Below, piece by piece: positions 1 to 64,000 of a stretch of 64,000 nt of DNA. How positions within the stretch are numbered: the stretch's first letter is position 1; each line of letters opens with the position of its first letter. The DNA is from Alistipes sp. (GTDB lineage Bacteria > Bacteroidota > Bacteroidia > Bacteroidales > Rikenellaceae): contig JAGBEH010000008.1 of NCBI GenBank assembly GCA_017937125.1, forward strand, positions 1-64,000, written 5' to 3'. Under the pieces are notes generated by a model. That model did not search any database, had not been told where the DNA came from, and saw only the letters and a list, made by a program, of their open reading frames with translations. A program made the translations under genes and the position numbers.

Positions 1-136
<136 letters not shown>

Positions 137-321
137 ATAAATAAATTGTTATAAATCTTAGCTCTAATCTCAAAGGTATTGTTTGAAATCACTCTTAAAA
201 AGAGTAGATAAAACTTAGCTGCTCAATATCCTCAAAGAACCTTTTATACTCGTTCGGACTTGCGTCCTCAGGTATTTCTTTTCTGTCGCACTGCCGACCG
301 ATTTTATGGTCGAAAGTGGTG

Positions 322-353
322 CAAAGGTAAGACGTTTTTTCGAAACCTCCAAA
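322..353 (-). promoter_or_regulatory. rRNA operon promoter, proximal copy
   Basis: Read on the minus strand there is TTTG, exactly 20 bases, then TACCTTTG, a perfect match to the Bacteroidetes -33/-7 consensus. It lies inside a near-identical direct repeat (309-357 and 419-467) that carries the whole promoter twice. Transcription would start near 315, giving a leader of about 180 nt before 16S. Confidence 0.85.
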
Positions 354-431
354 CTTTCGGAGAACTTTTTTCAAAAAACTTTTTCAAGAACCTTTCCAAC
401 CTTTTCGACGATTTTTCAGTCGAAAGTGGTG

Positions 432-463
432 CAAAGGTAAGACGTTTTTTCGAGACCTCCAAA
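432..463 (-). promoter_or_regulatory. rRNA operon promoter, middle copy
   Basis: Second copy of the same promoter, TTTG-N20-TACCTTTG on the minus strand, 110 bp upstream of the proximal copy. The flanks on both sides (cgaaagtggtgcaaaggtaa and the cctccaaact side) are nearly identical to the first copy, so it arose by duplication. Confidence 0.85.
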
Positions 464-544
464 CTTTCCGGAATCTTTTTTTCAAAAAATTTTAAGAACC
501 TTTTTCGCACCTTTCCGAAGCTGTTTTCTATCGGAAAGCGGGTG

Positions 545-576
545 CAAAATAACGGCAAGATTTCGACATTTGCAAA
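545..576 (-). promoter_or_regulatory. rRNA operon promoter, distal weaker copy
   Basis: A third, diverged copy about 113 bp further out: TTTG, 20 bases, TTATTTTG on the minus strand, with one mismatch in the -7 element. Its downstream flank (gcaccc...ctttccg) still resembles the other two. It is probably a weaker member of a tandem rRNA promoter set. Confidence 0.55.
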
Positions 577-820
577 TATATTTACGACTTTTTTTGCACT
601 TTTTCGAGCCGTGCGCGGCAACGGATTATAAATAAGATGCTTATATCCGAATTCCCGAAACGGCCGTTCTGCGATGCCGAGATACGCATACCTATATTAT
701 ATATAAATAACTATATACAACTTTACACCAATCGATTTTAATAAGCAGTTCTCTCTCCCGACAGTCGTGTCGCTCGCGGCAAAGCCGCGTTTACAGATCT
801 GCCCCCGCTTCGGCGCCACC
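577..820. other. Intergenic stretch without a recognised gene
   Basis: Apart from the outer edge of the rRNA promoter region I see no coding pattern, RNA gene or clear promoter here. A short GC-rich inverted repeat (cgcggcaaagccgcg, about 775-790) is the only notable structure. Confidence 0.5.
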
Positions 821-824
821 CGAA

Positions 825-934
825 TAAATTCGGCATTGCGCCCGCCTATTCGAACATTTGGCTTCGCCTTATATACTCCCGCTCGGCAATGCCCAAATAA
901 ATTTGGCATTGCCCTCGCTTATTCGTATATTTGC
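825..934 (+). repeat. 73-bp promoter-bearing repeat, array 1 (about 1.5 units)
   Basis: One complete unit (862-934) begins CTTCGCCTTATATACTCCCG, holds an inverted repeat (GGCAATGCC ... GGCATTGCC around CAAATAAATTT) and ends GCTTATTCGTATATTTG. It is preceded by a degraded half-unit. The same unit occurs at 3587-3812 (inverted) and 18366-18633. Here it ends 25 bases before the PHP gene start. Confidence 0.85.
902..933 (+). promoter_or_regulatory. Promoter inside the repeat, for the PHP phosphoesterase gene
   Basis: TTTG (902-905), 20 bases, TATATTTG (926-933): a perfect Bacteroidetes promoter. It would start transcription near 940, about 19 nt before the ATG at 959. The -33 element is the right arm of the repeat's inverted repeat. 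Confidence 0.75.
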
Positions 935-958
935 ATAATACTGCAAACTTGAAAAGAT

Positions 959-2149
959 ATGAGAAACTTCACCACATTCGCGGTTGTTGCATTGGTATGC
1001 ATCGGCTCGACACAGTCATTCGCACAAACCGAGAAACGCCCGTTCGGAGCAAGGCATACGCGTCAGGAGATAATTTTCCCGAAAGTAAACGGACTTACAG
1101 TCTATAAAACCGACCTTCACACCCACACGATTTACTCCGACGGCGAGGTAACGCCCGCCTTCAGGGTGCACGAAGCATGGCGCGACGGCTTGGATGCGGT
1201 AGCCATAACGGACCACATAGAGTACCGCCGCATAGAGCGCGATATGTACAAATTTATGCAGCCGTATATAAAAGACGAGCTGCGCGGAAAGAAATATGCC
1301 ATCAACACGAACGTTATGACCGTGGCACCCGACGAGAACGGTCTGTTGGTAGATTTCAACGTTCCGTACGAAACAGCCCGCAAAAAAGGCGACGAGCTCG
1401 GCATACTCGTCATTCGCGGCGTAGAGATAACGCGCAAAAATCTGGGCGACTACAATGCCCTGTTCACCAAGGACAACAACAGCATATACGATCCCGGCGC
1501 CGTGCAGGCCATTCGCAATGCACGCGCACAAGGTGCATTCATAATTCACAATCACCCGCAATTCGACCGCAATAACGAAAACAAGCTGACGGATTTCTGC
1601 AACTCGCTCTATGCCGAAGGGCTTATCGACGGCGTAGAGGTGGGCAACAGCTGCTACTTCTACCGCTGGATCATCGACCACGTGTTGAACGGCAAATATA
1701 CGCCGTGTGCGGATACGGACGTTCACTCCACAACCGACATCGACTACAAATCGGGGCGGCGCGACAACACCGTACGTTATCGCAATATGACGCTCGTTTT
1801 CGCCAAGTCGTGCGACGAAGAGTCGCTGCACAAGGCGTTGCTCGACGGACGTACCGTCGCCTACCACGACAATATGCTCGTAGGAAGCGAAAAACTGCTG
1901 ACCGACCTTTTCAAGGCCAGCGTCAAATTCGAAGTGGCGGGCAAATCGGGCAAGAAACTCTCGGTAGCCGTAACAAACAACAGTTCGATGCCGTACATCA
2001 TAAAAGCGGAGCGCACCGTACACCATATCGAACCGCTCGGCACAACGATGATAAGCGTGAATGAAGAGAGCGGCAAGATAAATGTCAGCGTCGAGAATAT
2101 GTGGTGCGGCAGCAACTGCCATCCCACAATGGAGATACGCTTGAAATAG
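959..2149 (+). CDS. Secreted PHP-domain metal-dependent phosphoesterase
   Basis: A 396-aa protein with a cleavable signal peptide (residues 1-22, ending SFAQ), so it should act in the periplasm or outside the cell. PHP-family metal ligands are visible in order: DLHTHTIYSDGE near residue 52, AITDHIEY near 81, IHNHPQFDRN near 196 and DTDVHST near 258. This matches the polymerase-and-histidinol-phosphatase fold, whose members hydrolyse phosphate esters. The C-terminal 100 residues look like a beta-rich accessory domain. Family and fold are clear; the substrate is not. The ATG lies just behind a repeat-borne promoter, and a bidirectional hairpin follows the stop. Confidence 0.85.
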   Translation: MRNFTTFAVVALVCIGSTQSFAQTEKRPFGARHTRQEIIFPKVNGLTVYKTDLHTHTIYSDGEVTPAFRVHEAWRDGLDAVAITDHIEYRRIERDMYKFMQPYIKDELRGKKYAINTNVMTVAPDENGLLVDFNVPYETARKKGDELGILVIRGVEITRKNLGDYNALFTKDNNSIYDPGAVQAIRNARAQGAFIIHNHPQFDRNNENKLTDFCNSLYAEGLIDGVEVGNSCYFYRWIIDHVLNGKYTPCADTDVHSTTDIDYKSGRRDNTVRYRNMTLVFAKSCDEESLHKALLDGRTVAYHDNMLVGSEKLLTDLFKASVKFEVAGKSGKKLSVAVTNNSSMPYIIKAERTVHHIEPLGTTMISVNEESGKINVSVENMWCGSNCHPTMEIRLK

Positions 2150-2178
2150 CGGTCGAGACGCTTCCCGTCACGCAACTA

Positions 2179-2212
2179 CTAACCCCTGTCGGGAATACCC
2201 GACAGGGGTTAG
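2179..2212. terminator. Bidirectional hairpin terminator
   Basis: Perfect inverted repeat CTAACCCCTGTCGGG / CCCGACAGGGGTTAG around AATA, sitting between two convergent genes. Confidence 0.8.
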
Positions 2213-2252
2213 TCATACGGCCGCACCCGCAGCGACGGGCAAACGATGTCCG

Positions 2253-3569
2253 CTACCGCAACTGGACGCCGTAAAGCAGCGCACGTCCCGTCTTGTCATC
2301 GGATTTCTTCGAGAAATCAGGGCTCGTCGATACGGAAATCGTGGACGACAGCGTTATATCCTTCAATTCGAACACATATCGGTCGGCGACATTCGGCGCG
2401 ATGACGAACGGAGCCTGCCCCGTAGCGCCGTCATTAACCTTGAGAGATACACTCGACGGCGATATGCTTCCGCCGCCATTGACCCTCAGATACAACGTCG
2501 CAGCGCCATGTTTGTTCTCTTTCCACCCGAGCGCGAACATAACCAGCTTGCGGTCGCCCTCGCAGCAAAGCACATCCGAGGTATAATGTCCCGTGTAGTT
2601 GCCCGAACCGAGTTTCATAGCATCCACGGAACTGCCATCGACCAAAGCTTCGTGCACGGATGCCAGCTCGCCGCCGTTGGCGTGGATCAGACCGCGCATA
2701 GATTCATAGCGCGTCGCCAGCTGCATAAACTTAACCGTCACGGGCGACTTCCTCGCCCCGTCGGGAGTGGCGGCGAGATAGAGGTAGGCATTCGTATAAT
2801 CGACCGCTTTGCCCGAAGTGTTGGGACGCGCCGTGACATATACCCTGTTGCCGGATATATCTATCGAGAAATGCCCGTCAGCCATATTGCGTCTGTCGGC
2901 AAACAGATGCCAACCGTGCGCATCGCTCACACGGCAATCTATTATACGCGTCTCGCCCTGCGGTGCGAACTGTAATGTCACGGCCGTACCGCTCAGCAAC
3001 TCCGTCGTATTCACTACCTCGAACGACGGTGCATCCGAACGCCTGCCGTCATCCTGAAATACGCGAACCACATGTCTCGCAACAGGCTCGGCGGCATCCG
3101 CATCCTCATAAAGCGACAATACTATCTCGCCCTCGCGGGAGATGTCGGACGACGATGCCCCGACCGAGACCGCAGCATTGCCGTTACCGCTGTCGGGAGT
3201 CAGGTCGAACCACTCCGCCGACCGCTCCGCACGCCAATATCCCGTCGGAGCCGAGACCGTAAAATCCAATCTTTCGGCAGCCTGTCCGTCGAAAATCACG
3301 GCATCGTCGCTTACGGCAAAAATGAAATCCGCAACAGGCTCGTCGGGAGCGGGATCCTCAGGGGTGTCGGGATCCGGGTTGTCTGGGTTGTCTGGGTTGT
3401 CTGGGTTATCGGGATCCGGATCATCGGGATTGTCGGGATTGTCTGGGTTATCCCCACCGCCGTCATCCGGCTGTTCGGTCTTTTCTCCGTCGGATTCGGC
3501 GGCATCGTTTTTCCCGCAGGCGGTAACGCACAACGAGAAGACAAGCAACAATAAGTATATACGTTTCAT
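2253..3569 (-). CDS. BACON-type lipoprotein with Pro-Asp-Asn linker
   Basis: A 438-aa lipoprotein: the signal sequence ends in a VTAC lipobox with Cys18. A low-complexity linker of repeated Pro-Asp-Asn/Asp units covers about residues 33-75 and is encoded by 9-bp tandem repeats (about 3360-3450). A BACON-like beta-sandwich follows (AERLDFTVSAPTGYWRAE...), then one or two further beta-rich domains with no clear match. Such proteins are usually surface-exposed glycan or mucin binders in Bacteroidetes; a binding role is inferred. I chose the ATG at 3569 because AAAGG lies 8 bases upstream; an in-frame ATG at 3575 is too close to it. The gene is read from repeat array 2. Confidence 0.75.
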   Translation of the reverse strand: MKRIYLLLLVFSLCVTACGKNDAAESDGEKTEQPDDGGGDNPDNPDNPDDPDPDNPDNPDNPDNPDPDTPEDPAPDEPVADFIFAVSDDAVIFDGQAAERLDFTVSAPTGYWRAERSAEWFDLTPDSGNGNAAVSVGASSSDISREGEIVLSLYEDADAAEPVARHVVRVFQDDGRRSDAPSFEVVNTTELLSGTAVTLQFAPQGETRIIDCRVSDAHGWHLFADRRNMADGHFSIDISGNRVYVTARPNTSGKAVDYTNAYLYLAATPDGARKSPVTVKFMQLATRYESMRGLIHANGGELASVHEALVDGSSVDAMKLGSGNYTGHYTSDVLCCEGDRKLVMFALGWKENKHGAATLYLRVNGGGSISPSSVSLKVNDGATGQAPFVIAPNVADRYVFELKDITLSSTISVSTSPDFSKKSDDKTGRALLYGVQLR

Positions 3570-3586
3570 AGTCATTACCTTTGTTA

Positions 3587-3812
3587 GCCAAATATACGAA
3601 TAAGCGAGGGCAGAAGCAAACTTGTTTGCGATTTTGCCGAGCGGGAGTATATAAGGCGAAGCCAAATATACGAATAAGCGAGGGCAGAAGCAAACTTGTT
3701 TGCGATTTTGCCGAGCGGGAGTATATAAGGCGAAGCCAAATATACGCATATGCGAGGGCAGAAGCAAATAAATTTGCCTCTGCCGAACGGGAATATATAA
3801 GACACAAGCCGA
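3587..3812 (-). repeat. 73-74 bp promoter-bearing repeat, array 2 (3 units plus remnant)
   Basis: Unit boundaries (gccaaatatacg) fall at 3587, 3661 and 3735, with a diverged one (gccgaacatacg) at 3808. The period is therefore 74, 74 and 73 bp. The first two units carry GCAAAC-AA-GTTTGC as the central inverted repeat; the third has the AAATAAATTT form seen in the other arrays. The array is inverted relative to arrays 1 and 3, so its promoters face the minus-strand lipoprotein gene. Confidence 0.9.
3589..3620 (-). promoter_or_regulatory. Repeat-borne promoter for the lipoprotein gene (nearest of three)
   Basis: On the minus strand TTTG (3620-3617), 20 bases, TATATTTG (3596-3589). Identical elements with the same 20-base spacer occur at 3663-3694 and 3737-3768, giving three stacked promoters. 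The nearest would start transcription about 13-15 nt before the ATG at 3569. Confidence 0.75.
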
Positions 3813-3869
3813 ACATACGAAAAAAGAGACATATGATGTCTCTTTGTCTGTGCCATATCACGGCGCCGA

Positions 3870-4613
3870 TTATTCCATCGGGCGTATCCGCACCTCCGTA
3901 ACGCCGTCCAGTTCGCGCACGAGACGATCGATGTCGGTCTCGTCCTCGACCTCGCCGTAATGATAAGGATAGAATATTCGGGGAGCTATGGCCTTCACCG
4001 CATCCACCGCCTGATCGACGGTCATAGTGTACGGTTGATTGACGGGCAGGAACGCTATGTCGATATTCTTCAACGCCTTGACATCCTCGTTGTTCTCCGT
4101 ATCACCCGAAATATATATACGCGAACCGCCGATCGTCAGTACGTATCCGCAATCCTCGCGCTCCTTAGGGTGGAACTGCAAATGCCCCTCGGATATGTTA
4201 TACGCAGGCACGGCATTTACGGTTACCCCTGCGAGAGGTTGCGCAACGCTGCCGGGCGTCATCGTAATGCAATCGAAATCGAACGCTTCGGCCGACGTCT
4301 TGTCGCAAACGACGATCGTCTCGGGCTTGCGCAACCTGTCTATCGCCGCCATATCGAAATGGTCGTAATGCGAATGGGTAATCAGAATCATATCGGCCTT
4401 GGGCAGGCGCGCATAATCGGCATACGAATCTACAGGATCGACATAGATATGCCGCCCGTCGGTCTCGAGAGCCAATGATGCGTGTTTGAAAAACGTCACG
4501 GCGACCTCGTCGCCCGAAGCGGTGGCAATTATGTCCGTAGGATAAACCGGCGATTTCTCTTTGCACCCGAATAATGAAAGTATCGACATCAGAACAATAA
4601 TTTTAGTCTTCAT
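3870..4613 (-). CDS. MBL-fold metallohydrolase lipoprotein (UlaG/YtnP-like)
   Basis: A 247-aa protein with a lipoprotein signal (lipobox LFGC, Cys17). The metallo-beta-lactamase signature HSHYDHFD covers residues 80-87. A later metal-binding Asp lies in ISGDTENNED and a late His in YPYHYGE, so the active site looks complete. The pattern resembles L-ascorbate-6-phosphate lactonase-like MBL proteins, but an exported lipoprotein form probably acts on a different, unknown ester or lactone in the envelope. It is transcribed in the same direction as the lipoprotein downstream, with the repeat array between them. Confidence 0.8.
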   Translation of the reverse strand: MKTKIIVLMSILSLFGCKEKSPVYPTDIIATASGDEVAVTFFKHASLALETDGRHIYVDPVDSYADYARLPKADMILITHSHYDHFDMAAIDRLRKPETIVVCDKTSAEAFDFDCITMTPGSVAQPLAGVTVNAVPAYNISEGHLQFHPKEREDCGYVLTIGGSRIYISGDTENNEDVKALKNIDIAFLPVNQPYTMTVDQAVDAVKAIAPRIFYPYHYGEVEDETDIDRLVRELDGVTEVRIRPME

Positions 4614-4778
4614 TTGCTGACTTGAGTTTACATCATCGGGACGAAAATACGAAAATTTCCTTTACGCCCATTACCGACAAATCCAAAAACTGCTTTATAT
4701 TATATAATATATGCCTTTCGGGACATCGGCGCAACCGTCATATTGTCGGATAATACATAAGCCGCAGTTCGCAACGGG

Positions 4779-6044
4779 CTATCTCACGATAGTCTCGTCC
4801 CGGTCGGGACCTACGGATATTATCTTCACGGGAACTCCCGTTTCGCGCTCGATGAACTCGACATACTCGCGGAAAGCCTGCGGGAAATCCTCGTATTTGC
4901 GGATATTGCATATATCGCAGTTCCACCCCTCGAATTCGCGATAAACGGGTTTCAGATCGTCGGCAGCCTCATAGGGGAAATAATCTATGCGCTGTCCGTC
5001 GAGTTCGTAAGCCGTAGCGACCTTTATCGTTTCGAAGTCGTTCAGCACGTCGGACTTCATCATTATCAACCCCGTAACTCCGTTCATCATAACGGCATAC
5101 TTCAACGCCACCATATCGAGCCACCCGCAACGGCGCGGACGCCCCGTCGTAGCACCAAACTCGCGGCCGACACTGCGCAGCTTCTCACCCGTCTCGTCGA
5201 ACAGCTCGGTAGGGAACGGACCGCTGCCGACACGCGTACAGTACGCCTTGAAAATGCCGTAAACCTCTCCGATATGTGTCGGAGCGACGCCCAGACCCGT
5301 GCAGACACCCGCACAAAGCGTATTGGACGACGTGACGAACGGATATGTTCCGAAATCGACATCGAGCATCGACCCCTGCGCACCCTCGGCCAGCACGGAT
5401 GCGTCGGCCGCAATCAGGTCGTTGATCGCATATTCGCTCTCGATGAGTTCGAAACGCCGCAGCGTCCCGATGCCCTCGAACCACTCCTTCTCGTACTCGG
5501 CGATGTCATAGTCGTAATCGTACTGCTTCAGCAGCTCCATATGCTTGTTTTTCAGCCGTTCGTAGCGCTCCATAAACTGCGGGGAGACGATATCCCCCAC
5601 ACGCAAGCCGTTACGCCCCGTCTTATCCATATACGCGGGTCCTATGCCCTTGAGCGTCGAGCCGATTTTCGCCTTACCCTTGGCGGCCTCGCTCGCAGCA
5701 TCTATTATACGGTGCGTCGGCAGAATCAGATGAGCCTTCTTCGAGATGCGCAGCCTGCCTGCGACATCGACACCCATAGCCTCTATCGCAGCAATCTCAT
5801 CGGCCAGAATCACGGGATCGACGACTACGCCGTTGCCGATAATGTTGATTGTCCCGTCGCGGAAAATACCCGACGGTATAGTATGGAGGACGAAACTCTG
5901 TCCGGCGAAATGGATGGAATGTCCCGCATTGGGGCCACCCTGAAAACGGGCGACGACATTATACTCGGGGGTCAGCACATCGACGACCTTGCCTTTACCC
6001 TCATCGCCCCACTGCAATCCGAGAACGACATCTGCTTTTTTCAT
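4779..6044 (-). CDS. purA: Adenylosuccinate synthase
   Basis: A 421-aa cytoplasmic enzyme joining IMP and aspartate with GTP, the first step from IMP to AMP. The N-terminus has the hallmark WGDEGKGKVVD with catalytic Asp near residue 13, then GGPNAGH with catalytic His near 41. GSTLKGIGPAY and TTGRPRRCGW are further family signatures. The length is normal for bacterial PurA, and the gene stands alone. Confidence 0.98.
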   Translation of the reverse strand: MKKADVVLGLQWGDEGKGKVVDVLTPEYNVVARFQGGPNAGHSIHFAGQSFVLHTIPSGIFRDGTINIIGNGVVVDPVILADEIAAIEAMGVDVAGRLRISKKAHLILPTHRIIDAASEAAKGKAKIGSTLKGIGPAYMDKTGRNGLRVGDIVSPQFMERYERLKNKHMELLKQYDYDYDIAEYEKEWFEGIGTLRRFELIESEYAINDLIAADASVLAEGAQGSMLDVDFGTYPFVTSSNTLCAGVCTGLGVAPTHIGEVYGIFKAYCTRVGSGPFPTELFDETGEKLRSVGREFGATTGRPRRCGWLDMVALKYAVMMNGVTGLIMMKSDVLNDFETIKVATAYELDGQRIDYFPYEAADDLKPVYREFEGWNCDICNIRKYEDFPQAFREYVEFIERETGVPVKIISVGPDRDETIVR

Positions 6045-6401
6045 CTTTCTTTTGAATTAAGTTCAGTCGCAAAACCTGAGTTTTGCACACAAAAGTATCG
6101 CTTTTACCCGAAACGGCCGCCCATCCCCGACATCACTTTTCAACATTCGATTCACATTTGCAATGTCGTCGGACGAATCGCGGCGGCGACAGAGCGCGGC
6201 GGCGCGGCAAAATCCGTAAAAACGGTACAAACTGCCATCTTATCGTTACAGCCGCTGCCGAATCGGGAGGTAACTTTGCAATAACGAAACGATGAAGCAG
6301 GCAACGGACAATATATACCTAAATATAATTAGGCACAGAGACCGATAACGGGCATCCTGCTCCCGCGAACATAACAGACAACTTCATTCAATACGGAGAC
6401 T
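6045..6401. other. Intergenic region between divergent purA and decarboxylase-cupin genes
   Basis: On the purA side there is a -7 element TACTTTTG on the minus strand (6090-6097) without a clear -33 box. An imperfect repeat of cctaaatataattagg occurs near 6318-6334. No gene is evident in the remainder. Confidence 0.5.
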
Positions 6402-7217
6402 ATGAACAGAACAATTTTAATTTCGGTATTCACCGTTTTAACATTCAATCTTATGGCACAGGAAAAGATAGTACAGACGGCGGGACGCACCGCATTGGGC
6501 GAATTCGCGCCAGCATTCGCCGAACTCAACGACGACGTACTCTTCGGCGAGGTATGGAATCGCCCCGACCTGAACCCGCGCGACCGCAGTATGATTACCG
6601 TTGCGACGCTCGTCGGCAAAGGCATCGTCGATTCGTCGCTCACCCACCATTTGCAGTTCGCCAAGGCCAACGGCATCACGCGCAAAGAGATTTCGGAGAT
6701 GCTTACCCACATAGCCTTTTACGCAGGCTGGCCCAATGCGTGGGCGGCATTCCGTTCGGCCAAGGAGGTTTGGGCGGAAGATTCTGCGGGCGATGACGCC
6801 AAAGCGGCACTCCAACGCGAGATGATATTTCCCATAGGCGAACCGAATACGGCCTACGCCAAGTATTTCATCGGCAACAGCTACCTCGCACGCATCTCCT
6901 CCGAGCAGATTCCGTTCGCCAATGTGACGTTCGAGCCGCGCTGCCGCAACAACTGGCACATACACCACGCGACCGAAGGCGGCGGGCAGATGCTCGTGGG
7001 CGTTGCGGGCCGCGGCTGGTACCAGGAGGAGGGCAAGCCCGCGCAGGCTGTTTTACCGGGAACGGTAATCCATATTCCCGCAGGCGTGAAACATTGGCAC
7101 GGCGCAGCGGACGACAGCTGGTTCTCGCACCTCGCATTCGAAATCAATGGCGAGAATACGCGCAACGAATGGCTCGAACCCGTAACGGACGAGGAGTACG
7201 ACAAACTTCAAAAATAA
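6402..7217 (+). CDS. Carboxymuconolactone decarboxylase-cupin fusion, exported
   Basis: A 271-aa protein with a short hydrophobic signal (MNRTILISVFTVLTFNLMAQ). The N-terminal half is a carboxymuconolactone decarboxylase/AhpD-like helical domain (VWNRPDLNPRDRSMITVATL ... LTHHLQFAKANGIT). The C-terminal half is a cupin with metal-type residues WHIHHATEGGGQ and IPAGVKHWHG. Separate CMD and cupin proteins are common; this fused form is known in gut Bacteroidetes, usually near redox genes. The next gene, 5 bp on, is a flavodoxin, which suggests a shared role in redox or aldehyde chemistry, but the substrate is unknown. Confidence 0.85.
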   Translation: MNRTILISVFTVLTFNLMAQEKIVQTAGRTALGEFAPAFAELNDDVLFGEVWNRPDLNPRDRSMITVATLVGKGIVDSSLTHHLQFAKANGITRKEISEMLTHIAFYAGWPNAWAAFRSAKEVWAEDSAGDDAKAALQREMIFPIGEPNTAYAKYFIGNSYLARISSEQIPFANVTFEPRCRNNWHIHHATEGGGQMLVGVAGRGWYQEEGKPAQAVLPGTVIHIPAGVKHWHGAADDSWFSHLAFEINGENTRNEWLEPVTDEEYDKLQK

Positions 7218-7222
7218 GGACT

Positions 7223-7786
7223 ATGTACAGATTATTATTGTTGCTGTCGGCCGTCGGCATAACGACAGCGACCTACGCACAACAAAATCGAAATATGAAC
7301 GACAAAAAATCGAATAACAAGATTCTCGTAGCCTATTATTCGGCTACGGGAACGACCGCACGCGCCGCCGAAAAGTTAGCGGAGATTACGGGCGGAGACC
7401 TCTACGCGATTACCCCCGCGCAACCCTACACCGACGCCGACCTCGACTGGCACGACAGGCAGTCGCGCAGTTCGAAGGAGATGAACGACCCGAAAGCCCG
7501 TCCGTCGCTCGGCGGCAAAAAGTCGGACACGGCAGGTTACGATACGGTATTCATCGGTTATCCCATATGGTGGGACCTCGCGCCCCGCATCATCAATACG
7601 TTCATCGAAAGCCACGACCTGAAGGGCAAAGCCGTAATACCGTTCGCGACATCGGGCGGCAGTACGATAGCCGGCAGCGCGGCAGCGTTGAAACAAGGCT
7701 ATCCCGAGTTGGACTGGAGAGAGGGCAGACTGCTCAACCGCATAAACGAAAGCAGCGTACGCGACTGGCTCGAAGCAGCGAAATGA
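7223..7786 (+). CDS. Exported flavodoxin
   Basis: A 187-aa flavodoxin-fold protein with a signal-like N-terminus (MYRLLLLLSAVGITTATYAQ). The FMN phosphate loop is visible (YYSATGTTARAAEKLAE), followed by GYPIWWDLAPRIINTFIE and FATSGGSTIAG, typical of the flavodoxin_4 group of electron-transfer proteins. The ATG at 7223 fits AAGGA five bases upstream and the 5-bp gap to the preceding gene; an earlier in-frame start would lie inside that gene. It probably accepts or donates electrons for the neighbouring decarboxylase-cupin protein, though that link rests only on position. Confidence 0.85.
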   Translation: MYRLLLLLSAVGITTATYAQQNRNMNDKKSNNKILVAYYSATGTTARAAEKLAEITGGDLYAITPAQPYTDADLDWHDRQSRSSKEMNDPKARPSLGGKKSDTAGYDTVFIGYPIWWDLAPRIINTFIESHDLKGKAVIPFATSGGSTIAGSAAALKQGYPELDWREGRLLNRINESSVRDWLEAAK

Positions 7787-7914
7787 CAGGCGGCAGGCAT
7801 ATCCGACCGTGCGCCTTACGGACACCCGCCGCAGCGGGTCCATCCCCTCTGCGAATTATCCCCGCAGTGAGTTATCTCCGCTGCGGCGCCCGCTAAAAGG
7901 CGGCTGAATAAAAA

Positions 7915-7940
7915 ACCGCTCGACAAATTTGTCGAGCGGT
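7915..7940 (-). terminator. Terminator of the tRNA-Gln transcript
   Basis: Perfect 26-base palindrome ACCGCTCGACAAA/TTTGTCGAGCGGT. On the minus strand it is followed by TTTTTTAT, as expected for a factor-independent terminator downstream of the tRNA. Confidence 0.75.
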
Positions 7941-7973
7941 CTGCTTTTAAGAATGACCCGCGATCATCTCCTG

Positions 7974-8044
7974 TTGGGCTACCTGGATTCGAACCAAGAA
8001 TGACAGGACCAGAATCTGTAGTGTTACCATTACACCATAGCCCA
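7974..8044 (-). tRNA. tRNA-Gln (CUG anticodon)
   Basis: A 71-nt cloverleaf on the minus strand: acceptor stem TGGGCTA/TAGCCCA, T-arm GGTTCGAATCC, anticodon loop TTCTGGT giving CTG. The 3' CCA is not encoded. Confidence 0.93.
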
Positions 8045-8069
8045 ATACTGTTTTATTCAAACGGTGATG

Positions 8070-8100
8070 CAAAAGTAGAACATAATTTTGCTTTTGCAAA
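8070..8100 (-). promoter_or_regulatory. Promoter of tRNA-Gln
   Basis: On the minus strand TTTG (8100-8097), 19 bases, TACTTTTG (8077-8070), ending about 25 bp before the tRNA 5' end. It overlaps the -33 element of the divergent permease promoter. Confidence 0.75.
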
Positions 8101-8127
8101 GAAATAATGAAAAAAATATTATATTTG
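8093..8127 (+). promoter_or_regulatory. Promoter of the nucleoside permease gene
   Basis: TTTG (8093-8096), 23 bases, TATATTTG (8120-8127), 39 bp before the ATG. The -7 element is perfect; the spacer is slightly long. Confidence 0.6.
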
Positions 8128-8166
8128 CTTTAATATTTTTCAGAAAACAGCTTAAAACTCGATTTT

Positions 8167-9492
8167 ATGGGCATCAAATTTCGTTTGACCGTAATGAACT
8201 TCCTGCAATTTGCCGTGTGGGGTTCATATTTAGTATGTATCGGCAATTTCCTAGGACGCGTCGGACTGGGCGACTACATAGCGTGGTTCTACATAGCGCA
8301 GGGCGTAGTGTCGATATTTATGCCGGCAATCATAGGCGCGATAGCCGACAAGTTCATCCAGCCGCAACGTCTGTTAGGCATTTCGCACCTGCTCGCGGCG
8401 GGATTTATGCTCGCAGCGGCATATTTCGGGATGGAGGCGACGCGACTTACGGCCGCAGGGCTGCCGACATCCATCTGGCCGATATTCATCCCCTACCTCT
8501 TGAGCGTGGCATTCTATATGCCGACAATCGCGCTCTCCAACACGGTCGCATTCTCGATACTGAAATGCAACGGCTACGACACGGTGAAGGATTTCCCGCC
8601 GATCCGCGTATTCGGAACGGTAGGTTTCATCGCCGCAATGTGGTTCGTCAATTTCGTCGGGTTCGGGCTCGGACAGGACGCACAGTTCACCTATATGCAG
8701 CTCGTCGTCTGCGGCGCACTCGGACTGACGCTCGGTCTCTACTCGTTCTCGCTGCCCGAATGTCCTATCGACAAATCGGCCGACACGCAGAACAAAACGC
8801 TCGTACAACGTCTGGGGCTGGATGCGTTCGTCCTGTTCAAACAGAAAAAGATGGCTCTGTTCTTCATCTTCTCGATGCTGTTGGGCGTATCGCTGCAAAT
8901 CACGAACGGCTATGCAACCCCGTATATCAACAGCTTCGCCGCTTCGTCGCAAAGCTGGTTCGCGGAAAACCCCACCCTGCTCGTTTCGCTCTCGCAGGTT
9001 TCCGAAGCCCTCTGCATACTGCTCATCCCCTTCTTCCTCGGTAAATTCGGCATCAAGAAGGTTATGATGATAGCTATGTTCGCGTGGGTGCTGCGCTTCG
9101 GGTTCTTCGGCATAGGCAACACCGAAAGCGCTATGGGCATCGGCGCACTGCTGCTTTCGTGCATAGTCTACGGCGTAGCGTTCGATTTCTTCAACGTTTC
9201 GGGGGCGCTGTTCGTCGAGCAGGAGGCCGCAAAGCCTATGCAGGCAAGCGCACAAGGTCTGTTTATGCTTATGACCAACGGCATAGGCGCTTCGGTAGGC
9301 ACCTGGATAGCAGGCAAGGTCGTTTCGCACTTCTGCGACTGGCAAGGCGGCTACCTCGTCGCCCGCGAAGGCGTTGCAGGCGGCTGGCAGGCCACGTGGG
9401 GTATCTTCGCGGCGTATGCTCTTGCGGTGGCGCTGCTCTTCACGGTAATGTTCAAGTACAAACACAATCCCGCCGCCGTACAAAACAAATAG
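8167..9492 (+). CDS. MFS nucleoside permease, NupG-like
   Basis: A 441-aa inner-membrane transporter with about twelve hydrophobic helices. The start (MGIKFRLTVMNFLQFAVWGS) and motifs such as AWFYIAQGVVSIFMPAIIGAI, PPIRVFGTVGF and the late INGxGA-like MTNGIGASVGTW match the nucleoside:H+ symporter family that includes E. coli NupG and XapB. Its length is close to the family's. It likely imports nucleosides for salvage. The gene stands alone with its own promoter and a strong hairpin downstream. Confidence 0.88.
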   Translation: MGIKFRLTVMNFLQFAVWGSYLVCIGNFLGRVGLGDYIAWFYIAQGVVSIFMPAIIGAIADKFIQPQRLLGISHLLAAGFMLAAAYFGMEATRLTAAGLPTSIWPIFIPYLLSVAFYMPTIALSNTVAFSILKCNGYDTVKDFPPIRVFGTVGFIAAMWFVNFVGFGLGQDAQFTYMQLVVCGALGLTLGLYSFSLPECPIDKSADTQNKTLVQRLGLDAFVLFKQKKMALFFIFSMLLGVSLQITNGYATPYINSFAASSQSWFAENPTLLVSLSQVSEALCILLIPFFLGKFGIKKVMMIAMFAWVLRFGFFGIGNTESAMGIGALLLSCIVYGVAFDFFNVSGALFVEQEAAKPMQASAQGLFMLMTNGIGASVGTWIAGKVVSHFCDWQGGYLVAREGVAGGWQATWGIFAAYALAVALLFTVMFKYKHNPAAVQNK

Positions 9493-9573
9493 CCGCATAC
9501 GGCCGTACACCCGATCGGACGGACAGCCGCCGCGCGGGTCGGACGAAGATTGCAATGCCGCTAACGGCCTTAC

Positions 9574-9612
9574 ATATGAAATTTCCCGCCGGTATGGCGG
9601 GAAATTTCATAT
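9574..9612. terminator. Strong hairpin terminator
   Basis: Seventeen-base perfect inverted repeat ATATGAAATTTCCCGCC / GGCGGGAAATTTCATAT around GGTAT, between the permease gene and the next promoter. Confidence 0.8.
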
Positions 9613-9624
9613 CGTGCTGCGATA

Positions 9625-9658
9625 TTTGCCGAGGGTAACGTATTTTTTGCTATCTTTG
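9625..9658 (+). promoter_or_regulatory. Promoter of the WecA-like gene
   Basis: TTTG (9625-9628), 22 bases, TATCTTTG (9651-9658). A start near 9665 supports the ATG at 9677 rather than an earlier in-frame codon at 9614. Confidence 0.65.
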
Positions 9659-9676
9659 TCACTATACATTTTAGAA

Positions 9677-10843
9677 ATGGAAATTGTTATACCCCACATA
9701 ATATCCATTGTCGTATCTTTCGCAGCGGTCTGCTTCATACACCCGCTGTTAGTGAAGATAGCTATCAAAAAGCATATAGTCGATAGCCCCAACGAGCGCA
9801 AGTTCCAAGATGCCCCCGTGCCTACTATGGGCGGCATCGCGGTATTTTTCGGCATTGCCGTCAGCCTTGTCTGCACAACCGTATTTACGGGCATATCGCT
9901 GCCGCCCGCCCTCATAGCAGCCCTGTTCACGATGCTGTGTCTCGGCACTCTCGACGACATATCCGACATCCCGCCCGTCGTACGTCTGATCGTTCAGGCG
10001 GTCGCCGTACTCGCCCTGATGTTCTTTTGCGGATACTCGCTCGACAATCTGCACGGGTTGTGGGGGCTGGACGTCATACCGCTCGCGGCCGCACTGCCGC
10101 TGACGCTGTTCTCGGTCGTAGGCATCATCAACGCTATGAATCTCATCGACGGCGTGGACGGCCTGTCTTCGGGTCTCTGCATACTCTATTCTACGGTTTT
10201 CGGCATAGCATTCATCCTTGCGGGCGATACGGCTATGACGGTTATGTGCCTGTCGGCGATCGGGGCGCTGATACCCTTCTTTATGCACAACGCCTTCGGC
10301 CGCACATCCAAAATGTACATCGGCAACGGAGGGACGATGCTTATGGGACTTATGCTCTCCGTCGCCGTAACGGTTATGGTCGGGGACGAGACATTCGTCT
10401 CGATATTCGACGCCCGCGGATACTCGGTGGTGCCGTTCACTATGGCCGTGCTGTCGATACCCGTATTCGACACGCTGAGAGTAATGACGAGACGCATACT
10501 GCACGGCACATCCCCGTTCCACGCCGACAGAACCCACCTGCACCATATGTTCATCAGGCTGGGCTTCTCGCACGTAGGTACGACATTGCGGATAACGGCA
10601 CTGAACTGTATGGTCATCGGCATCTGGGCGCTCAGCGCATATCTGGGAGCCGACACCGACCTGCAATTCTACATCGTAATCGCCGCAGGGACGCTGGCGA
10701 CTGCGGGGCTATATGCGACGGTCGAAGCCATAGAGCGCCGCTACCCCGAACAGACCGCGCGTTTCATAGAGCACAACTTCCGCACGAAACCGAAGCGCGA
10801 CGGCATATTTCTGTTTTTGCAAAAACTGATGGACAGCATATGA
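9677..10843 (+). CDS. WecA/MraY-family UDP-sugar:undecaprenyl-phosphate sugar-1-phosphate transferase
   Basis: A 388-aa polytopic membrane enzyme that should load a sugar-1-phosphate onto undecaprenyl phosphate to begin a surface glycan. Family motifs are present: DSPNERKFQDAPVPTMGG near residue 40, the catalytic Asp pair in GTLDDI near 95, NLIDGVDGLSSG near 155 and the HADRTHLHH loop near 285. These point to the WecA/TagO/WbpL branch rather than MraY itself. The last bases overlap the next gene (ATGA), so the two are translationally coupled. Confidence 0.92.
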   Translation: MEIVIPHIISIVVSFAAVCFIHPLLVKIAIKKHIVDSPNERKFQDAPVPTMGGIAVFFGIAVSLVCTTVFTGISLPPALIAALFTMLCLGTLDDISDIPPVVRLIVQAVAVLALMFFCGYSLDNLHGLWGLDVIPLAAALPLTLFSVVGIINAMNLIDGVDGLSSGLCILYSTVFGIAFILAGDTAMTVMCLSAIGALIPFFMHNAFGRTSKMYIGNGGTMLMGLMLSVAVTVMVGDETFVSIFDARGYSVVPFTMAVLSIPVFDTLRVMTRRILHGTSPFHADRTHLHHMFIRLGFSHVGTTLRITALNCMVIGIWALSAYLGADTDLQFYIVIAAGTLATAGLYATVEAIERRYPEQTARFIEHNFRTKPKRDGIFLFLQKLMDSI

Positions 10844-11493
10844 AAAAAATCGTCATTCCCCGCATCGACATCGGAAACGCACCGGCACCGACATCGGACA
10901 CACTGTCCGCAGCATTGGAAAGCCGAGGGCTGTATCAGCCGCTCGGGGAGGTGAACTGGGACGAATACCCGTATCGACCCGATGTTTCGCTGCATCTGGG
11001 GGCCGACGGGCAATATCTGTATGTTCGGTTCGACGTCCGAGGTCTCGGGCTGAAGGCCGTATGCACCGAGGACAATTCGCCCGTATGGCAGGACAGCTGT
11101 GTGGAGATATTCATCGGCTCGCCCGACGGCTGCGGCTATTTCAACTTCGAGATGAACTGCATAGGGACACTGCTGGCAGCCAAACGCAGGTCCCGCAACG
11201 AGGATGTGGTCCACTTCGCGCCCGATGTTATGTCACGCATCCTGCGCCGCACGTCGCTCGCACACGAGCCTTTCGACGAGAAAGAGGGCATTCACGAATG
11301 GAGCGCCGTTCTGGGCATACCGTTCGCACTGCTCGGGTTCGCCGAGGGGGAACGTCCCGCAATGCTGCGTGCCAATTTCTACAAATGTGCGGATGAAACG
11401 GCAAACCCGCATTATGTCAGCTGGGCGCCGATACGCACACCGTCGCCCGATTTCCACCGCCCCGAATTTTTCGGCGAATTGTATTTCGAATAA
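10840..11493 (+). CDS. CBM9-like carbohydrate-binding domain protein
   Basis: A 217-aa protein without a signal peptide. The layout (VNWDEYPYRPDVSLHLGADGQYLYVRFDV ... WQDSCVEIFI ... YFNFEMNCIGTLLAAKR) matches the CBM9-like/DOMON beta-sandwich found in Bacteroidetes carbohydrate-active proteins. The ATG overlaps the stop of the transferase gene by four bases. Without an export signal a cytoplasmic sugar-binding or enzymatic role is possible, but I cannot assign one. Confidence 0.75.
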   Translation: MKKIVIPRIDIGNAPAPTSDTLSAALESRGLYQPLGEVNWDEYPYRPDVSLHLGADGQYLYVRFDVRGLGLKAVCTEDNSPVWQDSCVEIFIGSPDGCGYFNFEMNCIGTLLAAKRRSRNEDVVHFAPDVMSRILRRTSLAHEPFDEKEGIHEWSAVLGIPFALLGFAEGERPAMLRANFYKCADETANPHYVSWAPIRTPSPDFHRPEFFGELYFE

Positions 11494-11509
11494 CCTTAAC
11501 TACGAATAA

Positions 11510-12601
11510 ATGAACACCGACGAACTGAAAACCATTGCATCGCACTTCCTGCTCGAAGGCACCGTCGAACGAATAACGCCGATGGGTGCGGGATTCATCA
11601 ACGACACTCTCAAGGTCATTACCGCGGGGTTTGCACCCGATTACATCCTCCAGCGTAAGAACCGCGCCATATTCCCCGACATTCCCGCAATGATGAACAA
11701 CATACTGGCCGTCACGGACCATATCCGCCAAAAGGTAACGGCCGCAGGAGGCGACCCGCACCGCGAGGTGCTGACGGTAGTGCTCACGGATGAAGGCCTG
11801 CCCTACTACCGCACCGACGGCGGCGAATACTGGACGATGTGCCGATTCATAGACGGGTCGGTTACCTACGACCGTGCCGACACTCCCGAACTGGCGTACA
11901 AGGGCGGAGCGGGCATAGGCAAATTCCAGTCGCAGTTAGCCGATTTCACCACCCCTTTGGCCGAAACGATAAAGGGTTTCCATGACATAGAATGGCGGTT
12001 CAGGCAGTGGGACGAGGCGCTCGCGCGCGATGCCGCAGGCAGACGCGGATCGCTTGCCCGCGAAATAGAATGGATAGAATCGCGCCGCAAGGAGATGTCG
12101 TCATTCCGCGCGCTCGTCGATAACGGCGTCATACCCATACGTGTCACGCACAACGACACCAAAATCAGCAACATACTTTTCGACGACAAAGGCGAAGTGC
12201 TCTGCGTCATAGACCTCGATACGGTTATGAGCAGCACCTCGCTGAATGATTTCGGCGATGCGATACGCTCGTATGCCAATACGGGAGCCGAAGACGACCG
12301 CGACCTCGGCCGGGTGGCACTCGATATGTCGGTATTCCGCAGCTATGCGGACGGCTATCTGTCGCAGCGCCGCTCGACGCTCGTACAGTCGGAACTCGAC
12401 TGGCTGGCATTCTCGGCACGGTACATAACCTACGAGCAGGTGTTGCGGTTCCTGATGGACTATATCGACGGCGATACGTATTACAAGATCGGCTACCCCG
12501 AGCACAACCTCGTCCGCACGCACGCCCAATACGCACTGTTGCAGAGTATGGAACGGCAGTACGACGATATGTGCGGCGTTATCGCCGAATTGGCGAAATA
12601 A
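11510..12601 (+). CDS. Aminoglycoside-phosphotransferase-fold sugar kinase, NahK-like
   Basis: A 363-aa cytoplasmic kinase of the APH fold. The Brenner motif HNDTKISNILFD (catalytic Asp, Mg-binding Asn, near residue 210) and the metal-binding VIDLDTVM (near 235) are intact. The pattern YILQRKNRAIFPDIPAMMNN near residue 50 and the overall length fit N-acetylhexosamine 1-kinase-like enzymes. The preceding glycan gene and sugar-binding protein make an amino-sugar substrate plausible. Start is 16 bp after the previous stop. Confidence 0.82.
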   Translation: MNTDELKTIASHFLLEGTVERITPMGAGFINDTLKVITAGFAPDYILQRKNRAIFPDIPAMMNNILAVTDHIRQKVTAAGGDPHREVLTVVLTDEGLPYYRTDGGEYWTMCRFIDGSVTYDRADTPELAYKGGAGIGKFQSQLADFTTPLAETIKGFHDIEWRFRQWDEALARDAAGRRGSLAREIEWIESRRKEMSSFRALVDNGVIPIRVTHNDTKISNILFDDKGEVLCVIDLDTVMSSTSLNDFGDAIRSYANTGAEDDRDLGRVALDMSVFRSYADGYLSQRRSTLVQSELDWLAFSARYITYEQVLRFLMDYIDGDTYYKIGYPEHNLVRTHAQYALLQSMERQYDDMCGVIAELAK

Positions 12602-12777
12602 CGGTGAACGGCAACAAGGATTCAGTGTCGCGCAGGGTGCAAGTTTACGGATTTACGGCAGCGGAGTCCACGGGTACGCAGCCTACACGGACTGCCTTTC
12701 TCCACCGCGACAACGAAAAGTTATAGACACGCGACCATACGCCTACGCCAGCGTACCGACGGCTGTGCATAAACGAC

Positions 12778-12810
12778 TTGCCCCCGTCCGAGAGTTTCGG
12801 ACGGGGGCAA
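12778..12810. terminator. Bidirectional hairpin terminator
   Basis: Perfect inverted repeat TTGCCCCCGTCCGA / TCGGACGGGGGCAA between the convergent kinase and TPR genes. The space 12602-12777 shows nothing else I recognise. Confidence 0.75.
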
Positions 12811-12871
12811 TCCATTCCTATGGCAGATGCGGGCTATCGAGGAACTGCCCCGCACCGTATGTCACGACCCG

Positions 12872-13855
12872 CTATTTCGCTGCCGTCGTCAAATCCTCGA
12901 CGGACTTTTTGGCCGCCTCGACATTCGACCCTTCGGTCACCTTCCTCAAAGCCGCAATAGCCTTGTCCCTCAAAGCGGCATCCTTGTTACCTCCGGCATT
13001 GTACTTGGCGTTATAGGCGGCACCCACAAGGAAATATACGTCGCTACGGTCGGCCGCATCGACCTGTGCATTCGCGGTCTCCTCGCCCAGCTCGATGACC
13101 TTGTCGTAGTTTTTCATTCCGTTATAGGCCTGAATACGCACCTTGTAAGCCAGAGCATCGGCAGGATTCGCCGCAAGCATCGTATCGGCCATCGCAATGA
13201 TGCCGTCGTAATCGTTGGCGGCCTGCAACTTGGCAACCTCGTTCAACGTATAGTGAGCCATCATCTCGTTAGCCTTCGCAACGGCATCGCCGTAACGTTC
13301 GGGCGACATCGCCGCAACATTGCGGTAAACATCCATACCCTTCTGATATTCGCCCGACTCACAATAGCTCATCGCGAGATTGAGAGCCATCTCCGTGTTG
13401 CGGGGATTGGCCGCATAGCCCTTTGCGAATATTTCGGCAGCCGCAGCATAGTCCTTGTTGTTGTAGGCCTCGCCGCCCTGCACCTGATATACCTTCGCCA
13501 GCATAGCTTTCGCCTTCAACGCCGTCTGCGACTCGCCGTAAAGTTCCGCCCTGTCGGCCGCGACGGAGAGTTTCTCGACAGCCGCGTCATACTGTTTCTG
13601 GCTCGCCGACCTCAAACCCGCATTCAGATAAGCCACGGGGATATATTTCTTTGCCGTTGCCACACAGTTCAGAACCGTGGGATCCTCGGAATCGATACCT
13701 GCATCCACGAACTCCTCAAGCAGAGTCGAAGCCTTGGCATAATCCTTCTCCTGCAAAGCCTTTACGCCGTCGTTATACTTGGTGATCAACTCATTCTGTG
13801 CGGATACGGCACATACGGTCATCAAAGCGACCGCCAAAGAAAACAGTCTTTTCAT
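12872..13855 (-). CDS. Exported tetratricopeptide-repeat protein
   Basis: A 327-aa protein with a signal peptide (residues 1-19, ending AVSA) and Ala/Tyr-rich helical repeats of TPR type through the mature part, for example YNDGVKALQEKDYAKASTLL near 27 and YNNKDYAAAAEIFAKGYAAN near 135. It is probably a periplasmic scaffold for protein-protein contacts; no partner can be named. It has a good promoter upstream. Confidence 0.82.
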   Translation of the reverse strand: MKRLFSLAVALMTVCAVSAQNELITKYNDGVKALQEKDYAKASTLLEEFVDAGIDSEDPTVLNCVATAKKYIPVAYLNAGLRSASQKQYDAAVEKLSVAADRAELYGESQTALKAKAMLAKVYQVQGGEAYNNKDYAAAAEIFAKGYAANPRNTEMALNLAMSYCESGEYQKGMDVYRNVAAMSPERYGDAVAKANEMMAHYTLNEVAKLQAANDYDGIIAMADTMLAANPADALAYKVRIQAYNGMKNYDKVIELGEETANAQVDAADRSDVYFLVGAAYNAKYNAGGNKDAALRDKAIAALRKVTEGSNVEAAKKSVEDLTTAAK

Positions 13856-13934
13856 ATCGTCATAATGTTTTTAATTGTTATCCGTTTTGCCTGTTTTATG
13901 TCGTAAAGTTCGCATTTGCGCCCTTTTCGATCTA

Positions 13935-13965
13935 CAAAAATAGATTTTTAATTTGTAAAATCAAA
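13935..13965 (-). promoter_or_regulatory. Promoter of the TPR gene
   Basis: On the minus strand TTTG (13965-13962), 19 bases, TATTTTTG (13942-13935), about 80 bp before the ATG. The -33 element overlaps the last codons of tadA. Confidence 0.65.
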
Positions 13966-14407
13966 ACGACTGTCTCAAATCGGCGAAAAAACCGCTGACG
14001 AGCCGTTCGCATTCCTCGCCGAGCACCCCTGCCGTAACTTTCGTCCGCGGATGGAGTATCGTCCCGCCGACGGTCGTGTAACCTCGTTTAGGGTCGGCAG
14101 CCCCGTAAACCAGCCGCCCGACCTGACTCCACGCTATGGCTCCCGCACACATTACGCACGGCTCGACCGTTACGTACAACGTGCATTCGTTCAGGTATTT
14201 GCCGCCCAATGTCGAAGCGGCGGCCGTAATGGCCTGCAACTCGGCGTGCGCCGTCGCGTCGCACAAGGTCTCGACGAGATTGTGCCCGCGTCCGACGACG
14301 GCGCCGTTCGCCACGACTACCGCCCCTATGGGCACTTCTCCCTCGTCCAACGCTTTTTGCGCCTCGTTTAGTGCGAGGCGCATATATTTTTCGTCTTCGT
14401 TCGTCAT
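13961..14407 (-). CDS. tadA: tRNA adenosine(34) deaminase
   Basis: A 148-aa zinc deaminase that converts A34 of tRNA-Arg to inosine. The catalytic HAE (TAHAELQAI, near residue 53) and the zinc PCxxC (EPCVMCAGAI, near 83) are intact, and length is typical. I set the ATG at 14407; an extension to 14455 would enter the upstream gene. The 7-bp gap to that gene suggests co-transcription. Confidence 0.93.
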   Translation of the reverse strand: MTNEDEKYMRLALNEAQKALDEGEVPIGAVVVANGAVVGRGHNLVETLCDATAHAELQAITAAASTLGGKYLNECTLYVTVEPCVMCAGAIAWSQVGRLVYGAADPKRGYTTVGGTILHPRTKVTAGVLGEECERLVSGFFADLRQSF

Positions 14408-14414
14408 CGCGTTT

Positions 14415-14915
14415 CTACCAAGCATTGAAAATGACGGGCATAGAGAAGCGTACATTCACATTCCGCCCGTCCTGAACGGCAGGCTGCCATTTCGGACTGA
14501 GATTGACCACCCGCTTCAGCTCCCTGACCAGTTCTTCGTCCGCCACGGGGGTGCGGTCGGCATTCAGAGCCTTTTCGAAGCAGGCCTCGCCGTCGGTCGA
14601 AACTACGAACACGACCGTCACACTCATCGACGATTTGCCCGATTGGCGCAGTGCCGAGAGGGTCGATTTCGGACACTTCATCTGCCGTTGCGCCCACTCG
14701 CGAAATTCGTACAGTGAACCTCTTTTCCCGAAAACGGGCATCTGCCGCACTTGCATCAGCGTGGGGGCGTTCGGGTCGGGATTCTTGTCGGCGACCTGTT
14801 CGGCAGCGGGCTTTTCGGCCGCGCCGTCTTTGGGTTTCTTCGCAAAAGTCTCGCCGCAGACGGAGACCGTCATTATGGCAGCAAGTACGAAACAAAGCAG
14901 TTTCGAATATTTCAT
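14415..14915 (-). CDS. Secreted TonB-C-terminal-domain-like protein
   Basis: A 166-aa protein with a signal peptide (residues 1-25, ending TFAK) and a Lys/Ala/Pro-rich spacer. The C-terminal module (VTVVFVVSTDGEACFEKALNADRTP ... RVVNLSPKWQPAVQDGRNVNVRFSMPVIF) has the pattern of the TonB C-terminal domain. It has no membrane anchor of the usual TonB type and lacks the long periplasmic arm, so it is more likely a periplasmic TonB-domain protein than an energy transducer. The gene precedes tadA by 7 bp. Confidence 0.75.
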   Translation of the reverse strand: MKYSKLLCFVLAAIMTVSVCGETFAKKPKDGAAEKPAAEQVADKNPDPNAPTLMQVRQMPVFGKRGSLYEFREWAQRQMKCPKSTLSALRQSGKSSMSVTVVFVVSTDGEACFEKALNADRTPVADEELVRELKRVVNLSPKWQPAVQDGRNVNVRFSMPVIFNAW

Positions 14916-14932
14916 AGCAGTATAGTTTTGTA

Positions 14933-14940
14933 CAAATATA
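14933..14940 (-). promoter_or_regulatory. -7 element for the TonB-domain gene/tadA operon
   Basis: TATATTTG on the minus strand, 18 bp before the ATG at 14915. No clear -33 box is visible at the right distance. Confidence 0.5.
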
Positions 14941-14983
14941 ACTATTTTTGCCCCGACAGGCTATATTTTCGCCCGAAAATATT

Positions 14984-14991
14984 TACTTTTG
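14984..14991 (+). promoter_or_regulatory. -7 element for aspS
   Basis: TACTTTTG, 39 bp before the aspS ATG. A TTTG lies at 14947-14950, but the spacer of 33 is too long, so only the -7 box is supported. Confidence 0.5.
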
Positions 14992-15030
14992 TATCCGTTA
15001 AGGAGCAAACAAGCAAAACGACATAAAATT

Positions 15031-16785
15031 ATGTACAGAACTCATACGTGCGGCAGTTTAAGAGCCGAAAACGTAAATCAGACAGTTACGCTCGCGGGCT
15101 GGGTGCAGAAGGTGCGCAATCTCGGGGCAATGACATTCATCGACCTGCGCGACCGTTACGGCATCACGCAAATCGTTGTCGAGGAGCATTCGGACGAAGC
15201 TACGCGTGCCGCTGCGGCCGAGCTCGGCCGCGAATACGTGCTTCAGGTTACGGGCAAGGTCATCGAACGCGAAGCCAAGAACCCGAAGATGCCGACGGGC
15301 GACATCGAGGTCGCCGCATCGGAGATAAAGATACTCAACCGTGCGCAGACGCCTCCGTTCACAATCGAGGAGCACTCGGACGGCGGCGACGACCTGCGAA
15401 TGAAATACCGCTATCTCGACCTGCGCCGTCCACCGCTTCAGCGCGCGATGATACTGCGTCACCGTATGGCTCACGCCGTACGTACGTTCCTCGACGGCGA
15501 GGGATTTCTGGAGATAGAGACTCCGTATCTTATCAAGTCCACGCCCGAAGGCGCCCGCGACTTCGTCGTGCCGAGCCGTATGAACCCCAACCAGTTCTAC
15601 GCTCTGCCCCAGTCGCCGCAGACGCTCAAGCAGCTGCTTATGGTGGCGGGCTACGACCGTTATTTCCAGATAGTCCGCTGTTTCCGCGACGAGGATTTGC
15701 GTGCCGACCGCCAGCCCGAGTTCACGCAGATAGACTGCGAGATGTCGTTCGTCGAGCAGGAGGACGTCATCGAGGTTTTCGAGCGTATGATGCGCTATAT
15801 GTTCAAGGAGATTATCGGTGTGGAGATTGCCGAAAAGCTGCCGCGAATGGCGTGGATAGACGCTATGGAGAAGTACGGTTCGGACAAGCCCGACCTGCGC
15901 TTCGGTATGGAGATACACGAAATTTCGGATTTGGTGAAAGGACACGGCTTCTCGGTCTTCGAGGATGCCGAGTACATCGGCGCCATAGCTGCCGAAGGGT
16001 GCGCGTCGTATACCCGCAAACAGATAGACGAGCTTACCGAGTTTGTGAAGCGTCCGCAGGTGGGTGCCAAAGGTCTCGTATGGATACGTCTCGATGCCGA
16101 CGGCGGTATAAAGTCGTCTATAGATAAGTTCTACTCGGCCGACGACCTGCGCGCCGTTGCCGAGCGTTGCGGCGCAAAGGCGGGCGACCTCGTATTGGTT
16201 ATCTGCGGTGCCAAGTTCAAGGCACTCGGGCAGCTGTGCGACCTGCGTCTGGAGATGGGCGAGCGTCTCGGTCTGCGCGACCGTGCGAAGTTCGCACCTC
16301 TGTGGGTCGTGGATTTCCCGATGTTCGAGTGGGACGAGGAGACGCAGCGTTTCTACGCTATGCACCACCCGTTCACCTCGCCCAAACCCGAAGATGTGCA
16401 GTATCTCGAAAGCGACCCCGCACGCGTACGCGCCAATGCCTATGATTTCGTCTGCAACGGCACGGAGGTCGGCGGCGGTTCGATACGTATCCACGACCAG
16501 CAGTTGCAGTCGCTCATATTCAAGTGTTTGGGCTTCACTCCCGAGAAAGCGGAGGAGCAATTCGGCTTCCTGATGAATGCTTTCCGCTATGGGGCGCCTC
16601 CTCACGGAGGTCTGGCATTCGGCTTCGACCGTATGTGCTCGCTCTTCGGCGGTGCGGACTCCATACGCGACTATATTGCATTCCCGAAGAACAACGCAGG
16701 CCGCGACGTGATGCTCGATGCCCCGTCGGCGATAGACAAGGCGCAGCTGGACGAGTTGTTCCTCGATTTGAAGAGGGTGGAATAG
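15031..16785 (+). CDS. aspS: Aspartyl-tRNA synthetase
   Basis: A 584-aa class II synthetase charging tRNA-Asp. The N-terminal OB-fold anticodon domain ([26 protein letters not shown]) precedes class II motif 2 ([18 protein letters not shown]), the bacterial GAD insertion (about 280-410) and motif 3 ([10 protein letters not shown] near 540). Length is normal for the bacterial form. The ATG at 15031 gives the usual MYRTHTCG start; upstream codons in frame would overlap the promoter. Confidence 0.98.
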
Positions 16786-16798
16786 ATACATTCCGTTA

Positions 16799-16838
16799 TA
16801 AACACAACGGCAGTCTATTTCGACTGCCGTTGTGTTTA
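16799..16838. terminator. aspS terminator, bidirectional
   Basis: Inverted repeat AAACACAACGGCAGTC / GACTGCCGTTGTGTTT between convergent aspS and the DUF2752 gene. Confidence 0.8.
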
Positions 16839-16842
16839 TATA

Positions 16843-17244
16843 TTAGATATACGAAGATAATATCGTGTGCCACATCGATGTATTGCGGAAAAACCACCAT
16901 ATTATCATCAGGACAGCATAACACGATACTATTTTTATATTCATAACTATCGATTTGAGTTTTCGCATCGAGCCTTTTCGTGAAATAACGGTAATCGAAA
17001 TCAGTATTACATAAGGTGATATGACTATTAAATAGGGATTATGCCAAAATGCCGATTTTAAATCTCCGAGCAACAAATCGGCAATTGCACGTTGCGCTCC
17101 GCACATCGGACAATCATATCCGCTGACAGAACGAAATATACATCTCGGTGCATAAGTCCAATCGTGCAAATAAAAGACAATATAAATCATCCATAAACAA
17201 TAGCAGACGACCGGCAATACATAAACGATATTTCGGGTTTTCAC
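16843..17244 (-). CDS. DUF2752 membrane protein
   Basis: A 133-aa small membrane protein with about three hydrophobic helices and the DUF2752 signature CPMCGAQRAIADLLLGD near residue 45. The start is GTG (17244), 10 bases after the stop of the upstream gene, so translation is probably coupled. The function of this family is unknown. Pairing with a TM2 protein is common in Bacteroidetes. Confidence 0.8.
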   Translation of the reverse strand: MKTRNIVYVLPVVCYCLWMIYIVFYLHDWTYAPRCIFRSVSGYDCPMCGAQRAIADLLLGDLKSAFWHNPYLIVISPYVILISITVISRKGSMRKLKSIVMNIKIVSCYAVLMIIWWFFRNTSMWHTILSSYI

Positions 17245-17254
17245 TCGAATACCG

Positions 17255-17581
17255 TTAGCGATTATCGGTGTTGCAAATCCGCTTACCTTCCGAATCGGTA
17301 AAATTGCCCATAGCTATGATGATAAAATCTATCAATGTCCATATTCCGCATATTCCCAATGTGAAAAGTTGGAGTATACCGGTTCCGGTTTTTCCGACAT
17401 AAAAGCGATGAATGCCTAATCCTCCGACAAAAAAGCATAAAAGAAGAGTCGTAATCCAATCTTTGTCGCTCTTGTCGGGATCAAATTCATTCGATTTGGA
17501 TTGTTTTCTGACTGCGCATCCGCATTTTACACATACAACGGCTTCATCATTGATTTCTGCGCCGCAATTACTGCAAAACAT
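17255..17581 (-). CDS. Zinc-ribbon and TM2-domain membrane protein
   Basis: A 108-aa protein. The N-terminus is a zinc ribbon (MFCSNCGAEI ... CVKCGCAV, four Cys), followed by a TM2 domain (LLCFFVGGLGIHRFYVGKTGTGILQLFTLG, two membrane helices with the GxHRFYxG turn). The molecular role is unknown. It lies directly upstream of the DUF2752 gene in the same direction. Confidence 0.88.
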   Translation of the reverse strand: MFCSNCGAEINDEAVVCVKCGCAVRKQSKSNEFDPDKSDKDWITTLLLCFFVGGLGIHRFYVGKTGTGILQLFTLGICGIWTLIDFIIIAMGNFTDSEGKRICNTDNR

Positions 17582-17856
17582 AATATTTAAGTTCGGTTTC
17601 CCCGTCCGCGCCGCAACGGATTTAACAAAAAGAAAGCGTGGCGCCGAAGCTCATTTTAGACAAGCAGGTCGTAGGATTACCATATGATATAAAACAAGCA
17701 TTAACTCCACGCCCATATCCAAGTCGGATACGCGCGGTAGCATCAGCCTATTCTCTATCAAATAAAGTGAATTTCCTACGTTCGCTTATCGAGAATAAAC
17801 TTACACTTTCCGTGTATATGTTGTTGCAAATATAAAAATTATTCGCGAAAAATACC
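17582..17856. other. Intergenic region with several inverted repeats, no gene seen
   Basis: No convincing ORF. Visible structure: GCGTGG near 17638 pairs with CCACGC near 17707. TATTCTC (17749-17755) pairs with GAGAATA (17791-17797), and AAAGTG (17764-17769) inside that loop can pair with CACTTT (17804-17809) outside it, a pseudoknot-like layout. This could be a small RNA or chance. Confidence 0.3.
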
Positions 17857-17864
17857 TACATTTG
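17857..17864 (+). promoter_or_regulatory. -7 element for the GNAT gene
   Basis: TACATTTG, 30 bp before the ATG at 17895; no clear -33 box. Confidence 0.45.
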
Positions 17865-17894
17865 AAATACCAATGCAATTAAAGTAAGGAATTT

Positions 17895-18380
17895 ATGTCG
17901 AAACCCTCGGCTGAACGAATGCGGTATGAAAACATCGACGGGTATATCAGGCCGTTCGAACTCGGCGATACCGAGACTGTGTTGCGGATATGGCTGGACG
18001 GGAATTTGCAGGCACACCGTTTCATTCCCGCCGCATACTGGAAATCGAACATCGGTTTTATGCGGAGCGCCTTGTCGCAGGCCGAGCTGTTCGTCTGCTC
18101 CGTCGGGGGCGAAATCGTCGCATTCGTCGGATTGCAGGGCGATTATATAGCGGGCATATTCGTACGGGAAGACCACCGCTCCGAAGGCATCGGACATAGG
18201 CTTCTCGCCTATCTCGAACAACGGCACGAACAGTTGAGACTAAGCGTTTACGAAAAGAATGCGCGGGCCGTAAAGTTCTATTCTAAGGAGGGTTTCGCAA
18301 TTGTCGAAAAGCGGACGGACGAACCTACGGGCGAGACGGAATACGTAATGACGTGGTGCCGCTCGGCAATAACCGAATAA
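17895..18380 (+). CDS. GNAT-family N-acetyltransferase
   Basis: A 161-aa acetyl-CoA-dependent transferase of the YjaB/PhnO-like group. The acetyl-CoA loop is IFVREDHRSEGIGHRLLAYL (V-x-x-x-x-R-x-x-G-I-G near residue 95), followed by LSVYEKNARAVKFYSKEGF, the usual fourth motif. The acceptor is unknown. The last six codons (RSAITE) and the stop are encoded by the first unit of repeat array 3, so the repeat's arrival probably reshaped the C-terminus. Confidence 0.85.
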   Translation: MSKPSAERMRYENIDGYIRPFELGDTETVLRIWLDGNLQAHRFIPAAYWKSNIGFMRSALSQAELFVCSVGGEIVAFVGLQGDYIAGIFVREDHRSEGIGHRLLAYLEQRHEQLRLSVYEKNARAVKFYSKEGFAIVEKRTDEPTGETEYVMTWCRSAITE

Positions 18381-18454
18381 ATTCGGCATCGCCCTCGCTT
18401 ATTCGCACATTTGGCTTCGCCCTATATACTCCCGCTCGGCAATGCCCAAATAAA

Positions 18455-18486
18455 TTTGCTTCTGCCCTCGCTTATTCGTACATTTG
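18455..18486 (+). promoter_or_regulatory. Repeat-borne promoter, second unit of array 3
   Basis: TTTG (18455-18458), 20 bases, TACATTTG (18479-18486). The first unit's element (CACATTTG) is mutated at its first base. Confidence 0.6.
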
Positions 18487-18527
18487 GCTTCGCCTTATAT
18501 ACTTCCGCTCGGCAATGCCCAAATAAA

Positions 18528-18559
18528 TTTGGCATTGCCCTCGCTTATTCGTATATTTG
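18528..18559 (+). promoter_or_regulatory. Repeat-borne promoter, third unit of array 3
   Basis: TTTG (18528-18531), 20 bases, TATATTTG (18552-18559), both elements perfect. Confidence 0.65.
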
Positions 18560-18600
18560 GCTTCGCCCTATATACTTCCGCTCGGCATAATCAAATAAAA

Positions 18601-18632
18601 TTTGCTTCTGCCCTCGCTTATTCGTATATTTG
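18601..18632 (+). promoter_or_regulatory. Repeat-borne promoter nearest rarA
   Basis: TTTG (18601-18604), 20 bases, TATATTTG (18625-18632). Transcription would start about 30 nt before the rarA ATG. Confidence 0.75.
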
Positions 18633-18669
18633 CCATTGACAAAAGCGAAAAACGAAAAGAAAAAAGAGT

Positions 18670-19944
18670 ATGTCGGCACCTTTGGCTGAACGGCTGCGGC
18701 CTAAAAACATAGACGAGTACATCGGGCAGGAGCATCTGGTCGGCAAGAACGGCGTGTTCCGCAAGTTTTTCGAGACGGGAAACGTTCCGTCGTTCATCCT
18801 GTGGGGGCCTCCGGGAGTGGGCAAGACCTCGCTCGCGAAGCTCGTGTCGGCAACCCTCGAACGACCTTTCTACACCCTGTCGGCCGTAACGTCGGGTGTC
18901 AAGGAGGTGCGCGAGGTTATCGAAAACGCAAAACGGCAGCATCTGTTCGAGCGGCAGACGCCCTTTCTGTTCATCGACGAAATCCACCGTTTCAACAAAT
19001 CGCAGCAGGACTCGCTGTTGGGTGCCGTCGAGCAGGGCATCGTTACGCTTATCGGTGCCACGACCGAAAACCCGTCGTTCGAGGTTATCTCGCCGTTGTT
19101 GAGCCGCTGTCAGGTGTATATCCTCAACCCGATGGACGACAGCGACCTGCAACGTCTGCTCGACCGTGCGCTGACGACCGATACGGAACTTAAGAAACGG
19201 GACATAGAGGTGCGTGAAACGGCCGCATTGTTCAAATTCGCGGGCGGAGATGCGCGCAAACTGCTCAATATACTCGACATCCTCGTCGGCGCCACCGACG
19301 GCAAAATCACTATCGACGACAAGTACGTCACCGACTGTCTGCAACAGAACATCGCCCTCTACGACAAAAACGGCGAGCAGCATTACGACGTCATCTCGGC
19401 ATTTATCAAGAGCGTGCGCGGCAGCGACCCCGATGCGGCGATATACTATCTTGCGCGTATGTTGGCGGGCGGCGAGGAGCCGCGTTTCATAGCACGGCGT
19501 CTGGTAATTCTGGCATCGGAGGACATAGGGCTGGCAAATCCCAATGCGCTGCTGCTGGCGAACGCCTGCTTCGATACGGTGCACAAGATCGGGATGCCCG
19601 AAGCACGAATAACGCTCGCCGAAACAACTATTTACCTCGCCACGAGCCCCAAGAGCAACTCGGCGTACGCAGCCATAAACGAGGCGCTGCGCTTCGTGCA
19701 GAACGACACGACGAACCGCCCCATACCGCTTCATCTGCGCAATGCGCCGACCAAGCTGATGAGCGAGGCAGGATACGGCAAGGGCTACAAATATGCACAC
19801 GATTTCGAGGGCAGTTTCGTCGAGCAGGAGTTTATGCCCGAGACGCTGAAAGGCAAACGATTTTACAAACCCGACGCTTCCAACCAGTCCGAAGCGAAGA
19901 TTGCGGAACGTATGGCACGGTTGTGGGGCGATAAAAAGAGATGA
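18670..19944 (+). CDS. rarA: Replication-associated recombination protein A
   Basis: A 424-aa AAA+ ATPase of the RarA/MgsA/WRNIP1 family, which acts at stalled replication forks. It begins MSAPLAERLRPKNIDEYIGQ as usual; Walker A is GPPGVGKT near residue 46, Walker B FIDEIHRF near 100, and the C-terminal RarA tetramerisation region (VRGSDPDAAIYYLARMLAGG ... EDIGLANP) is complete. Only repeat array 3 separates it from the GNAT gene, and that array supplies stacked promoters. Confidence 0.95.
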   Translation: MSAPLAERLRPKNIDEYIGQEHLVGKNGVFRKFFETGNVPSFILWGPPGVGKTSLAKLVSATLERPFYTLSAVTSGVKEVREVIENAKRQHLFERQTPFLFIDEIHRFNKSQQDSLLGAVEQGIVTLIGATTENPSFEVISPLLSRCQVYILNPMDDSDLQRLLDRALTTDTELKKRDIEVRETAALFKFAGGDARKLLNILDILVGATDGKITIDDKYVTDCLQQNIALYDKNGEQHYDVISAFIKSVRGSDPDAAIYYLARMLAGGEEPRFIARRLVILASEDIGLANPNALLLANACFDTVHKIGMPEARITLAETTIYLATSPKSNSAYAAINEALRFVQNDTTNRPIPLHLRNAPTKLMSEAGYGKGYKYAHDFEGSFVEQEFMPETLKGKRFYKPDASNQSEAKIAERMARLWGDKKR

Positions 19945-20002
19945 TGCACAGGCTTGCGGCGACTCAGTTACGGGGTCTGCACGGCCGTAAACATATTATG
20001 GT

Positions 20003-20965
20003 ATGAAAAAAGCAATATTCGTCCTGATAGCCGTTGCGGCAACCGTCGCGGCGAGCGCGCAGCAGAGACTTTTCGCCGAAAAGTCCGCCGAGATAGTGAA
20101 AACCACCCACCTGTTCGCAGTGAAAGGCGGGCAGAAACTCTATCTCGACCGTTATACCTGCACCGCAACGGAGGGGTTGCGCCCCTGCGTCGTCTTCGTC
20201 TTCGGCGGCGGATTTTCGACGGGTACGCGCGATGCGGCTATGTATTTGGCATACTATGAATTTCTGGCACGTGCGGGCTATGATGTCGCGGCGATAGATT
20301 ATCGTCTGGGAATGCAGGGCGTAACCGATCCGAGCATATTCACGGCGATTTCCGACTTCAAAAAGACGGTGAACATAGCCGTCGAGGATCTGTACGATGC
20401 CACGAGATACGTCCTCGACCACGCGGACGAGTGGCGCATCGACCCCTCGAAGATAATCGCGAGCGGTTCGAGCGCGGGCGCCATAACGGTCTTGCAGGCC
20501 GAGAACGGCATCTGCAACGGTGTCGAGGCGGCGAAAGTCCTGCCCGCAGGGTTCGGCTATGCGGGCGTAATATCTTTCGCGGGCGCTATCTTCTCGACGA
20601 GCGGCGCTCCCGTATGGAAATCGGCTCCCTGCCCCGTGCTCTTCTTCCACGGCACTTCCGACAAGAACGTGCCGTACAACAAAGCGAGCCTTTTAGGCAT
20701 AGGCTTCTACGGCTCGGGGGTTATCGCCGAGCAGCTGCGCGAATTGCGCAGTCCGTACTATTTCTATTCGGTCGAGTACGAGGACCATTCGCTGGCCGAA
20801 ACGCCGATGACCGACAACCTGCCGCTCGTGGGCTCCTTCATAAAGGAATATGTGCTCGGCGGGAAGCGAGCCATAACAGTCGAGAGCATCGAGGACCTCG
20901 ACCGCCCCGTGCGCCCGACGAAGTTCTCGATTTTCGAATATCTCGGATCCAATTACGGCGAATAG
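20003..20965 (+). CDS. Exported alpha/beta-hydrolase esterase
   Basis: A 320-aa protein with a signal peptide (residues 1-19, ending ASAQ). The alpha/beta-hydrolase carboxylesterase features are present: oxyanion-hole FGGGFSTG near residue 70, nucleophile GSSAG near 155, Asp in FHGTSDKNV near 217 and His in EDHSLAE near 259. It is probably a periplasmic esterase acting on acylated sugars or xenobiotic esters; the substrate is not evident. Two bases separate it from the next gene, so they form an operon. Confidence 0.85.
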   Translation: MKKAIFVLIAVAATVAASAQQRLFAEKSAEIVKTTHLFAVKGGQKLYLDRYTCTATEGLRPCVVFVFGGGFSTGTRDAAMYLAYYEFLARAGYDVAAIDYRLGMQGVTDPSIFTAISDFKKTVNIAVEDLYDATRYVLDHADEWRIDPSKIIASGSSAGAITVLQAENGICNGVEAAKVLPAGFGYAGVISFAGAIFSTSGAPVWKSAPCPVLFFHGTSDKNVPYNKASLLGIGFYGSGVIAEQLRELRSPYYFYSVEYEDHSLAETPMTDNLPLVGSFIKEYVLGGKRAITVESIEDLDRPVRPTKFSIFEYLGSNYGE

Positions 20966-20966
20966 T

Positions 20967-21461
20967 ATGAAGCGCATAGGCGTAATATCCGACACGCACG
21001 GGACATTCGACGAACCGCTGCGCGAATTTCTGAAAAATGTCGATGAGATATGGCACGCAGGCGACATAGGTTCGCTCGAACTGGCCGACGAGATAAATGC
21101 TTTCAAACCGCTGCGCGCCGTTTACGGTAATATCGACGGCGGAGTGATACGTCGCGTATACCGCGAATTCGACTTTTTCAAATGCGAGGAGGTTACCGTG
21201 CTGATGACCCATATCGGCGGCTATCCGCGCCACTACTCTCCGCAGGCCGTCGCCAAGATACAGTCCGCGCGGCCGAAGCTGTTCATTGCGGGGCATTCGC
21301 ACATCCTTAAGATAATTTACGACAAGGTCTACAACCTGCTGCATATCAACCCGGGGGCCGCAGGCGAATACGGGTTCCACAAGATACGTACGGCGGTGCG
21401 TTTCGAAATCGACGGAACGGAAATCCGCAATATGGAAATCTGGGAATACCCGCGGCGGTAG
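20967..21461 (+). CDS. YfcE/MJ0936-type metallophosphoesterase
   Basis: A 164-aa phosphoesterase with the calcineurin-like motifs in order: GVISDTHG (residues 5-12), HAGDIG near 30, YGNID near 54, THIGGYP near 78 and GHSH near 104. The length and fold match small YfcE-like phosphodiesterases. The physiological substrate is unknown. It follows the esterase gene directly. Confidence 0.9.
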   Translation: MKRIGVISDTHGTFDEPLREFLKNVDEIWHAGDIGSLELADEINAFKPLRAVYGNIDGGVIRRVYREFDFFKCEEVTVLMTHIGGYPRHYSPQAVAKIQSARPKLFIAGHSHILKIIYDKVYNLLHINPGAAGEYGFHKIRTAVRFEIDGTEIRNMEIWEYPRR

Positions 21462-21607
21462 CGTTGCGGCGCTGCTGTTTTTTTCGGATGTCCTCCCATC
21501 CTAATCCTTAACATAATACGGTCTGCGGAGACGGTCCGCCCGACTATTTAACATAATATCGGGACGGAATATTCCGTTATTCGGTCGTAACTAAAAATTA
21601 TGACGAT

Positions 21608-24061
21608 ATGCAGACCAAGATTTCAAAGACGCTCGAGGGCATAATCGCCCGCACGGCATTCGATACGGCAAAGGCCGGCATAGACCATTCGCTGAAAGAC
21701 TATCTGATGCTCGAAATTCTCCGTTCGGAGGGTTCGATGGCTTATCAGATACTTTCCTCGCGCCTGAAAGATTGGGAGTTGTACCAGATAACGCAGCGCA
21801 TCGAGCACGAGGCTGCCGAAGCCGACGGTGAGAAAGCACGCCCCGAGGAGTTTTTCGGCGGCTACGGCGACGAGCTGCGCAACAACAATACCGACGTACA
21901 CAACATATCCACGTCGCACGCCGTACTCGACATCATATCCGACCGCACGACCGTTTCGTCGCGCGTGTTCGAGATGTACGGCATCACGGCCGACCTGTTG
22001 GCCGCTGACATCGAACGGTTCGTCGAAGGGGCAGAGCCGCGCGTCGAGGTGCGTATGCGGCTGCTCGACGACAGGGACGATGACGAGACGTCGCAGAACG
22101 ACACGTCCGCATCGATGCTGTCGAAATTCGGCACCGACCTTACGAAACTCGCCCGCGAGGGCGGTCTCGACCCCGTTATCGGGCGCGAAAAGGAGATAGA
22201 GCGCGTAGTGCAGATACTCTCGCGCCGCAAGAAGAACAACCCGATACTTATCGGCGAGGCAGGCGTGGGCAAGAGCGCCATAGTCGAAGGTCTCGCACGG
22301 CGCATAGCTGCGGGCGAGGTGCCATACACCATCAGCGACAAAACGGTCTTCTCGCTCGACCTGTCGTCGCTCGTGGCGGGCACAAAGTTCAGGGGCGAGT
22401 TCGAGGAGCGTATGCAGCAGCTTATCGACGAGTTGCGCAAGTCCAAAAATACGATCATCTTCATCGACGAGATACACACGATCGTCGGTGCGGGTTCGAC
22501 GCAGGGCAGTCTCGACACGGCCAACATACTCAAACCCGCGCTCGCACGCGGGGAGTTGCAGACCATAGGCGCGACCACGCTCGACGAGTACCGCGAGAAT
22601 ATCGAACGCGATGCGGCTCTGGAACGCCGTTTCCAGAAGGTCATCATCGAGCCGACCTCGCGCGAGGAGACGTTGCAGATACTCCGCAACATAGCCCCCA
22701 ACTACGAGCGCCATCACAAGGTGCGCTATACGGAAGAGGCGCTGCGAGCGTGCGTCGAACTGACGGAGCGTTACATCACCGACCGCTATTTCCCCGATAA
22801 GGCTATCGACATACTCGACGAGGCGGGGTCGCGGGCACATCTGGGTTCGGCGCGCGAGCCCGAGGAGATTCGCATTCTGGAACACTCGCTCGCAAGCACC
22901 CAGCGCGAGCGCAAGGAGGCCGTAGAGGCGTTGATATACGAAAAGGCCGCTGCGGCGCGTATGCGCGAGATAGCGCTCAAGTCGAAGATCGGCGAAAGCC
23001 GCGCAGAGTGGCGGCGCTCGCTCGATATGAATCCTGCGGCCATAGGGGCCAAAGAGATAGCAGAAGTCATAACCTCGATGACGGGCATTCCCGTCGAGAA
23101 GGTGACAGGCGGGGAACTGGAGAGGCTGCGCACGCTGCGCGACCACCTCGCGGCTCGCGTAGTCGGCCAGACCGAGGCCGTAGAGCGCGTCTCGAAAGCC
23201 ATACGCCGCTCGCGTGCGGGTCTCAAGGATGAAAACCGACCGATAGGCGTGTTTATGTTCGTAGGGCCGACGGGCGTGGGCAAGACGTTATTGGCCAAAG
23301 AGCTGTCGAAACAGCTCTTCGACGAGCGGCGCGGGCTGATACGCATCGATATGTCCGAATACGGCGAGAAACACAACGTTTCGCGGCTTATAGGCTCGCC
23401 ACCGGGTTATGTAGGCTACGGCGAGGGCGGGCAGCTCACCGAAGCGGTGCGCCGCAGACCGTATGCGGTGGTGCTCTTCGACGAAATCGAGAAGGCTCAC
23501 CCCGATGTGTTCAACGCTATGCTCCAGATTTTCGACGAGGGACATCTTACGGACGGTTCGGGACGCAAGGTCGATTTCCGCAATACGGTGATAATAATGA
23601 CCTCCAACGTCGGCTCGCGCAATGCGGCGGTACGTTCGTCGCACGTGGGATACGTCACCCCCTCGAAGCGCACGGGCGAAGCCGAAGCTCCCGCCGACGA
23701 GTACCGCAAGGCTCTCGAACGCACCTTCGCCCCCGAGTTTCTCAACCGCATAGACGACATAGTGATGTTCCGCACGTTGGAGACGTCCGATGTCGAACGG
23801 ATAGTCGAAATCGAACTTCGGGGCGTCCTGTCGCGAGCCGAGAAATTGGGTTACAAGGTACGTATCACCGACGGCGCCAAACGCAGGCTGGCCGATATGG
23901 GATACGAAGCCAGATACGGAGTGCGTTCGCTCAAACGGACGCTGCTCGACGAAGTGGAAGAACCTCTTTCATCCCTCATAATCGAGGGCAAGCTCCGCGA
24001 AGGCGATACCGTCGTAGTGGAGAAATCCAAACATCAGGGAGTTACGCTCAAGGTGGCGTAA
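21608..24061 (+). CDS. ClpC/ClpA-type AAA+ unfoldase
   Basis: An 817-aa Hsp100 protein with two ATPase modules. It has a diverged N-domain (1-150), D1 with Walker A GEAGVGKS near 220 and [14 protein letters not shown] near 282, then D2 with GPTGVGKT near 553 and [17 protein letters not shown] near 617. In D2 the SHVGYVTP stretch near 678 sits where ClpC and ClpA carry the hydrophobic-Gly-hydrophobic loop that docks onto ClpP, so it probably feeds ClpP (37809-38477) rather than acting as a ClpB disaggregase. The middle coiled coil is short, also ClpC-like. I saw no clpS next to it. A hairpin terminator follows at once. Confidence 0.88.
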
Positions 24062-24671
24062 CGGACGAGGGTCGGAAGTGCTCCGACCCTCTTTTTTTGT
24101 CTTCGGCGGCATTCAGGGCCGCCATCTCCAATGCCGTTTCGGTAGCGTTGAAATTGGCTCTTTCGCGCAGCAGGTCTCCAGACAGTTCCGACGTGTTCGC
24201 GGGATTTACGAACCACTTGCAGAACATCTCGCGAGCCATATTCGACTCATTGAGATACTTCCACGCGGCAACGGGCGAGTTTTTCTTTACGGGCGAAATT
24301 TCGGGCATTGCGACACCTGCGGCACTGCCTACGGCCTTCAGTGCACCGAGACCGCCGCTTTTTTTCTTCTGCCCCGTAAATTCTTCATAAGCCTCGCGGT
24401 CGGCATCCGTAATCTCTATCGAACCGAAGTCGAACGAACGGAGCGACGCATCGACGTTATGGTCGTTGTACTTGACGGGAACGACCAGCTCGGTGAACGC
24501 CTTGCGCACAAGGTCGGAGATTTCCGCATTACCCTCGCTGACATCGAGCATAATGAAATTCAGAGAATTGCGTCTGTAATCCGCAACCTCTTCCCCTTTC
24601 GGGGCGGCACAGACGACATTTGCGCTGCACAACAGAGCGAGCGCGGCGCACGATAATGAAGATTTCTTCAT
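24048..24671 (-). CDS. Exported hypothetical protein, possibly 3'-truncated
   Basis: A 207-aa protein with a signal peptide (residues 1-22, ending VVCA). I do not recognise the family. The mature part is mixed alpha/beta with a Gly/Lys-rich bend (GQKKKSGGLGALKAVG near 100). The last 16 residues are encoded by the terminator hairpin of the convergent ClpC-type gene, and the stop lies 14 bp inside that gene, which suggests the reading frame has lost its original end. The start overlaps the stop of the upstream MATE gene (ATGA), so the two are coupled. Confidence 0.6.
   Translation of the reverse strand: MKKSSLSCAALALLCSANVVCAAPKGEEVADYRRNSLNFIMLDVSEGNAEISDLVRKAFTELVVPVKYNDHNVDASLRSFDFGSIEITDADREAYEEFTGQKKKSGGLGALKAVGSAAGVAMPEISPVKKNSPVAAWKYLNESNMAREMFCKWFVNPANTSELSGDLLRERANFNATETALEMAALNAAEDKKRGSEHFRPSSVTPP
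24067..24098 (+). terminator. Terminator of the ClpC-type gene
   Basis: GAGGGTCGGA / TCCGACCCTC hairpin followed by TTTTTTTG. It lies inside the 3' end of the convergent minus-strand coding sequence. Confidence 0.85.
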
Positions 24672-26050
24672 AATTGTTTGAAAAATTCGGCCGCACCGAC
24701 CCCACGCATTGCGCGAATCTTCTGGCGTATGCGCAGCAGCAGCAAAACGGCCGAAGCTCCCAACCCGAAAAGATAGCCTAAATAGAGCCCCTTAGGGCCG
24801 AGGCCGAGCGTGAATCCGCACAGATAGCCGATAGGAATATTCAGCACTATATAGGCCAAAAAAGAGACGACGGGAATGATCTTCACATCCTGAATACCGC
24901 GCATCGTACCTATGGCCACGCACTGCAAACCGTCGGGCAGCTGATAGAGCGACACGTAAACGAGCAGAACGGACGTCAGCCCGATAACCTCGGCATTGGT
25001 GGTGAACATCACGGGAATCAGCGTATTGAACGAGGTGAGGAACAATATTACCAGACTGTTCCACACCAATACTATATGCAGCGACGCCTTGGCCGCGATG
25101 CCCAACTCGTCGATATTGCGCGCTCCGTAACAGTGGGAAATACGTATGGTCGTGGCCGCACCGACGGCGGTAACTATCATAAAGGCGCAGTTTCCCAGCG
25201 TCATCGCCACCTGATTGGCGCTGATGGCCACGGTATCGAACCACCCCATCATTACACTCGTAATGACGAAAGCCGACGCTTCGAGGAACATCTGCACGGC
25301 TATCGGAAAACCCATAGACAGTAGCGACCGCATAGCCGCAATCCCCATATGGACACCTGGCATAAGGTTCATATAACGGCGCATCTCCTTGCGGCGCATA
25401 AAATACCATATGGCCGCGATCGGCATTACGATTCGCGATATGAGCGTCGCCAAACCCGCACCCGTGGCACCCATCTCCCCGAAACCGAACTTGCCGTATA
25501 TGAATATCCAGTTCAGCAGGATGTTCAGCGTATTGCACCCCACGATGATGACCATCGATACGGTCGTGTTGCCGACACCCTCCAGAAACTGTTTGAACGC
25601 CCCGAACAGCATAACGGGGAAGAGGCTCAACGCCATCAGTCTGTAATACGGCAGTGCCGCATCTATCACCTCGACTGGCTGCCCCATACGGTACAACAGA
25701 GGCGCTGCGGCCAACTGCATAAGCATAATAACGATACCGAGCGACGAATACATCGCCACGGCGTTTTTGAGATACAGCGCCGAACGCGAGTCCTCGCCTC
25801 GGGCATACAATTCGCCCACGAGCGGCGTAAGCCCGAGCGTAATGCCCAGCCCCGTTATGAAAAACAGGAACGACGCCATAGATCCGAATGCGACGGCAGC
25901 CAGCGGCAACGGATCGTCGCCGCCGTAACGGCCGACCATTATGTTGTCGGCGAACTGCACGAATATGTGCCCGAGCTGCGCAGCGACAACGGGCAGCGCC
26001 AACTTGAGATTGGCGCGATACTGTTCCCTGTATTTGGAAAATGAGTACAT
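24668..26050 (-). CDS. MATE-family multidrug efflux transporter
   Basis: A 460-aa inner-membrane antiporter with about twelve helices. LALPVVAAQLGHIFVQFADNIMVGRYG opens the first repeat and GFPIAVQMFLEASAFVITSVMMGWF the second, the usual two-fold MATE arrangement of the NorM type. It exports cationic compounds using Na+ or H+. I chose the ATG at 26050 (MYSFSKYREQYR); an upstream in-frame codon would add 29 residues unlike the family. A TATCTTTG at 26059-26066 (minus) would give a very short leader. Confidence 0.9.
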   Translation of the reverse strand: MYSFSKYREQYRANLKLALPVVAAQLGHIFVQFADNIMVGRYGGDDPLPLAAVAFGSMASFLFFITGLGITLGLTPLVGELYARGEDSRSALYLKNAVAMYSSLGIVIMLMQLAAAPLLYRMGQPVEVIDAALPYYRLMALSLFPVMLFGAFKQFLEGVGNTTVSMVIIVGCNTLNILLNWIFIYGKFGFGEMGATGAGLATLISRIVMPIAAIWYFMRRKEMRRYMNLMPGVHMGIAAMRSLLSMGFPIAVQMFLEASAFVITSVMMGWFDTVAISANQVAMTLGNCAFMIVTAVGAATTIRISHCYGARNIDELGIAAKASLHIVLVWNSLVILFLTSFNTLIPVMFTTNAEVIGLTSVLLVYVSLYQLPDGLQCVAIGTMRGIQDVKIIPVVSFLAYIVLNIPIGYLCGFTLGLGPKGLYLGYLFGLGASAVLLLLRIRQKIRAMRGVGAAEFFKQL

Positions 26051-26152
26051 AGCGGCGGCAAAGATAGCATTTTCGGGACAAATATTCGTATCGTGCCGAC
26101 ATAACGGGTGCCGAAGTACCCGCCGAAACCTCCGCAATTCGTTTTTTTTGAT

Positions 26153-26160
26153 TATATTTG
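26153..26160 (+). promoter_or_regulatory. -7 element for the ricT-gldH-trmB cluster
   Basis: TATATTTG, 16 bp before the ATG at 26177. The closest TTTG is too near to serve as the -33 element. Confidence 0.5.
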
Positions 26161-26176
26161 TGCAAAATTTAGATAA

Positions 26177-27580
26177 ATGTCATCCGATTATAAAGACTTG
26201 AAGACAAAACCCGATATGGGTCGCGGATGCGGATTCCGTAACGACGGGGAGGAGACGGTCGTCACTCCGTGCGAGGGATGTTACAAACTCCACGAAACGG
26301 ACTGGCTCGAAGAGTATCCCGATAACGTCCCTACCGACATCGTCGAGGTGCGATTCAAGAATACGCGGCGCTCGTACTACCGCAATATCAACAACCTGCC
26401 GCTCAAGCGCGGCGACATAGTGGCCGTGGAGGCATCCCCCGGGCACGACATAGGCACCGTATCGCTTACGGGCGATATGGTGGCCAAGCAGATGCGGCGC
26501 GTGGGGTTCAACCCTTTCAACGGCGAGTTCAAGAAGATTTACCGCAAAGCCAAGCCCTACGACATCGAACGCTGGCAGGAGGCCATAGCCCTCGAACACG
26601 AGACGATGATCCGCTCGCGGCAGATAGCCGCCGATATGGGTCTGGATATGAAAATCGGCGACGTGGAGTATCAGGGCGACAAGATAAAGGCCATATTCTA
26701 TTATATAGCCGAAGGGCGTGTCGATTTTCGCGAACTCATCAAGGTGTTCGCCGAGCAGTTCCACATACGCATCGAGATGAAGCAGATAGGTGCGCGTCAG
26801 GAGGCGGGGCGCATAGGCGGCATAGGCGCCTGCGGCCGCGAGCTGTGCTGCGCATCGTGGATTTCGAGCTTTTCGAGCGTCACGACCAATGCCGCGCGTA
26901 TGCAGGAAATATCGCTCAACCCCCAGAAACTTGCGGGGCAGTGTTCGAAACTCAAATGCTGCCTGATGTACGAGTACGACACCTATGCCGATGCGAGCCG
27001 CGAATTTCCGCGGGTGCGCGAACCGTTGCAGACGCTCGACGGCGAATACTATCCCGTCAAGAACGATATTCTCGCACGAACGATGTCGTTCAGCAGCAGC
27101 AAGGATGCGCTGGCGAACGTCGTCACCATACCCGTTTCGCGGGTACGGGAGATAATCGCGCTGAACCGTGCGGGCAAAAAAGCGGAGCAGCTGATCGACG
27201 ACAACGATGCGCCGACAGCGGAAGAACCGACATATCGCACCGAAGAGGACAGCATCACGCGTTTCGATTCGAAAAAGCGCAACAAGAGTCGCAAAAACCG
27301 CCCGAACCGTAACGGCAGCGGCGGTAACGAACCGAACGGCGAGCAGCACCGAGCCGACCGCAACAGCGGCGAGCAGCAACGGCAGCACGACGACGGCACG
27401 GAACGCCGCAACGGCAATCACGGCGCCGACGAACGCAGGGGTTCGGAAAACGGCAACCGCAATCGCCACAACCGTCATCGCAACCGTCCGAACGGCGGCG
27501 AGCACCGCAGCGGCAGACCCGACAACGGGAGCAATGGCGAGAACGGCGGAAACGGCGGCGACAAGAACGGGAACCTGTAA
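26177..27580 (+). CDS. ricT: PSP1-domain protein, RicT-like, with a long Asn/Arg/Gly tail
   Basis: A 467-aa protein. Residues 40-320 are the PSP1 domain of the RicT (YaaT) family, with conserved cysteines in ACGRELCCASW and CSKLKCCLMYEY that in Bacillus RicT help hold Fe-S clusters. After residue 350 comes a tail of over 100 residues of Asn, Gly, Arg, His and Glu with no fold. In Bacteroidetes this gene usually precedes gldH, as here. Its job in this phylum is not settled; Bacillus RicT works with Y-complex partners in RNA processing. The tail may bind RNA. Confidence 0.88.
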   Translation: MSSDYKDLKTKPDMGRGCGFRNDGEETVVTPCEGCYKLHETDWLEEYPDNVPTDIVEVRFKNTRRSYYRNINNLPLKRGDIVAVEASPGHDIGTVSLTGDMVAKQMRRVGFNPFNGEFKKIYRKAKPYDIERWQEAIALEHETMIRSRQIAADMGLDMKIGDVEYQGDKIKAIFYYIAEGRVDFRELIKVFAEQFHIRIEMKQIGARQEAGRIGGIGACGRELCCASWISSFSSVTTNAARMQEISLNPQKLAGQCSKLKCCLMYEYDTYADASREFPRVREPLQTLDGEYYPVKNDILARTMSFSSSKDALANVVTIPVSRVREIIALNRAGKKAEQLIDDNDAPTAEEPTYRTEEDSITRFDSKKRNKSRKNRPNRNGSGGNEPNGEQHRADRNSGEQQRQHDDGTERRNGNHGADERRGSENGNRNRHNRHRNRPNGGEHRSGRPDNGSNGENGGNGGDKNGNL

Positions 27581-27589
27581 CTGTCGGAT

Positions 27590-28051
27590 ATGATACGGCG
27601 TACGACATCGGCTGTGTGCTCGGCGGCAGTCGCACTTCTGTCGTTCGGATGCGCATCGGCACCCGAAACGATAATGAACGGGGTCGATCCGTTCGGTTGG
27701 GACGAGGCGACGGTCGTAGAATACGACAACCGCGACACGGTATCGCTGCGCGACCTCGCACTGACGATAAGATACGGGGCAGCCCTGAAAGACAACCGTC
27801 TGCCGCTGACCATAACCACAATGGCGCCCGACTCGACCTGCATAAGCGAGCAGAAGGTATTCTTCCTCGAATGCCGTCCCGGACCGGCAGCGACGGCCGC
27901 CGTGGAAAATATCGTATACAGGCGCTCGGCGCGGCTGTCGCAGCAAGGCACATATTCCGTAACGATAGAGCCGCACGTACCGCTCAAAGGAGTGGAGGCA
28001 GTCGGCATAACCTTCGAGAAAGCAGAACAGACGTGGGAAAAGACAAATTAA
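27590..28051 (+). CDS. gldH: GldH-like lipoprotein
   Basis: A 153-aa lipoprotein (lipobox SFGC, Cys21). Its size, position right after ricT and the later pattern (SLRDLALTIRYG ... GTYSVTIEPHVPLKGVEAVGITFE) match GldH. GldH is needed for gliding in Flavobacterium but is widespread in non-gliding Bacteroidetes, where its role is open. The gene ends 19 bp inside trmB. Confidence 0.82.
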   Translation: MIRRTTSAVCSAAVALLSFGCASAPETIMNGVDPFGWDEATVVEYDNRDTVSLRDLALTIRYGAALKDNRLPLTITTMAPDSTCISEQKVFFLECRPGPAATAAVENIVYRRSARLSQQGTYSVTIEPHVPLKGVEAVGITFEKAEQTWEKTN

Positions 28052-28776
28052 GGCGTTTTGCCGAGAACCGTACTTTCGAATGTATGGTACAACCCGAATT
28101 CGACGAGATATTCCGATGCGATCATCCTCTCAAGGGGCATTGGAATGCCGATTTTTTCCGTAACGGCAACCCGATAATTCTCGAGCTCGGCTGCGGCAAG
28201 GGCGAATACACCATAGCTTTGGCCGAGCGCAATCCCGATTGCAACTACATCGGCATCGACATCAAGGGCGCGCGTATGTGGCGCGGCGCCAAAACGGCGA
28301 CCGAGCGGGGAATGCGCAATGTCGCGTTCATACGTACGCGCATAGAGTTCATACGTTCGTTCTTCGGCGAGGGCGAAGTGTCCGAGATATGGATAACGTT
28401 CCCCGATCCCCAGCTCAAAACGCGCCGCGCAAAGAAGCGCCTCACATCGCCGCTCTTCCTCGAAGAGTATGCGCAGATGCTCGCGGCGGACGGCGCCATA
28501 AACCTGAAGACCGACTCGCAGCATCTGTACGGATACACCGACGCCGTAATACGGCGCTTCGGACTGCCCTGCGAGGTCTCGAATGCCGACATCTACGGCT
28601 CGGGATACGCCGACGAACTGCTGTCGGTGAAGACCGCCTACGAACGTATGTTCCTCGAACGCGGGCTGCCGATAACCTATACGCGGTTCTCGCTCGGCGG
28701 GCGGCGCTCGTTCCCGATGTTCGAATGGGAGGGCGACGACACCGACGAGAAGGACTGCGAGGAGAGCCGTCGCTGA
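28033..28776 (+). CDS. trmB: tRNA (guanine(46)-N7)-methyltransferase
   Basis: A 247-aa SAM-dependent enzyme making m7G46 in tRNA. The SAM loop LELGCGKGEYTIALAERNP is near residue 50, and WITFPDPQLKTRRAKKRL near 120 is the family signature. I place the start at GTG 28033, which gives the MGKDKLRRFAENRTF N-terminus typical of Bacteroidetes TrmB; the gene then overlaps gldH by 19 bp in another frame. Starting at the ATG at 28084 would drop the conserved N-terminus. Confidence 0.92.
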   Translation: MGKDKLRRFAENRTFECMVQPEFDEIFRCDHPLKGHWNADFFRNGNPIILELGCGKGEYTIALAERNPDCNYIGIDIKGARMWRGAKTATERGMRNVAFIRTRIEFIRSFFGEGEVSEIWITFPDPQLKTRRAKKRLTSPLFLEEYAQMLAADGAINLKTDSQHLYGYTDAVIRRFGLPCEVSNADIYGSGYADELLSVKTAYERMFLERGLPITYTRFSLGGRRSFPMFEWEGDDTDEKDCEESRR

Positions 28777-28909
28777 CGACGCACGGATTTACGGGAAATC
28801 TCTCGGCGCACATACAATATTTCAATATCGGGTGCGTTTGTTTTTCGGAATGAAGACAAAAGATTGCTTATGACAAATATCGCCTTTTGAACTTTTATTA
28901 TTTTCGACT

Positions 28910-30394
28910 ATGAAAAAGAGAGCATTTTTATTATTCGGAGTTGTCGCACTCTCCGCAACGATAGGAGGCGTAACGGCATACGGCGTAACGAAACTCGCCG
29001 ACAACGGAAAACAAATCGAAGTGGTAGAACGCACCGTAGAGCGTACGCCGTCTCTCGGCTCGCAGTTCACTTCGTATCAGGCAGAGCAATATCCCGACCT
29101 TACATATGCGGCAGAAAACGCCGTGAAGGCGGTAGTGAATATCGAAGCCGTGCAGGAGGTCGAGATGCGGCAGCGCGGCTACGATCCCTTCCTCGAATTC
29201 TTCGGATTCCCGCAGGGGGAATATCACAACGGCAAGCCCCAAATGCAGGAGCGCCGTGCGGGAGGTTCGGGAGTGATAATCTCCGAAGACGGATACATCG
29301 TCACGAACAACCACGTGATAGAGAATGCCACGAAACTGCGCGTGAAGCTCAATGACGGTCGCGTATTCGACGCCAAGACGATCGGTACCGACCCGACGAC
29401 GGACATCGCACTCATCAAGATAGACGCCAAGGAGCTTCCCACGCTTGCGTTCGGCAGTTCGGACGCCCTGCGGCTCGGCGAATGGGTCCTGGCCATAGGC
29501 TCGCCCTTCGACCTGCAATCGACCATTACGGCCGGTATCGTAAGCGCCAAGGCCCGCCGTCTGGACGTCATTCCCAATGATTTCCGCATCGAATCGTTCA
29601 TCCAGACCGACGCGGCCGTCAATCCCGGCAACTCGGGAGGCGCGCTGGTGAATACTCACGGTGAACTGGTGGGCATCAACACCGTAATCAAGTCTTCGAC
29701 GGGCAGTTACATAGGCTACTCGTTCGCGGTACCCGAAACCATCGTACGCAAGGTCGTCGTCGATCTCAAGGAGTACGGTGTCGTACAACGCGCGCTGCTC
29801 GGCATCTCCTACCGTTTCATCGATCAGGATTTCATCGACCAGACCGGTAAGGAGTTAGGCATCGACAAGGTCGGCGGAGCATACGTCGCCTCCGTCAGCG
29901 ACGGCGGTGCCGCATCCGAAGCGGGAATACGCAAGGGCGATATCATAACGGAAATCGACGGGGTGAAGATAGACAACGGAACCACCCTGACGGAGCAGAT
30001 AGGCAAACGCCGACCCAACGATAAAGTTACTTTATCGGTAAAAAGAGGCAAGGAAGTGAAACATTTCGATGTCACTTTACGTAATAAAGCGGGTAAAACG
30101 GAACTACTGACCCGCGAAAGCGTCGATGTTTCGGCGATTTTGGGCGGTAAATTCGCGGATGCGAGCGCCAAGTTGTGTCGGGACCTCGACATAAGGGGCG
30201 GAGTACAGGTTACGGGCGTCAAACACGGCGGTCTGCTCGAAAGGGCACGCGTGAGAAACGGGTTCGTAATCACTCACATCAACGATAAAGCTGTTTACGG
30301 AGTCTCCGACCTCGACAAGATCACCGACAAGGTGTCGTCGATAGACGGACTGTATCCCGACGGCCGCGCCGCAAGTTACGTAATCGTGGAGTAA
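28910..30394 (+). CDS. DegP/HtrA-type periplasmic serine protease
   Basis: A 494-aa protein with an N-terminal signal or anchor (residues 7-27). The trypsin-like triad is complete: His135 in TNNHVIEN, Asp165 in TTDIALIK, Ser242 in GNSGGAL. Two PDZ domains follow (about 285-375 and 400-490). This is the layout of envelope quality-control proteases and chaperones DegP/DegQ. A long hairpin lies between this gene and rpoD. Confidence 0.93.
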   Translation: MKKRAFLLFGVVALSATIGGVTAYGVTKLADNGKQIEVVERTVERTPSLGSQFTSYQAEQYPDLTYAAENAVKAVVNIEAVQEVEMRQRGYDPFLEFFGFPQGEYHNGKPQMQERRAGGSGVIISEDGYIVTNNHVIENATKLRVKLNDGRVFDAKTIGTDPTTDIALIKIDAKELPTLAFGSSDALRLGEWVLAIGSPFDLQSTITAGIVSAKARRLDVIPNDFRIESFIQTDAAVNPGNSGGALVNTHGELVGINTVIKSSTGSYIGYSFAVPETIVRKVVVDLKEYGVVQRALLGISYRFIDQDFIDQTGKELGIDKVGGAYVASVSDGGAASEAGIRKGDIITEIDGVKIDNGTTLTEQIGKRRPNDKVTLSVKRGKEVKHFDVTLRNKAGKTELLTRESVDVSAILGGKFADASAKLCRDLDIRGGVQVTGVKHGGLLERARVRNGFVITHINDKAVYGVSDLDKITDKVSSIDGLYPDGRAASYVIVE

Positions 30395-30415
30395 CACCGA
30401 TGTAACGGACAACTT

Positions 30416-30468
30416 AATTGACCTTTACCGCGGTAGGATTTTCACGCAGTAAAGGTCAATTATTTTTT
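30416..30468 (+). terminator. Hairpin terminator just upstream of rpoD (possible attenuator)
   Basis: Perfect 13-bp inverted repeat AATTGACCTTTAC / GTAAAGGTCAATT followed by TATTTTTT, ending directly at the GGAGGA ribosome binding site of rpoD. It terminates the protease transcript; because its U-tract touches the rpoD translation start region it could also attenuate read-through into rpoD. Confidence 0.8.
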
Positions 30469-30483
30469 GGAGGAACGAAATAT

Positions 30484-31344
30484 ATGCGTCAATTAAAAAT
30501 TACGAAATCCATCACCAACCGTGAGAGCGCCTCGCTCGACAAGTATCTTCAGGAGATAGGCAAAGAGGAACTTATCACGGTCGAGGAAGAGGTAGAGCTC
30601 GCGCAACGCATCAAAAAGGGCGATCAGGCGGCACTCGAAAAGCTGACCAAAGCCAATCTGCGTTTCGTGGTTTCGGTAGCCAAACAGTATCAGAACCAAG
30701 GTTTGAGCCTTCCCGACCTTATCAACGAGGGCAATCTCGGCCTTATCAAAGCCGCCGAGAAGTTCGACGAGACCCGCGGTTTCAAATTCATATCCTATGC
30801 CGTTTGGTGGATACGCCAGTCCATTCTTCAGGCTTTGGCCGAGCAATCGCGAATCGTGCGTCTGCCGCTCAATCAAGTAGGCTCGCTCAACAAGATAAAC
30901 AAGGCTTTCGCCCGTTTCGAACAGGAGCACGAACGCACGCCGTCGCCCGAGGAGCTGGCCAACGAACTGGAGCTGCCCAAAGAGAAAGTCACGGACACGC
31001 TGCGCGTAGCAGGCCGACATATCTCGGTCGATGCACCGTTCGCCGACGGCGAGGACAACTCGCTGCTGGACGTGCTCGTAAATCCCGATTCGCCGAATGC
31101 GGACAGAGGGCTTATAAACGAATCCTTGGCTACGGAGGTCGATCGCGCATTGGAAACGCTGACCGAGCGCGAACGCGACATAATCAAATATTTCTTCGGC
31201 ATCGGCTGTTCGGAAATGACGCTCGAAGAGATAGGCGAAAAATTCGACCTTACGCGCGAACGCGTGCGTCAGATCAAGGAGAAGGCAATACGCCGCCTGC
31301 GCCATTCGTCGCGGTCGAAACTGCTCAAATCGTATTTGGGATAA
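30484..31344 (+). CDS. rpoD: Primary sigma factor RpoD
   Basis: A 286-aa sigma-70 of the short Bacteroidetes type without region 1.1. Region 1.2 starts [17 protein letters not shown]; region 2 has [20 protein letters not shown] and [16 protein letters not shown]; region 4.2 ends [25 protein letters not shown]. This factor reads the -33/-7 promoters seen across the window. The ATG at 30484 has a strong GGAGGA 8 bp upstream. Confidence 0.97.
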
Positions 31345-31389
31345 CATACATAAATCGGCAGGGCTGCACGGCAAGCCCCTCCGAAATCG

Positions 31390-31427
31390 AAAACCACCTC
31401 GTCGGTATTCCCGTCAGGGGTGGTTTT
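31390..31427 (+). terminator. rpoD terminator
   Basis: AAAACCACC / GGTGGTTTT hairpin 45 bp after the rpoD stop. A short tandem repeat of (CCATCCGT) follows at about 31461-31496. Confidence 0.65.
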
Positions 31428-31504
31428 GCTTATAGTTGTTCCTTAAATACGGTCCGTCCTTCCATCCGTCCATCCGTCCATCTGTCTATTCGTCCTCCGC
31501 AGCA

Positions 31505-32077
31505 TCATATCAGCCGACCGCCGTCGTTCCACTCTCCGTAAAGAATGCCGCGCCGGGTATTGTTCACAAACTTCGCGAGCCGCGAACGAAAGAGTTCGGG
31601 ACGTTTTTTCCTGTTGGATTGAATCGTATCGATCCTTACGCGGACATAGAGTTCGGGGAGTTTCAGAAAGTTGTCCCACACGGCATCATCGGAGTGCAGC
31701 GCCTCCGAGACATCATCGTCTATCGCGAACCCCGATTCAGACATATCGGGCAATACGGCGCGTCCAGCATCGGTCATAAGCCCCAGCCGCTCCAATCTGC
31801 GGCACCGCTCCTTGTTCAGTTCCGTCCAGGAACTGCCTGCCTTGCGAGGCGTCAGCCTTTGTACCGTCACGTCGGGCGAGAGTTTCTTGACCGTACTGTC
31901 TATCCACCCGAAACACAAAGCCTCCTCGACGGCATCGAGATACCTGAATGCACCGTCATCTGCCGAACGGCCGCGGACGACGGCTACCCAGCACTCCGTT
32001 TCCGTAGAATGATTATCCGACAGCCATTCACGCAATTCATACCGCGACGTCGCCCGAAGCAGGTTTTTTATCTCCAT
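31505..32077 (-). CDS. YdeI/OmdA-family protein
   Basis: A 190-aa cytoplasmic protein with the pattern of YdeI/OmpD-associated proteins: CFGWIDSTVKKLSPDVTVQRLTPRK in the first half and WTELNKERCRRLERLGLMTDAG in the middle. The molecular function is unknown. I chose the ATG at 32077 because GGAGGAAACGATT precedes it; an upstream in-frame codon at 32128 lacks such a site. It follows ung on the same strand and is probably co-transcribed. Confidence 0.8.
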   Translation of the reverse strand: MEIKNLLRATSRYELREWLSDNHSTETECWVAVVRGRSADDGAFRYLDAVEEALCFGWIDSTVKKLSPDVTVQRLTPRKAGSSWTELNKERCRRLERLGLMTDAGRAVLPDMSESGFAIDDDVSEALHSDDAVWDNFLKLPELYVRVRIDTIQSNRKKRPELFRSRLAKFVNNTRRGILYGEWNDGGRLI

Positions 32078-32131
32078 AATCGTTTCCTCCGCAACCCTGT
32101 CTCCTGCGCAGCCATACGTCAGCGCCAACCG

Positions 32132-32794
32132 CTACCACACGACAGGTTCTTTGCCCACCGACAACAGATATTCGTTGGCTCTCGAAAAATGACGGCACCC
32201 GAAAAAACCGCGGTACACCGACAGCGGCGACGGATGCACGGCCTTGAGAATCAGATTGCGCATCGGATTGGCAATGGCCCCCTTGCGCTGGGCATAACTG
32301 CCCCACAACATATAGACGATACCCTCCTTGCGTTCGGCTATGGCCTTGACGACGGCGTCGGTAAATATCTCCCAGCCGCGCCCCGCGTGAGATGCGGCCT
32401 CGTGTTCCCGCACGGTCAGTACGGCGTTCAGCAGCAGCACGCCCTGTTCCGCCCAACGGTCGAGATTTCCCGAAGACGGGATAGCGGCGCCCGTATCGTC
32501 GTGCACCTCCTTGAAGATGTTCTGCAACGACGGCGGAAACGGGATTCCGTCACCCACCGAAAAGCACAGTCCGTTCGCCTGATTGGGCCCGTGATAGGGG
32601 TCCTGCCCTATAATCACGACTTTCAACTGTTCGAAAGGACACTTGTCGAAAGCGCGGAAAATATTCGACCCGCGGGGATATATGCGGCGCGAGGCATATT
32701 CGTCGCGCACGAACCGTGTCAGCTCCTCGAAATAGGGTTTCTCGAACTCGGGAGCAAGGATCTCTTTCCAGTCTTCAGCGATTTTAACGTTCAT
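32132..32794 (-). CDS. ung: Uracil-DNA glycosylase
   Basis: A 220-aa family 1 UDG that removes uracil from DNA. The catalytic loop GQDPYHGP carries Asp65 and His68; the uracil-recognition NxxL region and the DNA-intercalation loop HPSPLSVYRGF (with the second catalytic His) are intact. Length is normal. Confidence 0.96.
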   Translation of the reverse strand: MNVKIAEDWKEILAPEFEKPYFEELTRFVRDEYASRRIYPRGSNIFRAFDKCPFEQLKVVIIGQDPYHGPNQANGLCFSVGDGIPFPPSLQNIFKEVHDDTGAAIPSSGNLDRWAEQGVLLLNAVLTVREHEAASHAGRGWEIFTDAVVKAIAERKEGIVYMLWGSYAQRKGAIANPMRNLILKAVHPSPLSVYRGFFGCRHFSRANEYLLSVGKEPVVW

Positions 32795-32828
32795 ATATCC
32801 GATATTTTTGCGTAAATATACGAATTTA

Positions 32829-32860
32829 TTTGGATATTACGCCGCCATAGGCTATCTTTG
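32829..32860 (+). promoter_or_regulatory. Promoter of metK
   Basis: TTTG (32829-32832), 20 bases, TATCTTTG (32853-32860): perfect consensus. It implies a leader of about 137 nt that contains the riboswitch. Confidence 0.8.
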
Positions 32861-32887
32861 CGCTCCCGTCCTAAAGGGTGCGGGAAA

Positions 32888-32940
32888 CAATGTGGAAAGA
32901 TTTGGACTGATTGCAACCACAATAAAAAATCGCTAAAACA
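32888..32940 (+). promoter_or_regulatory. SAM-II-like riboswitch in the metK leader
   Basis: P1 is TGTGG (32891-32895) with CCACA (32917-32921). The loop holds GATTT (32899-32903), which pairs with AAATC (32927-32931) beyond the stem to form the H-type pseudoknot of SAM-II. The loop end ATTGCAA and the tail AATAAAAAATCGCTAAAAC match the conserved SAM-II positions (ATTGCAA ... ATAAA ... GCTAAAA). Its position ahead of SAM synthetase fits feedback control by SAM. The distance to the start codon (64 nt) is longer than in alphaproteobacterial examples. Confidence 0.75.
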
Positions 32941-33003
32941 GCATTCTTTATTACAACAGCCGATCCTTACACATTCATTTATTAACCGTTAAATGTTTGT
33001 ATT

Positions 33004-34254
33004 ATGGGATTTCTATTTACTTCGGAGTCTGTCTCGGAGGGACACCCCGACAAAGTTTCGGACCAGATTTCTGACGCCATTCTCGACGAGTTCCTGCGCC
33101 GCGACGTCAATGCCAAAGTCGCTTGCGAAACGCTTTGCACCACCGGTCTGGTGGTCGTTGCGGGCGAAGTGCGCTCGGATGCGTACGTAGACGTTCAGGG
33201 CGTCGCACGCCGCGTCATCGACCGCATAGGCTATAATCGCAGCGAGTACCAGTTCGATGCCGCTTCGTGCGGTATCCTCTCGGCCATTCACGAGCAGTCG
33301 CCCGACATCAACCGAGGCGTCGTGCGCGAAGAGGAGGAGTTGCAGGGTGCGGGCGATCAGGGTATTATGTTCGGCTATGCCTGCAACGAGACCCGCGAGC
33401 TGATGCCCGCGACGCTCATACTCTCGCACGTGATACTCAAAGAGCTGGCAGCCATCCGTCGCGAAGGTGAAGTGATGCGCTATCTGCGTCCCGACTCGAA
33501 AAGTCAGGTTACGATAGAGTACGACAGCGCCACCCGCAAACCGCTGCGCGTGCATACGATAGTCGTCTCCACGCAGCACGACGATTGCGTCGATGCCGAG
33601 CAGATAAAGGCCGACGTACGCAACATCCTCATACCGCGCGTCAAAGCGCGTCTCGAGCGTGCCAACGACCGTCTGGCCGACCTTATAGGCGACGACTACA
33701 TCCTGCACGTCAATCCGACGGGCAAATTCGTCATAGGCGGGCCTCACGGCGACACGGGACTTACGGGACGCAAAATCATAGTCGATACCTACGGAGGCCG
33801 CGGCGCCCACGGCGGCGGAGCATTCTCGGGCAAGGACTCGTCGAAGGTAGACCGCTCGGCCGCATATGCGGCGCGGCATATCGCCAAGAATATGGTTGCG
33901 GCAGGCATCGCCGACGAGGTTCTGGTGCAGGTGTCGTACGCAATAGGCATCGCCGACCCGCTGTCGATATATGTCGATACCTACGGCACGAACCGCACGG
34001 GCATCACGGACGGTGAGATCGCCGAGCGCATAGGCAAGCTCTTCGATCTTCGTCCCGCGAGCATAGTGAAGCGCTTCGGGCTCAAAAATCCGATATTCGA
34101 GGCGACGGCCTCCTACGGGCATTTCGGCAACCGCCCATACACCAAGCGCGTGACGCTGCATCGCGACGGCGCGGAAGTCGAGCGCGAAATAGAGTTCTTC
34201 GGCTGGGAGAAACTCGATGCGGTCGATATGCTGAAAAAAGAGTTCGGGCTGTAA
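33004..34254 (+). CDS. metK: S-adenosylmethionine synthetase
   Basis: A 416-aa enzyme making SAM from methionine and ATP. Signatures: [23 protein letters not shown] at the N-terminus, [12 protein letters not shown] near 120, and the P-loop-like [21 protein letters not shown] near 275. Length fits bacterial MetK with the slightly longer Bacteroidetes form. The leader carries a SAM-II-like element, so expression is probably SAM-repressed. Confidence 0.98.
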
Positions 34255-34324
34255 ATCAGACCTGCACTCGCCGCGCGGTGAAAATATGACATAAATGCGG
34301 GCGTACACCGCACGCCGCGAAAAT

Positions 34325-34365
34325 ATAACAGAACCCCGTCGGAAAATCCGACGGGGTTCTGTTAT
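34325..34365. terminator. metK/tkt bidirectional terminator
   Basis: Inverted repeat ATAACAGAACCCCGTCGGA / TCCGACGGGGTTCTGTTAT between convergent genes. Confidence 0.85.
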
Positions 34366-34413
34366 GCGGGCGGCAGCCTAAACGGCCGCCGAGCCATATA
34401 ATATCGTCCTGAA

Positions 34414-36447
34414 TTACCTTTTCAACAACGCCTTGACCTCACGGCATACGGTTTCGCCGTTATAGCCGAACTCGGCGTCGAGCACCTTATACGGAGCCGA
34501 ATATCCGAAATGGTCGAGACCGTGGACAGCGTTCAGATCGCCCACCAATGACAGCAATGTCACGGGAAGTCCCGATGTCATACCGTAGCGCCGTATGCCC
34601 TCGGGCAGCACGCTGTCCTGATACGATTTGGGCTGGTCGCGGAACAAACCCTCGCTCGGCGCACTTACGATGCGCACGTTTATACCCTCCTTGGCGAGCA
34701 GTTCAGCACCCTCGACAAGCGTAGCTACCTCGGAGCCCGAAGCTATCATCACCACATTGGGCTTTGCCGTATCGGCAATGATATAGGCGCCTTTGGAGAG
34801 TTGCATAGCCTCTTCGCGGCGGCTCTTGCCGAGAGCGGGCAGGTTCTTGATATTCTGTCGCGAGAGGACGAGCGCCACGGGGCGCTTCTCCTCGAGTGCT
34901 ATCTTCCATGCGGCGATAGTCTCCTCGCCGTCGGCGGGACGCAGCACCACCATCGAGCGCTCGCCCCTGTGGTTTCTGAGGTGCTCCATAAGACGGATCT
35001 GAGCCTCGTGCTCCACGGGCTGGTGCGTAGGACCGTCTTCACCGACACGGAACGAGTCGTGAGTCCATACGTATATCACATGCAGGCGCATAAGTGCCGA
35101 CAGACGCACTGCGGGTTTCATATAGTCGGAGAATACGAAGAACGTACCGCACGCGGGAATCACGCCTCCGTGCAGTGCCATACCGTTCATTATGCAGGCC
35201 ATAGTCAGTTCCGACACTCCCGCCTGAAAGAACTTGCCCGAGAAATCGCCCTTGGTGAAAGCCTTGGTCTTCTTCAGATAGCCGTCCGTCTTGTCCGAGT
35301 TACTCAAATCGGCCGACGCCACGATCATATTCTCCACCTTGTCGGCAAATACGGACAACACCGCCGCCGAAGCTGCACGCGTAGCCGAATCGGCCTTCAT
35401 CTCTATGCTCTTGTAATCGATGTCGGGAAGCTCGTTCGACAAGAACCTGTCGAGTTTGCGCGCCAAATCGCGATTCGCCGAGCGCCATTTGCGTTCCGCA
35501 TCCTTGCGCTCCCTGATAAGGACCCGCAAAGCCTCGCGACGGGCATCGTACACCTCAACGCTCTCGCGGAATATACGGAACGGGTCTTCGGGATCGCCGC
35601 CGAGACAGCGTACGGTAGCCGCATAATCGGCTCCCGCGGCCGAAAGGGGTTGTCCGTGCGTCGATACCTTGTTTTCGAAACTCGAACCGTCGGCCGCAAC
35701 GGCACCCTTGCCCATTACGGTCTTGCCTATAATTATGGTCGGACGCTCCTTCTCGGCTATGGCCGCATCGAGCGCAGCACGTATCTCGTCGATATTCTGG
35801 CCGCAGATCTCGATCACGTTCCAACCCCACGCGCGATATTTCATCGCCACATCCTCGGTATCTACCTCATCGACCTTCGTCGATAGCTGGATATTGTTCG
35901 AGTCGTAATACATTACGACGTTATGCAGGCCCAAATTGCCCGCTATGCGTCCCACGCCCTGCGAGATCTCCTCCTGCACGGCACCGTCGGATATATAAAT
36001 ATAGGTCTTGTGCTCCAGCCATTCGCCGAAACGCGCCGCCATAAAACGCTCCGCGATAGCGGCTCCGATACCCATAGCGTGTCCCTGCCCGAGCGGGCCC
36101 GACGTATTCTCCACGCCGTGCATAACATCGACTTCGGGATGGCCGGGCGTGATGCTCCCCCACTGGCGGAACGACGCCAAATCGTCCATCGTATAGTTAC
36201 CGGCGAGCGCCAACACGGAATAAAGCATCGGCGACATATGTCCCGGATCGAGGAAAAAACGGTCGCGGAACGGATAATTCATATCATCCGGATCATAACG
36301 CAGATACTCGGCATAAAGCACATTGACGAAATCCGCTCCGCCCATAGCTCCGCCGGGATGGCCTGATTTCGCCTTTTCCACCATAGATGCCGCGAGCACG
36401 CGTATGTTGTCGGCCGCACGCTGCATTTTGGAATTATCGGTTTTCAT
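34414..36447 (-). CDS. tkt: Transketolase
   Basis: A 677-aa thiamine-diphosphate enzyme of the non-oxidative pentose phosphate pathway. The N-terminal motif SGHPGGAMGGADFVNVLY, the GDG-like cofactor region (YIYISDGAVQEEISQG near 155), and the second-domain signature DGPTHQPVEHEAQIRLM near 465 are complete. Length is typical. A -7 element TATATTTG lies at 36484-36491 on the minus strand. Confidence 0.96.
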   Translation of the reverse strand: MKTDNSKMQRAADNIRVLAASMVEKAKSGHPGGAMGGADFVNVLYAEYLRYDPDDMNYPFRDRFFLDPGHMSPMLYSVLALAGNYTMDDLASFRQWGSITPGHPEVDVMHGVENTSGPLGQGHAMGIGAAIAERFMAARFGEWLEHKTYIYISDGAVQEEISQGVGRIAGNLGLHNVVMYYDSNNIQLSTKVDEVDTEDVAMKYRAWGWNVIEICGQNIDEIRAALDAAIAEKERPTIIIGKTVMGKGAVAADGSSFENKVSTHGQPLSAAGADYAATVRCLGGDPEDPFRIFRESVEVYDARREALRVLIRERKDAERKWRSANRDLARKLDRFLSNELPDIDYKSIEMKADSATRAASAAVLSVFADKVENMIVASADLSNSDKTDGYLKKTKAFTKGDFSGKFFQAGVSELTMACIMNGMALHGGVIPACGTFFVFSDYMKPAVRLSALMRLHVIYVWTHDSFRVGEDGPTHQPVEHEAQIRLMEHLRNHRGERSMVVLRPADGEETIAAWKIALEEKRPVALVLSRQNIKNLPALGKSRREEAMQLSKGAYIIADTAKPNVVMIASGSEVATLVEGAELLAKEGINVRIVSAPSEGLFRDQPKSYQDSVLPEGIRRYGMTSGLPVTLLSLVGDLNAVHGLDHFGYSAPYKVLDAEFGYNGETVCREVKALLKR

Positions 36448-36503
36448 AAGAAATTTAAGTTATATTTTGGGGCTTTTATATTACAAATATAGAAAAAAAC
36501 TTT

Positions 36504-37808
36504 CTATATGACCTGTCTCCAAGCAGCAAAATTAGTTTTTTCCATCTTTTGACGGGCATACTCGAGGGTGACGACGAACCTGCGCTCGCCCGACGACGGC
36601 ACATCGAACATAGTGTCGGTCATAATGGTCTCGCATATGGACCTCAACCCGCGGGCGCCCAGTTTGAACTCCAACGCCTTGTCCACTATATAGTCGAGCA
36701 CCTCGTCCTCGAACTGCAACTCTACGCCGTCCATCTCGAACAGGCGCCGATATTGGCGTACGATAGCGTTTTTCGGCTCGGTAAGTATCGACCGCAAGGC
36801 CTGCTTGGAAAGCGATTCCATATATGTCAGCACGGGCAGACGTCCCACCAATTCGGGAATCAGGCCGAAAGACCTGACATCCTGGGGCATTACGTACTGC
36901 ATCAGATTATTGCGGTCTACCGTATCGGCCTGCACGCGGCCGTAACCCAATGCACGGGTATTGAGCCGCTGCGCTATCTTCTTCTCGATGCCGTCGAACG
37001 CTCCGCCGCATATGAACAGGATATTTTTGGTATTCACGCGAATAAAATCCTGGTCGGGATGCTTGCGCCCGCCCTTGGGAGGGACATTCACCACGGTACC
37101 CTCGAGCATCTTCAGCAGCGCCTGCTGCACGCCCTCGCCCGACACGTCGCGCGTGATGCTCGGGTTGTCGCCCTTGCGGGCTATCTTGTCTATCTCGTCG
37201 ATGAACACTATACCCCGTTCGGCAGCCTCGAGATTATAGTCGGCGACCTGCAACAATCGCGACAGTATGCTCTCGACATCTTCGCCCACATATCCCGCTT
37301 CGGTCAGTACCGTAGCATCGACAATGGTGAACGGCACCTTCAGCAGGCGGGCGATGGTCTTGGCGATAAGTGTCTTGCCCGTACCCGTAGGTCCGATGAG
37401 CAGAATGTTCGACTTGTCGATCTCGACATCGCCGTCGCCGCTACCGTTGCACAGCAAACGTTTGTAGTGGTTGTAAACCGCCACCGAGATATACCGTTTG
37501 GCACGGTCCTGCCCTATGACATAGCGGTCGAGGAACTCCTTGATCTGCACGGGACGCAACAGTTCGTCCATCGTGCGCGGAGCCTCGTCGTTGTAACTCG
37601 TTTTCGACGTTTTGCGCACGCTGTCCTCGATAATGCCGCTGTGAACGAGCATCTTGTACCCTTCGGCTATACAGTTGCTGCAAATATTCAAACGGTGGTC
37701 GCCGCTCGTAAGCAGCAGGTCCACATCGCTGCGCTTGGCACCGCAGAAGTCGCAACATTCGTTTTCCGACGAACCGTTGCCGCCCTTATGATTCCTGTTA
37801 TTGGACAT
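36504..37808 (-). CDS. clpX: ClpX ATPase subunit of the Clp protease
   Basis: A 434-aa unfoldase. The N-terminal zinc-binding domain has CCDFCGAKR and ICSNCIAEG. Walker A is [18 protein letters not shown] near 140, Walker [13 protein letters not shown] near 205, and the pore GYVGEDVES near 170. It recognises tagged substrates and feeds ClpP. The start codon abuts the clpP stop, and the order tig-clpP-clpX is the classical arrangement. Confidence 0.98.
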
Positions 37809-38477
37809 TTACTTGCTTCTTTTCGATAAAACACTGTCTATCAATCCGTAATTTTTAGCCTCCTCGGCCGAGAGCCAATGGTCGCGGTCGGCATCGCGCT
37901 CTATCTTCTTCACCGGAACGCCCGTATGCAGCGACAAAATATCGTACAGCTCCTTCTTCGCCCGCAGAATCTCGCGTGCCGTAATCTCTATGTCGGAAGC
38001 CTGACCCTGCGCACCGCCCAGCGGCTGATGGATCATAATTCGCGAATGCGGCAATGCGGAGCGTTTGTCCTTGGCCCCCGCAGCCAACAGCACGGCACCC
38101 ATAGACGCCGCCATACCGGTGCATATCGTCGCGACATCGCAATTCACGAGCTGCATCGTATCGTAGATGCCCAAGCCTGCCGACACGGACCCGCCGGGTG
38201 AATTGACGTATATCTGAATATCCTTCTCGGGATCGACGGACTCCAGAAACAGCAGCTGCGCCTGAATGATATTGGCCACATCGTCGTTTATCGGTGCGCC
38301 GAGGAAGATGATGCGGTCCATCATCAGTCGCGAGAAGACATCCATAGTGGCGATATTGAGCTGCCGCTCCTCGATGATGGTCGGCGATACGGAGGCCGAC
38401 TGCGTAGACATATAATCGTGCAGCGTCAGGCTGCTTATTCCGCGACTGCCGTGCGCGTATTTTTCGAATTCGGACAT
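37809..38477 (-). CDS. clpP: ClpP protease subunit
   Basis: A 222-aa serine peptidase. The nucleophile is Ser125 in [14 protein letters not shown] and the general base His150 in [10 protein letters not shown]. The [22 protein letters not shown] start and VNSPGGSV oxyanion region match the family. It partners with ClpX and probably with the ClpC-type unfoldase at 21608-24061. Confidence 0.98.
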
Positions 38478-38595
38478 ATCGTTTTCTATTTTAGGGGTTT
38501 ACAATCCGTAGCCCGTCCTATGCGACGAACTCCGCAGGTCGGTTGCAAAAACCGAACCCGCAGAGTTCGAAGAGATGGATTTTATACGAAAAAGA

Positions 38596-39921
38596 CTAAA
38601 TCTCTTTTGCCAGTTTGGCGAAATCCTCTGCCGACACGGCCTTTTCCGTAACCTTGATCTTCGATTTCACATCCTCGACGACCTTCTGCTCGTACAGTTT
38701 TTCGTATATCTTCTGCGACTGCTCCTTGTTCTCGAGAATCTGCTTCGAGAAATTCTCTATCATCTCGGCGGGTGCCGACGGCATACCGTACTGAGCGAAC
38801 TGCGCTGCGGCGAACAGGCGCGCTTCGGCAGCAGCCTCCTCGGCCGAGACCTTGAGCCCGTCCTTCTGAATGAAATATTTCTGGAGGTAGTTCCACGAGA
38901 ACATCTTCAGGAACGAATCGAAATCCTTCTCGATATCCTCCTTGGTGAACTTGCCCTCGTTGATGACATACAACCAGCGCTTCAGGAACTCCGCAGGCAT
39001 CTCGAGTTTGGCCTTGTCGAGCAGATAGTTGCGCAGCTGCAACGTGAAGAGGTAATCGCTCTCGCGCGCAAGCTCCTGACCTATCTGGCCGTCGATGAAC
39101 TCGTCAAGTTCGGCGGCATTCTTCACATTACCCTCGGGGAATGCGCTCTTGAAGAACTCTTCGTTGAGCTCGGGATTCGCGAACTGACGTATCTTAGTGA
39201 TTTCGAGCGAGAACTCGGGATTGATACCCTCCAGTTCATTCTCTTTCACCTGAAGGATCGACGCACGCTGCGATGCACTCTTGTAAAGCTCGTTTATATT
39301 GACCGAAGTCTTGTATCCGACCTTCTTGCCGATGAAAGGCTTGCGCTCGTCGTCGTTCATCGAGATCAGGCCGACATACGCATCCTCGACCTTGATGTCG
39401 CCGTTGTCGAGCGTAACCGACAGAGCTTCGTCCTTGCTTACCTTATCGACATCGATCAGACGGCCGAAACGGCGCAGGTAATTATCTAAATAATCGGCGT
39501 GCATCTTCTTGTCTACCTTGATTCTGTTGTAGACGACCTTGTCCTTTTCGGACAGTTCGAGATTCACCGCGGGAGCCTCGCCTATTTCGAATACGAACTC
39601 GAACTCCGTACCGTTATCGAAATCGAAATCGCCCTGCTCGTCGGAGGGAATCACGTCGCCTACATACTCGATGTTCTCCTTGCGGAGATACTCGAATACG
39701 GCATCGGATGCCAGACGATAGGACTGCTCGGCCAAGACGCCCTTGCCGTACATCTTCTTAATGATGCCCATAGGCACCATACCGGGGCGGAACCCGGGGA
39801 TATTGGCCTTGCGGCGATAATCGCGAAGCGCTTTCTCGACAGTCTCGCCGTAATCCTTTTCGTCTACGGTCACCTTAATGAGCGACGCGTGTTGTTCTCT
39901 CTGTTCTCTAACGATTTTCAT
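38596..39921 (-). CDS. tig: Trigger factor
   Basis: A 441-aa ribosome-associated chaperone. The ribosome-binding region (DYRRKANIPGFRPGMVPMGIIKKMYG near 32-58) carries the FRxGxxP loop; the middle FKBP-like domain and helical C-terminal arms are as usual for Bacteroidetes, where the PPIase part is diverged. It leads the tig-clpP-clpX operon from a good promoter. Confidence 0.95.
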   Translation of the reverse strand: MKIVREQREQHASLIKVTVDEKDYGETVEKALRDYRRKANIPGFRPGMVPMGIIKKMYGKGVLAEQSYRLASDAVFEYLRKENIEYVGDVIPSDEQGDFDFDNGTEFEFVFEIGEAPAVNLELSEKDKVVYNRIKVDKKMHADYLDNYLRRFGRLIDVDKVSKDEALSVTLDNGDIKVEDAYVGLISMNDDERKPFIGKKVGYKTSVNINELYKSASQRASILQVKENELEGINPEFSLEITKIRQFANPELNEEFFKSAFPEGNVKNAAELDEFIDGQIGQELARESDYLFTLQLRNYLLDKAKLEMPAEFLKRWLYVINEGKFTKEDIEKDFDSFLKMFSWNYLQKYFIQKDGLKVSAEEAAAEARLFAAAQFAQYGMPSAPAEMIENFSKQILENKEQSQKIYEKLYEQKVVEDVKSKIKVTEKAVSAEDFAKLAKEI

Positions 39922-39958
39922 AGCTTTATTTTTGTCTTATCACTTTCAATTCGGAGCG

Positions 39959-39991
39959 CAAAGATAAGAAATTTAATTGACATAATACAAA
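39959..39991 (-). promoter_or_regulatory. Promoter of tig-clpP-clpX
   Basis: On the minus strand TTTG (39991-39988), 21 bases, TATCTTTG (39966-39959), about 38 bp before the tig ATG. Confidence 0.75.
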
Positions 39992-40008
39992 TTATCATAA
40001 TTATAATG

Positions 40009-40016
40009 TACCTTTG
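40009..40016 (+). promoter_or_regulatory. -7 element for the glutaminyl cyclase gene
   Basis: TACCTTTG ending 8 bp before the ATG at 40025, divergent from the tig promoter. No clear -33 box; transcription would start nearly at the start codon. Confidence 0.4.
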
Positions 40017-40024
40017 CGGATAAT

Positions 40025-40834
40025 ATGAGAAGTTTTACGGTCATACTTTTTGCGGCGATGCTGCCGATAGTCGCGGCGATGCCTGCGGGATGCCGCGGCA
40101 ACTCCCGCACTCGCTCGGCAGGCCCGACGGCCGCCGAGCCTGCCCGCTATTCATATCGTGTAACGGCGTCGCATCCCCACCTGACGACAAGCTATACGCA
40201 GGGATTGCAATACATCGACGGCGTTATGTGGGAAGGCACGGGGCAGAACGGCAGGTCGCGCCTGCAAAAGATCGATCTGCATACGGGCAAAGCCGATGTC
40301 GTGGCGGAGTTGCCGCACTCGGAGTTCGGCGAGGGCATCGCCGTCCTGAACGGCGAGATATTCCAACTGACCTGGACGAGCAACATAGCCCACGTCTACG
40401 ACCTTGCGACGGGACGCAAATTGCGCGACGTACATTACACGGGCGAGGGCTGGGGGCTCACCACCGACGGCGAGCGGCTCTATATGTCCAACGGCTCGGA
40501 GCGGATATTCCGCATCGACCCGAAGACCTTCGAACGCGAAGGCTCGATAACGGTCACCGTAAATGGAGAGCCCGTACGCTACCTCAACGAGCTGGAGTGG
40601 ATCGACGGCAAGATATGGGCCAACGTCTATACGACCGACTTCATCGTCATCATAAACCCCGACACAGGCATCGTGGAGGGTATAGTCGATCTTCAGGGGC
40701 TGCTGCCCGCGAGCGAAACGACGCCCGAGACGGATGTTCTGAACGGCATAGCATACGACGCCGCCGACAAACGCATATTCGTGACGGGCAAAAACTGGAG
40801 CAGATTGTTCGAAATCGAATTGACGGAACAGTGA
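40025..40834 (+). CDS. Glutaminyl-peptide cyclotransferase, lipoprotein
   Basis: A 269-aa protein with a lipoprotein-type signal (AGC, Cys23) and the plant/bacterial five-bladed beta-propeller glutaminyl cyclase fold: HLTTSYTQGLQYIDGVMWEGTGQNG at the first blade, LTWTSNIAHVYD, then LNELEWIDGKIWANVYTTDFI. It converts N-terminal Gln of exported proteins to pyroglutamate. In Bacteroidetes many mature exported proteins begin with Gln, which fits an envelope location. The last base pairs overlap the start of the next gene (GTGA). Confidence 0.9.
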   Translation: MRSFTVILFAAMLPIVAAMPAGCRGNSRTRSAGPTAAEPARYSYRVTASHPHLTTSYTQGLQYIDGVMWEGTGQNGRSRLQKIDLHTGKADVVAELPHSEFGEGIAVLNGEIFQLTWTSNIAHVYDLATGRKLRDVHYTGEGWGLTTDGERLYMSNGSERIFRIDPKTFEREGSITVTVNGEPVRYLNELEWIDGKIWANVYTTDFIVIINPDTGIVEGIVDLQGLLPASETTPETDVLNGIAYDAADKRIFVTGKNWSRLFEIELTEQ

Positions 40835-41724
40835 CGCACCGGACCATATACGAAGCGCTCGAAGACCGCATACTGACGCTCGACGGAGGAACGGGGACAT
40901 CGGTGCGGCACTATGCGGCGGCACGCGGCGCGACCGCCGAGGTCGGGACGCCCGCACATCTCGGGATTATGCGCGACATACACCGCCGCTATCTCGAAGC
41001 GGGTGCCGATATTATCGAAACGGACATCGGCTACAGAGACCGCGCATCGGCGATGTCGGCCGCAAGGACAGCCCGTGAAGCCGCGGACGAATATACGTCC
41101 CTGACGCCCTGCAAGCCGAGGTTCGTCGCCGGAGCGATATATGCCTGCGACGCATCCGCAGCATCTCAGGCCGAGGGATTTATCGACGGAGGTGCGGATA
41201 TGATAATTCTCGAGACGGCGACGGATACGCGCGGCCTGCGCGACGGCTTGGCCGCACTGGAAGCCGTTGCGGCAAAACGCGGCGAGAAAATACCCGTCAT
41301 AGTTTCGGCCACTACGGACGGGCACGGGACATTGCCGTCGGGCGAAACGGTCGAGGAGTTTTATGCTGCCGTATCGCCTTACGGACCGCTCGCCATAGGG
41401 TTCAACTGCTCGCAAGGGCCTCAGTCGTTATTGCAGCCGCTCGCACGACTCGCCGAAATATCGGAATTCCGCATTTCGGCATACCCGAGCGCAGGCCTAC
41501 CCGACGGGGACGGAAACTGCTGCTGCACGCCCGAAGTATTTGCCGAAGAGGTCGCAAAATATATGAGGCAGGGGCTCGTAAACATCATCGGCGGATGCTG
41601 CGGCACGGGACCCGAGCACATAGCGCTGCTCGCGCGCGCCGCGGGACATTATATGCCGCGCCCGAAGCCGAAACGCGAAATTGCAGATGCCCGCAATACG
41701 GCGAAAGCCGTCAGCGAGCGATAA
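40831..41724 (+). CDS. Stand-alone homocysteine S-methyltransferase domain, diverged
   Basis: A 297-aa protein that matches only the first domain of MetH. Zinc ligands are kept (GFNC near 195 and GGCCG near 270), as are LDGGTGT and the ETATDTRGL and SATTDGHGTLPSGETVEEFY stretches. However, the usual ETNTF is ETDIG here, and the segment that normally carries GPTNRT is shortened by about 25 residues. The B12, folate and reactivation domains are absent. It may methylate homocysteine from another donor, need partners encoded elsewhere, or have changed substrate. The GTG start overlaps the previous stop. Confidence 0.8.
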   Translation: MTHRTIYEALEDRILTLDGGTGTSVRHYAAARGATAEVGTPAHLGIMRDIHRRYLEAGADIIETDIGYRDRASAMSAARTAREAADEYTSLTPCKPRFVAGAIYACDASAASQAEGFIDGGADMIILETATDTRGLRDGLAALEAVAAKRGEKIPVIVSATTDGHGTLPSGETVEEFYAAVSPYGPLAIGFNCSQGPQSLLQPLARLAEISEFRISAYPSAGLPDGDGNCCCTPEVFAEEVAKYMRQGLVNIIGGCCGTGPEHIALLARAAGHYMPRPKPKREIADARNTAKAVSER

Positions 41725-41740
41725 ACGAAAACGAACCGTT

Positions 41741-42847
41741 ATGACACCGACAGAATTCCGACGCCGATTGCACGCCGACCCCGAGCTCTCGTTTCACGAG
41801 GAACGGACGGCACGCTTCATATCCGAATGTCTTGCAGCCGAGGGCATCGAGCACCGCCCGACGGCAGGCACGGGCATTCTGGCGCGGCTCGTCGGCAGCG
41901 GCGACCCGCGGCGCGCCGTAGTCCTGCGTGCCGACATCGACGCCCTGCCCGTCCGCGAGGAGACGGATGCGGCGTGGAAGTCCCTCAACGACGGGATTAT
42001 GCACGCCTGCGGCCACGACATCCACGCCGCCGTCCTTTTCGGCGTACTGCAACGGCTCAAACACGAGGGCGGCTTCAGAGGCACAATCTTCGGATTGTTC
42101 CAGCCAGCCGAGGAGTGCAACCCCGGGGGCGCCTCGCTCGTACTGGCGGAAAACCCGTTCGACGGTTACGAGGTGACGGCCGTCATAGGCGAGCACGTCG
42201 AGGCGGGTCTCGCGGTCGGGACACTGGGATTCTGCCCGGGCAAATTTATGGCCTCGAACGACGAGCTGCGTTTCACCGTGCGCGGCAAAGGCGGACACGC
42301 CGCTATGCGTTCGGCGCTCAAAGACCCCGTAATCGCAGCGGCGGAACTGGTACTGCGGCTCGCGGAGCTGAACTCGCGGGAGTGCGTGGTATCGACGGGG
42401 CGCATAATCGCCGACGGAGCCACGAACGTCATACCCGACGAGGTGCATATCGAAGGCACTATGCGGACCTTCGACGAGGAAGTACGCAGACGCGCCAAAC
42501 GGAGCATCGCCGATATCGCGGCTCAGACGGACAGCCGCTACGGAGTCGAGACCGAAACCGACATCGGCGAGGGATACCCCTGCGTAGTAAACGACGAGCG
42601 ACTGACGGCGACGGCTCGAGAACTTGCCGCCGAACGTTTCAGGGCCGTCGATTTGCAGCCGCGAACGACATCCGAGGATTTCGGACGCTACTGCGAACGT
42701 TACCCTTCGCTCTTCTATCGTCTCGGAGCAGGCGAGAGATCGGGAGCGACCCACACATCGCTGTTCGACCCCGACGAACGGGCGATAGACACGGGAATAG
42801 AATTTATGAGCCTGCTCGCAATAAAGTTATCAGAAACATATGAGTAG
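41741..42847 (+). CDS. M20-family amidohydrolase (hippurate hydrolase-like)
   Basis: A 368-aa zinc hydrolase. Metal ligands are visible: ADIDALP near residue 65, HACGHDIHAAVLFG near 88, PAEEC near 125 and GEHVEAG near 151, with a late His in GATHTSLFD near 340. The dimerisation domain (FTVRGKGGHAAMRSALKDP) lies in the middle. Relatives cleave N-acyl or indole-acetyl amino acids. The ATG at 41741 follows the previous stop by 16 bp; the end overlaps rnr by 8 bp. Confidence 0.88.
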   Translation: MTPTEFRRRLHADPELSFHEERTARFISECLAAEGIEHRPTAGTGILARLVGSGDPRRAVVLRADIDALPVREETDAAWKSLNDGIMHACGHDIHAAVLFGVLQRLKHEGGFRGTIFGLFQPAEECNPGGASLVLAENPFDGYEVTAVIGEHVEAGLAVGTLGFCPGKFMASNDELRFTVRGKGGHAAMRSALKDPVIAAAELVLRLAELNSRECVVSTGRIIADGATNVIPDEVHIEGTMRTFDEEVRRRAKRSIADIAAQTDSRYGVETETDIGEGYPCVVNDERLTATARELAAERFRAVDLQPRTTSEDFGRYCERYPSLFYRLGAGERSGATHTSLFDPDERAIDTGIEFMSLLAIKLSETYE

Positions 42848-44972
42848 AAAGAAAAAACATATGCCGACATTCGAGGAACGGGCGTCATTCATAGCAAGGA
42901 TGTTCAATGAGATGCCCGAAAAGAGCTTCACGCTGCGGCATCTGGCCGCATCGTCGGGCGGAGCCGACGCCGAAGGGCGGCGCATGACCAAATCGATCCT
43001 CGACAGTCTGGCGGCAGAAGGCACTATAGACATCATACGTCAGAAATACCGTTTAAGCCGCAACCGTCTGCCCCGTTACACGGGCACGGCCCATATGACC
43101 GCATCGGGTTCGATATTCGTAACAGTCGAAGGCATCGAAGGCGACATATTCGTCAGCCAGCGCGACACGCGCACCGCACTCGACGGCGATACCGTGGAGA
43201 TCATAATCACGCACCACTCGCGCAAAGGCTCGGCCGAAGGCGAGATAACGAAGGTAGTAAAACGCAGCGACCGCACATACGTCGGCACGACCGAGATACG
43301 TTCGAAAAAGACGATATGCGTGAAGACGGACCCGCGCAAAATCCCCGTGGACATCATATTGCCGCGAATGCAATACCCCGACCTCGCAGCCAACAAAAAG
43401 GTCGTCGTGCGCATTGCCGGCTGGAACGACTTCGACAAACTGCCGACGGGAGAACTGGCCGATGTTCTGGGCGACAACGGCGACAACGATGCCGAGATGC
43501 ACGCCATTTTGGCCGAATTCGACCTGCCGTACAAGTTCGACGAAGAGGTGGAGCGCGCCGCCGCGGCCATCCCCGACAAAATTACCGAACGCGACTATGC
43601 CGAGCGACGCGATATGCGCGCCGTGACCACATTCACCATAGACCCGGCCGACGCCAAAGATTTCGACGATGCGCTTTCGATACGCAGGCTCGGCAACGGG
43701 ACCTGGGAAGTAGGCGTCCACATAGCCGACGTGACGCACTACGTCCGCCCCGATTCGACAATAGACCGTGAAGCCCGAGAGCGCGGGACATCCGTCTATC
43801 TGGTAGACAGGACGATACCTATGCTTCCCGAACGGCTGTCGAACGAATTGTGCTCGCTGCGCCCGAATGAAGAGAAGCTCTGTTTCTCGGCCGTATTCGA
43901 AATCGGCGACGACCTCGACATAAGAAAAGAGTGGTTCGGCCGCACGGTCATCCGTTCCGACCGCCGTTTCACGTATGCCGAAGCGCAGGAGGTCATCGAG
44001 ACGGGCAAAGGCGACTTCGCCGAGGAGATACTTACCCTCGACCGTATGGCCAAGGGGTTGCGGGAAGCCCGCATAAGCCACGGGGCGCTGCTTTTCGACA
44101 GGCGCGAGGCCAAATTCGACCTCGCTCCCGACGGGAAACCCATAGGCGTATATTTCAAAGAGCAGAAAGATGCCAACCACCTTATCGAGGAATTTATGTT
44201 GCTGGCCAACAAACACGTGGCACAATTCTGCGCAAAGACCGCAAACGGACGCAAACGCGCTATGGTCTACCGAATACACGACAAACCCGACCCCGAGAAG
44301 TTGGACAAGTTCCGTTCGTTCATTCTGAGGTTCGGCCTGATATTCAAAGCCAACAAGGGTGTTGCCATAGCCCGCGAGATGAACGGCCTGCTGTCGAAAA
44401 TCAAAGGCACGCCCGAAGAGAATGCCGTCTCGACCCTCGCCATACGTTCGATGGCCAAGGCTGTCTACTCGACCGACAATATCGGCCATTACGGACTGGT
44501 ATTCCCCTACTACACCCACTTCACCTCGCCGATCCGCCGCTATCCGGATATGATGGTCCACCGCCTGCTGGCGCGCTATCTCGACGGCAAACGCTCGGCA
44601 GATGCCGCCGCGCTCGAGGAACAGTGCGTATATGCATCCGAACGCGAAATAGTGGCATCAGACGCCGAACGCGCCTCGATAAAGTACAAGATGGTCGAGT
44701 TTATGCAGGACCGCGGCGACGAGGTGTTCGACGGTCATATCTCGGGACTTGCCGAGTGGGGCATATTCGTCGAACTCGAAGACTCGGTCATCGAGGGGAT
44801 GGTTCACCTGCGCGATATGGACGACGATTTCTATCGGTTCGACGAACAGCGGTTCGAAATTTTCGGCTCCGCACATGGGAAAGTATACACGTTGGGCGAC
44901 AAGGTGAAAGTACGCGTAAAGAGCGCCGACCTGCGCCGACGTACGCTCGACTTCAGACTTGTGAAGGACTGA
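42840..44972 (+). CDS. rnr: Ribonuclease R
   Basis: A 710-aa processive 3'-5' exoribonuclease. An N-terminal winged-helix region and cold-shock domains (GSIFVTVEGIEGDIFV near 95) precede the RNB catalytic domain, with TIDPADAKDFDDALSIRR near 270 carrying the metal-binding Asp residues and HFTSPIRRYPDMMVHRLLARYL near 565. A C-terminal S1 domain (GHISGLAEWGIFVELED) completes it. Its start lies inside the end of the amidohydrolase gene. A hairpin terminator follows. Confidence 0.97.
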   Translation: MSRKKKHMPTFEERASFIARMFNEMPEKSFTLRHLAASSGGADAEGRRMTKSILDSLAAEGTIDIIRQKYRLSRNRLPRYTGTAHMTASGSIFVTVEGIEGDIFVSQRDTRTALDGDTVEIIITHHSRKGSAEGEITKVVKRSDRTYVGTTEIRSKKTICVKTDPRKIPVDIILPRMQYPDLAANKKVVVRIAGWNDFDKLPTGELADVLGDNGDNDAEMHAILAEFDLPYKFDEEVERAAAAIPDKITERDYAERRDMRAVTTFTIDPADAKDFDDALSIRRLGNGTWEVGVHIADVTHYVRPDSTIDREARERGTSVYLVDRTIPMLPERLSNELCSLRPNEEKLCFSAVFEIGDDLDIRKEWFGRTVIRSDRRFTYAEAQEVIETGKGDFAEEILTLDRMAKGLREARISHGALLFDRREAKFDLAPDGKPIGVYFKEQKDANHLIEEFMLLANKHVAQFCAKTANGRKRAMVYRIHDKPDPEKLDKFRSFILRFGLIFKANKGVAIAREMNGLLSKIKGTPEENAVSTLAIRSMAKAVYSTDNIGHYGLVFPYYTHFTSPIRRYPDMMVHRLLARYLDGKRSADAAALEEQCVYASEREIVASDAERASIKYKMVEFMQDRGDEVFDGHISGLAEWGIFVELEDSVIEGMVHLRDMDDDFYRFDEQRFEIFGSAHGKVYTLGDKVKVRVKSADLRRRTLDFRLVKD

Positions 44973-44997
44973 CGCACAGAACGGCGTCGATAAAACG

Positions 44998-45036
44998 AAA
45001 CCCGATATGGACGTATGACCGTCGCATATCGGGTTT
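44998..45036 (+). terminator. rnr terminator
   Basis: AAACCCGATATG / CATATCGGGTTTTT hairpin 26 bp after the rnr stop. Confidence 0.8.
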
Positions 45037-45074
45037 TTACTTGCAGGGAGAGTTCTCCGTCCTCCGCCCGCCGC

Positions 45075-45680
45075 TCAATTGCCGTGCCCCGCATCCCTGC
45101 CAGCGCAGGCGGCCTGCGGATTGCGGCCTAAAACTTTTTTGGAATATGTCTCCACGAGTTCGCCGCGGCGAATGACGAGCGTACTGTCGTCCAAGCGTTC
45201 GATGGTCCACGTTTCCGAAAAATCGATGGTCTGGCCGTTGCCGACGCTTTTGCCGCCGAGCGTCAGTTCATTGCCCTCGACGCTCCAGCTTTCGTACAAC
45301 AGAGTGCTCATATTTATCGAGCTGGCTTCGCCCTCGACATAGAGATTGAATCCCTGCACCTGCTCGGCGTCGATAGGATTGGGCTGCACCCACGTTCCGA
45401 CGAGATAGTTGTATTCGGCCGGCGCCGCAATCTTTGCGGCGGTTCCGAACCCGTCCTCGATATCGCCTTCGCAGGTGACGGTTACGGGCGAGCCGATGAA
45501 GAGTCCCGCAGGGCAATCGCGCTCGGCATCGAGCGTTCCGAATGTTATTATCTCGCCTTCGGCGGTCCTGACAGTCACGGTGTTCATCGATGCGTCATCT
45601 ACGACGCCCTCGACTGTCCGAGGTTGCGAACAAGCAGTCGCCAACATCAAGGCAACGGCTACAAATCCGTAGTTTTTCAT
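45075..45680 (-). CDS. Lipocalin-like lipoprotein
   Basis: A 201-aa protein with a lipoprotein signal (TACS, Cys17). The second half reads like Bacteroidetes lipocalin-like domains (YNYLVGTWVQPNPI ... YESWSVEGNELTLGGKSVGNGQT ... TWTIERLDDSTLVIRR). The first half may be a small OB-like strand domain (TVEGVVDDASMNTVTVRT). Function is unknown. I used the ATG at 45680; a TTG three codons earlier is in frame. Confidence 0.75.
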   Translation of the reverse strand: MKNYGFVAVALMLATACSQPRTVEGVVDDASMNTVTVRTAEGEIITFGTLDAERDCPAGLFIGSPVTVTCEGDIEDGFGTAAKIAAPAEYNYLVGTWVQPNPIDAEQVQGFNLYVEGEASSINMSTLLYESWSVEGNELTLGGKSVGNGQTIDFSETWTIERLDDSTLVIRRGELVETYSKKVLGRNPQAACAGRDAGHGN

Positions 45681-45704
45681 ATATGACAATAAGTTTATGG
45701 GGTT

Positions 45705-47096
45705 TTATCTCTCTTTAGCTCGTATATACCCGTCGATGGCCGCCGCCGCTTTACGCCCCGCACCCATTGCGAGAATCACAGTCGCCGCACCCGTCACGGC
45801 ATCGCCGCCCGCAAAGACGCCCTCGCGCGAGGTCGCACCGTATTCATCGGCCACGATACACCCTCGGCGCGTGGTTTCGAGCCCGTCCGTAGCGGATGCG
45901 ATAAGCGGATTGGGAGAGGTGCCCAGCGCCATAATCACGACATCGCATTCGATCTCGAAATTCGAGCCCTCCTTCTCTATCGGCGACCGGCGGCCGCTCT
46001 CGTCGGGTTCGCCGAGCTCCATCTCCACGCACTCGATACCTCTGACACGTCCGTTTTCGTCGCCGAGAATCCGCACGGGATTGGTCAGCATACGGAACTC
46101 TATGCCCTCCTCCTTCGCGTGGTGCACCTCTTCGGCACGCGCGGGCAGCTCCTTTTCGCTCCGTCGGTAGACGATAACCGCTTCGGCACCGAGACGCTTG
46201 GCGGTGCGCACGGCATCCATAGCCACATTGCCGCCGCCCACTATAACAGCCTTGCGTCCCGCATATATCGGCGTATCGTAATGCTCGTCGTACGCGCGCA
46301 TAAGATTCGCACGCGTCAGGAACTCATTGGCCGAGAATACGCCGTTGAGGTTCTCGCCATCGATTCCCATAAACCGCGGCAGACCCGCACCCGAGCCTAT
46401 GAACACGGCCTCATAGCCCTCGTCGTCCATCAACGAATCTACGGTCACGGTACGTCCCGCGATAACGTCCGTCTCGATTTCGACGCCCAGACGCCTTACC
46501 TCGTCTATCTCCCGCCCGACGACCGCCTTTTTCGGCAGGCGGAATTCGGGAATACCGTAGACAAGCACTCCGCCCGCTTCGTGCAAAGCCTCGAAGATCT
46601 TCACCTCGTAACCCATTTTCGCCAGGTCGCTCGCGCACGCCAGCCCCGACGGGCCGCTGCCGATGACCGCGACCTTGTGTCCGTTACGGACGATGCCGTT
46701 CGGCACCGTACCGCTCCCGCCAGGTTTGCTGTCTCCGACGAAACGTTCGAGTTTGCCTATCGCCACGGGTTCGCCCTTGATTCCGAGGATGCAGGCGCCC
46801 TCGCACTGCGTCTCCTGCGGGCATACGCGGCCGCAGACGCTCGGGAGTGAGCTGTCCTCGGCGATGATAGCGGCAGCGGACTCCACATCGCCCGCAACAA
46901 GGCGCGAGATGAAATCCGGTATGCGTATATTTACGGGGCAAGCCTCGACACAACGCGGCTTCTTGCAGTTAAGGCAGCGCGACGCTTCGAGCATCGCCTC
47001 CTCCTTGTCGTATCCGTAGCAGACCTCTTCGAAATTAGTCGCGCGGACCGCAGGGTCTTGCTCTCTGACGGGAACACGCGGTATCTTGTTAGCCAT
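45705..47096 (-). CDS. gltA: NADPH-dependent oxidoreductase, GltA/NfnB-like
   Basis: A 463-aa flavoprotein of the glutamate synthase small-subunit type. The N-terminal iron-sulphur motifs are RCLNCKKPRCVEACPV and CGRVCPQETQCEGAC; the FAD loop VAVIGSGPSGLACASDLAKM is near 143 and the NADPH loop AVIVGGGNVAMDAVRTAKRL near 290. It overlaps the preceding gene by one base (TAATG). Paired with that gene this matches either a homotetrameric-type glutamate synthase or the NfnAB electron-bifurcating transhydrogenase; the pairing favours the Nfn-like reading. Confidence 0.9.
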   Translation of the reverse strand: MANKIPRVPVREQDPAVRATNFEEVCYGYDKEEAMLEASRCLNCKKPRCVEACPVNIRIPDFISRLVAGDVESAAAIIAEDSSLPSVCGRVCPQETQCEGACILGIKGEPVAIGKLERFVGDSKPGGSGTVPNGIVRNGHKVAVIGSGPSGLACASDLAKMGYEVKIFEALHEAGGVLVYGIPEFRLPKKAVVGREIDEVRRLGVEIETDVIAGRTVTVDSLMDDEGYEAVFIGSGAGLPRFMGIDGENLNGVFSANEFLTRANLMRAYDEHYDTPIYAGRKAVIVGGGNVAMDAVRTAKRLGAEAVIVYRRSEKELPARAEEVHHAKEEGIEFRMLTNPVRILGDENGRVRGIECVEMELGEPDESGRRSPIEKEGSNFEIECDVVIMALGTSPNPLIASATDGLETTRRGCIVADEYGATSREGVFAGGDAVTGAATVILAMGAGRKAAAAIDGYIRAKER

Positions 47097-47956
47097 TATT
47101 TGAAACAATTACATTCATGAGACTTCTCGTTAGCCTTCCGCTCCTCGTCGCGGAACATCGCCTGACGGCGCATAGCCTCGTCGAAATCGACCTTATGGCC
47201 GTCGAATTCGGGACCGTCGATACACGTAAACAGCGTCTTCCCGCCTACGCTTACGCGGCAGGCCCCGCACATACCCGTACCGTCCACCATCAAAGCGTTG
47301 AGCGACACGGTGGTCTTCAGTCCGTAGGGCTCGGTCGTCAGCGCGACGAACTTCATCATAATCATCGGGCCTATGGCCACGCATTCATCGTAACGGTTGC
47401 CGCGAACGTCTATCAGCTCCCTGATGACGTCGGTAACCAAGCCTTTCACTCCCGCACTGCCGTCATCGGTCGCGATGTACAGATTCGACGCCACGGCATG
47501 CATCTCGTCGGTATATATCAGCAGCGAAGCCGTTTTGGCACCGATGATTACATCGGCCTCGACGCCGTGCTCGTGCAGCCACCTGACCTGCGGATAAACG
47601 GGGGCCGTGCCCACGCCGCCCGCAACGAACAGATAACGGCGCTTGCGCAACTCATCCGAAGGCATATTCACGAATTCCGAAGGACGCCCGAGCGGGCCCG
47701 CAAGATCGGCGAGCGAATCGCCCTCGTTCAAGGCGCATATCTTGCGTGTAGAAACGCCTATGGTTTGCGTCACTATGGTTACGGTGCCTGCGCTGCGGTC
47801 GTAATCGGCAATCGTCAGCGGTATGCGTTCGCCCGTTTCGTCGGCGCGAACTATCACGAACTGCCCGGGTTGTGCCGCCGCAGCGACACGCGGCGCCTCG
47901 ACACGCATCAGACATATATTGTCCGTAAGCAATCTCTTCTCCTTAATTGTAAACAT
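47096..47956 (-). CDS. Ferredoxin-NADP+ reductase alpha subunit, NfnA/SudB-like
   Basis: A 286-aa flavoprotein. It has the FAD domain (QPGQFVIVRADETGERIPLTIADYD), an NAD(P) domain (FVAGGVGTAPVYPQVRWLHEHG near 107) and a C-terminal [2Fe-2S] Cys cluster (GTGMCGACRVSVGGKTLFTCIDGPEFDG), as in NfnA and sulphide dehydrogenase beta subunits. With the downstream gene it should form a two-subunit complex moving electrons among NADH, NADPH and ferredoxin. ATG at 47956 has GAGTGAG upstream. Confidence 0.9.
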   Translation of the reverse strand: MFTIKEKRLLTDNICLMRVEAPRVAAAAQPGQFVIVRADETGERIPLTIADYDRSAGTVTIVTQTIGVSTRKICALNEGDSLADLAGPLGRPSEFVNMPSDELRKRRYLFVAGGVGTAPVYPQVRWLHEHGVEADVIIGAKTASLLIYTDEMHAVASNLYIATDDGSAGVKGLVTDVIRELIDVRGNRYDECVAIGPMIMMKFVALTTEPYGLKTTVSLNALMVDGTGMCGACRVSVGGKTLFTCIDGPEFDGHKVDFDEAMRRQAMFRDEERKANEKSHECNCFK

Positions 47957-47960
47957 AATC

Positions 47961-49118
47961 TCACTCTTCAATAACAGCCGTCACGCGCAACTCGCGCATA
48001 GGACGGAACGGGTCGTCGGTTATTATGCGTACCCGCTCGACGAAATACCCGCTTTCGCAAAGCGACGGCGAGAACTCCACCGCCACGGTGCGCCTTTCGC
48101 CCGCCCCGAGCGTATCGCCGCCCCGCAATGACAACTTCAGTCCTGCACTGCGATGCTCCACGCTGCGGATATGCAACGGCGCCTCTCCCGTATTCCCGAC
48201 GGTAAAATATCCCGTATGCGTCTTATCACGGCGTTTTACGACCCCAAATTTAACAATATTTTTTGTTAATTCGGCTTTCGGGGCGTAATTGTCGATGACA
48301 TCGTCGCGATTATCTATGGCAACAGCCGTTACGACTACCGAAGTCTCGGACGGTCTGCCCTCCGTCTCGAATGTCAGGACATCGTTCAGCGTCCCGTACT
48401 TTCCGCACGAGGCGGGCAGTGAATAAGCCAGCCCTATCTCCCCCTTGGCATACGGCTCCACGATCGACGGATAATCGACAGTCAGCAGACCGCTCGCAGG
48501 CAAAACGACTATACGGAGTTTCAGACGCCTGTCCGACGTATTGACGAAACCGATGGCCGTGCGGCAGGTTTTTCCGTGCTCGACGTAACCGAAAGCGTGG
48601 AAATTATCCTCGAGACGCAGCCCGTGTCCTACGAAAACGGGATACATCTCCTCGATCGAACGGCTTCTCGGAATTACATTCCCCGCAATGCGCAGCTTCA
48701 CGGGGCGGGCATTCTCCGAAGTCATAAGCACGACCTCCTTGTCGAAACGGCCTGCACGGTTCATCGGGTCGAAAGTGATCTCCACCTGCCCACGACCGTT
48801 CGGGAGCACCGGTTCGCGCGTATATATCGGCACGGTGCACCCGCAGCTCGAGGCGGCGGAGAGTATGACGACAGGTTCATCTCCCGCATTGCGAAAAGCG
48901 AACGTATGCGTCACCTTGCCCCCGTCCTCGCGTACGGTGCCGAAATCATATATTTTCCCGTCGAAGCGCAGCATCGAACTGTCCCGCACGGGTCCGTCGC
49001 CCCGCGGCTGTCCCGCGACAGCAACACCCGCGATGCCCGTTTCCGCCACGGAAATACCCGCGCACAAGGCGGCCGCAAGAAATACGGTACGAAGACAATA
49101 TGTATCCATACATTTCAT
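47961..49118 (-). CDS. DUF1573 envelope protein
   Basis: A 385-aa protein with a signal peptide. The DUF1573 pattern (YDFGTVREDGGKVTHTFAFRNAGDEPVVILSAASSCGCTVP, the paired Cys in the SCGCT motif) is near residue 60-100. Three further Ig-like modules follow, the last again DUF1573-like (FGVVKRRDKTHTGYFTVGNTG). These proteins are common in Bacteroidetes and their role is unknown. It ends 4 bp before the flavoprotein pair and is probably co-transcribed. Confidence 0.85.
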   Translation of the reverse strand: MKCMDTYCLRTVFLAAALCAGISVAETGIAGVAVAGQPRGDGPVRDSSMLRFDGKIYDFGTVREDGGKVTHTFAFRNAGDEPVVILSAASSCGCTVPIYTREPVLPNGRGQVEITFDPMNRAGRFDKEVVLMTSENARPVKLRIAGNVIPRSRSIEEMYPVFVGHGLRLEDNFHAFGYVEHGKTCRTAIGFVNTSDRRLKLRIVVLPASGLLTVDYPSIVEPYAKGEIGLAYSLPASCGKYGTLNDVLTFETEGRPSETSVVVTAVAIDNRDDVIDNYAPKAELTKNIVKFGVVKRRDKTHTGYFTVGNTGEAPLHIRSVEHRSAGLKLSLRGGDTLGAGERRTVAVEFSPSLCESGYFVERVRIITDDPFRPMRELRVTAVIEE

Positions 49119-49240
49119 AATCAATAATTTGAACGGTCGAAAAGCTGCCGAGCCTTACAACGACGGATATTTGCGCCCGTCAGCATTGCGCCGTCCGTCA
49201 GCACAAAGTTACACTTTCTTGCAATTTTTTAAGCAAAAGT

Positions 49241-49271
49241 TTTGCAGGAATAAAAAAATCACCTATATTTG
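49241..49271 (+). promoter_or_regulatory. Promoter of the tRNA cluster
   Basis: TTTG (49241-49244), 19 bases, TATATTTG (49264-49271), 31 bp before tRNA-Asn. Confidence 0.8.
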
Positions 49272-49302
49272 CACTCCGAAACGATTAAACTGTTTCGGAA
49301 AA

Positions 49303-49376
49303 GCCTGAATAGCTCAGTCGGTTAGAGCACATGACTGTTAATCATGGGGTCCTAGGTTCAAGTCCTTGTTCAGGCG
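49303..49376 (+). tRNA. tRNA-Asn (GUU anticodon)
   Basis: A 74-nt cloverleaf with acceptor GCCTGAA/TTCAGGC, anticodon loop CTGTTAA, T-arm GGTTCAAGTCC. No encoded CCA. Confidence 0.95.
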
Positions 49377-49498
49377 CTATTGCGCAAGGGTTGCAAAGGT
49401 TCTTTCAAAAAGGCTGTAAATCGCCTTTCGTTATTCGGAGGGCAAACGGGCAAAGCGGAAAGTATTGCCTTTACAGTCCCGAGCCATTTTTTAGAAAC

Positions 49499-49573
49499 GG
49501 GAGCTTAGCTCAGCTGGTTCAGAGCGTCTGCCTTACAAGCAGAGGGTCGGGGGTTCGAATCCCTCAGCTCCCA
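49499..49573 (+). tRNA. tRNA-Val (UAC anticodon), copy 1
   Basis: A 75-nt cloverleaf with acceptor GGGAGCT/AGCTCCC, anticodon loop CTTACAA, T-arm GGTTCGAATCC. Confidence 0.95.
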
Positions 49574-49655
49574 CAAGCCGCCTTCGATGGTGGCTTTTTT
49601 ATCGCCCTTTAGGGGCGTTCATATATTTCCGCTTTCCCGCAAGGGAGAGTTTTTC

Positions 49656-49730
49656 GGGAGCTTAGCTCAGCTGGTTCAGAGCGTCTGCCTTACAAGCAGA
49701 GGGTCGGGGGTTCGAATCCCTCAGCTCCCA
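49656..49730 (+). tRNA. tRNA-Val (UAC anticodon), copy 2
   Basis: Identical in sequence to copy 1, 157 bp further on. Its 3' end is repeated once more at 49934-49952. Confidence 0.95.
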
Positions 49731-49933
49731 CAGCGAAACAAAACATTGCATCAAAGCCACTCGCATGAGTGGCTTTTGTTGTGTATGTAGGGCCTGGAGA
49801 ATTTATTTTCCAGGCTTTACGTACACAATAAATGGTGTCGTACAATGTACGACTTCGATAGCAATGTTTTACTTCCTTTGGGTGCCGAGGAAAAAACGAG
49901 CGGTGCGAGGCGGAAGCCGAGCATAGCGAAGTT

Positions 49934-49952
49934 AATCCCTCAGCTCCCACAA
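49934..49952 (+). repeat. att-like copy of the tRNA-Val 3' end
   Basis: AATCCCTCAGCTCCCACAA repeats the last 17 bases of tRNA-Val and the bases just after it (19/19 with copy 1, 18/19 with copy 2). Such a direct repeat marks where tyrosine integrases insert elements. It lies at the left edge of a run of accessory and broken genes. Confidence 0.65.
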
Positions 49953-49961
49953 ATTAAAATC

Positions 49962-49996
49962 AAGAGGTTGCGAGTATTCGCAACCTCTTTTCTTTT
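49962..49996 (+). terminator. Hairpin terminator after the tRNA cluster
   Basis: AAGAGGTTGCGA / TCGCAACCTCTT followed by TTCTTTT. Confidence 0.7.
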
Positions 49997-50050
49997 GCCC
50001 CTTCGCAAAATATTCGACAAAATTTACGTTAAAGTATAGCACTTGCAATA

Positions 50051-50083
50051 CGAACCGGCTGCAAAATAATTGCAGCCGGTTCG
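50051..50083. terminator. Hairpin, probably terminator of the minus-strand zinc-ribbon genes
   Basis: Perfect inverted repeat CGAACCGGCTGCAA / TTGCAGCCGGTTCG, 21 bp beyond the stop at 50104. No U-tract on the minus side. Confidence 0.55.
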
Positions 50084-50103
50084 CAACTTAGAAAATAATT
50101 TGC

Positions 50104-50847
50104 TTATTGTGCATCCTCGGATGGTTCACCGACTTCGTTCACCGTCTCGAATACATGCCCCCATATCTTATAAAGACATATATCTACAAGGCAAACCATC
50201 AGCACAGAAACAAAAGACATAGTATCACCCACCATATCGCCGATAGTGTCGCTCAGCAGATCCGCAGCCATACTTACAATCAGCATAATGCCCAATAACG
50301 GCGAAGCCCTTTTAATTGCAATGATACCTATTGTTGCCTGAATGACGAGAATGACGACCGTCAATAATATGGCTAATATCCCTATGAAAATATTGTCTAT
50401 TTCGTCAGGATCCCATAAAGCTAACAGACTGGCAATAGCTATCAATCCTATCCAACAGGGGAAAATCCATTCGTTTTTCAACCCTTTTTCCCGACATAAT
50501 ATTCCTAATCCCCAGGCAATATAAATGGTCAGGCAACCTTCACAGAGGGTGAGAAGCCATCTTGGAATCCATGCAGCAATCGAGGAAACAAATCCGCTCC
50601 CGTGAACCGGCAGATCTTTTAATCCGGACAAAATTGCAATGAATACCAAAGCCCAACAAGCTATGGAATACCAAGAATAATCAGTTCTTGCGACTGATTC
50701 CCTTTCGATATGCAAGTCGGCCTCTTCTGAAACAGGAATAGTATGCGATACGGGAGCAGTAGTCAGCCACTCGCCGCAGTGTCGGCATTTTTTCGCCGAA
50801 ACTTTAATCGTTTCCCCGCAATATGGGCATTGTTTGGTCTCTTCCAT
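50104..50847 (-). CDS. Zinc-ribbon multi-pass membrane protein
   Basis: A 247-aa protein. A two-CxxC zinc ribbon (QCPYCGETIK ... KCRHCGEWL, residues 6-30) is joined by a linker to about six hydrophobic helices. I do not recognise the membrane part. The zinc-ribbon N-terminus is nearly identical to that of the next gene upstream. The ATG at 50847 (MEETKQCPYCG) fits; an upstream GTG is also in frame. Confidence 0.7.
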   Translation of the reverse strand: MEETKQCPYCGETIKVSAKKCRHCGEWLTTAPVSHTIPVSEEADLHIERESVARTDYSWYSIACWALVFIAILSGLKDLPVHGSGFVSSIAAWIPRWLLTLCEGCLTIYIAWGLGILCREKGLKNEWIFPCWIGLIAIASLLALWDPDEIDNIFIGILAILLTVVILVIQATIGIIAIKRASPLLGIMLIVSMAADLLSDTIGDMVGDTMSFVSVLMVCLVDICLYKIWGHVFETVNEVGEPSEDAQ

Positions 50848-50864
50848 TTGATTTGAATGATAGG

Positions 50865-52103
50865 TCACATTTGTTCTGTTATCTCAATAGCTTTTTGGGC
50901 TGCAATATCATTGAATATGAAATTAACGAAATCGCCTGGTACGGAGTGAAGCGGAGTCGCCGATTGGCCGACGGAACTCTGTCGGAAAATTTTCAGTCCA
51001 TCAGGTACTCCAGAAATGCCTAAATCCACTCTTAGGAAACAATTCTCGTATCGACCCTCCGTGATCATTCCGATAATTGCACCGTTAAAAAGCGCGAATT
51101 CCCCCGTCCGGCAATTAACTTTGCCGCTCAGCGGAATCTCCATTCCATCCTGCCAATAATTGAAATACAGCAAATCGGGATCTATGGTAGAAGGAAAAAG
51201 CTTGTAATGCAGATCCAACCCGACCTCCGGATTCCTCTCGACAATGTCTTTTGCAGAAATTACAACCTCTATATCATCTTCTGTAATATCGGCATACGGT
51301 ACCCCGGCAGATACGATGACCTGTGCACCGAAATGGTCGATGAATTCATTGTCGAGATCGCGTTTATCGGTAGTCGCAACGGTAAAAAAACGGGTAGCAT
51401 CCGAATTAACCTCCCATTCGGAATCTTCGTAGACATAATATTTTTCACCGTTCCCAATTGTCGGAATAGAGATTGTAGACAATACGGCTCCCGTAGCAAC
51501 AAGAAGAACAAGCGCTCCGACGTGCAACGTATCGGACATACGCCATTTAGCGTGCATAGGTTCAGCTATGCCTTTCTTACATAATAGCACCAGTAAATAG
51601 ACGATGCCGACCAGCGGGATCATTGAGATGAATATCATCCAACCGCTTTTGCCTATGTCGTGCATACGTCGTACAGTCGCCGACAGCATAGGCAGGAACA
51701 TAATCAACGACAATGTAAAATAGACGGACAATCCTACGATGCCGTCGAAACAGGTTGCTACGCCCGATACGACAAAAAGCATAAGCCAATAAAGAAGGAT
51801 GAACATCCAGTATGCTTTTCGGTTCATCAACCCTTTGAAGTCGGCATAATGGTGAGCAAGTACACCCCAAAAGCAGGTTTTGAAGATGCCGCTCGTCGTG
51901 TCGTTTTTTGCTGTGGCTTGCGAAGCGGATAAGGTAACATTAACCTTCGTGTCAATTTTTTCGGTACACATCGAATCGGTCGTTTCATTGTAGTCCGATG
52001 CGACAACATGACCTTCGCTCAACCACTCGCCGCAGTGTCGGCATTTTTTCGCCGAAGCTTTAATCGTTTCCCCGCAATAGGGGCATTGTTTGTTCTCTTC
52101 CAT
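50865..52103 (-). CDS. Zinc-ribbon DUF805-like membrane protein with extracytoplasmic domain
   Basis: A 412-aa protein: N-terminal zinc ribbon (MEENKQCPYCGETIK ... CRHCGEWL), a four-helix DUF805-like membrane part (FKGLMNRKAYWMFILLYWLML ... RRMHDIGKSGWMIFISMIPLVG), one more helix near 215, then about 190 residues outside the membrane that I do not recognise. DUF805 proteins have no settled function. The stop lies 17 bp before the next gene's start, so the zinc-ribbon genes are co-transcribed. Confidence 0.75.
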   Translation of the reverse strand: MEENKQCPYCGETIKASAKKCRHCGEWLSEGHVVASDYNETTDSMCTEKIDTKVNVTLSASQATAKNDTTSGIFKTCFWGVLAHHYADFKGLMNRKAYWMFILLYWLMLFVVSGVATCFDGIVGLSVYFTLSLIMFLPMLSATVRRMHDIGKSGWMIFISMIPLVGIVYLLVLLCKKGIAEPMHAKWRMSDTLHVGALVLLVATGAVLSTISIPTIGNGEKYYVYEDSEWEVNSDATRFFTVATTDKRDLDNEFIDHFGAQVIVSAGVPYADITEDDIEVVISAKDIVERNPEVGLDLHYKLFPSTIDPDLLYFNYWQDGMEIPLSGKVNCRTGEFALFNGAIIGMITEGRYENCFLRVDLGISGVPDGLKIFRQSSVGQSATPLHSVPGDFVNFIFNDIAAQKAIEITEQM

Positions 52104-52128
52104 TTTATCGATTGTTATATTTATCATT

Positions 52129-52647
52129 CTACAAGGCATTCAACATAATATAGGTATCTAACGATTCTTCGATCGGATAACAGGACCACGTCGTTTGTGT
52201 TTCATCGAGCGTATTGATTTTGAAAATAAACTCGACTCCCGAATGTAGTTCCGTAAATGTCCAACTCCTTTCCGTGGCCGAATTGTAAGTCGCCTCATAA
52301 TCGGACAAATCTATTTGCTTGGCATCGTAAAGCTTACATATTTTTCGCGCATCGTTCTTATAATCCGAAGACTCATCATTTGCAATACGTACCAGTACAT
52401 CCCTATAATTCATATCGGAATTGTTGTATATTTCCAATATTTGCTCTTCCATTTCATCAAAAGCCTGATCATTTATGGCAAGTTGAAGCAGCAGTAAAGA
52501 ATTTGAACTTAAATACTCGGCTTTTGCAAGATGGAACTTTACGCAATCTCGAATTTCTTCCTCATATAGTTCGGGTGATTGCAGCAAAGAACAGGAACTG
52601 AAAAAAATTGTAATAATTCCTAAGATCGAGGTAATAGCTTTTTTCAT
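52129..52647 (-). CDS. Hypothetical lipoprotein
   Basis: A 172-aa protein with a lipoprotein signal (lipobox FSSC, Cys19). The mature part is helical at first (LYEEEIRDCVKFHLAKAEYLSS) and beta-rich later (RSWTFTELHSGVEFIFKINT). No family recognised. It lies 25 bp upstream of the DUF805-like gene in the same direction, suggesting an operon of four genes from 53254 to 50104. Confidence 0.65.
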   Translation of the reverse strand: MKKAITSILGIITIFFSSCSLLQSPELYEEEIRDCVKFHLAKAEYLSSNSLLLLQLAINDQAFDEMEEQILEIYNNSDMNYRDVLVRIANDESSDYKNDARKICKLYDAKQIDLSDYEATYNSATERSWTFTELHSGVEFIFKINTLDETQTTWSCYPIEESLDTYIMLNAL

Positions 52648-52654
52648 AGAATAA

Positions 52655-53254
52655 TTATTTTAAGAAATATTTAATGACTTTGTGCCACTCCGCCCACGAA
52701 TACCCCGCAGACGGGTGCTTTACGGGAATGGCTTTGACGCGTGTGCCGTCGGCGAGCGTGTAGTATCCGAATTTGATGGGAGGAAGGCCGTCTATGACAA
52801 TTTCCTCGCCCCATTCCCAGCGCTCTGTCGGAAGCAGCTTGTCCCACAGTCGATAACCCCACGCGATGATGTATTCGGGGCGATATGTTTCCAACACCTC
52901 GAAAAACGCTTCGGCAGATTGTCGCGGATTTTTAACGTCGAGCATTTGCCGCGGCGCATCGGTCGAAACCTCCTGCACAAAATTGTAAAACAGCAGCGAG
53001 TCCCATATCTGCCGGCGTTGTTGAGCGTCGGTTTCGGTTCCGGTGAGCGACCGTTCGAATAGTTTGAACGATTGCAGATAAGGCGGTACGGTCTCGGGAC
53101 AGTCGAGATACTCTTCGAGGACGCGAAAAGTCGCGTCGGGCGACGACTCGCCATTGCCGTAATGACTCTCCCCGAGGATAAGAATTCGTTTGCCGAAAAT
53201 TCCGCCTGACGAATATTCAGCCCCGACCCACGGCGTAAAAAATATACGCGTCAT
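52655..53254 (-). CDS. Uracil-DNA-glycosylase-superfamily protein
   Basis: A 199-aa protein whose landmarks match the UDG-like fold: ILILGESHYGN near 27 (catalytic-loop position), FYNFVQEV near 90, YIIAWGYRLWDKLLP near 128 and the closing KHPSAGYSWAEWHKVIKYF near 178 (intercalation-loop position). It lacks the GQDPYHGP motif of Ung. Proteins of this type occur in mobile and defence contexts; the true substrate is unknown. It leads the four-gene run and has a long structured leader. Confidence 0.75.
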   Translation of the reverse strand: MTRIFFTPWVGAEYSSGGIFGKRILILGESHYGNGESSPDATFRVLEEYLDCPETVPPYLQSFKLFERSLTGTETDAQQRRQIWDSLLFYNFVQEVSTDAPRQMLDVKNPRQSAEAFFEVLETYRPEYIIAWGYRLWDKLLPTERWEWGEEIVIDGLPPIKFGYYTLADGTRVKAIPVKHPSAGYSWAEWHKVIKYFLK

Positions 53255-53309
53255 AGATGTAAGTTTTATACTATCCGCTCCTCGATAGTGGGTTATGTAT
53301 AAAAACAGA

Positions 53310-53508
53310 AAGTGTGGAGTTGAATTTTCGTTTATCTACATGAAGGTTGTAGCAGGACCCTGAATCAAATAAACGATGCGATACCCCACACTTGAACAGA
53401 TATGGGATATCGGGCATATCCTATGCCTCGTCCATAATCTATACAAGAAATGAGTGCTGTTCGTCGTCCTTGATTCGTTGAAAACTGCTACATTTTCATG
53501 TAAGGACA
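53310..53508. ncRNA. Candidate structured RNA or long leader
   Basis: Several nested perfect stems: AAGTGTGG (53310-53317) with CCACACTT (53386-53393); inside it CGTTTAT (53329-53335) with ATAAACG (53369-53375); inside that CTACA (53336-53340) with TGTAG (53348-53352). Separate hairpins follow: GGATAT/ATATCC (53405-53421) and GTCCTT (53467-53472) with AAGGAC (53503-53508), the latter enclosing TACAT/ATGTA. No ORF fits. It may be an untranslated leader of the UDG-like gene or an independent RNA; the strand is unproven. Confidence 0.4.
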
Positions 53509-53565
53509 AAAGCGAAAACACTTTCATCAAATATGTCGGTTCGGGACCGAAGCCCTAAACTGTCA

Positions 53566-53573
53566 CAAAGTTA
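53566..53573 (-). promoter_or_regulatory. -7 element facing the structured region and UDG-like gene
   Basis: TAACTTTG on the minus strand, with a CAAC (GTTG on minus) 22 bases further up in place of TTTG. A start near 53559 would give a leader of about 305 nt to the gene at 53254. Confidence 0.4.
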
Positions 53574-53974
53574 GAAAAAATTTCCGCTCGCGGAACAACA
53601 CCCGCGCGGAGTATCGCAAAAAAATGTTGAATTTATGAAATATAATGCTCCGCACCCAATATTCGGGCACACTGCGCCTGCCCGCGAAATATAGAGACAG
53701 TGCAGGAAAGGAAAGCGAGCGAGAGAATAGACGAAGAGGAAGAGGAAGAGGAAGAGGAACGGAGTAAAGGTCGGAAAGAAGACGGGAAAGTTGAACGGGG
53801 ACGGAAGGCCAAAGAAAAACGGCAAGGGTGGTAAAAGCGACTGCGGAACAGCCGCAAGAGCTATTCCTCAGCTTCAATCTGTCGGCAACCGTATAATCCT
53901 GCGAACTTAACGGATCCGCCGCGAATGGAAATCAGCCGCCTACATTGCCGTAAGTGGCTGATTGATGTTTACCT
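53574..53974. other. Intergenic region with a purine-rich tandem repeat
   Basis: A purine-rich run on the plus strand contains about four GAAGAG hexamers (53735-53760). A minus-strand ORF across it has pyrimidine-run composition (Leu-Pro and Ser strings) and no start signal, so I do not call a gene. Confidence 0.45.
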
Positions 53975-54291
53975 TTACAGATGATTTGCATCGGCTTCGG
54001 TATCGAATATGAAGCCGCCCTTGCCGAAAGACGAATAGTAGCCACCGAAATCTTTGACGCGCTTTTTCAGTTCAAGGAACTGTTCACGCGGCATCTGTTC
54101 GGTGAATTTCACGGCGTAGATGTCTGTGTTGTTCTTCTTGTGGAACCGTTTCTCGACAGTGTAGCCGCCTGCCGGTTGCTTAGTTTCGGGGACGGTCTCT
54201 TCTATTGAGGCTTCACGTTCCGATGCGGTCGGCTCCGTGCCGGTTTCCGCCTCCGCCGCTTTTATATCGTCGCCGAACGTCGTCGTATTTT
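53975..54291 (-). pseudogene. C-terminal fragment of a large polyvalent mobile-element protein
   Basis: An open frame of about 105 codons with no suitable start, ending at TAA 53977-53975. It encodes the end domain typical of Bacteroidetes polyvalent proteins: FHKKNNTDIYAVKFTEQM, then FLELKKRVKDFGGYYSSFGKGG and FIFDTEADA. A stop codon separates it from the next fragment upstream, so this is a leftover end, not a gene. Confidence 0.65.
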
Positions 54292-55216
54292 AACGCGAAG
54301 GCAGCGCGTCCAGCACCTCGACAGCTGGTCTCTTGAACTTTATCAACGGGTCTATGAAGCGCAAGTTCTCGTCGATATCGACAAGGACATTGTCGCCCTC
54401 GACATCCGTAACCGATACGTAGTCGTTGCCGTAGGTATAGTCGTCCTCCTTGCGCAGGCCGAGACGCTCGGCAAGGTACCTGCCTATCCGTTCGTGAGAT
54501 GGGCGCCGCACCGACTGCACGAAATCCTGCGACAGGACGATACGCACATCACCCAGATGCTCGCTTATGCCTTCGAGCGCATAAGCGGTATCGGGGAACA
54601 GTGCGTTGTGCACCAGATGTTCGTATATGGCATCTTCGGGTACATTGTTCTTTATCGGGGCTTTGGCATAGGGATTTTTGGACTTTACGACAACGCCGTC
54701 GGCCTTGTTCGTATATACCTCGCTTTCGCCGGTACGTCCGGATTGTTTTTCTCCGAACTTCGGCAAATCGTTTTCGGGTATGAACAACCCGTTTCGCTTG
54801 GCTGCGGCTACCAGCCTTTCGGATTCCGCTTCGCGTCTATCTCTCGTGCTACCATCTGGATGTTCCCCGTATGGAGCGGCCATTTGCGGCGCAAGCACTC
54901 GTATATCGCTTCGGTCCCCAGTTCGCGCCACGCCTCCGGCTGCGTCAGCAACCACTCCTCCGCCGTCATAGGCGGCGTCTTGAAGTCTTCTTACATTGTC
55001 TTGTGCCATAGCGTTTAACGGCCTTTCGGGTTCTATCTCTCGTGCTACCATCTGGATATTCCCCGTATGGAGCGGCCATTTGCGGCGCAAGCACTCGTAT
55101 ATCGCTTCGGTCTCCAGTTCGCGCCACGCCTCCGGCTGCGTCAGCAGCCACTCCTCCGCCGTCATAGGCGGTGTCTTGAAGTCTTTGACTATTATTTTCG
55201 TCAGGTCTTTTTCCAT
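54290..55216 (-). CDS. Polyvalent-protein-kinase-like domain protein with internal duplication
   Basis: A 308-aa product starting MEKDLTKIIVKDFKTPPM. Residues about 15-60 (EEWLLTQPEAWRELETEAIYE...) are repeated downstream, but the second copy is shifted by one base and gives nonsense (GGVVADAAGG...). The C-terminal 190 residues (FGEKQSGRTGESEVYT ... YEHLVHNALFPDTAYALEGI ... YGNDYVSVTDVEGDNVLVD) match the putative polyvalent protein kinase domain of Bacteroidetes mobile elements. The domain itself is uninterrupted; the whole protein is probably no longer normal. Confidence 0.55.
   Translation of the reverse strand: MEKDLTKIIVKDFKTPPMTAEEWLLTQPEAWRELETEAIYECLRRKWPLHTGNIQMVAREIEPERPLNAMAQDNVRRLQDAAYDGGGVVADAAGGVARTGDRSDIRVLAPQMAAPYGEHPDGSTRDRREAESERLVAAAKRNGLFIPENDLPKFGEKQSGRTGESEVYTNKADGVVVKSKNPYAKAPIKNNVPEDAIYEHLVHNALFPDTAYALEGISEHLGDVRIVLSQDFVQSVRRPSHERIGRYLAERLGLRKEDDYTYGNDYVSVTDVEGDNVLVDIDENLRFIDPLIKFKRPAVEVLDALPSR
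54836..54989 (+). repeat. 154-bp direct duplication, left copy
   Basis: Matches 55032-55185 with only a handful of differences. The copies are 196 bp apart, which is not a multiple of three, so the duplicated coding stretch is read in different frames. Confidence 0.9.
55032..55185 (+). repeat. 154-bp direct duplication, right copy
   Basis: Partner of the repeat at 54836-54989. This copy is read in frame near the N-terminus of the minus-strand protein starting at 55216. Confidence 0.9.
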
Positions 55217-57045
55217 CGTTATCGTTTTCGACAAAGTTATTATCTTTTCCGATCTCCTGCAACTCTTTGCGGCTACGCTCATACGCACGCTGCATCTGAT
55301 ACTCCGAGATATTATCGAGCGGCTCCGTTTCGTCGGAATGTTCCGATGCCCCCAACAGGTCGAGCACGGAGGCATATTTGTCGCGCGCGGCCTGCGCCTG
55401 CCGCAGTTGCTCCTCTATGCCTATAAGTTCGTTCGGGTCGGTCGCCTTGTCCGATTGTTTGCGCAAGCGTTGCCACCATCTCATCCGCAGCCTTACGAAC
55501 GTCTGCGGTCTTGTATCTTCGCAGGTATTTGGCGCGCTCTTTCTCCGACAGCGTAGCCCAGACATTATCGAGGAAATCGTTGAATTTTTCACCCAACAGC
55601 ATACGCAACCCGTGATGCCCTACGGCTTCGTGCAGTATGGTTACCTGTACATCCGCAACACTATTACAGTTCGGTAATATGATCGTTGTTTGTCCTGTAC
55701 GGATATTATAATAACCGTATGCCTTACGATACTTCGGCGGTACAGTCTCAATGTCCGTAACAATGTTCACATTTATGCCGAGACTGTCGGCCAAAGCATT
55801 TGCGGAATCGGTTAATATCCGTGTATCATCAGTAATCACAGGGTCGGGATTTTCATAATCGCCGAACCGATATGCGGGATTTGTCGATCGCATACGTTCG
55901 ACATCCGCTCCGTCCTTGAACGTTTCAAGAATCTCTATAACTGCGTTATCGACTTCGGGAATGCGGTTCTTGAGTGTCGCGACCGCTTCTTCGGCGGTTA
56001 TCTCTCCTGCCATATAGCGTTGGAACGCGTAGTTCTTGCGCTCGGATGCCAGTTCGCTTACGGCATATGCAAGGACTTCGCCGCCCTGTATCTCGGCGGG
56101 CAAGTCAGCATACCTCGAGAGCTTGCGCTGCCATACGGGATATTCCCGCGCAGCATCGTAAATTTTTCGGAGACTATCTACAGATCCACCTCGTCCTCGT
56201 CCCCGAAGTAATCGTGCGTTATTCGGTCCTTTATCGATTGCAACATTTCTGAGAATGTTATTTTCTTTTCTTCCTGTTCCATACAATCTGTCTACTATCG
56301 AATGTGTTCGTTCGTGTATTATTTCTTCGTTCAATTCATTGAATGACATCCCGTCCGAATTTGGGGCAGATACATCGAATGCAATGGTATTCGTTCCTCT
56401 GACTTGAAAGCCGTTCTGATGTCTCAAATCATCACGGAATGATAATATTTCATCTTTCCGATAAGCCGCTTCTTTGTCGTACTCCGCTTCGCTGACATTC
56501 GGATATGCCGCAAGAAATATCTTCTTTACCGCCTCGAAATCCCTCTCTCCGTTGTATACTATTATCCGGGCATTATCGGCAAAACCGTATTGTCGGGCGA
56601 TATCGTCATATAAATTCCGTACGACACCGACTTTTCTGTCCCGCCAGTCGTTCAACACCTCGTCAAAATTAGGAATATTTTCCTTGTTCTGCAACAGCTC
56701 GTCATACTCGACCGCCAAATCGTCTAACTCTTCGCGATGCTTGCGCATCGACGCTTCGAAATCCACGTCGCTCCGAACCATATTGAACCTTATGTCGTCA
56801 TCGTCCTCTTCTTCGTCAATTGCTGAAATGTTATCGGCAGTTTCGATGCTTGCGTCTATTTCGGCATATTTAGCCTCTTTTTCCGCCATCTCTTTTTTCA
56901 TAAGCTCCGAATACTTGCGATAATCTTCGCGGGCTTGCTCTAACTCGTTTTCATATTCGAAAGGCTTGCCATCACGTAATAGCAATTGTTTTAACTGCGA
57001 TTGAGTATATTCGATATTGCGCAACTTTACTTTTCTGCGCAGCAA
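55217..57045 (-). pseudogene. Frameshifted remnant of a large polyvalent protein with metalloprotease-like motifs
   Basis: One frame (57045 to about 55480) encodes some 520 sensible residues: a charged coiled-coil start, a first zinc-type motif EEIIHERTHSIVDRLYG near residue 245 and a second TILHEAVGHHGLRMLLG near 483. The frame then goes astray around 55470-55500, and its continuation (DKATDPNELIGIEEQLRQAQAARDKYA) is found in another frame until about 55220. The N-terminus is also missing, since real polyvalent proteins run to well over 1,000 residues. HEAVGHHGL is a hallmark of such proteins in Bacteroidetes conjugative elements and phages. Confidence 0.65.
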
Positions 57046-57188
57046 AAAGTATAAGCGACTGTTATATATACTGTTTTTTTTTATCGGTCCTTGTTACATC
57101 ATTTATTGCAGCGGCAACAGGAATTCACGATAAATGGTATGCTGCTCTGACTGCTCCGTTATTGTGCGCTGCTATAGCGACATTATCG

Positions 57189-58049
57189 ATGGAGCTGATT
57201 ATGCCGTACACGATTTCGGAAGCAACGCGCAAATTCTGCCCTCCGGATTATATTCATTCGGTCGGACTAAATGAATCGATGGTTCATTCTTTCAATACCC
57301 TCGAAACGTATGAACTTACAAACGATGTGTCTGAAAGTTTTCGAAACTTACTATATGGGATAACGCAAGACAAAACGAAAGCAGTCGAACTTTTCGAGTT
57401 TCTGAAAGAGTTCGTAGACAGGTTCGACAACGAAACAATTTCAATTACTCCGAATGCATATTTTTTCACATTCGCCCGTCAGGCGATATATGGGGAATTA
57501 GATAAAGAAACCGCCGAAAGATACCCGCTGTTCATCGATGGTGTAATAAATCATATGTATGGCATATTGTTATATAAATACCATCGAAATAACGCTCCCG
57601 CCGATATCGTCGAAGATAAAAACCTGAATGGGTTTCTCGACCGATTTACACATTCACAAGACACGGATGCCCGTATTTCGGAGTTGAAAAAATCGATATT
57701 ATTCTGTCCCAAGTCGCAAGTTCCATTCTTTTCGATGTTGTTGTCGTATTTTTATTATCTCAAAAAAGACGATATATCGAGCGTAATGTATGCCGCCGCA
57801 ATTATCGACATGATAGACAGCATAGAACCGTCAGATTTGATGACGGAACCATACAGGTTTCTGAAACGGCATCCGGAAATAGCCAAGCCTGCATATATAG
57901 CGGTTTGCGAAGAGACATTTTACCAGAATGTCTGCTATATGTCTCTTTTGGGCACATATACGGGAAACAATTTCTTTACCGTTATGCGTAATAAATCAGC
58001 CAAAGAGCGTAAAAAAGTATGGAATCGGTTATCGAACGAAAAGGAATAA
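57189..58049 (+). CDS. Hypothetical protein, N-terminus uncertain and possibly truncated
   Basis: From the ATG at 57189 the product is 286 aa and mostly helical (KAVELFEFLKEFVDRFDNE ... DDISSVMYAAAIIDMIDS). No family recognised. The same frame stays open upstream to beyond 57045 and encodes a hydrophobic stretch (SVLVTSFIAAATG ... AALTAPLLCAAIATL) that looks like two membrane helices, but no ATG is seen there before the frame meets the divergent fragment. Either the protein starts at 57189, or it lost its beginning in the rearrangement. Confidence 0.5.
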   Translation: MELIMPYTISEATRKFCPPDYIHSVGLNESMVHSFNTLETYELTNDVSESFRNLLYGITQDKTKAVELFEFLKEFVDRFDNETISITPNAYFFTFARQAIYGELDKETAERYPLFIDGVINHMYGILLYKYHRNNAPADIVEDKNLNGFLDRFTHSQDTDARISELKKSILFCPKSQVPFFSMLLSYFYYLKKDDISSVMYAAAIIDMIDSIEPSDLMTEPYRFLKRHPEIAKPAYIAVCEETFYQNVCYMSLLGTYTGNNFFTVMRNKSAKERKKVWNRLSNEKE

Positions 58050-58053
58050 TACT

Positions 58054-58350
58054 ATGACAGGCGACCAAGTCAGAAGGAAAATCAAGGAGAGGGGCGTAAC
58101 CTATATATCTGTCGCCCGTGCAATCGGCGAAAGCAGTCAAAATTTCTTAAGCCTCTTGCAATCGACCGACGTTCGTTCCGGTTTGATCGAACGCATAAGT
58201 ACCGCTCTCGGAGTACCGGTAGCATATTTTTATGACGAAACTTTCTCTTGCGACAGTACGATAAATGCATTGTGCGATTCTGCAATCAAACGAGAAAACG
58301 AGCTTCTCAAACAGTTGCTTGCAGAAAAAGATCGAGAATACAGCTGTTAA
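58054..58350 (+). CDS. Small HTH (XRE-like) DNA-binding protein
   Basis: A 98-aa protein. Residues 1-65 (VRRKIKERGVTYISVARAIG ... SQNFLSLLQSTDVRSGLIERISTALGVPVAYFYD) have the helix-turn-helix layout common in Bacteroidetes mobile elements. A short helical tail follows (KRENELLKQLLAEKDRE). It starts 4 bp after the preceding stop and precedes the integrase fragment. Confidence 0.75.
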   Translation: MTGDQVRRKIKERGVTYISVARAIGESSQNFLSLLQSTDVRSGLIERISTALGVPVAYFYDETFSCDSTINALCDSAIKRENELLKQLLAEKDREYSC

Positions 58351-58380
58351 ACGACCATATATCATTGATGCGAGGTAGCG

Positions 58381-59091
58381 ATGGCAAATAAATACAACAT
58401 ACTTTTCTTCCTTCAACCCGAAAAAGAGCGGGACGATCGTCATCTTCGATGCCGTGTACGTTGGGGGAAGAATATGGTGACATTGAATGTCGGGTATCGT
58501 GTCGAACACGATAAATGGAGCCGCTATACGCAACGGTGTATAAAATCCACGACTCACGGGAAGAGCAAGACGCAAGCGAATACCATCAACCGAGCCATAG
58601 ATCGTATGGATAGCGCAATCGCTGCATATTTCGAACGATGCGACCTCAACGATGCGGAGCCCACTGCCAACGGAATTAGGATAGCCGCAGGCAAAGAGGT
58701 GGCCGAAAAAGGATTTTTCGATGTATTCGATGAGTTTATAGGCACAGTAAGCATACAAAAATCGTGGTCTGTTGCCCTGCGGTCCAAAATGTTGTCGCTG
58801 CGCAAGCATCTGCATAATTTCAACCCCGCGATTACGTTCAAGGGGTTCGATGACGATTGCCTGTATGATTTCATATCGTATCTTCAGTCAGTCGATGCGG
58901 GACAAACAAGGTATGTAAACGCCAGGTGCGGCCTTAAGAATACGACTATCAGCCGTATGCTCGGTTTTCTGCGGTTCTTTTTACGCTGGGCGAATACCAA
59001 AGGTTATTATAACGGTAATCTTCATAATACATTTCATCCGCACTTGATTGAACTGAAATATTTTCAAAATTGTGCTTCTATGCTGTTTTAG
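58381..59091 (+). pseudogene. Tyrosine-type integrase, N-terminal fragment
   Basis: A 236-codon frame. It contains the arm-type DNA-binding region (LRCRVRWGKNMVTLNVGYRVEHDKW) and the SAM-like core-binding domain (FFDVFDEFIGTVSIQKSWSV ... TTISRMLGFLRFFLRWANTKGYYNGNL) of Bacteroidetes phage-type integrases. Full proteins have about 400 residues; here the frame ends soon after FHPHL, before any R...HxxR...Y catalytic motif. The last dozen residues look foreign. The break lies about 45 bp from the CRISPR array. Confidence 0.8.
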
Positions 59092-59134
59092 GCAATATAT
59101 TTATTAACGATTTCTACCGTTATATTATTATAAT

Positions 59135-60078
59135 CTTGTATTCTACATCAAACCACAACTATGCTGTGCTGCTCGATACGCCGTTCGCGGTTGTATTCTA
59201 TTTGAATTCTACATCAAACCACAACAAGATGATGTGTATGATGTCGCCGACAGATGTTGTATTCTATTTGAATTCTACATCAAACCACAACAGCAAATGG
59301 CACTCTACTACGGCAAAGACCGTTGTATTCTATTTGAATTCTACATCAAACCACAACTATAATCCCCTGTTGGGCAGATAAGTAGCCGTTGTATTCTATT
59401 TGAATTCTACATCAAACCACAACCTTGCGGCCTCGGCGATCTCGTCGAACTCTGTTGTATTCTATTTGAATTCTACATCAAACCACAACCAACGGTTGAT
59501 TACGTTCTTCAGGCCGATAGTTGTATTCTATTTGAATTCTACATCAAACCACAACCCTCAGTATCGTACCCCTCGCCGTAATGGGTTGTATTCTATTTGA
59601 ATTCTACATCAAACCACAACTCGGCTCCCCTGTTTTATAAGCATCCATAGTTGTATTCTATTTGAATTCTACATCAAACCACAACCCAAGACGAGCACGT
59701 CAATGTCGTATTGCCGTTGTATTCTATTTGAATTCTACATCAAACCACAACCGGCACAGCGTAATGCAACGCCCGTCCGCGTTGTATTCTATTTGAATTC
59801 TACATCAAACCACAACTTAGAGCCGATCATATTAACAGCGTTGAGAGTTGTATTCTATTTGAATTCTACATCAAACCACAACAGAACTACGACAAATTCA
59901 TTCCGAATCCTAGTTGTATTCTATTTGAATTCTACATCAAACCACAACAATAAATAGCATCATTTTGTCACCGCAAAGTTGTATTCTATTTGAATTCTAC
60001 ATCAAACCACAACAAACACCATAGCCTAAAGGCTCTTTCGTAGTTGTATTCTATTTGAATTCTACATCAAACCACAAC
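59135..60078 (-). CRISPR. Type II-C CRISPR array: 14 full repeats, 1 shortened, 14 spacers
   Basis: A 36-bp repeat (plus strand starts GTTGTATTCT and ends CAAACCACAAC) recurs at 59190, 59256, 59322, 59388, 59454, 59520, 59585, 59650, 59716, 59781, 59847, 59913, 59978 and 60043, with spacers of 29-30 nt. The leftmost repeat (59135-59159) has lost 11 bp between its two ATTCT words. A degenerate repeat marks the old, leader-distal end, so the array reads right to left, in the direction of the cas genes. In that direction the repeat starts GTTGTGGTTTGATG, the part that pairs with the candidate tracrRNA. Confidence 0.97.
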
Positions 60079-60089
60079 TCCGGGCGTTG

Positions 60090-60187
60090 AACCGATTGAT
60101 TTTTTGGATGTTTACGGCATTTTGATACCGCTTAAAACAACTCGCACATTCCGAGGAAGTGAGTTTGAATGCAGTTTTCGTATTTCA
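60090..60187 (-). ncRNA. Candidate tracrRNA
   Basis: On the minus strand the stretch from 60180 to 60157 (CGAAAACTGCATTCAAACTCAC) is an imperfect complement of the 5' half of the repeat: GTG, GTTTGA, TGTAG and TTC all pair, with two one-base bulges and an AA/AA internal loop, about 17 pairs. A hairpin follows (CACTTCC / GGAATGTG, or CTCG/CGAG), then a nexus-like CGGTATCAAAATGCCG stem-loop. A -7 promoter element sits just upstream. The 3' end is not clear, as there is no U-rich terminator before the array. Confidence 0.6.
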
Positions 60188-60192
60188 AAGAG

Positions 60193-60200
60193 CAAATATA
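60193..60200 (-). promoter_or_regulatory. -7 promoter element for the tracrRNA, possibly also for the array
   Basis: TATATTTG on the minus strand, the only such element between cas2 and the array. It would start RNA near 60186, right at the anti-repeat. No clear -33 box. Confidence 0.55.
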
Positions 60201-60476
60201 GTTAAAAAGTAACCATATACGATAATAGATCTATCTTTTGTTCAATAACCCGTTCTCGACCCTACTTATCGAATCCCCTGCGGCAGGCCACGTTTACAAT
60301 TCAGACTTCATAACAACTGCGACAGCAGGCAAGTTCAATGACTCGCGGATTTCCGAGCCGCCACGGCAGAAACAGCGCTTGCGCCGTAATATCTGCCTGA
60401 GGCAGAAACTTTCGGTGAAATCCGCAGAGCAGCATGGTTTGGAATAATGTCTGTACAAAATTGCATATAATTGCCG
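60201..60476. other. Non-coding region between candidate tracrRNA and cas2
   Basis: Contains a palindromic ATAGATCTAT near 60227 and several GC-rich hairpins (for example TCTGCC/GGCAGA near 60400). A second, weaker match to the anti-repeat (CATTATTCCAAACCATGC on the minus strand, about 60431-60448) is present. No gene supported. Confidence 0.4.
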
Positions 60477-60815
60477 TTAGAAAAATTCCAATTGTTGAGG
60501 TATCGTAGGCCGTTCCTGCTCGATTTTCCCCCAATAATTCAAAATCTCGCCGTACTGCTTGTCCGTTACGCTCAATATGCTCGTATATCCCGACGGCGGC
60601 ATAGATTTGCGTACACGATTTATGTGGACTTGCATATTCTCTTTCGATGCGCAATGTCTTACGTAAACCGAAAATTGCATCATCGAAAATCCATCCTTCT
60701 CCAATGCTTTGCGGAATTGCGCTGCGTGGCGCCGTTCCGCTTTCGTATTGGTCGGTAAATCGAAAAATACGAACAGCCACATAATTCTATAGGTATTTAG
60801 GCGTAATTCAGGCAT
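60477..60815 (-). CDS. cas2: CRISPR-associated endonuclease Cas2
   Basis: A 112-aa ferredoxin-fold protein. MWLFVFFDLPTNTKAERRHAAQFRKALEKDGF is the Cas2 start with the conserved Asp in FFDLP, and the middle YVRHCASKENMQVH fits type II Cas2. It pairs with Cas1 to insert new spacers. The gene lies 6 bp after cas1. Confidence 0.95.
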   Translation of the reverse strand: MPELRLNTYRIMWLFVFFDLPTNTKAERRHAAQFRKALEKDGFSMMQFSVYVRHCASKENMQVHINRVRKSMPPSGYTSILSVTDKQYGEILNYWGKIEQERPTIPQQLEFF

Positions 60816-60821
60816 CGCGTG

Positions 60822-61709
60822 TTATTCCAATAACGGGTAAGAGAGCTTTTTCGCCGTTCCGCCGAAGCATTTGGCCAACGAAGCCGAAGTGAAGGTCAGC
60901 CCAACATCGAGCGGCCGAATTACTTTTCCGAAATTCGTATCTGCAAACAAAATTCTGAGCAGTTCGCTTTTCGTCTCTTTCGTCAGCTGCGTTTTGCCGC
61001 TTGTATACAAACCATATACGATTTCGTCTACGTACGGGCGATAGGGCTCCATAATATCGTCGGCCAACGGAAAGGCGTTGTAACGATTGCGATGGAAAAT
61101 GCCGAATGCCGGAAGCAGTCCCGATCCCATCAGCGACCGTGCGACAGCTGCACGCAAAATAGTATAACCGTAATTCAGCAGACTGTTCGGTTCCGAACCC
61201 TCCCTCGAGCGGACGAACTCGCGGCCGAATAATTCCGACCAGTATATTTTTGCGGCTATGCCCTCCCTGTTGTCCGTGTCGCCGCTTTTGACGTTCATAT
61301 AATAGGGCTTGAGCCTGTCTCCGTCTTTGCCAGTTTTGCGTAACAGTGCAGCCTGATTGCGTATTTTAGCTTCGACGATCTGTTTCCACAACCCTTTTTT
61401 AAGAGGTTCGCTCGCTTCGATCTGATCACGATAACTTTCGCCTTGCGTCTTGTTGGAGTCCAAATTCATCAACATCGCATTCGGCATTCTGTTGTCACCG
61501 CAGAATATTACGGCTGCATTGTTGTCCGACAAGGCATTCAGCAGCGGCAGGGTGATCGATGTCTGCTGGTGTTCGAGAATAAGAAAGCCTATGTCCTCGA
61601 TCGGCACGGTTTTCTGCATATCGGGAGCCTCCTTCGTATTGATAACCATTTGGTTGTTACGAAGACTCAAACAAAAGGGCGTCGAGAAAAACAATGCTCT
61701 TTTCAACAT
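60822..61709 (-). CDS. cas1: CRISPR-associated integrase Cas1, type II
   Basis: A 295-aa protein of the type II Cas1 subfamily. Catalytic landmarks are visible: Glu in GSEPNSLLNYGYTILRAAVARSL near 175, His in LPAFGIFHRNRYNAFPLADDIMEPYRP near 205, and the following Asp/Glu. The N-terminal beta domain (EDIGFLILEHQQTSITLPLLNAL) is intact. It starts 6 bp after cas9 and ends 6 bp before cas2, so the three form one operon. No csn2 or cas4 follows, which defines subtype II-C. Confidence 0.95.
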   Translation of the reverse strand: MLKRALFFSTPFCLSLRNNQMVINTKEAPDMQKTVPIEDIGFLILEHQQTSITLPLLNALSDNNAAVIFCGDNRMPNAMLMNLDSNKTQGESYRDQIEASEPLKKGLWKQIVEAKIRNQAALLRKTGKDGDRLKPYYMNVKSGDTDNREGIAAKIYWSELFGREFVRSREGSEPNSLLNYGYTILRAAVARSLMGSGLLPAFGIFHRNRYNAFPLADDIMEPYRPYVDEIVYGLYTSGKTQLTKETKSELLRILFADTNFGKVIRPLDVGLTFTSASLAKCFGGTAKKLSYPLLE

Positions 61710-61715
61710 AATGCG

Positions 61716-64000
61716 TCAGTGTTTGAATTTTATCTCGCCCGTAACCGTCAGCTCGAAATCGTATCCTTCGATATAGGCGTTAAGTTGAGTGTGGTATATT
61801 GATATTATCGGCCTATATTCTTCACCTATTTTCCATACGCCGTTTTTAGCTTTTAAGTCACCTGCTGGTCGAGCCTCTTGATGATGTCGGACATTTATAG
61901 TCCCGTAATTATATTTTTGTTGAATAGTTAAAGTGCTCATTGTCGCTACTTTGTACAACCTTTTTGCTAACTCTTTTTTCGTGCATTCATACAGTTCTTC
62001 GGGCGTATTTTCATAGAACAGCACCATCGTTCCCGTCTTCAAAATGCACCTCAACGGATAGCCGTTTTCGTCGGATTGGGGGATAAGATCAGGACGGGTA
62101 GTTTTGTCGGCACTCGTTTTGAAATACTGCGCCGCTTCGATATTGTTTACCAGCTCGAACGTACGTTTTGTTTTACCTTTATTGTCCGTGCCCTCATATA
62201 TCGCCATACAGTAGTTTCCGTCATTGACTACATGGTAATCGCGTTTATACTCTTTTGCGGAGGTGTCGCGATGTGGTTTTAGGTGTATCGGACTTGTAAC
62301 TGTTGGAGCGAATATCCTGACTTTGCGAATAGGTATTCTCTTCTCCTCATTCATCCATATTGTGTGTTTCGTAGTGTCTGTCGCTTCCTTGAAACCGAAC
62401 TGTGCGATAGCTTCTTTTACCTTTTGCTTGACAACCTCATCCACTATTTTATCCGCATCTTCTTTCGATTGTAACTGGTCGAGCGATTTGCGGACTACAT
62501 ATTTTATTTCGTCATTGCGTTCGATAGCTCCGTAAAACGTTTGCTGGTGCAGCGAACCGCGTGCCGTGTCGCCCTGCACGTATTTTATCTCACCGCGTTC
62601 GTTGTACTGTATTTTCCCGCGCACACGCAATTTCTTGCGGCTCCGCTTGGGCATATTGTCGGCAGTATGATGCGATATGAGAAGCTCGTCCGCTATCGAC
62701 TTGACATCTTCGGTGAATGTCGGCCAAGGTTTGGGGAAGAACGGACGCGAGCCCGACTGCTGCTTTTCGTAATATTCCGTTTCGGCTACGAACTGCGCCC
62801 AATCCTGATAGGTCTTACCGCTGATGCAGGCGATGGTTACGGCGTCGATGCAGTGGTGGACGTGGTTTACGCGGGCCTTCTTTTCAAATTCGTTCTGCAA
62901 ACCCCAAGCCTTGCGCAAATCGGCTGTCGTTGTGCCTTTTACGATGTAAATTTTTTCGAAAACGGTTTTCAGATAGAGCCTTGCATAACGTCCGATGATG
63001 CCTGTGTCTACTTTCTGACGGTTGCTGAACCCTTCGGGAACCTCCGTAATCATAAATCGTTCGCATTTGCCCTTCAAATAATCGCGCCGCATCGTCAGTC
63101 GATGCCGTTTCTGTATCATCGCGTCTTTAATCTCTTTCGTGGAGAAATCGCCTTTGGTTTTGTTTATTTGCTTCTCCAACTCCTTGATCTCTTCCTCCCA
63201 GCCGAGAGCCTCTATCCGAGCCTTTATTTCGTCATAATTCGACAGTTCCGACGGGAGCTTGTCGCGTTTTACTGTGCGGTTGAACAACAAGTCGCACAAT
63301 GTCTTGTTCATCTGTGAATTGTCGCCGCCTCGCGCACGCGGTACGGTATGTTCTATGTCGAACTTCGGCGACGCGCCTAAAAAGTCGCAGATGCAGATGT
63401 TCTGGCCAGTGTAAAGACATTTGTGCTCCTGTTCTTTCCACAGTTTGTATTTCAGTATGTCATCTTCGGTCGGTTCAATCTCTTTGCTGCATTGTTCCGA
63501 ATAGAGTTTTCGTATTTCGTCCGCATAATCTTTGTGTTGTTTCTCGTTTTCGCGCTGTATCTGTTCTATCGCGCGACGCATATTGGCAGTATTGAGTTCG
63601 CGGGCAAATTCGATATTTACTTTTGTGAATTTGTCGATTTTACCCTCTTTCAGGAGTCGGTTCACGAGTGCGCGCAGACGGAACAGCGCACGCATTGCCA
63701 TAGGGTTGCGGATAGATGACGTGAACGGCGAGCCGAGTTGCAATATGCCGTTTGCATCGGGTTCGGCATCCTTGTATGTCTCTATCATCGACGGATGATA
63801 AAGCTTGCGGTCGGCTATCTGCTTGTCGGTCAGTCCGCAATCTCGCAGGCAGTTGCGTACAGCCCGTTTTTTCGTGTCGAACTTGTCGTAAGGATTACGT
63901 CGGTATTCAGCAATAGCGCGCGTTACACTCTCCTCTATCAACGCTCTGCGAGCATCATCGTTCCATATCTCTTTCGGTACGACCGCCGACATATTGGCCA
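61716..64000 (-). CDS. cas9: Cas9 nuclease, C-terminal half (5' end beyond the window)
   Basis: The frame is open to the right edge; counting from an in-frame ATG at 63992 it has 758 codons. RuvC-II (KVNIEFARELN) is at about 124-134, the HNH domain (DIEHTVPRARGGDNSQMNKT, catalytic His and Asn present) at 190-240, and RuvC-III (NHVHHCIDAVTIACI) near 390. RuvC-I, the bridge helix and the recognition lobe are missing and must lie outside, so that ATG is not the real start. The large C-terminal part fits the roughly 1,400-aa Bacteroidetes II-C type. Nuclease residues seen here are intact. Confidence 0.96.
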   Translation of the reverse strand, partial: ANMSAVVPKEIWNDDARRALIEESVTRAIAEYRRNPYDKFDTKKRAVRNCLRDCGLTDKQIADRKLYHPSMIETYKDAEPDANGILQLGSPFTSSIRNPMAMRALFRLRALVNRLLKEGKIDKFTKVNIEFARELNTANMRRAIEQIQRENEKQHKDYADEIRKLYSEQCSKEIEPTEDDILKYKLWKEQEHKCLYTGQNICICDFLGASPKFDIEHTVPRARGGDNSQMNKTLCDLLFNRTVKRDKLPSELSNYDEIKARIEALGWEEEIKELEKQINKTKGDFSTKEIKDAMIQKRHRLTMRRDYLKGKCERFMITEVPEGFSNRQKVDTGIIGRYARLYLKTVFEKIYIVKGTTTADLRKAWGLQNEFEKKARVNHVHHCIDAVTIACISGKTYQDWAQFVAETEYYEKQQSGSRPFFPKPWPTFTEDVKSIADELLISHHTADNMPKRSRKKLRVRGKIQYNERGEIKYVQGDTARGSLHQQTFYGAIERNDEIKYVVRKSLDQLQSKEDADKIVDEVVKQKVKEAIAQFGFKEATDTTKHTIWMNEEKRIPIRKVRIFAPTVTSPIHLKPHRDTSAKEYKRDYHVVNDGNYCMAIYEGTDNKGKTKRTFELVNNIEAAQYFKTSADKTTRPDLIPQSDENGYPLRCILKTGTMVLFYENTPEELYECTKKELAKRLYKVATMSTLTIQQKYNYGTINVRHHQEARPAGDLKAKNGVWKIGEEYRPIISIYHTQLNAYIEGYDFELTVTGEIKFKH

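Follow-up and report, generated by a model that had tools for sequence, protein, structure and literature searches.

The 64,000-nt stretch of the Alistipes sp. assembly analyzed here (referred to as the window) harbors three arrays of a 73- to 74-bp unit with a central inverted repeat, which a unit profile placed at positions 810 to 933 (+), 3589 to 3807 (-), and 18359 to 18632 (+), within approximately 15 bases of the limits given in the initial annotation (Table 1). Tandem Repeats Finder reported the second array at 3586 to 3768 (period 74, 98% matches) and the third at 18359 to 18632 (period 73), array 1 being absent from its output for the window. The arrays face, respectively, a PHP gene (PF02811), a reverse-strand gene, the supposed BACON lipoprotein, whose product matched no Pfam family at an E value of 0.001, and rarA/mgsA (PF12002). 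The genome profile search found no gene between units of the arrays, where an integron attC array would hold gene cassettes; the GNAT ORF located upstream of array 3 (17895 to 18380) has its stop codon within the first unit of that array.

Table 1. Units of the three arrays in the window and the genes that they adjoin
Feature	Position	Strand	Promoter or -7 box	Adjoining gene start	Remark
Array 1, first unit	810-860	+	box AACATTTG		partial and decayed; profile match to model positions 23-73
Array 1, gene-proximal unit	861-933	+	promoter 902-933; box TATATTTG at 926-933	959 (PHP)	full
Array 2, gene-proximal unit	3589-3662	-	promoter 3620-3589	3575 (-)	
Array 2, middle unit	3663-3736	-	promoter 3694-3663		sequence identical to gene-proximal unit
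Array 2, distal unit	3737-3807	-	promoter 3768-3737		diverged
Array 3, first unit	18359-18413	+	box CACATTTG		partial, decayed
Array 3, second unit	18414-18486	+	promoter 18455-18486; box TACATTTG		
Array 3, third unit	18487-18559	+	promoter 18528-18559		
Array 3, gene-proximal unit	18560-18632	+	promoter 18601-18632	18670 (rarA/mgsA)	

Ten copies of the promoter motif TTTG-N20-TANNTTTG were counted in the window, whereas 100 dinucleotide shuffles gave a mean of 0.12 and a maximum of 2. Seven of the 10 lie within the three arrays; the others are two tandem copies upstream of the 16S rRNA gene and one copy upstream of a SAM-II riboswitch. The -7 box of the seven array promoters is TATATTTG in six cases and TACATTTG in one, the spacer is 20 bases in all seven, and each promoter faces the adjoining gene, in agreement with the TTTG-N20-TA(T/C)ATTTG promoters noted previously. 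Each of these seven units bears a full promoter; the leading units of array 1 and array 3, in correction of the earlier account, are partial or decayed and lack one.

Counted from just past one -7 box through the last base of the following box, the unit spans approximately 73 bp and comprises, in order, a short guide that is complementary to the -7 box, a hairpin carrying the -33 TTTG in its 3′ arm, a rather constant stretch (in the commonest unit type, CTCGCTTATTCG), and the -7 box, which is included in a second inverted repeat besides the central one. The guide, which forms the left end of the unit, covaries with the box: across 70 junctions, the box-guide base pair was A-T in 23, C-G in 39, and another combination in 8, and in the stem adjoining the box the corresponding figures were 47 (G-C), 19 (A-T), and 4 (other). 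Guide class furthermore equaled right-hand box class in 38 of 39 typed units. The RNA consensus fold was weak (-0.81 kcal/mol), and single-strand DNA folds gave z scores of -0.5 to -4.0 for six segments.

At least 34 arrays are present in the genome from which the window derives, 30 identified by profile and 4 more by covariance model, and a BLAST search of that genome with the unit returned 41 matches. Thirty-three of the 34 are located upstream of a same-strand ORF and one upstream of the RNase P RNA gene; each of the 30 profile-found arrays precedes a different ORF or rnpB, a similar promoter thus standing before non-homologous genes, as is characteristic of mobile promoters. The family is patchily distributed in Bacteroidales, being found in 37 of 393 genomes of the order and 25 of 207 genera (own genome and genus included), while in a phylum-wide sample the own genome was the sole match among 395 genomes, and the three closest relatives by LepA yielded no strong match. 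Across the genus, 24 genomes carry 19 or more matches and 58 carry none; Xylanibacter ruminicola Ga6B6 and Prevotella sp. MA2016 are among the cultured carriers. No match was obtained among 72,556 plasmid records; in phage data, matches were confined to a single IMG/VR stretch and two phage records that lack annotation. A literature search, which included pieces of the sequence and covered subscription papers thinly, returned no description of the family.

Such near-identical promoters might be maintained by selection rather than mobility, the inverted repeat being the operator of a global regulator, and both the overlap of this repeat with the -33 element and the covariation of the unit ends and hairpin would be in keeping with a regulon. 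We nevertheless regard a regulon as highly improbable, given that the downstream genes are functionally unrelated, that similarity spans the entire unit, that several hairpin A sequence types are adjacent within one array, and that the closest relatives employ ordinary unit-free promoters for the same genes.

The suggestion that orientation follows the gene was upheld for the own genome as well as for an independent sample, where an ATG-initiated ORF of at least 80 amino acids was present within 80 nt at 86 of 108 sites, compared with 24 of 87 on the opposite side and 1456 of 5400 random positions. This test with its controls replaced a crude ORF caller (of the first 80 loci, 57 called co-oriented, 19 called opposite, and 4 lacking a gene), since many of the “opposite” calls resembled spurious antisense ORFs. 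In the window, 8 of the 13 occurrences of TATATTTG or TATCTTTG outside the arrays precede genes, and a sequence preference would therefore suffice to produce co-orientation. Invertible promoters of Bacteroidales likewise associate a promoter with inverted repeats; the present arrays differ in their uniform direction, and an invertible promoter was rejected for this assembly, in which all 30 profile-found arrays face a same-strand ORF or rnpB rather than occurring in both orientations.

Comparison with unit-free orthologous promoters located the landing place at the -7 box (TANNTTTG), which is found at either end of the insert. In 26 of 46 orthologue pairs, representing 11 of 16 genes, TANNTTTG lay within 8 nt of the gene's own offset from the start codon; among control windows, this was so for 8 of 1054. 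The genes for pfkA and UDP-glucose dehydrogenase had been left out on account of an own offset above 60 nt; the box was not seen in the other 20 of the 46 pairs, some of which have unrelated upstream DNA. Both junctions could be read at three genes, namely lepA, deoD, and one that is MazG-like. For a pair of closely related genomes (G079 and G068), 19 arrays were read in G079 and 14 were compared, the 5 without an ATG ORF of at least 60 amino acids within 90 nt being left out. Six of the 14 sites are empty in G068, with the box 0 to 2 nt from the G079 offset, six hold different gene-proximal unit types, and two are less clear. That one site can hold different unit types in two close species implies that whole units are gained or lost at boxes, beyond what tandem duplication would produce. 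As in a target site duplication, a box stands at both ends of the insert, but this box is sequence-specific and belongs to the element itself; left boxes were recognizable for only 49 distinct first units, the total of 238 arrays being counted with redundancy.

These comparisons support dispersal by insertion and, together with the 34 arrays of the own genome, bear out the dispersed module proposed in the initial annotation, orthologous sites being empty or otherwise filled in related species. What that annotation overlooked is that the target appears to be the -7 box of a pre-existing promoter, so that the target alone would account for co-orientation. Single sites are unpolarized, as an “empty” site could also be produced by deletion between two flanking boxes. 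It is conceivable that the elements are ancestral and that most empty sites are secondary, arising through precise loss by recombination between the 8-base direct repeats that flank every unit; the presence of units at lepA, surE, and DHH genes in more than one species would fit such a history. We consider it unlikely, because it leaves the original placement at -7 boxes unexplained and must accommodate both the lack of a strong match in the three closest relatives and the occupation of one site by different unit types.

Spread from promoter to promoter by homologous recombination or gene conversion, with tandem duplication building the arrays, was also considered. Near-identical neighbors do occur in some arrays (3589 to 3736; array 13), and for 11 of 49 units, where 2.4 would be expected, the nearest relative belongs to the array in which the unit itself lies. 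For the remaining 38 of 49 units, the nearest relative lies elsewhere, orthologous sites differ in unit type, and target promoters share only approximately 8 bases of homology, which renders this route of spread very improbable. Pure tandem duplication was rejected as the main route on the same differences in unit type and placement of relatives, some duplication evidently occurring.

We propose instead that the units are probably copies of a small, dispersing element without coding capacity that occurs in Bacteroidales and is placed at promoter -7 boxes. The comparison between species shows units at the -7 box of promoters which relatives possess without them: one box flanks the insert on the left, while the unit's own box, on the right, preserves the old spacing to the start codon, and the gene thus retains a complete promoter. 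The gene-proximal unit would then take over as the working promoter, and displaced boxes would decay. Canonical -7 boxes are present in the gene-proximal units of 27 of 30 arrays versus 17 of 40 internal units (p = 5e-5), which indicates that most upstream copies are not maintained as promoters and disfavors the earlier idea that copy number tunes expression; conservation of the gene-proximal box indirectly supports its driving the downstream gene. Arrays that are young and keep their internal boxes intact, for example that at 3589 to 3807, would still be compatible with such tuning.

No mobilizing enzyme was found: Y1 transposases (PF01797) were absent from the own genome and present in 2 of 151 genomes of the genus, one of the two being a fragment, and a RAYT- or IS200-type mobilizer was consequently rejected. 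REP/REPIN sequences, which are associated with RAYT (Y1) transposases (PMC3733652, PMC8049555), resemble the unit as short palindromic repeats in many dispersed copies; the units described here differ in preceding genes as promoters and in residing in a genome without a Y1 transposase. By eye, the commonest unit type lacks a GTAG/CGTC tag beside the palindrome, CGTC being present in some B-type units.

A MITE of the conventional type, mobilized in trans by a DDE-type transposase that strongly prefers and duplicates TATMTTTG, would share the dispersal claim and differ in mechanism, the hairpins representing terminal inverted repeats and the guide having no targeting role. The inverted ends (AAGATAC...GTATCTT, formed by the guide and the right-end box) and the identical box at both ends accord with this, as does unit size, which lies within the usual MITE range (PMC4596501). 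Conversely, the target duplications of such elements usually vary in sequence while the flanking box here is TANNTTTG-like, the covariation reaches into the stem adjoining the box, and the subset of loci scanned contained no copy sharing these ends that was autonomous, split, or longer; a MITE of this kind is possible, if doubtful. The BrickBuilt MITE of Porphyromonas gingivalis is comparable as an intergenic repeat of Bacteroidales with an internal tandem repeat and promoter activity; it differs in its 23-nt tandem unit inside a leader and tail, in lying 49 to 591 nt from genes, and in having promoters in both directions, and a -7 box target is not among the features reported in the accessible part of its description (PMC4596501).

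Under guided insertion, the element would move as a single-stranded hairpin with the aid of a putative enzyme, its guide pairing with a target box that RNA polymerase may be holding open; the guide-box covariation weakly suggests such a route. IS200/IS605 elements carry hairpins near their ends and recognize a short target through its match to a guide within the element. End hairpins and a putative guide that covaries with its box recall this arrangement, from which the unit differs in the lack of a detected Y1 enzyme and in having the box on both flanks. The Ty3 retrotransposon of yeast directs its insertion to transcription start regions, an aim shared with the unit; it is unrelated and coding, whereas the insert described here would bring a replacement promoter. 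Mobile promoters (Matus-Garcia et al. 2012; van Passel et al. 2014) are reportedly near-identical promoter sequences before unrelated genes, as are the present units, which differ in having a defined landing site (an existing -7 box) that is restored, in accreting as arrays, and in a hairpin arm that constitutes the -7 box.

It is only tentatively suggested that the family represents a minimal mobile element of a new class in Bacteroidales, in which a non-coding hairpin would locate promoter -7 boxes, perhaps opened by RNA polymerase, by pairing them with its guide, and would insert there with a replacement promoter such that the gene stays on. If the proposed dispersal into -7 boxes is correct, bacterial promoters would themselves be the landing sites of a widespread element, and those of lepA, ispF, surE, dxs, and rnpB would each have been replaced by it in some lineage. 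Such a system would illustrate how repeats persist in compact genomes without silencing the genes that they hit, would provide a natural record of promoter turnover, would point to an enzyme with an unusual target preference, and would caution against reading a regulon into a common promoter sequence.

The own genome additionally contains a promoterless cousin repeat with other complementary ends, CCTTTTC and GAAAAGG, which hints that guide and target may be able to change jointly.

The three arrays of the window (see the table) consist of a 73- to 74-bp unit comprising a guide at its left end, which is complementary to the -7 box, a hairpin (hairpin A) whose 3′ arm carries the -33 TTTG, and the -7 box itself. 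TTTG-N20-TA(T/C)ATTTG is present in seven units of these arrays, and a relaxed form, TTTG-N20-TANNTTTG, was counted 10 times across the window, where 0.12 would be expected. The unit promoter agrees with the Bacteroides primary-sigma consensus as it appears in an excerpt of PMC7366714, namely, TAnnTTTG at -7 and TTTG near -33. A GNAT ORF situated upstream of array 3 runs into the decayed first unit, with its stop codon inside it (overlap, 18359-18380). Elsewhere in the window, a tandem 110-bp repeat, which represents tandem rRNA promoters, holds two TTTG-N20-TANNTTTG copies, a SAM-II riboswitch is immediately preceded by a TTTG-N20-TATCTTTG promoter (together 32829-32946), and tandem-repeat output contained a CRISPR-like array with the repeat GTTGTATTCTATTTGAATTCTACATCAAACCACAAC.

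Features of the window, with the basis of each assignment
Feature	Coordinates	Strand	Basis or remark
Array 1	810-933	+	73-74 bp unit; profile
Array 2	3589-3807	-	73-74 bp unit; tandem-repeat output and profile
Array 3	18359-18632	+	73-74 bp unit; tandem-repeat output and profile
16S rRNA gene, 5′ end	1-136	minus	faced by the promoters of the 294-503 repeat
Tandem 110-bp repeat	294-503		two promoter copies
GNAT ORF	17895-18380		upstream of array 3
SAM-II riboswitch	32886-32946		
CRISPR-like array	59136-60079		tandem-repeat output

Across the source genome (2.16 Mb, approximately 90% complete), BLAST returned 41 matches at 0.001, and a profile applied to 35 fetched loci resolved 70 units, counting partial ones, in 30 arrays of 1 to 5 units each. 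A covariance model based on an alignment of 47 units gave at least 81 matches at 0.01 (150 of 1,334 candidates scored), 13 of which fall outside the 30 arrays; seven regions covering 10 of the 13 were inspected. Loci L368, L369, L370, and L372 carry further units ahead of same-strand ORFs; at L369 the box is broken and the ATG ORF lies 164 nt off, an earlier GTG start, judged by eye, being likely. Loci L371, L373, and L374 (contigs C8 and C6) hold a cousin repeat that lacks the promoter and -7 box, with a palindromic core, TCAGCATAGCTCGAATAAATTCGGCTCTGC, resembling that of the unit and mutually inverted ends, CCTTTTC and GAAAAGG.

For 24 of the 30 arrays, an ATG ORF of at least 80 amino acids begins no more than 80 nt from the last box, compared with 8 of 29 for the opposite side; for five arrays the next same-strand ORF begins at an ATG 93 to 283 nt off, and one array stands before RNase P RNA (RF00010). 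That orientation follows the gene, as noted in the initial annotation, was supported by a pattern scan of named genomes (at least 110 stretches): of 108 sites followed by 400 nt or more of sequence, 86 passed the same ORF test, versus 24 of 87 for the opposite side and 1,456 of 5,400 random positions. A few of the 22 misses continue into more units, and two resemble cobalamin-riboswitch leaders by eye. Arrays of other fetched Bacteroidales genomes gave 45 of 59 versus 17 of 49. The 80 stretches listed come from Alistipes, Prevotella, Xylanibacter, Bacteroidaceae, Rikenellaceae, Candidatus Equimonas, and other Bacteroidales, with one stretch labelled Lachnospiraceae, which may be contamination. 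Among the downstream genes of the source genome, Pfam backs PHP, RarA/MgsA, SurE, radical SAM, and IspF (YgbB), while lepA, deoD, nadB, tsaE, pfkA, dxs, and other names are putative, being our reading of the translations. Behind arrays 0, 11, 14, 15, 18, and 28 (genome-wide numbering), the start codon lies just 4 to 8 nt past the -7 box, so these transcripts may be leaderless or have very short leaders; leaders of <10 nt are rare in Bacteroides thetaiotaomicron (about 3.7%, according to the same excerpt of PMC7366714).

Units appear to have been placed at -7 boxes during divergence, a reading supported by comparison with orthologous promoters in the three sampled genomes nearest by LepA (G134, G030, and G025; 93 to 94%), which contain one, no, and one weak (E about 1e-4) match, respectively; one genome per species was used throughout. 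Among the clearest cases, lepA is preceded by ACAAAATTCGTATATTTG, a unit, and CATTCGCTATG in the source genome versus ACAAAATTCGTATCTTTGCGTTCGCTATG in G025, and a MazG-like gene by TTTTTTGCATATCTTTG, five units, and CGTATCTTTGCCCGATATT versus TTTTTGCGTATCTTTGCCCGAATC in the orthologue. TANNTTTG lies within 8 nt of the source genome's own box-to-start-codon distance in 26 of 46 orthologue pairs (11 of 16 genes), two PHP pairs among them resting on proteins just about 32% identical, versus 8 of 1,054 control windows further upstream. The 20 pairs without the box at this distance concern ABC (3), DHH (5, where the start codon was set within the box), ybaK (3), ispF (1), rubrerythrin (2), HAD (2), tsaE (2), PHP (1), and rarA (1). 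Outside the arrays of the window, TATATTTG/TATCTTTG is rare, and 8 of 13 occurrences precede genes.

A close pair of comparison genomes, G079 and G068, was compared by eye at 14 of the 19 arrays inspected in G079. Six sites hold a unit in G079 and are empty in G068, with box-to-start distances of 28, 35, 22, 21, 4, and 50 nt in the former and 27, 36, 24, 20, 4, and 49 nt in the latter, where five boxes are canonical and one reads TATCTTTA. These empty sites are unpolarised and could alternatively have originated by deletion between two boxes. Seven sites are filled in both genomes. The type of the gene-proximal unit, the last of the array, differs at six sites (L262, L264, L266, L267, L271, and L273); at L264 the first unit is common to both and the second different, while L263 has one type in both and differs in unit number. 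The second site of L261 has a decayed-looking unit in G068. Another repeat of approximately 100 to 150 bp, TTTTTCGTCAAAAG...CTTTTCACGRAAAA, occurs at G068 loci L299, L307, L310, L314, and L315 and terminates just upstream of several -7 boxes.

The gene-proximal unit would take over as promoter: its -7 box is canonical in 27 of 30 arrays of the source genome, versus 17 of 40 internal units (P = 5e-5), and in 197 of 215 versus 60 of 136 over all fetched loci, although a canonical box was a selection criterion for those from the named genomes. In different arrays of the source genome, internal boxes decay recurrently from TAT to TAC to CAC, often minus a T. The nearest relative of a unit lies in its own array for 11 of 49 units (shuffled mean, 2.4; largest, 9), which indicates that tandem duplication occurs, and outside it for 38.

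Hairpin A has 12 pairs, 6 with changes on both sides (RNAalifold, 47 units), and a weak energy of -0.81 kcal/mol; folded as single-stranded DNA, six segments gave z values of -0.5 to -4.0. A second hairpin, B, is formed by a box and the following unit. At 70 distinct junctions, box position 4 and its guide counterpart form A-T in 23, C-G in 39, and another combination in 8, and the adjacent stem, opposite whose C/T the search pattern admitted only A/G, is G-C in 47, A-T in 19, and other in 4; the Fisher P values (about 1e-15 and 1e-12, respectively) are too small because the copies are related. Where the left box of a first unit can be recognised, the two are complementary at the fourth base in 41 of 49 distinct cases, guide class equals right-hand box class in 38 of 39 typed units, and types A and G of hairpin A are each found with either box class. 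By eye, diverged relatives from other families follow the same plan with other stems (GGCG/CGCC, GAGG/CCTC, and GACG/CGTC). A guide-based, single-strand insertion process is a speculative mechanism; a mobilising enzyme was looked for and not found, the Y1 transposase (PF01797) having no match in the source genome and occurring in 2 of 151 genus genomes.

Of these 151 genomes, which were drawn from a larger group, 93 (the source genome included) match the covariance model at 0.001 and 58 do not; 24 have at least 19 matches, with approximately 30 candidates scored in each genome. At 1e-6, 37 of 393 genomes and 25 of 207 genera match at the order level, and the source genome is the only match among 395 in the phylum draw. 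Unit copies also occur in one IMG/VR contig (L316) and in the unannotated phage records MT838894.1 and MT838590.1 from human faeces.
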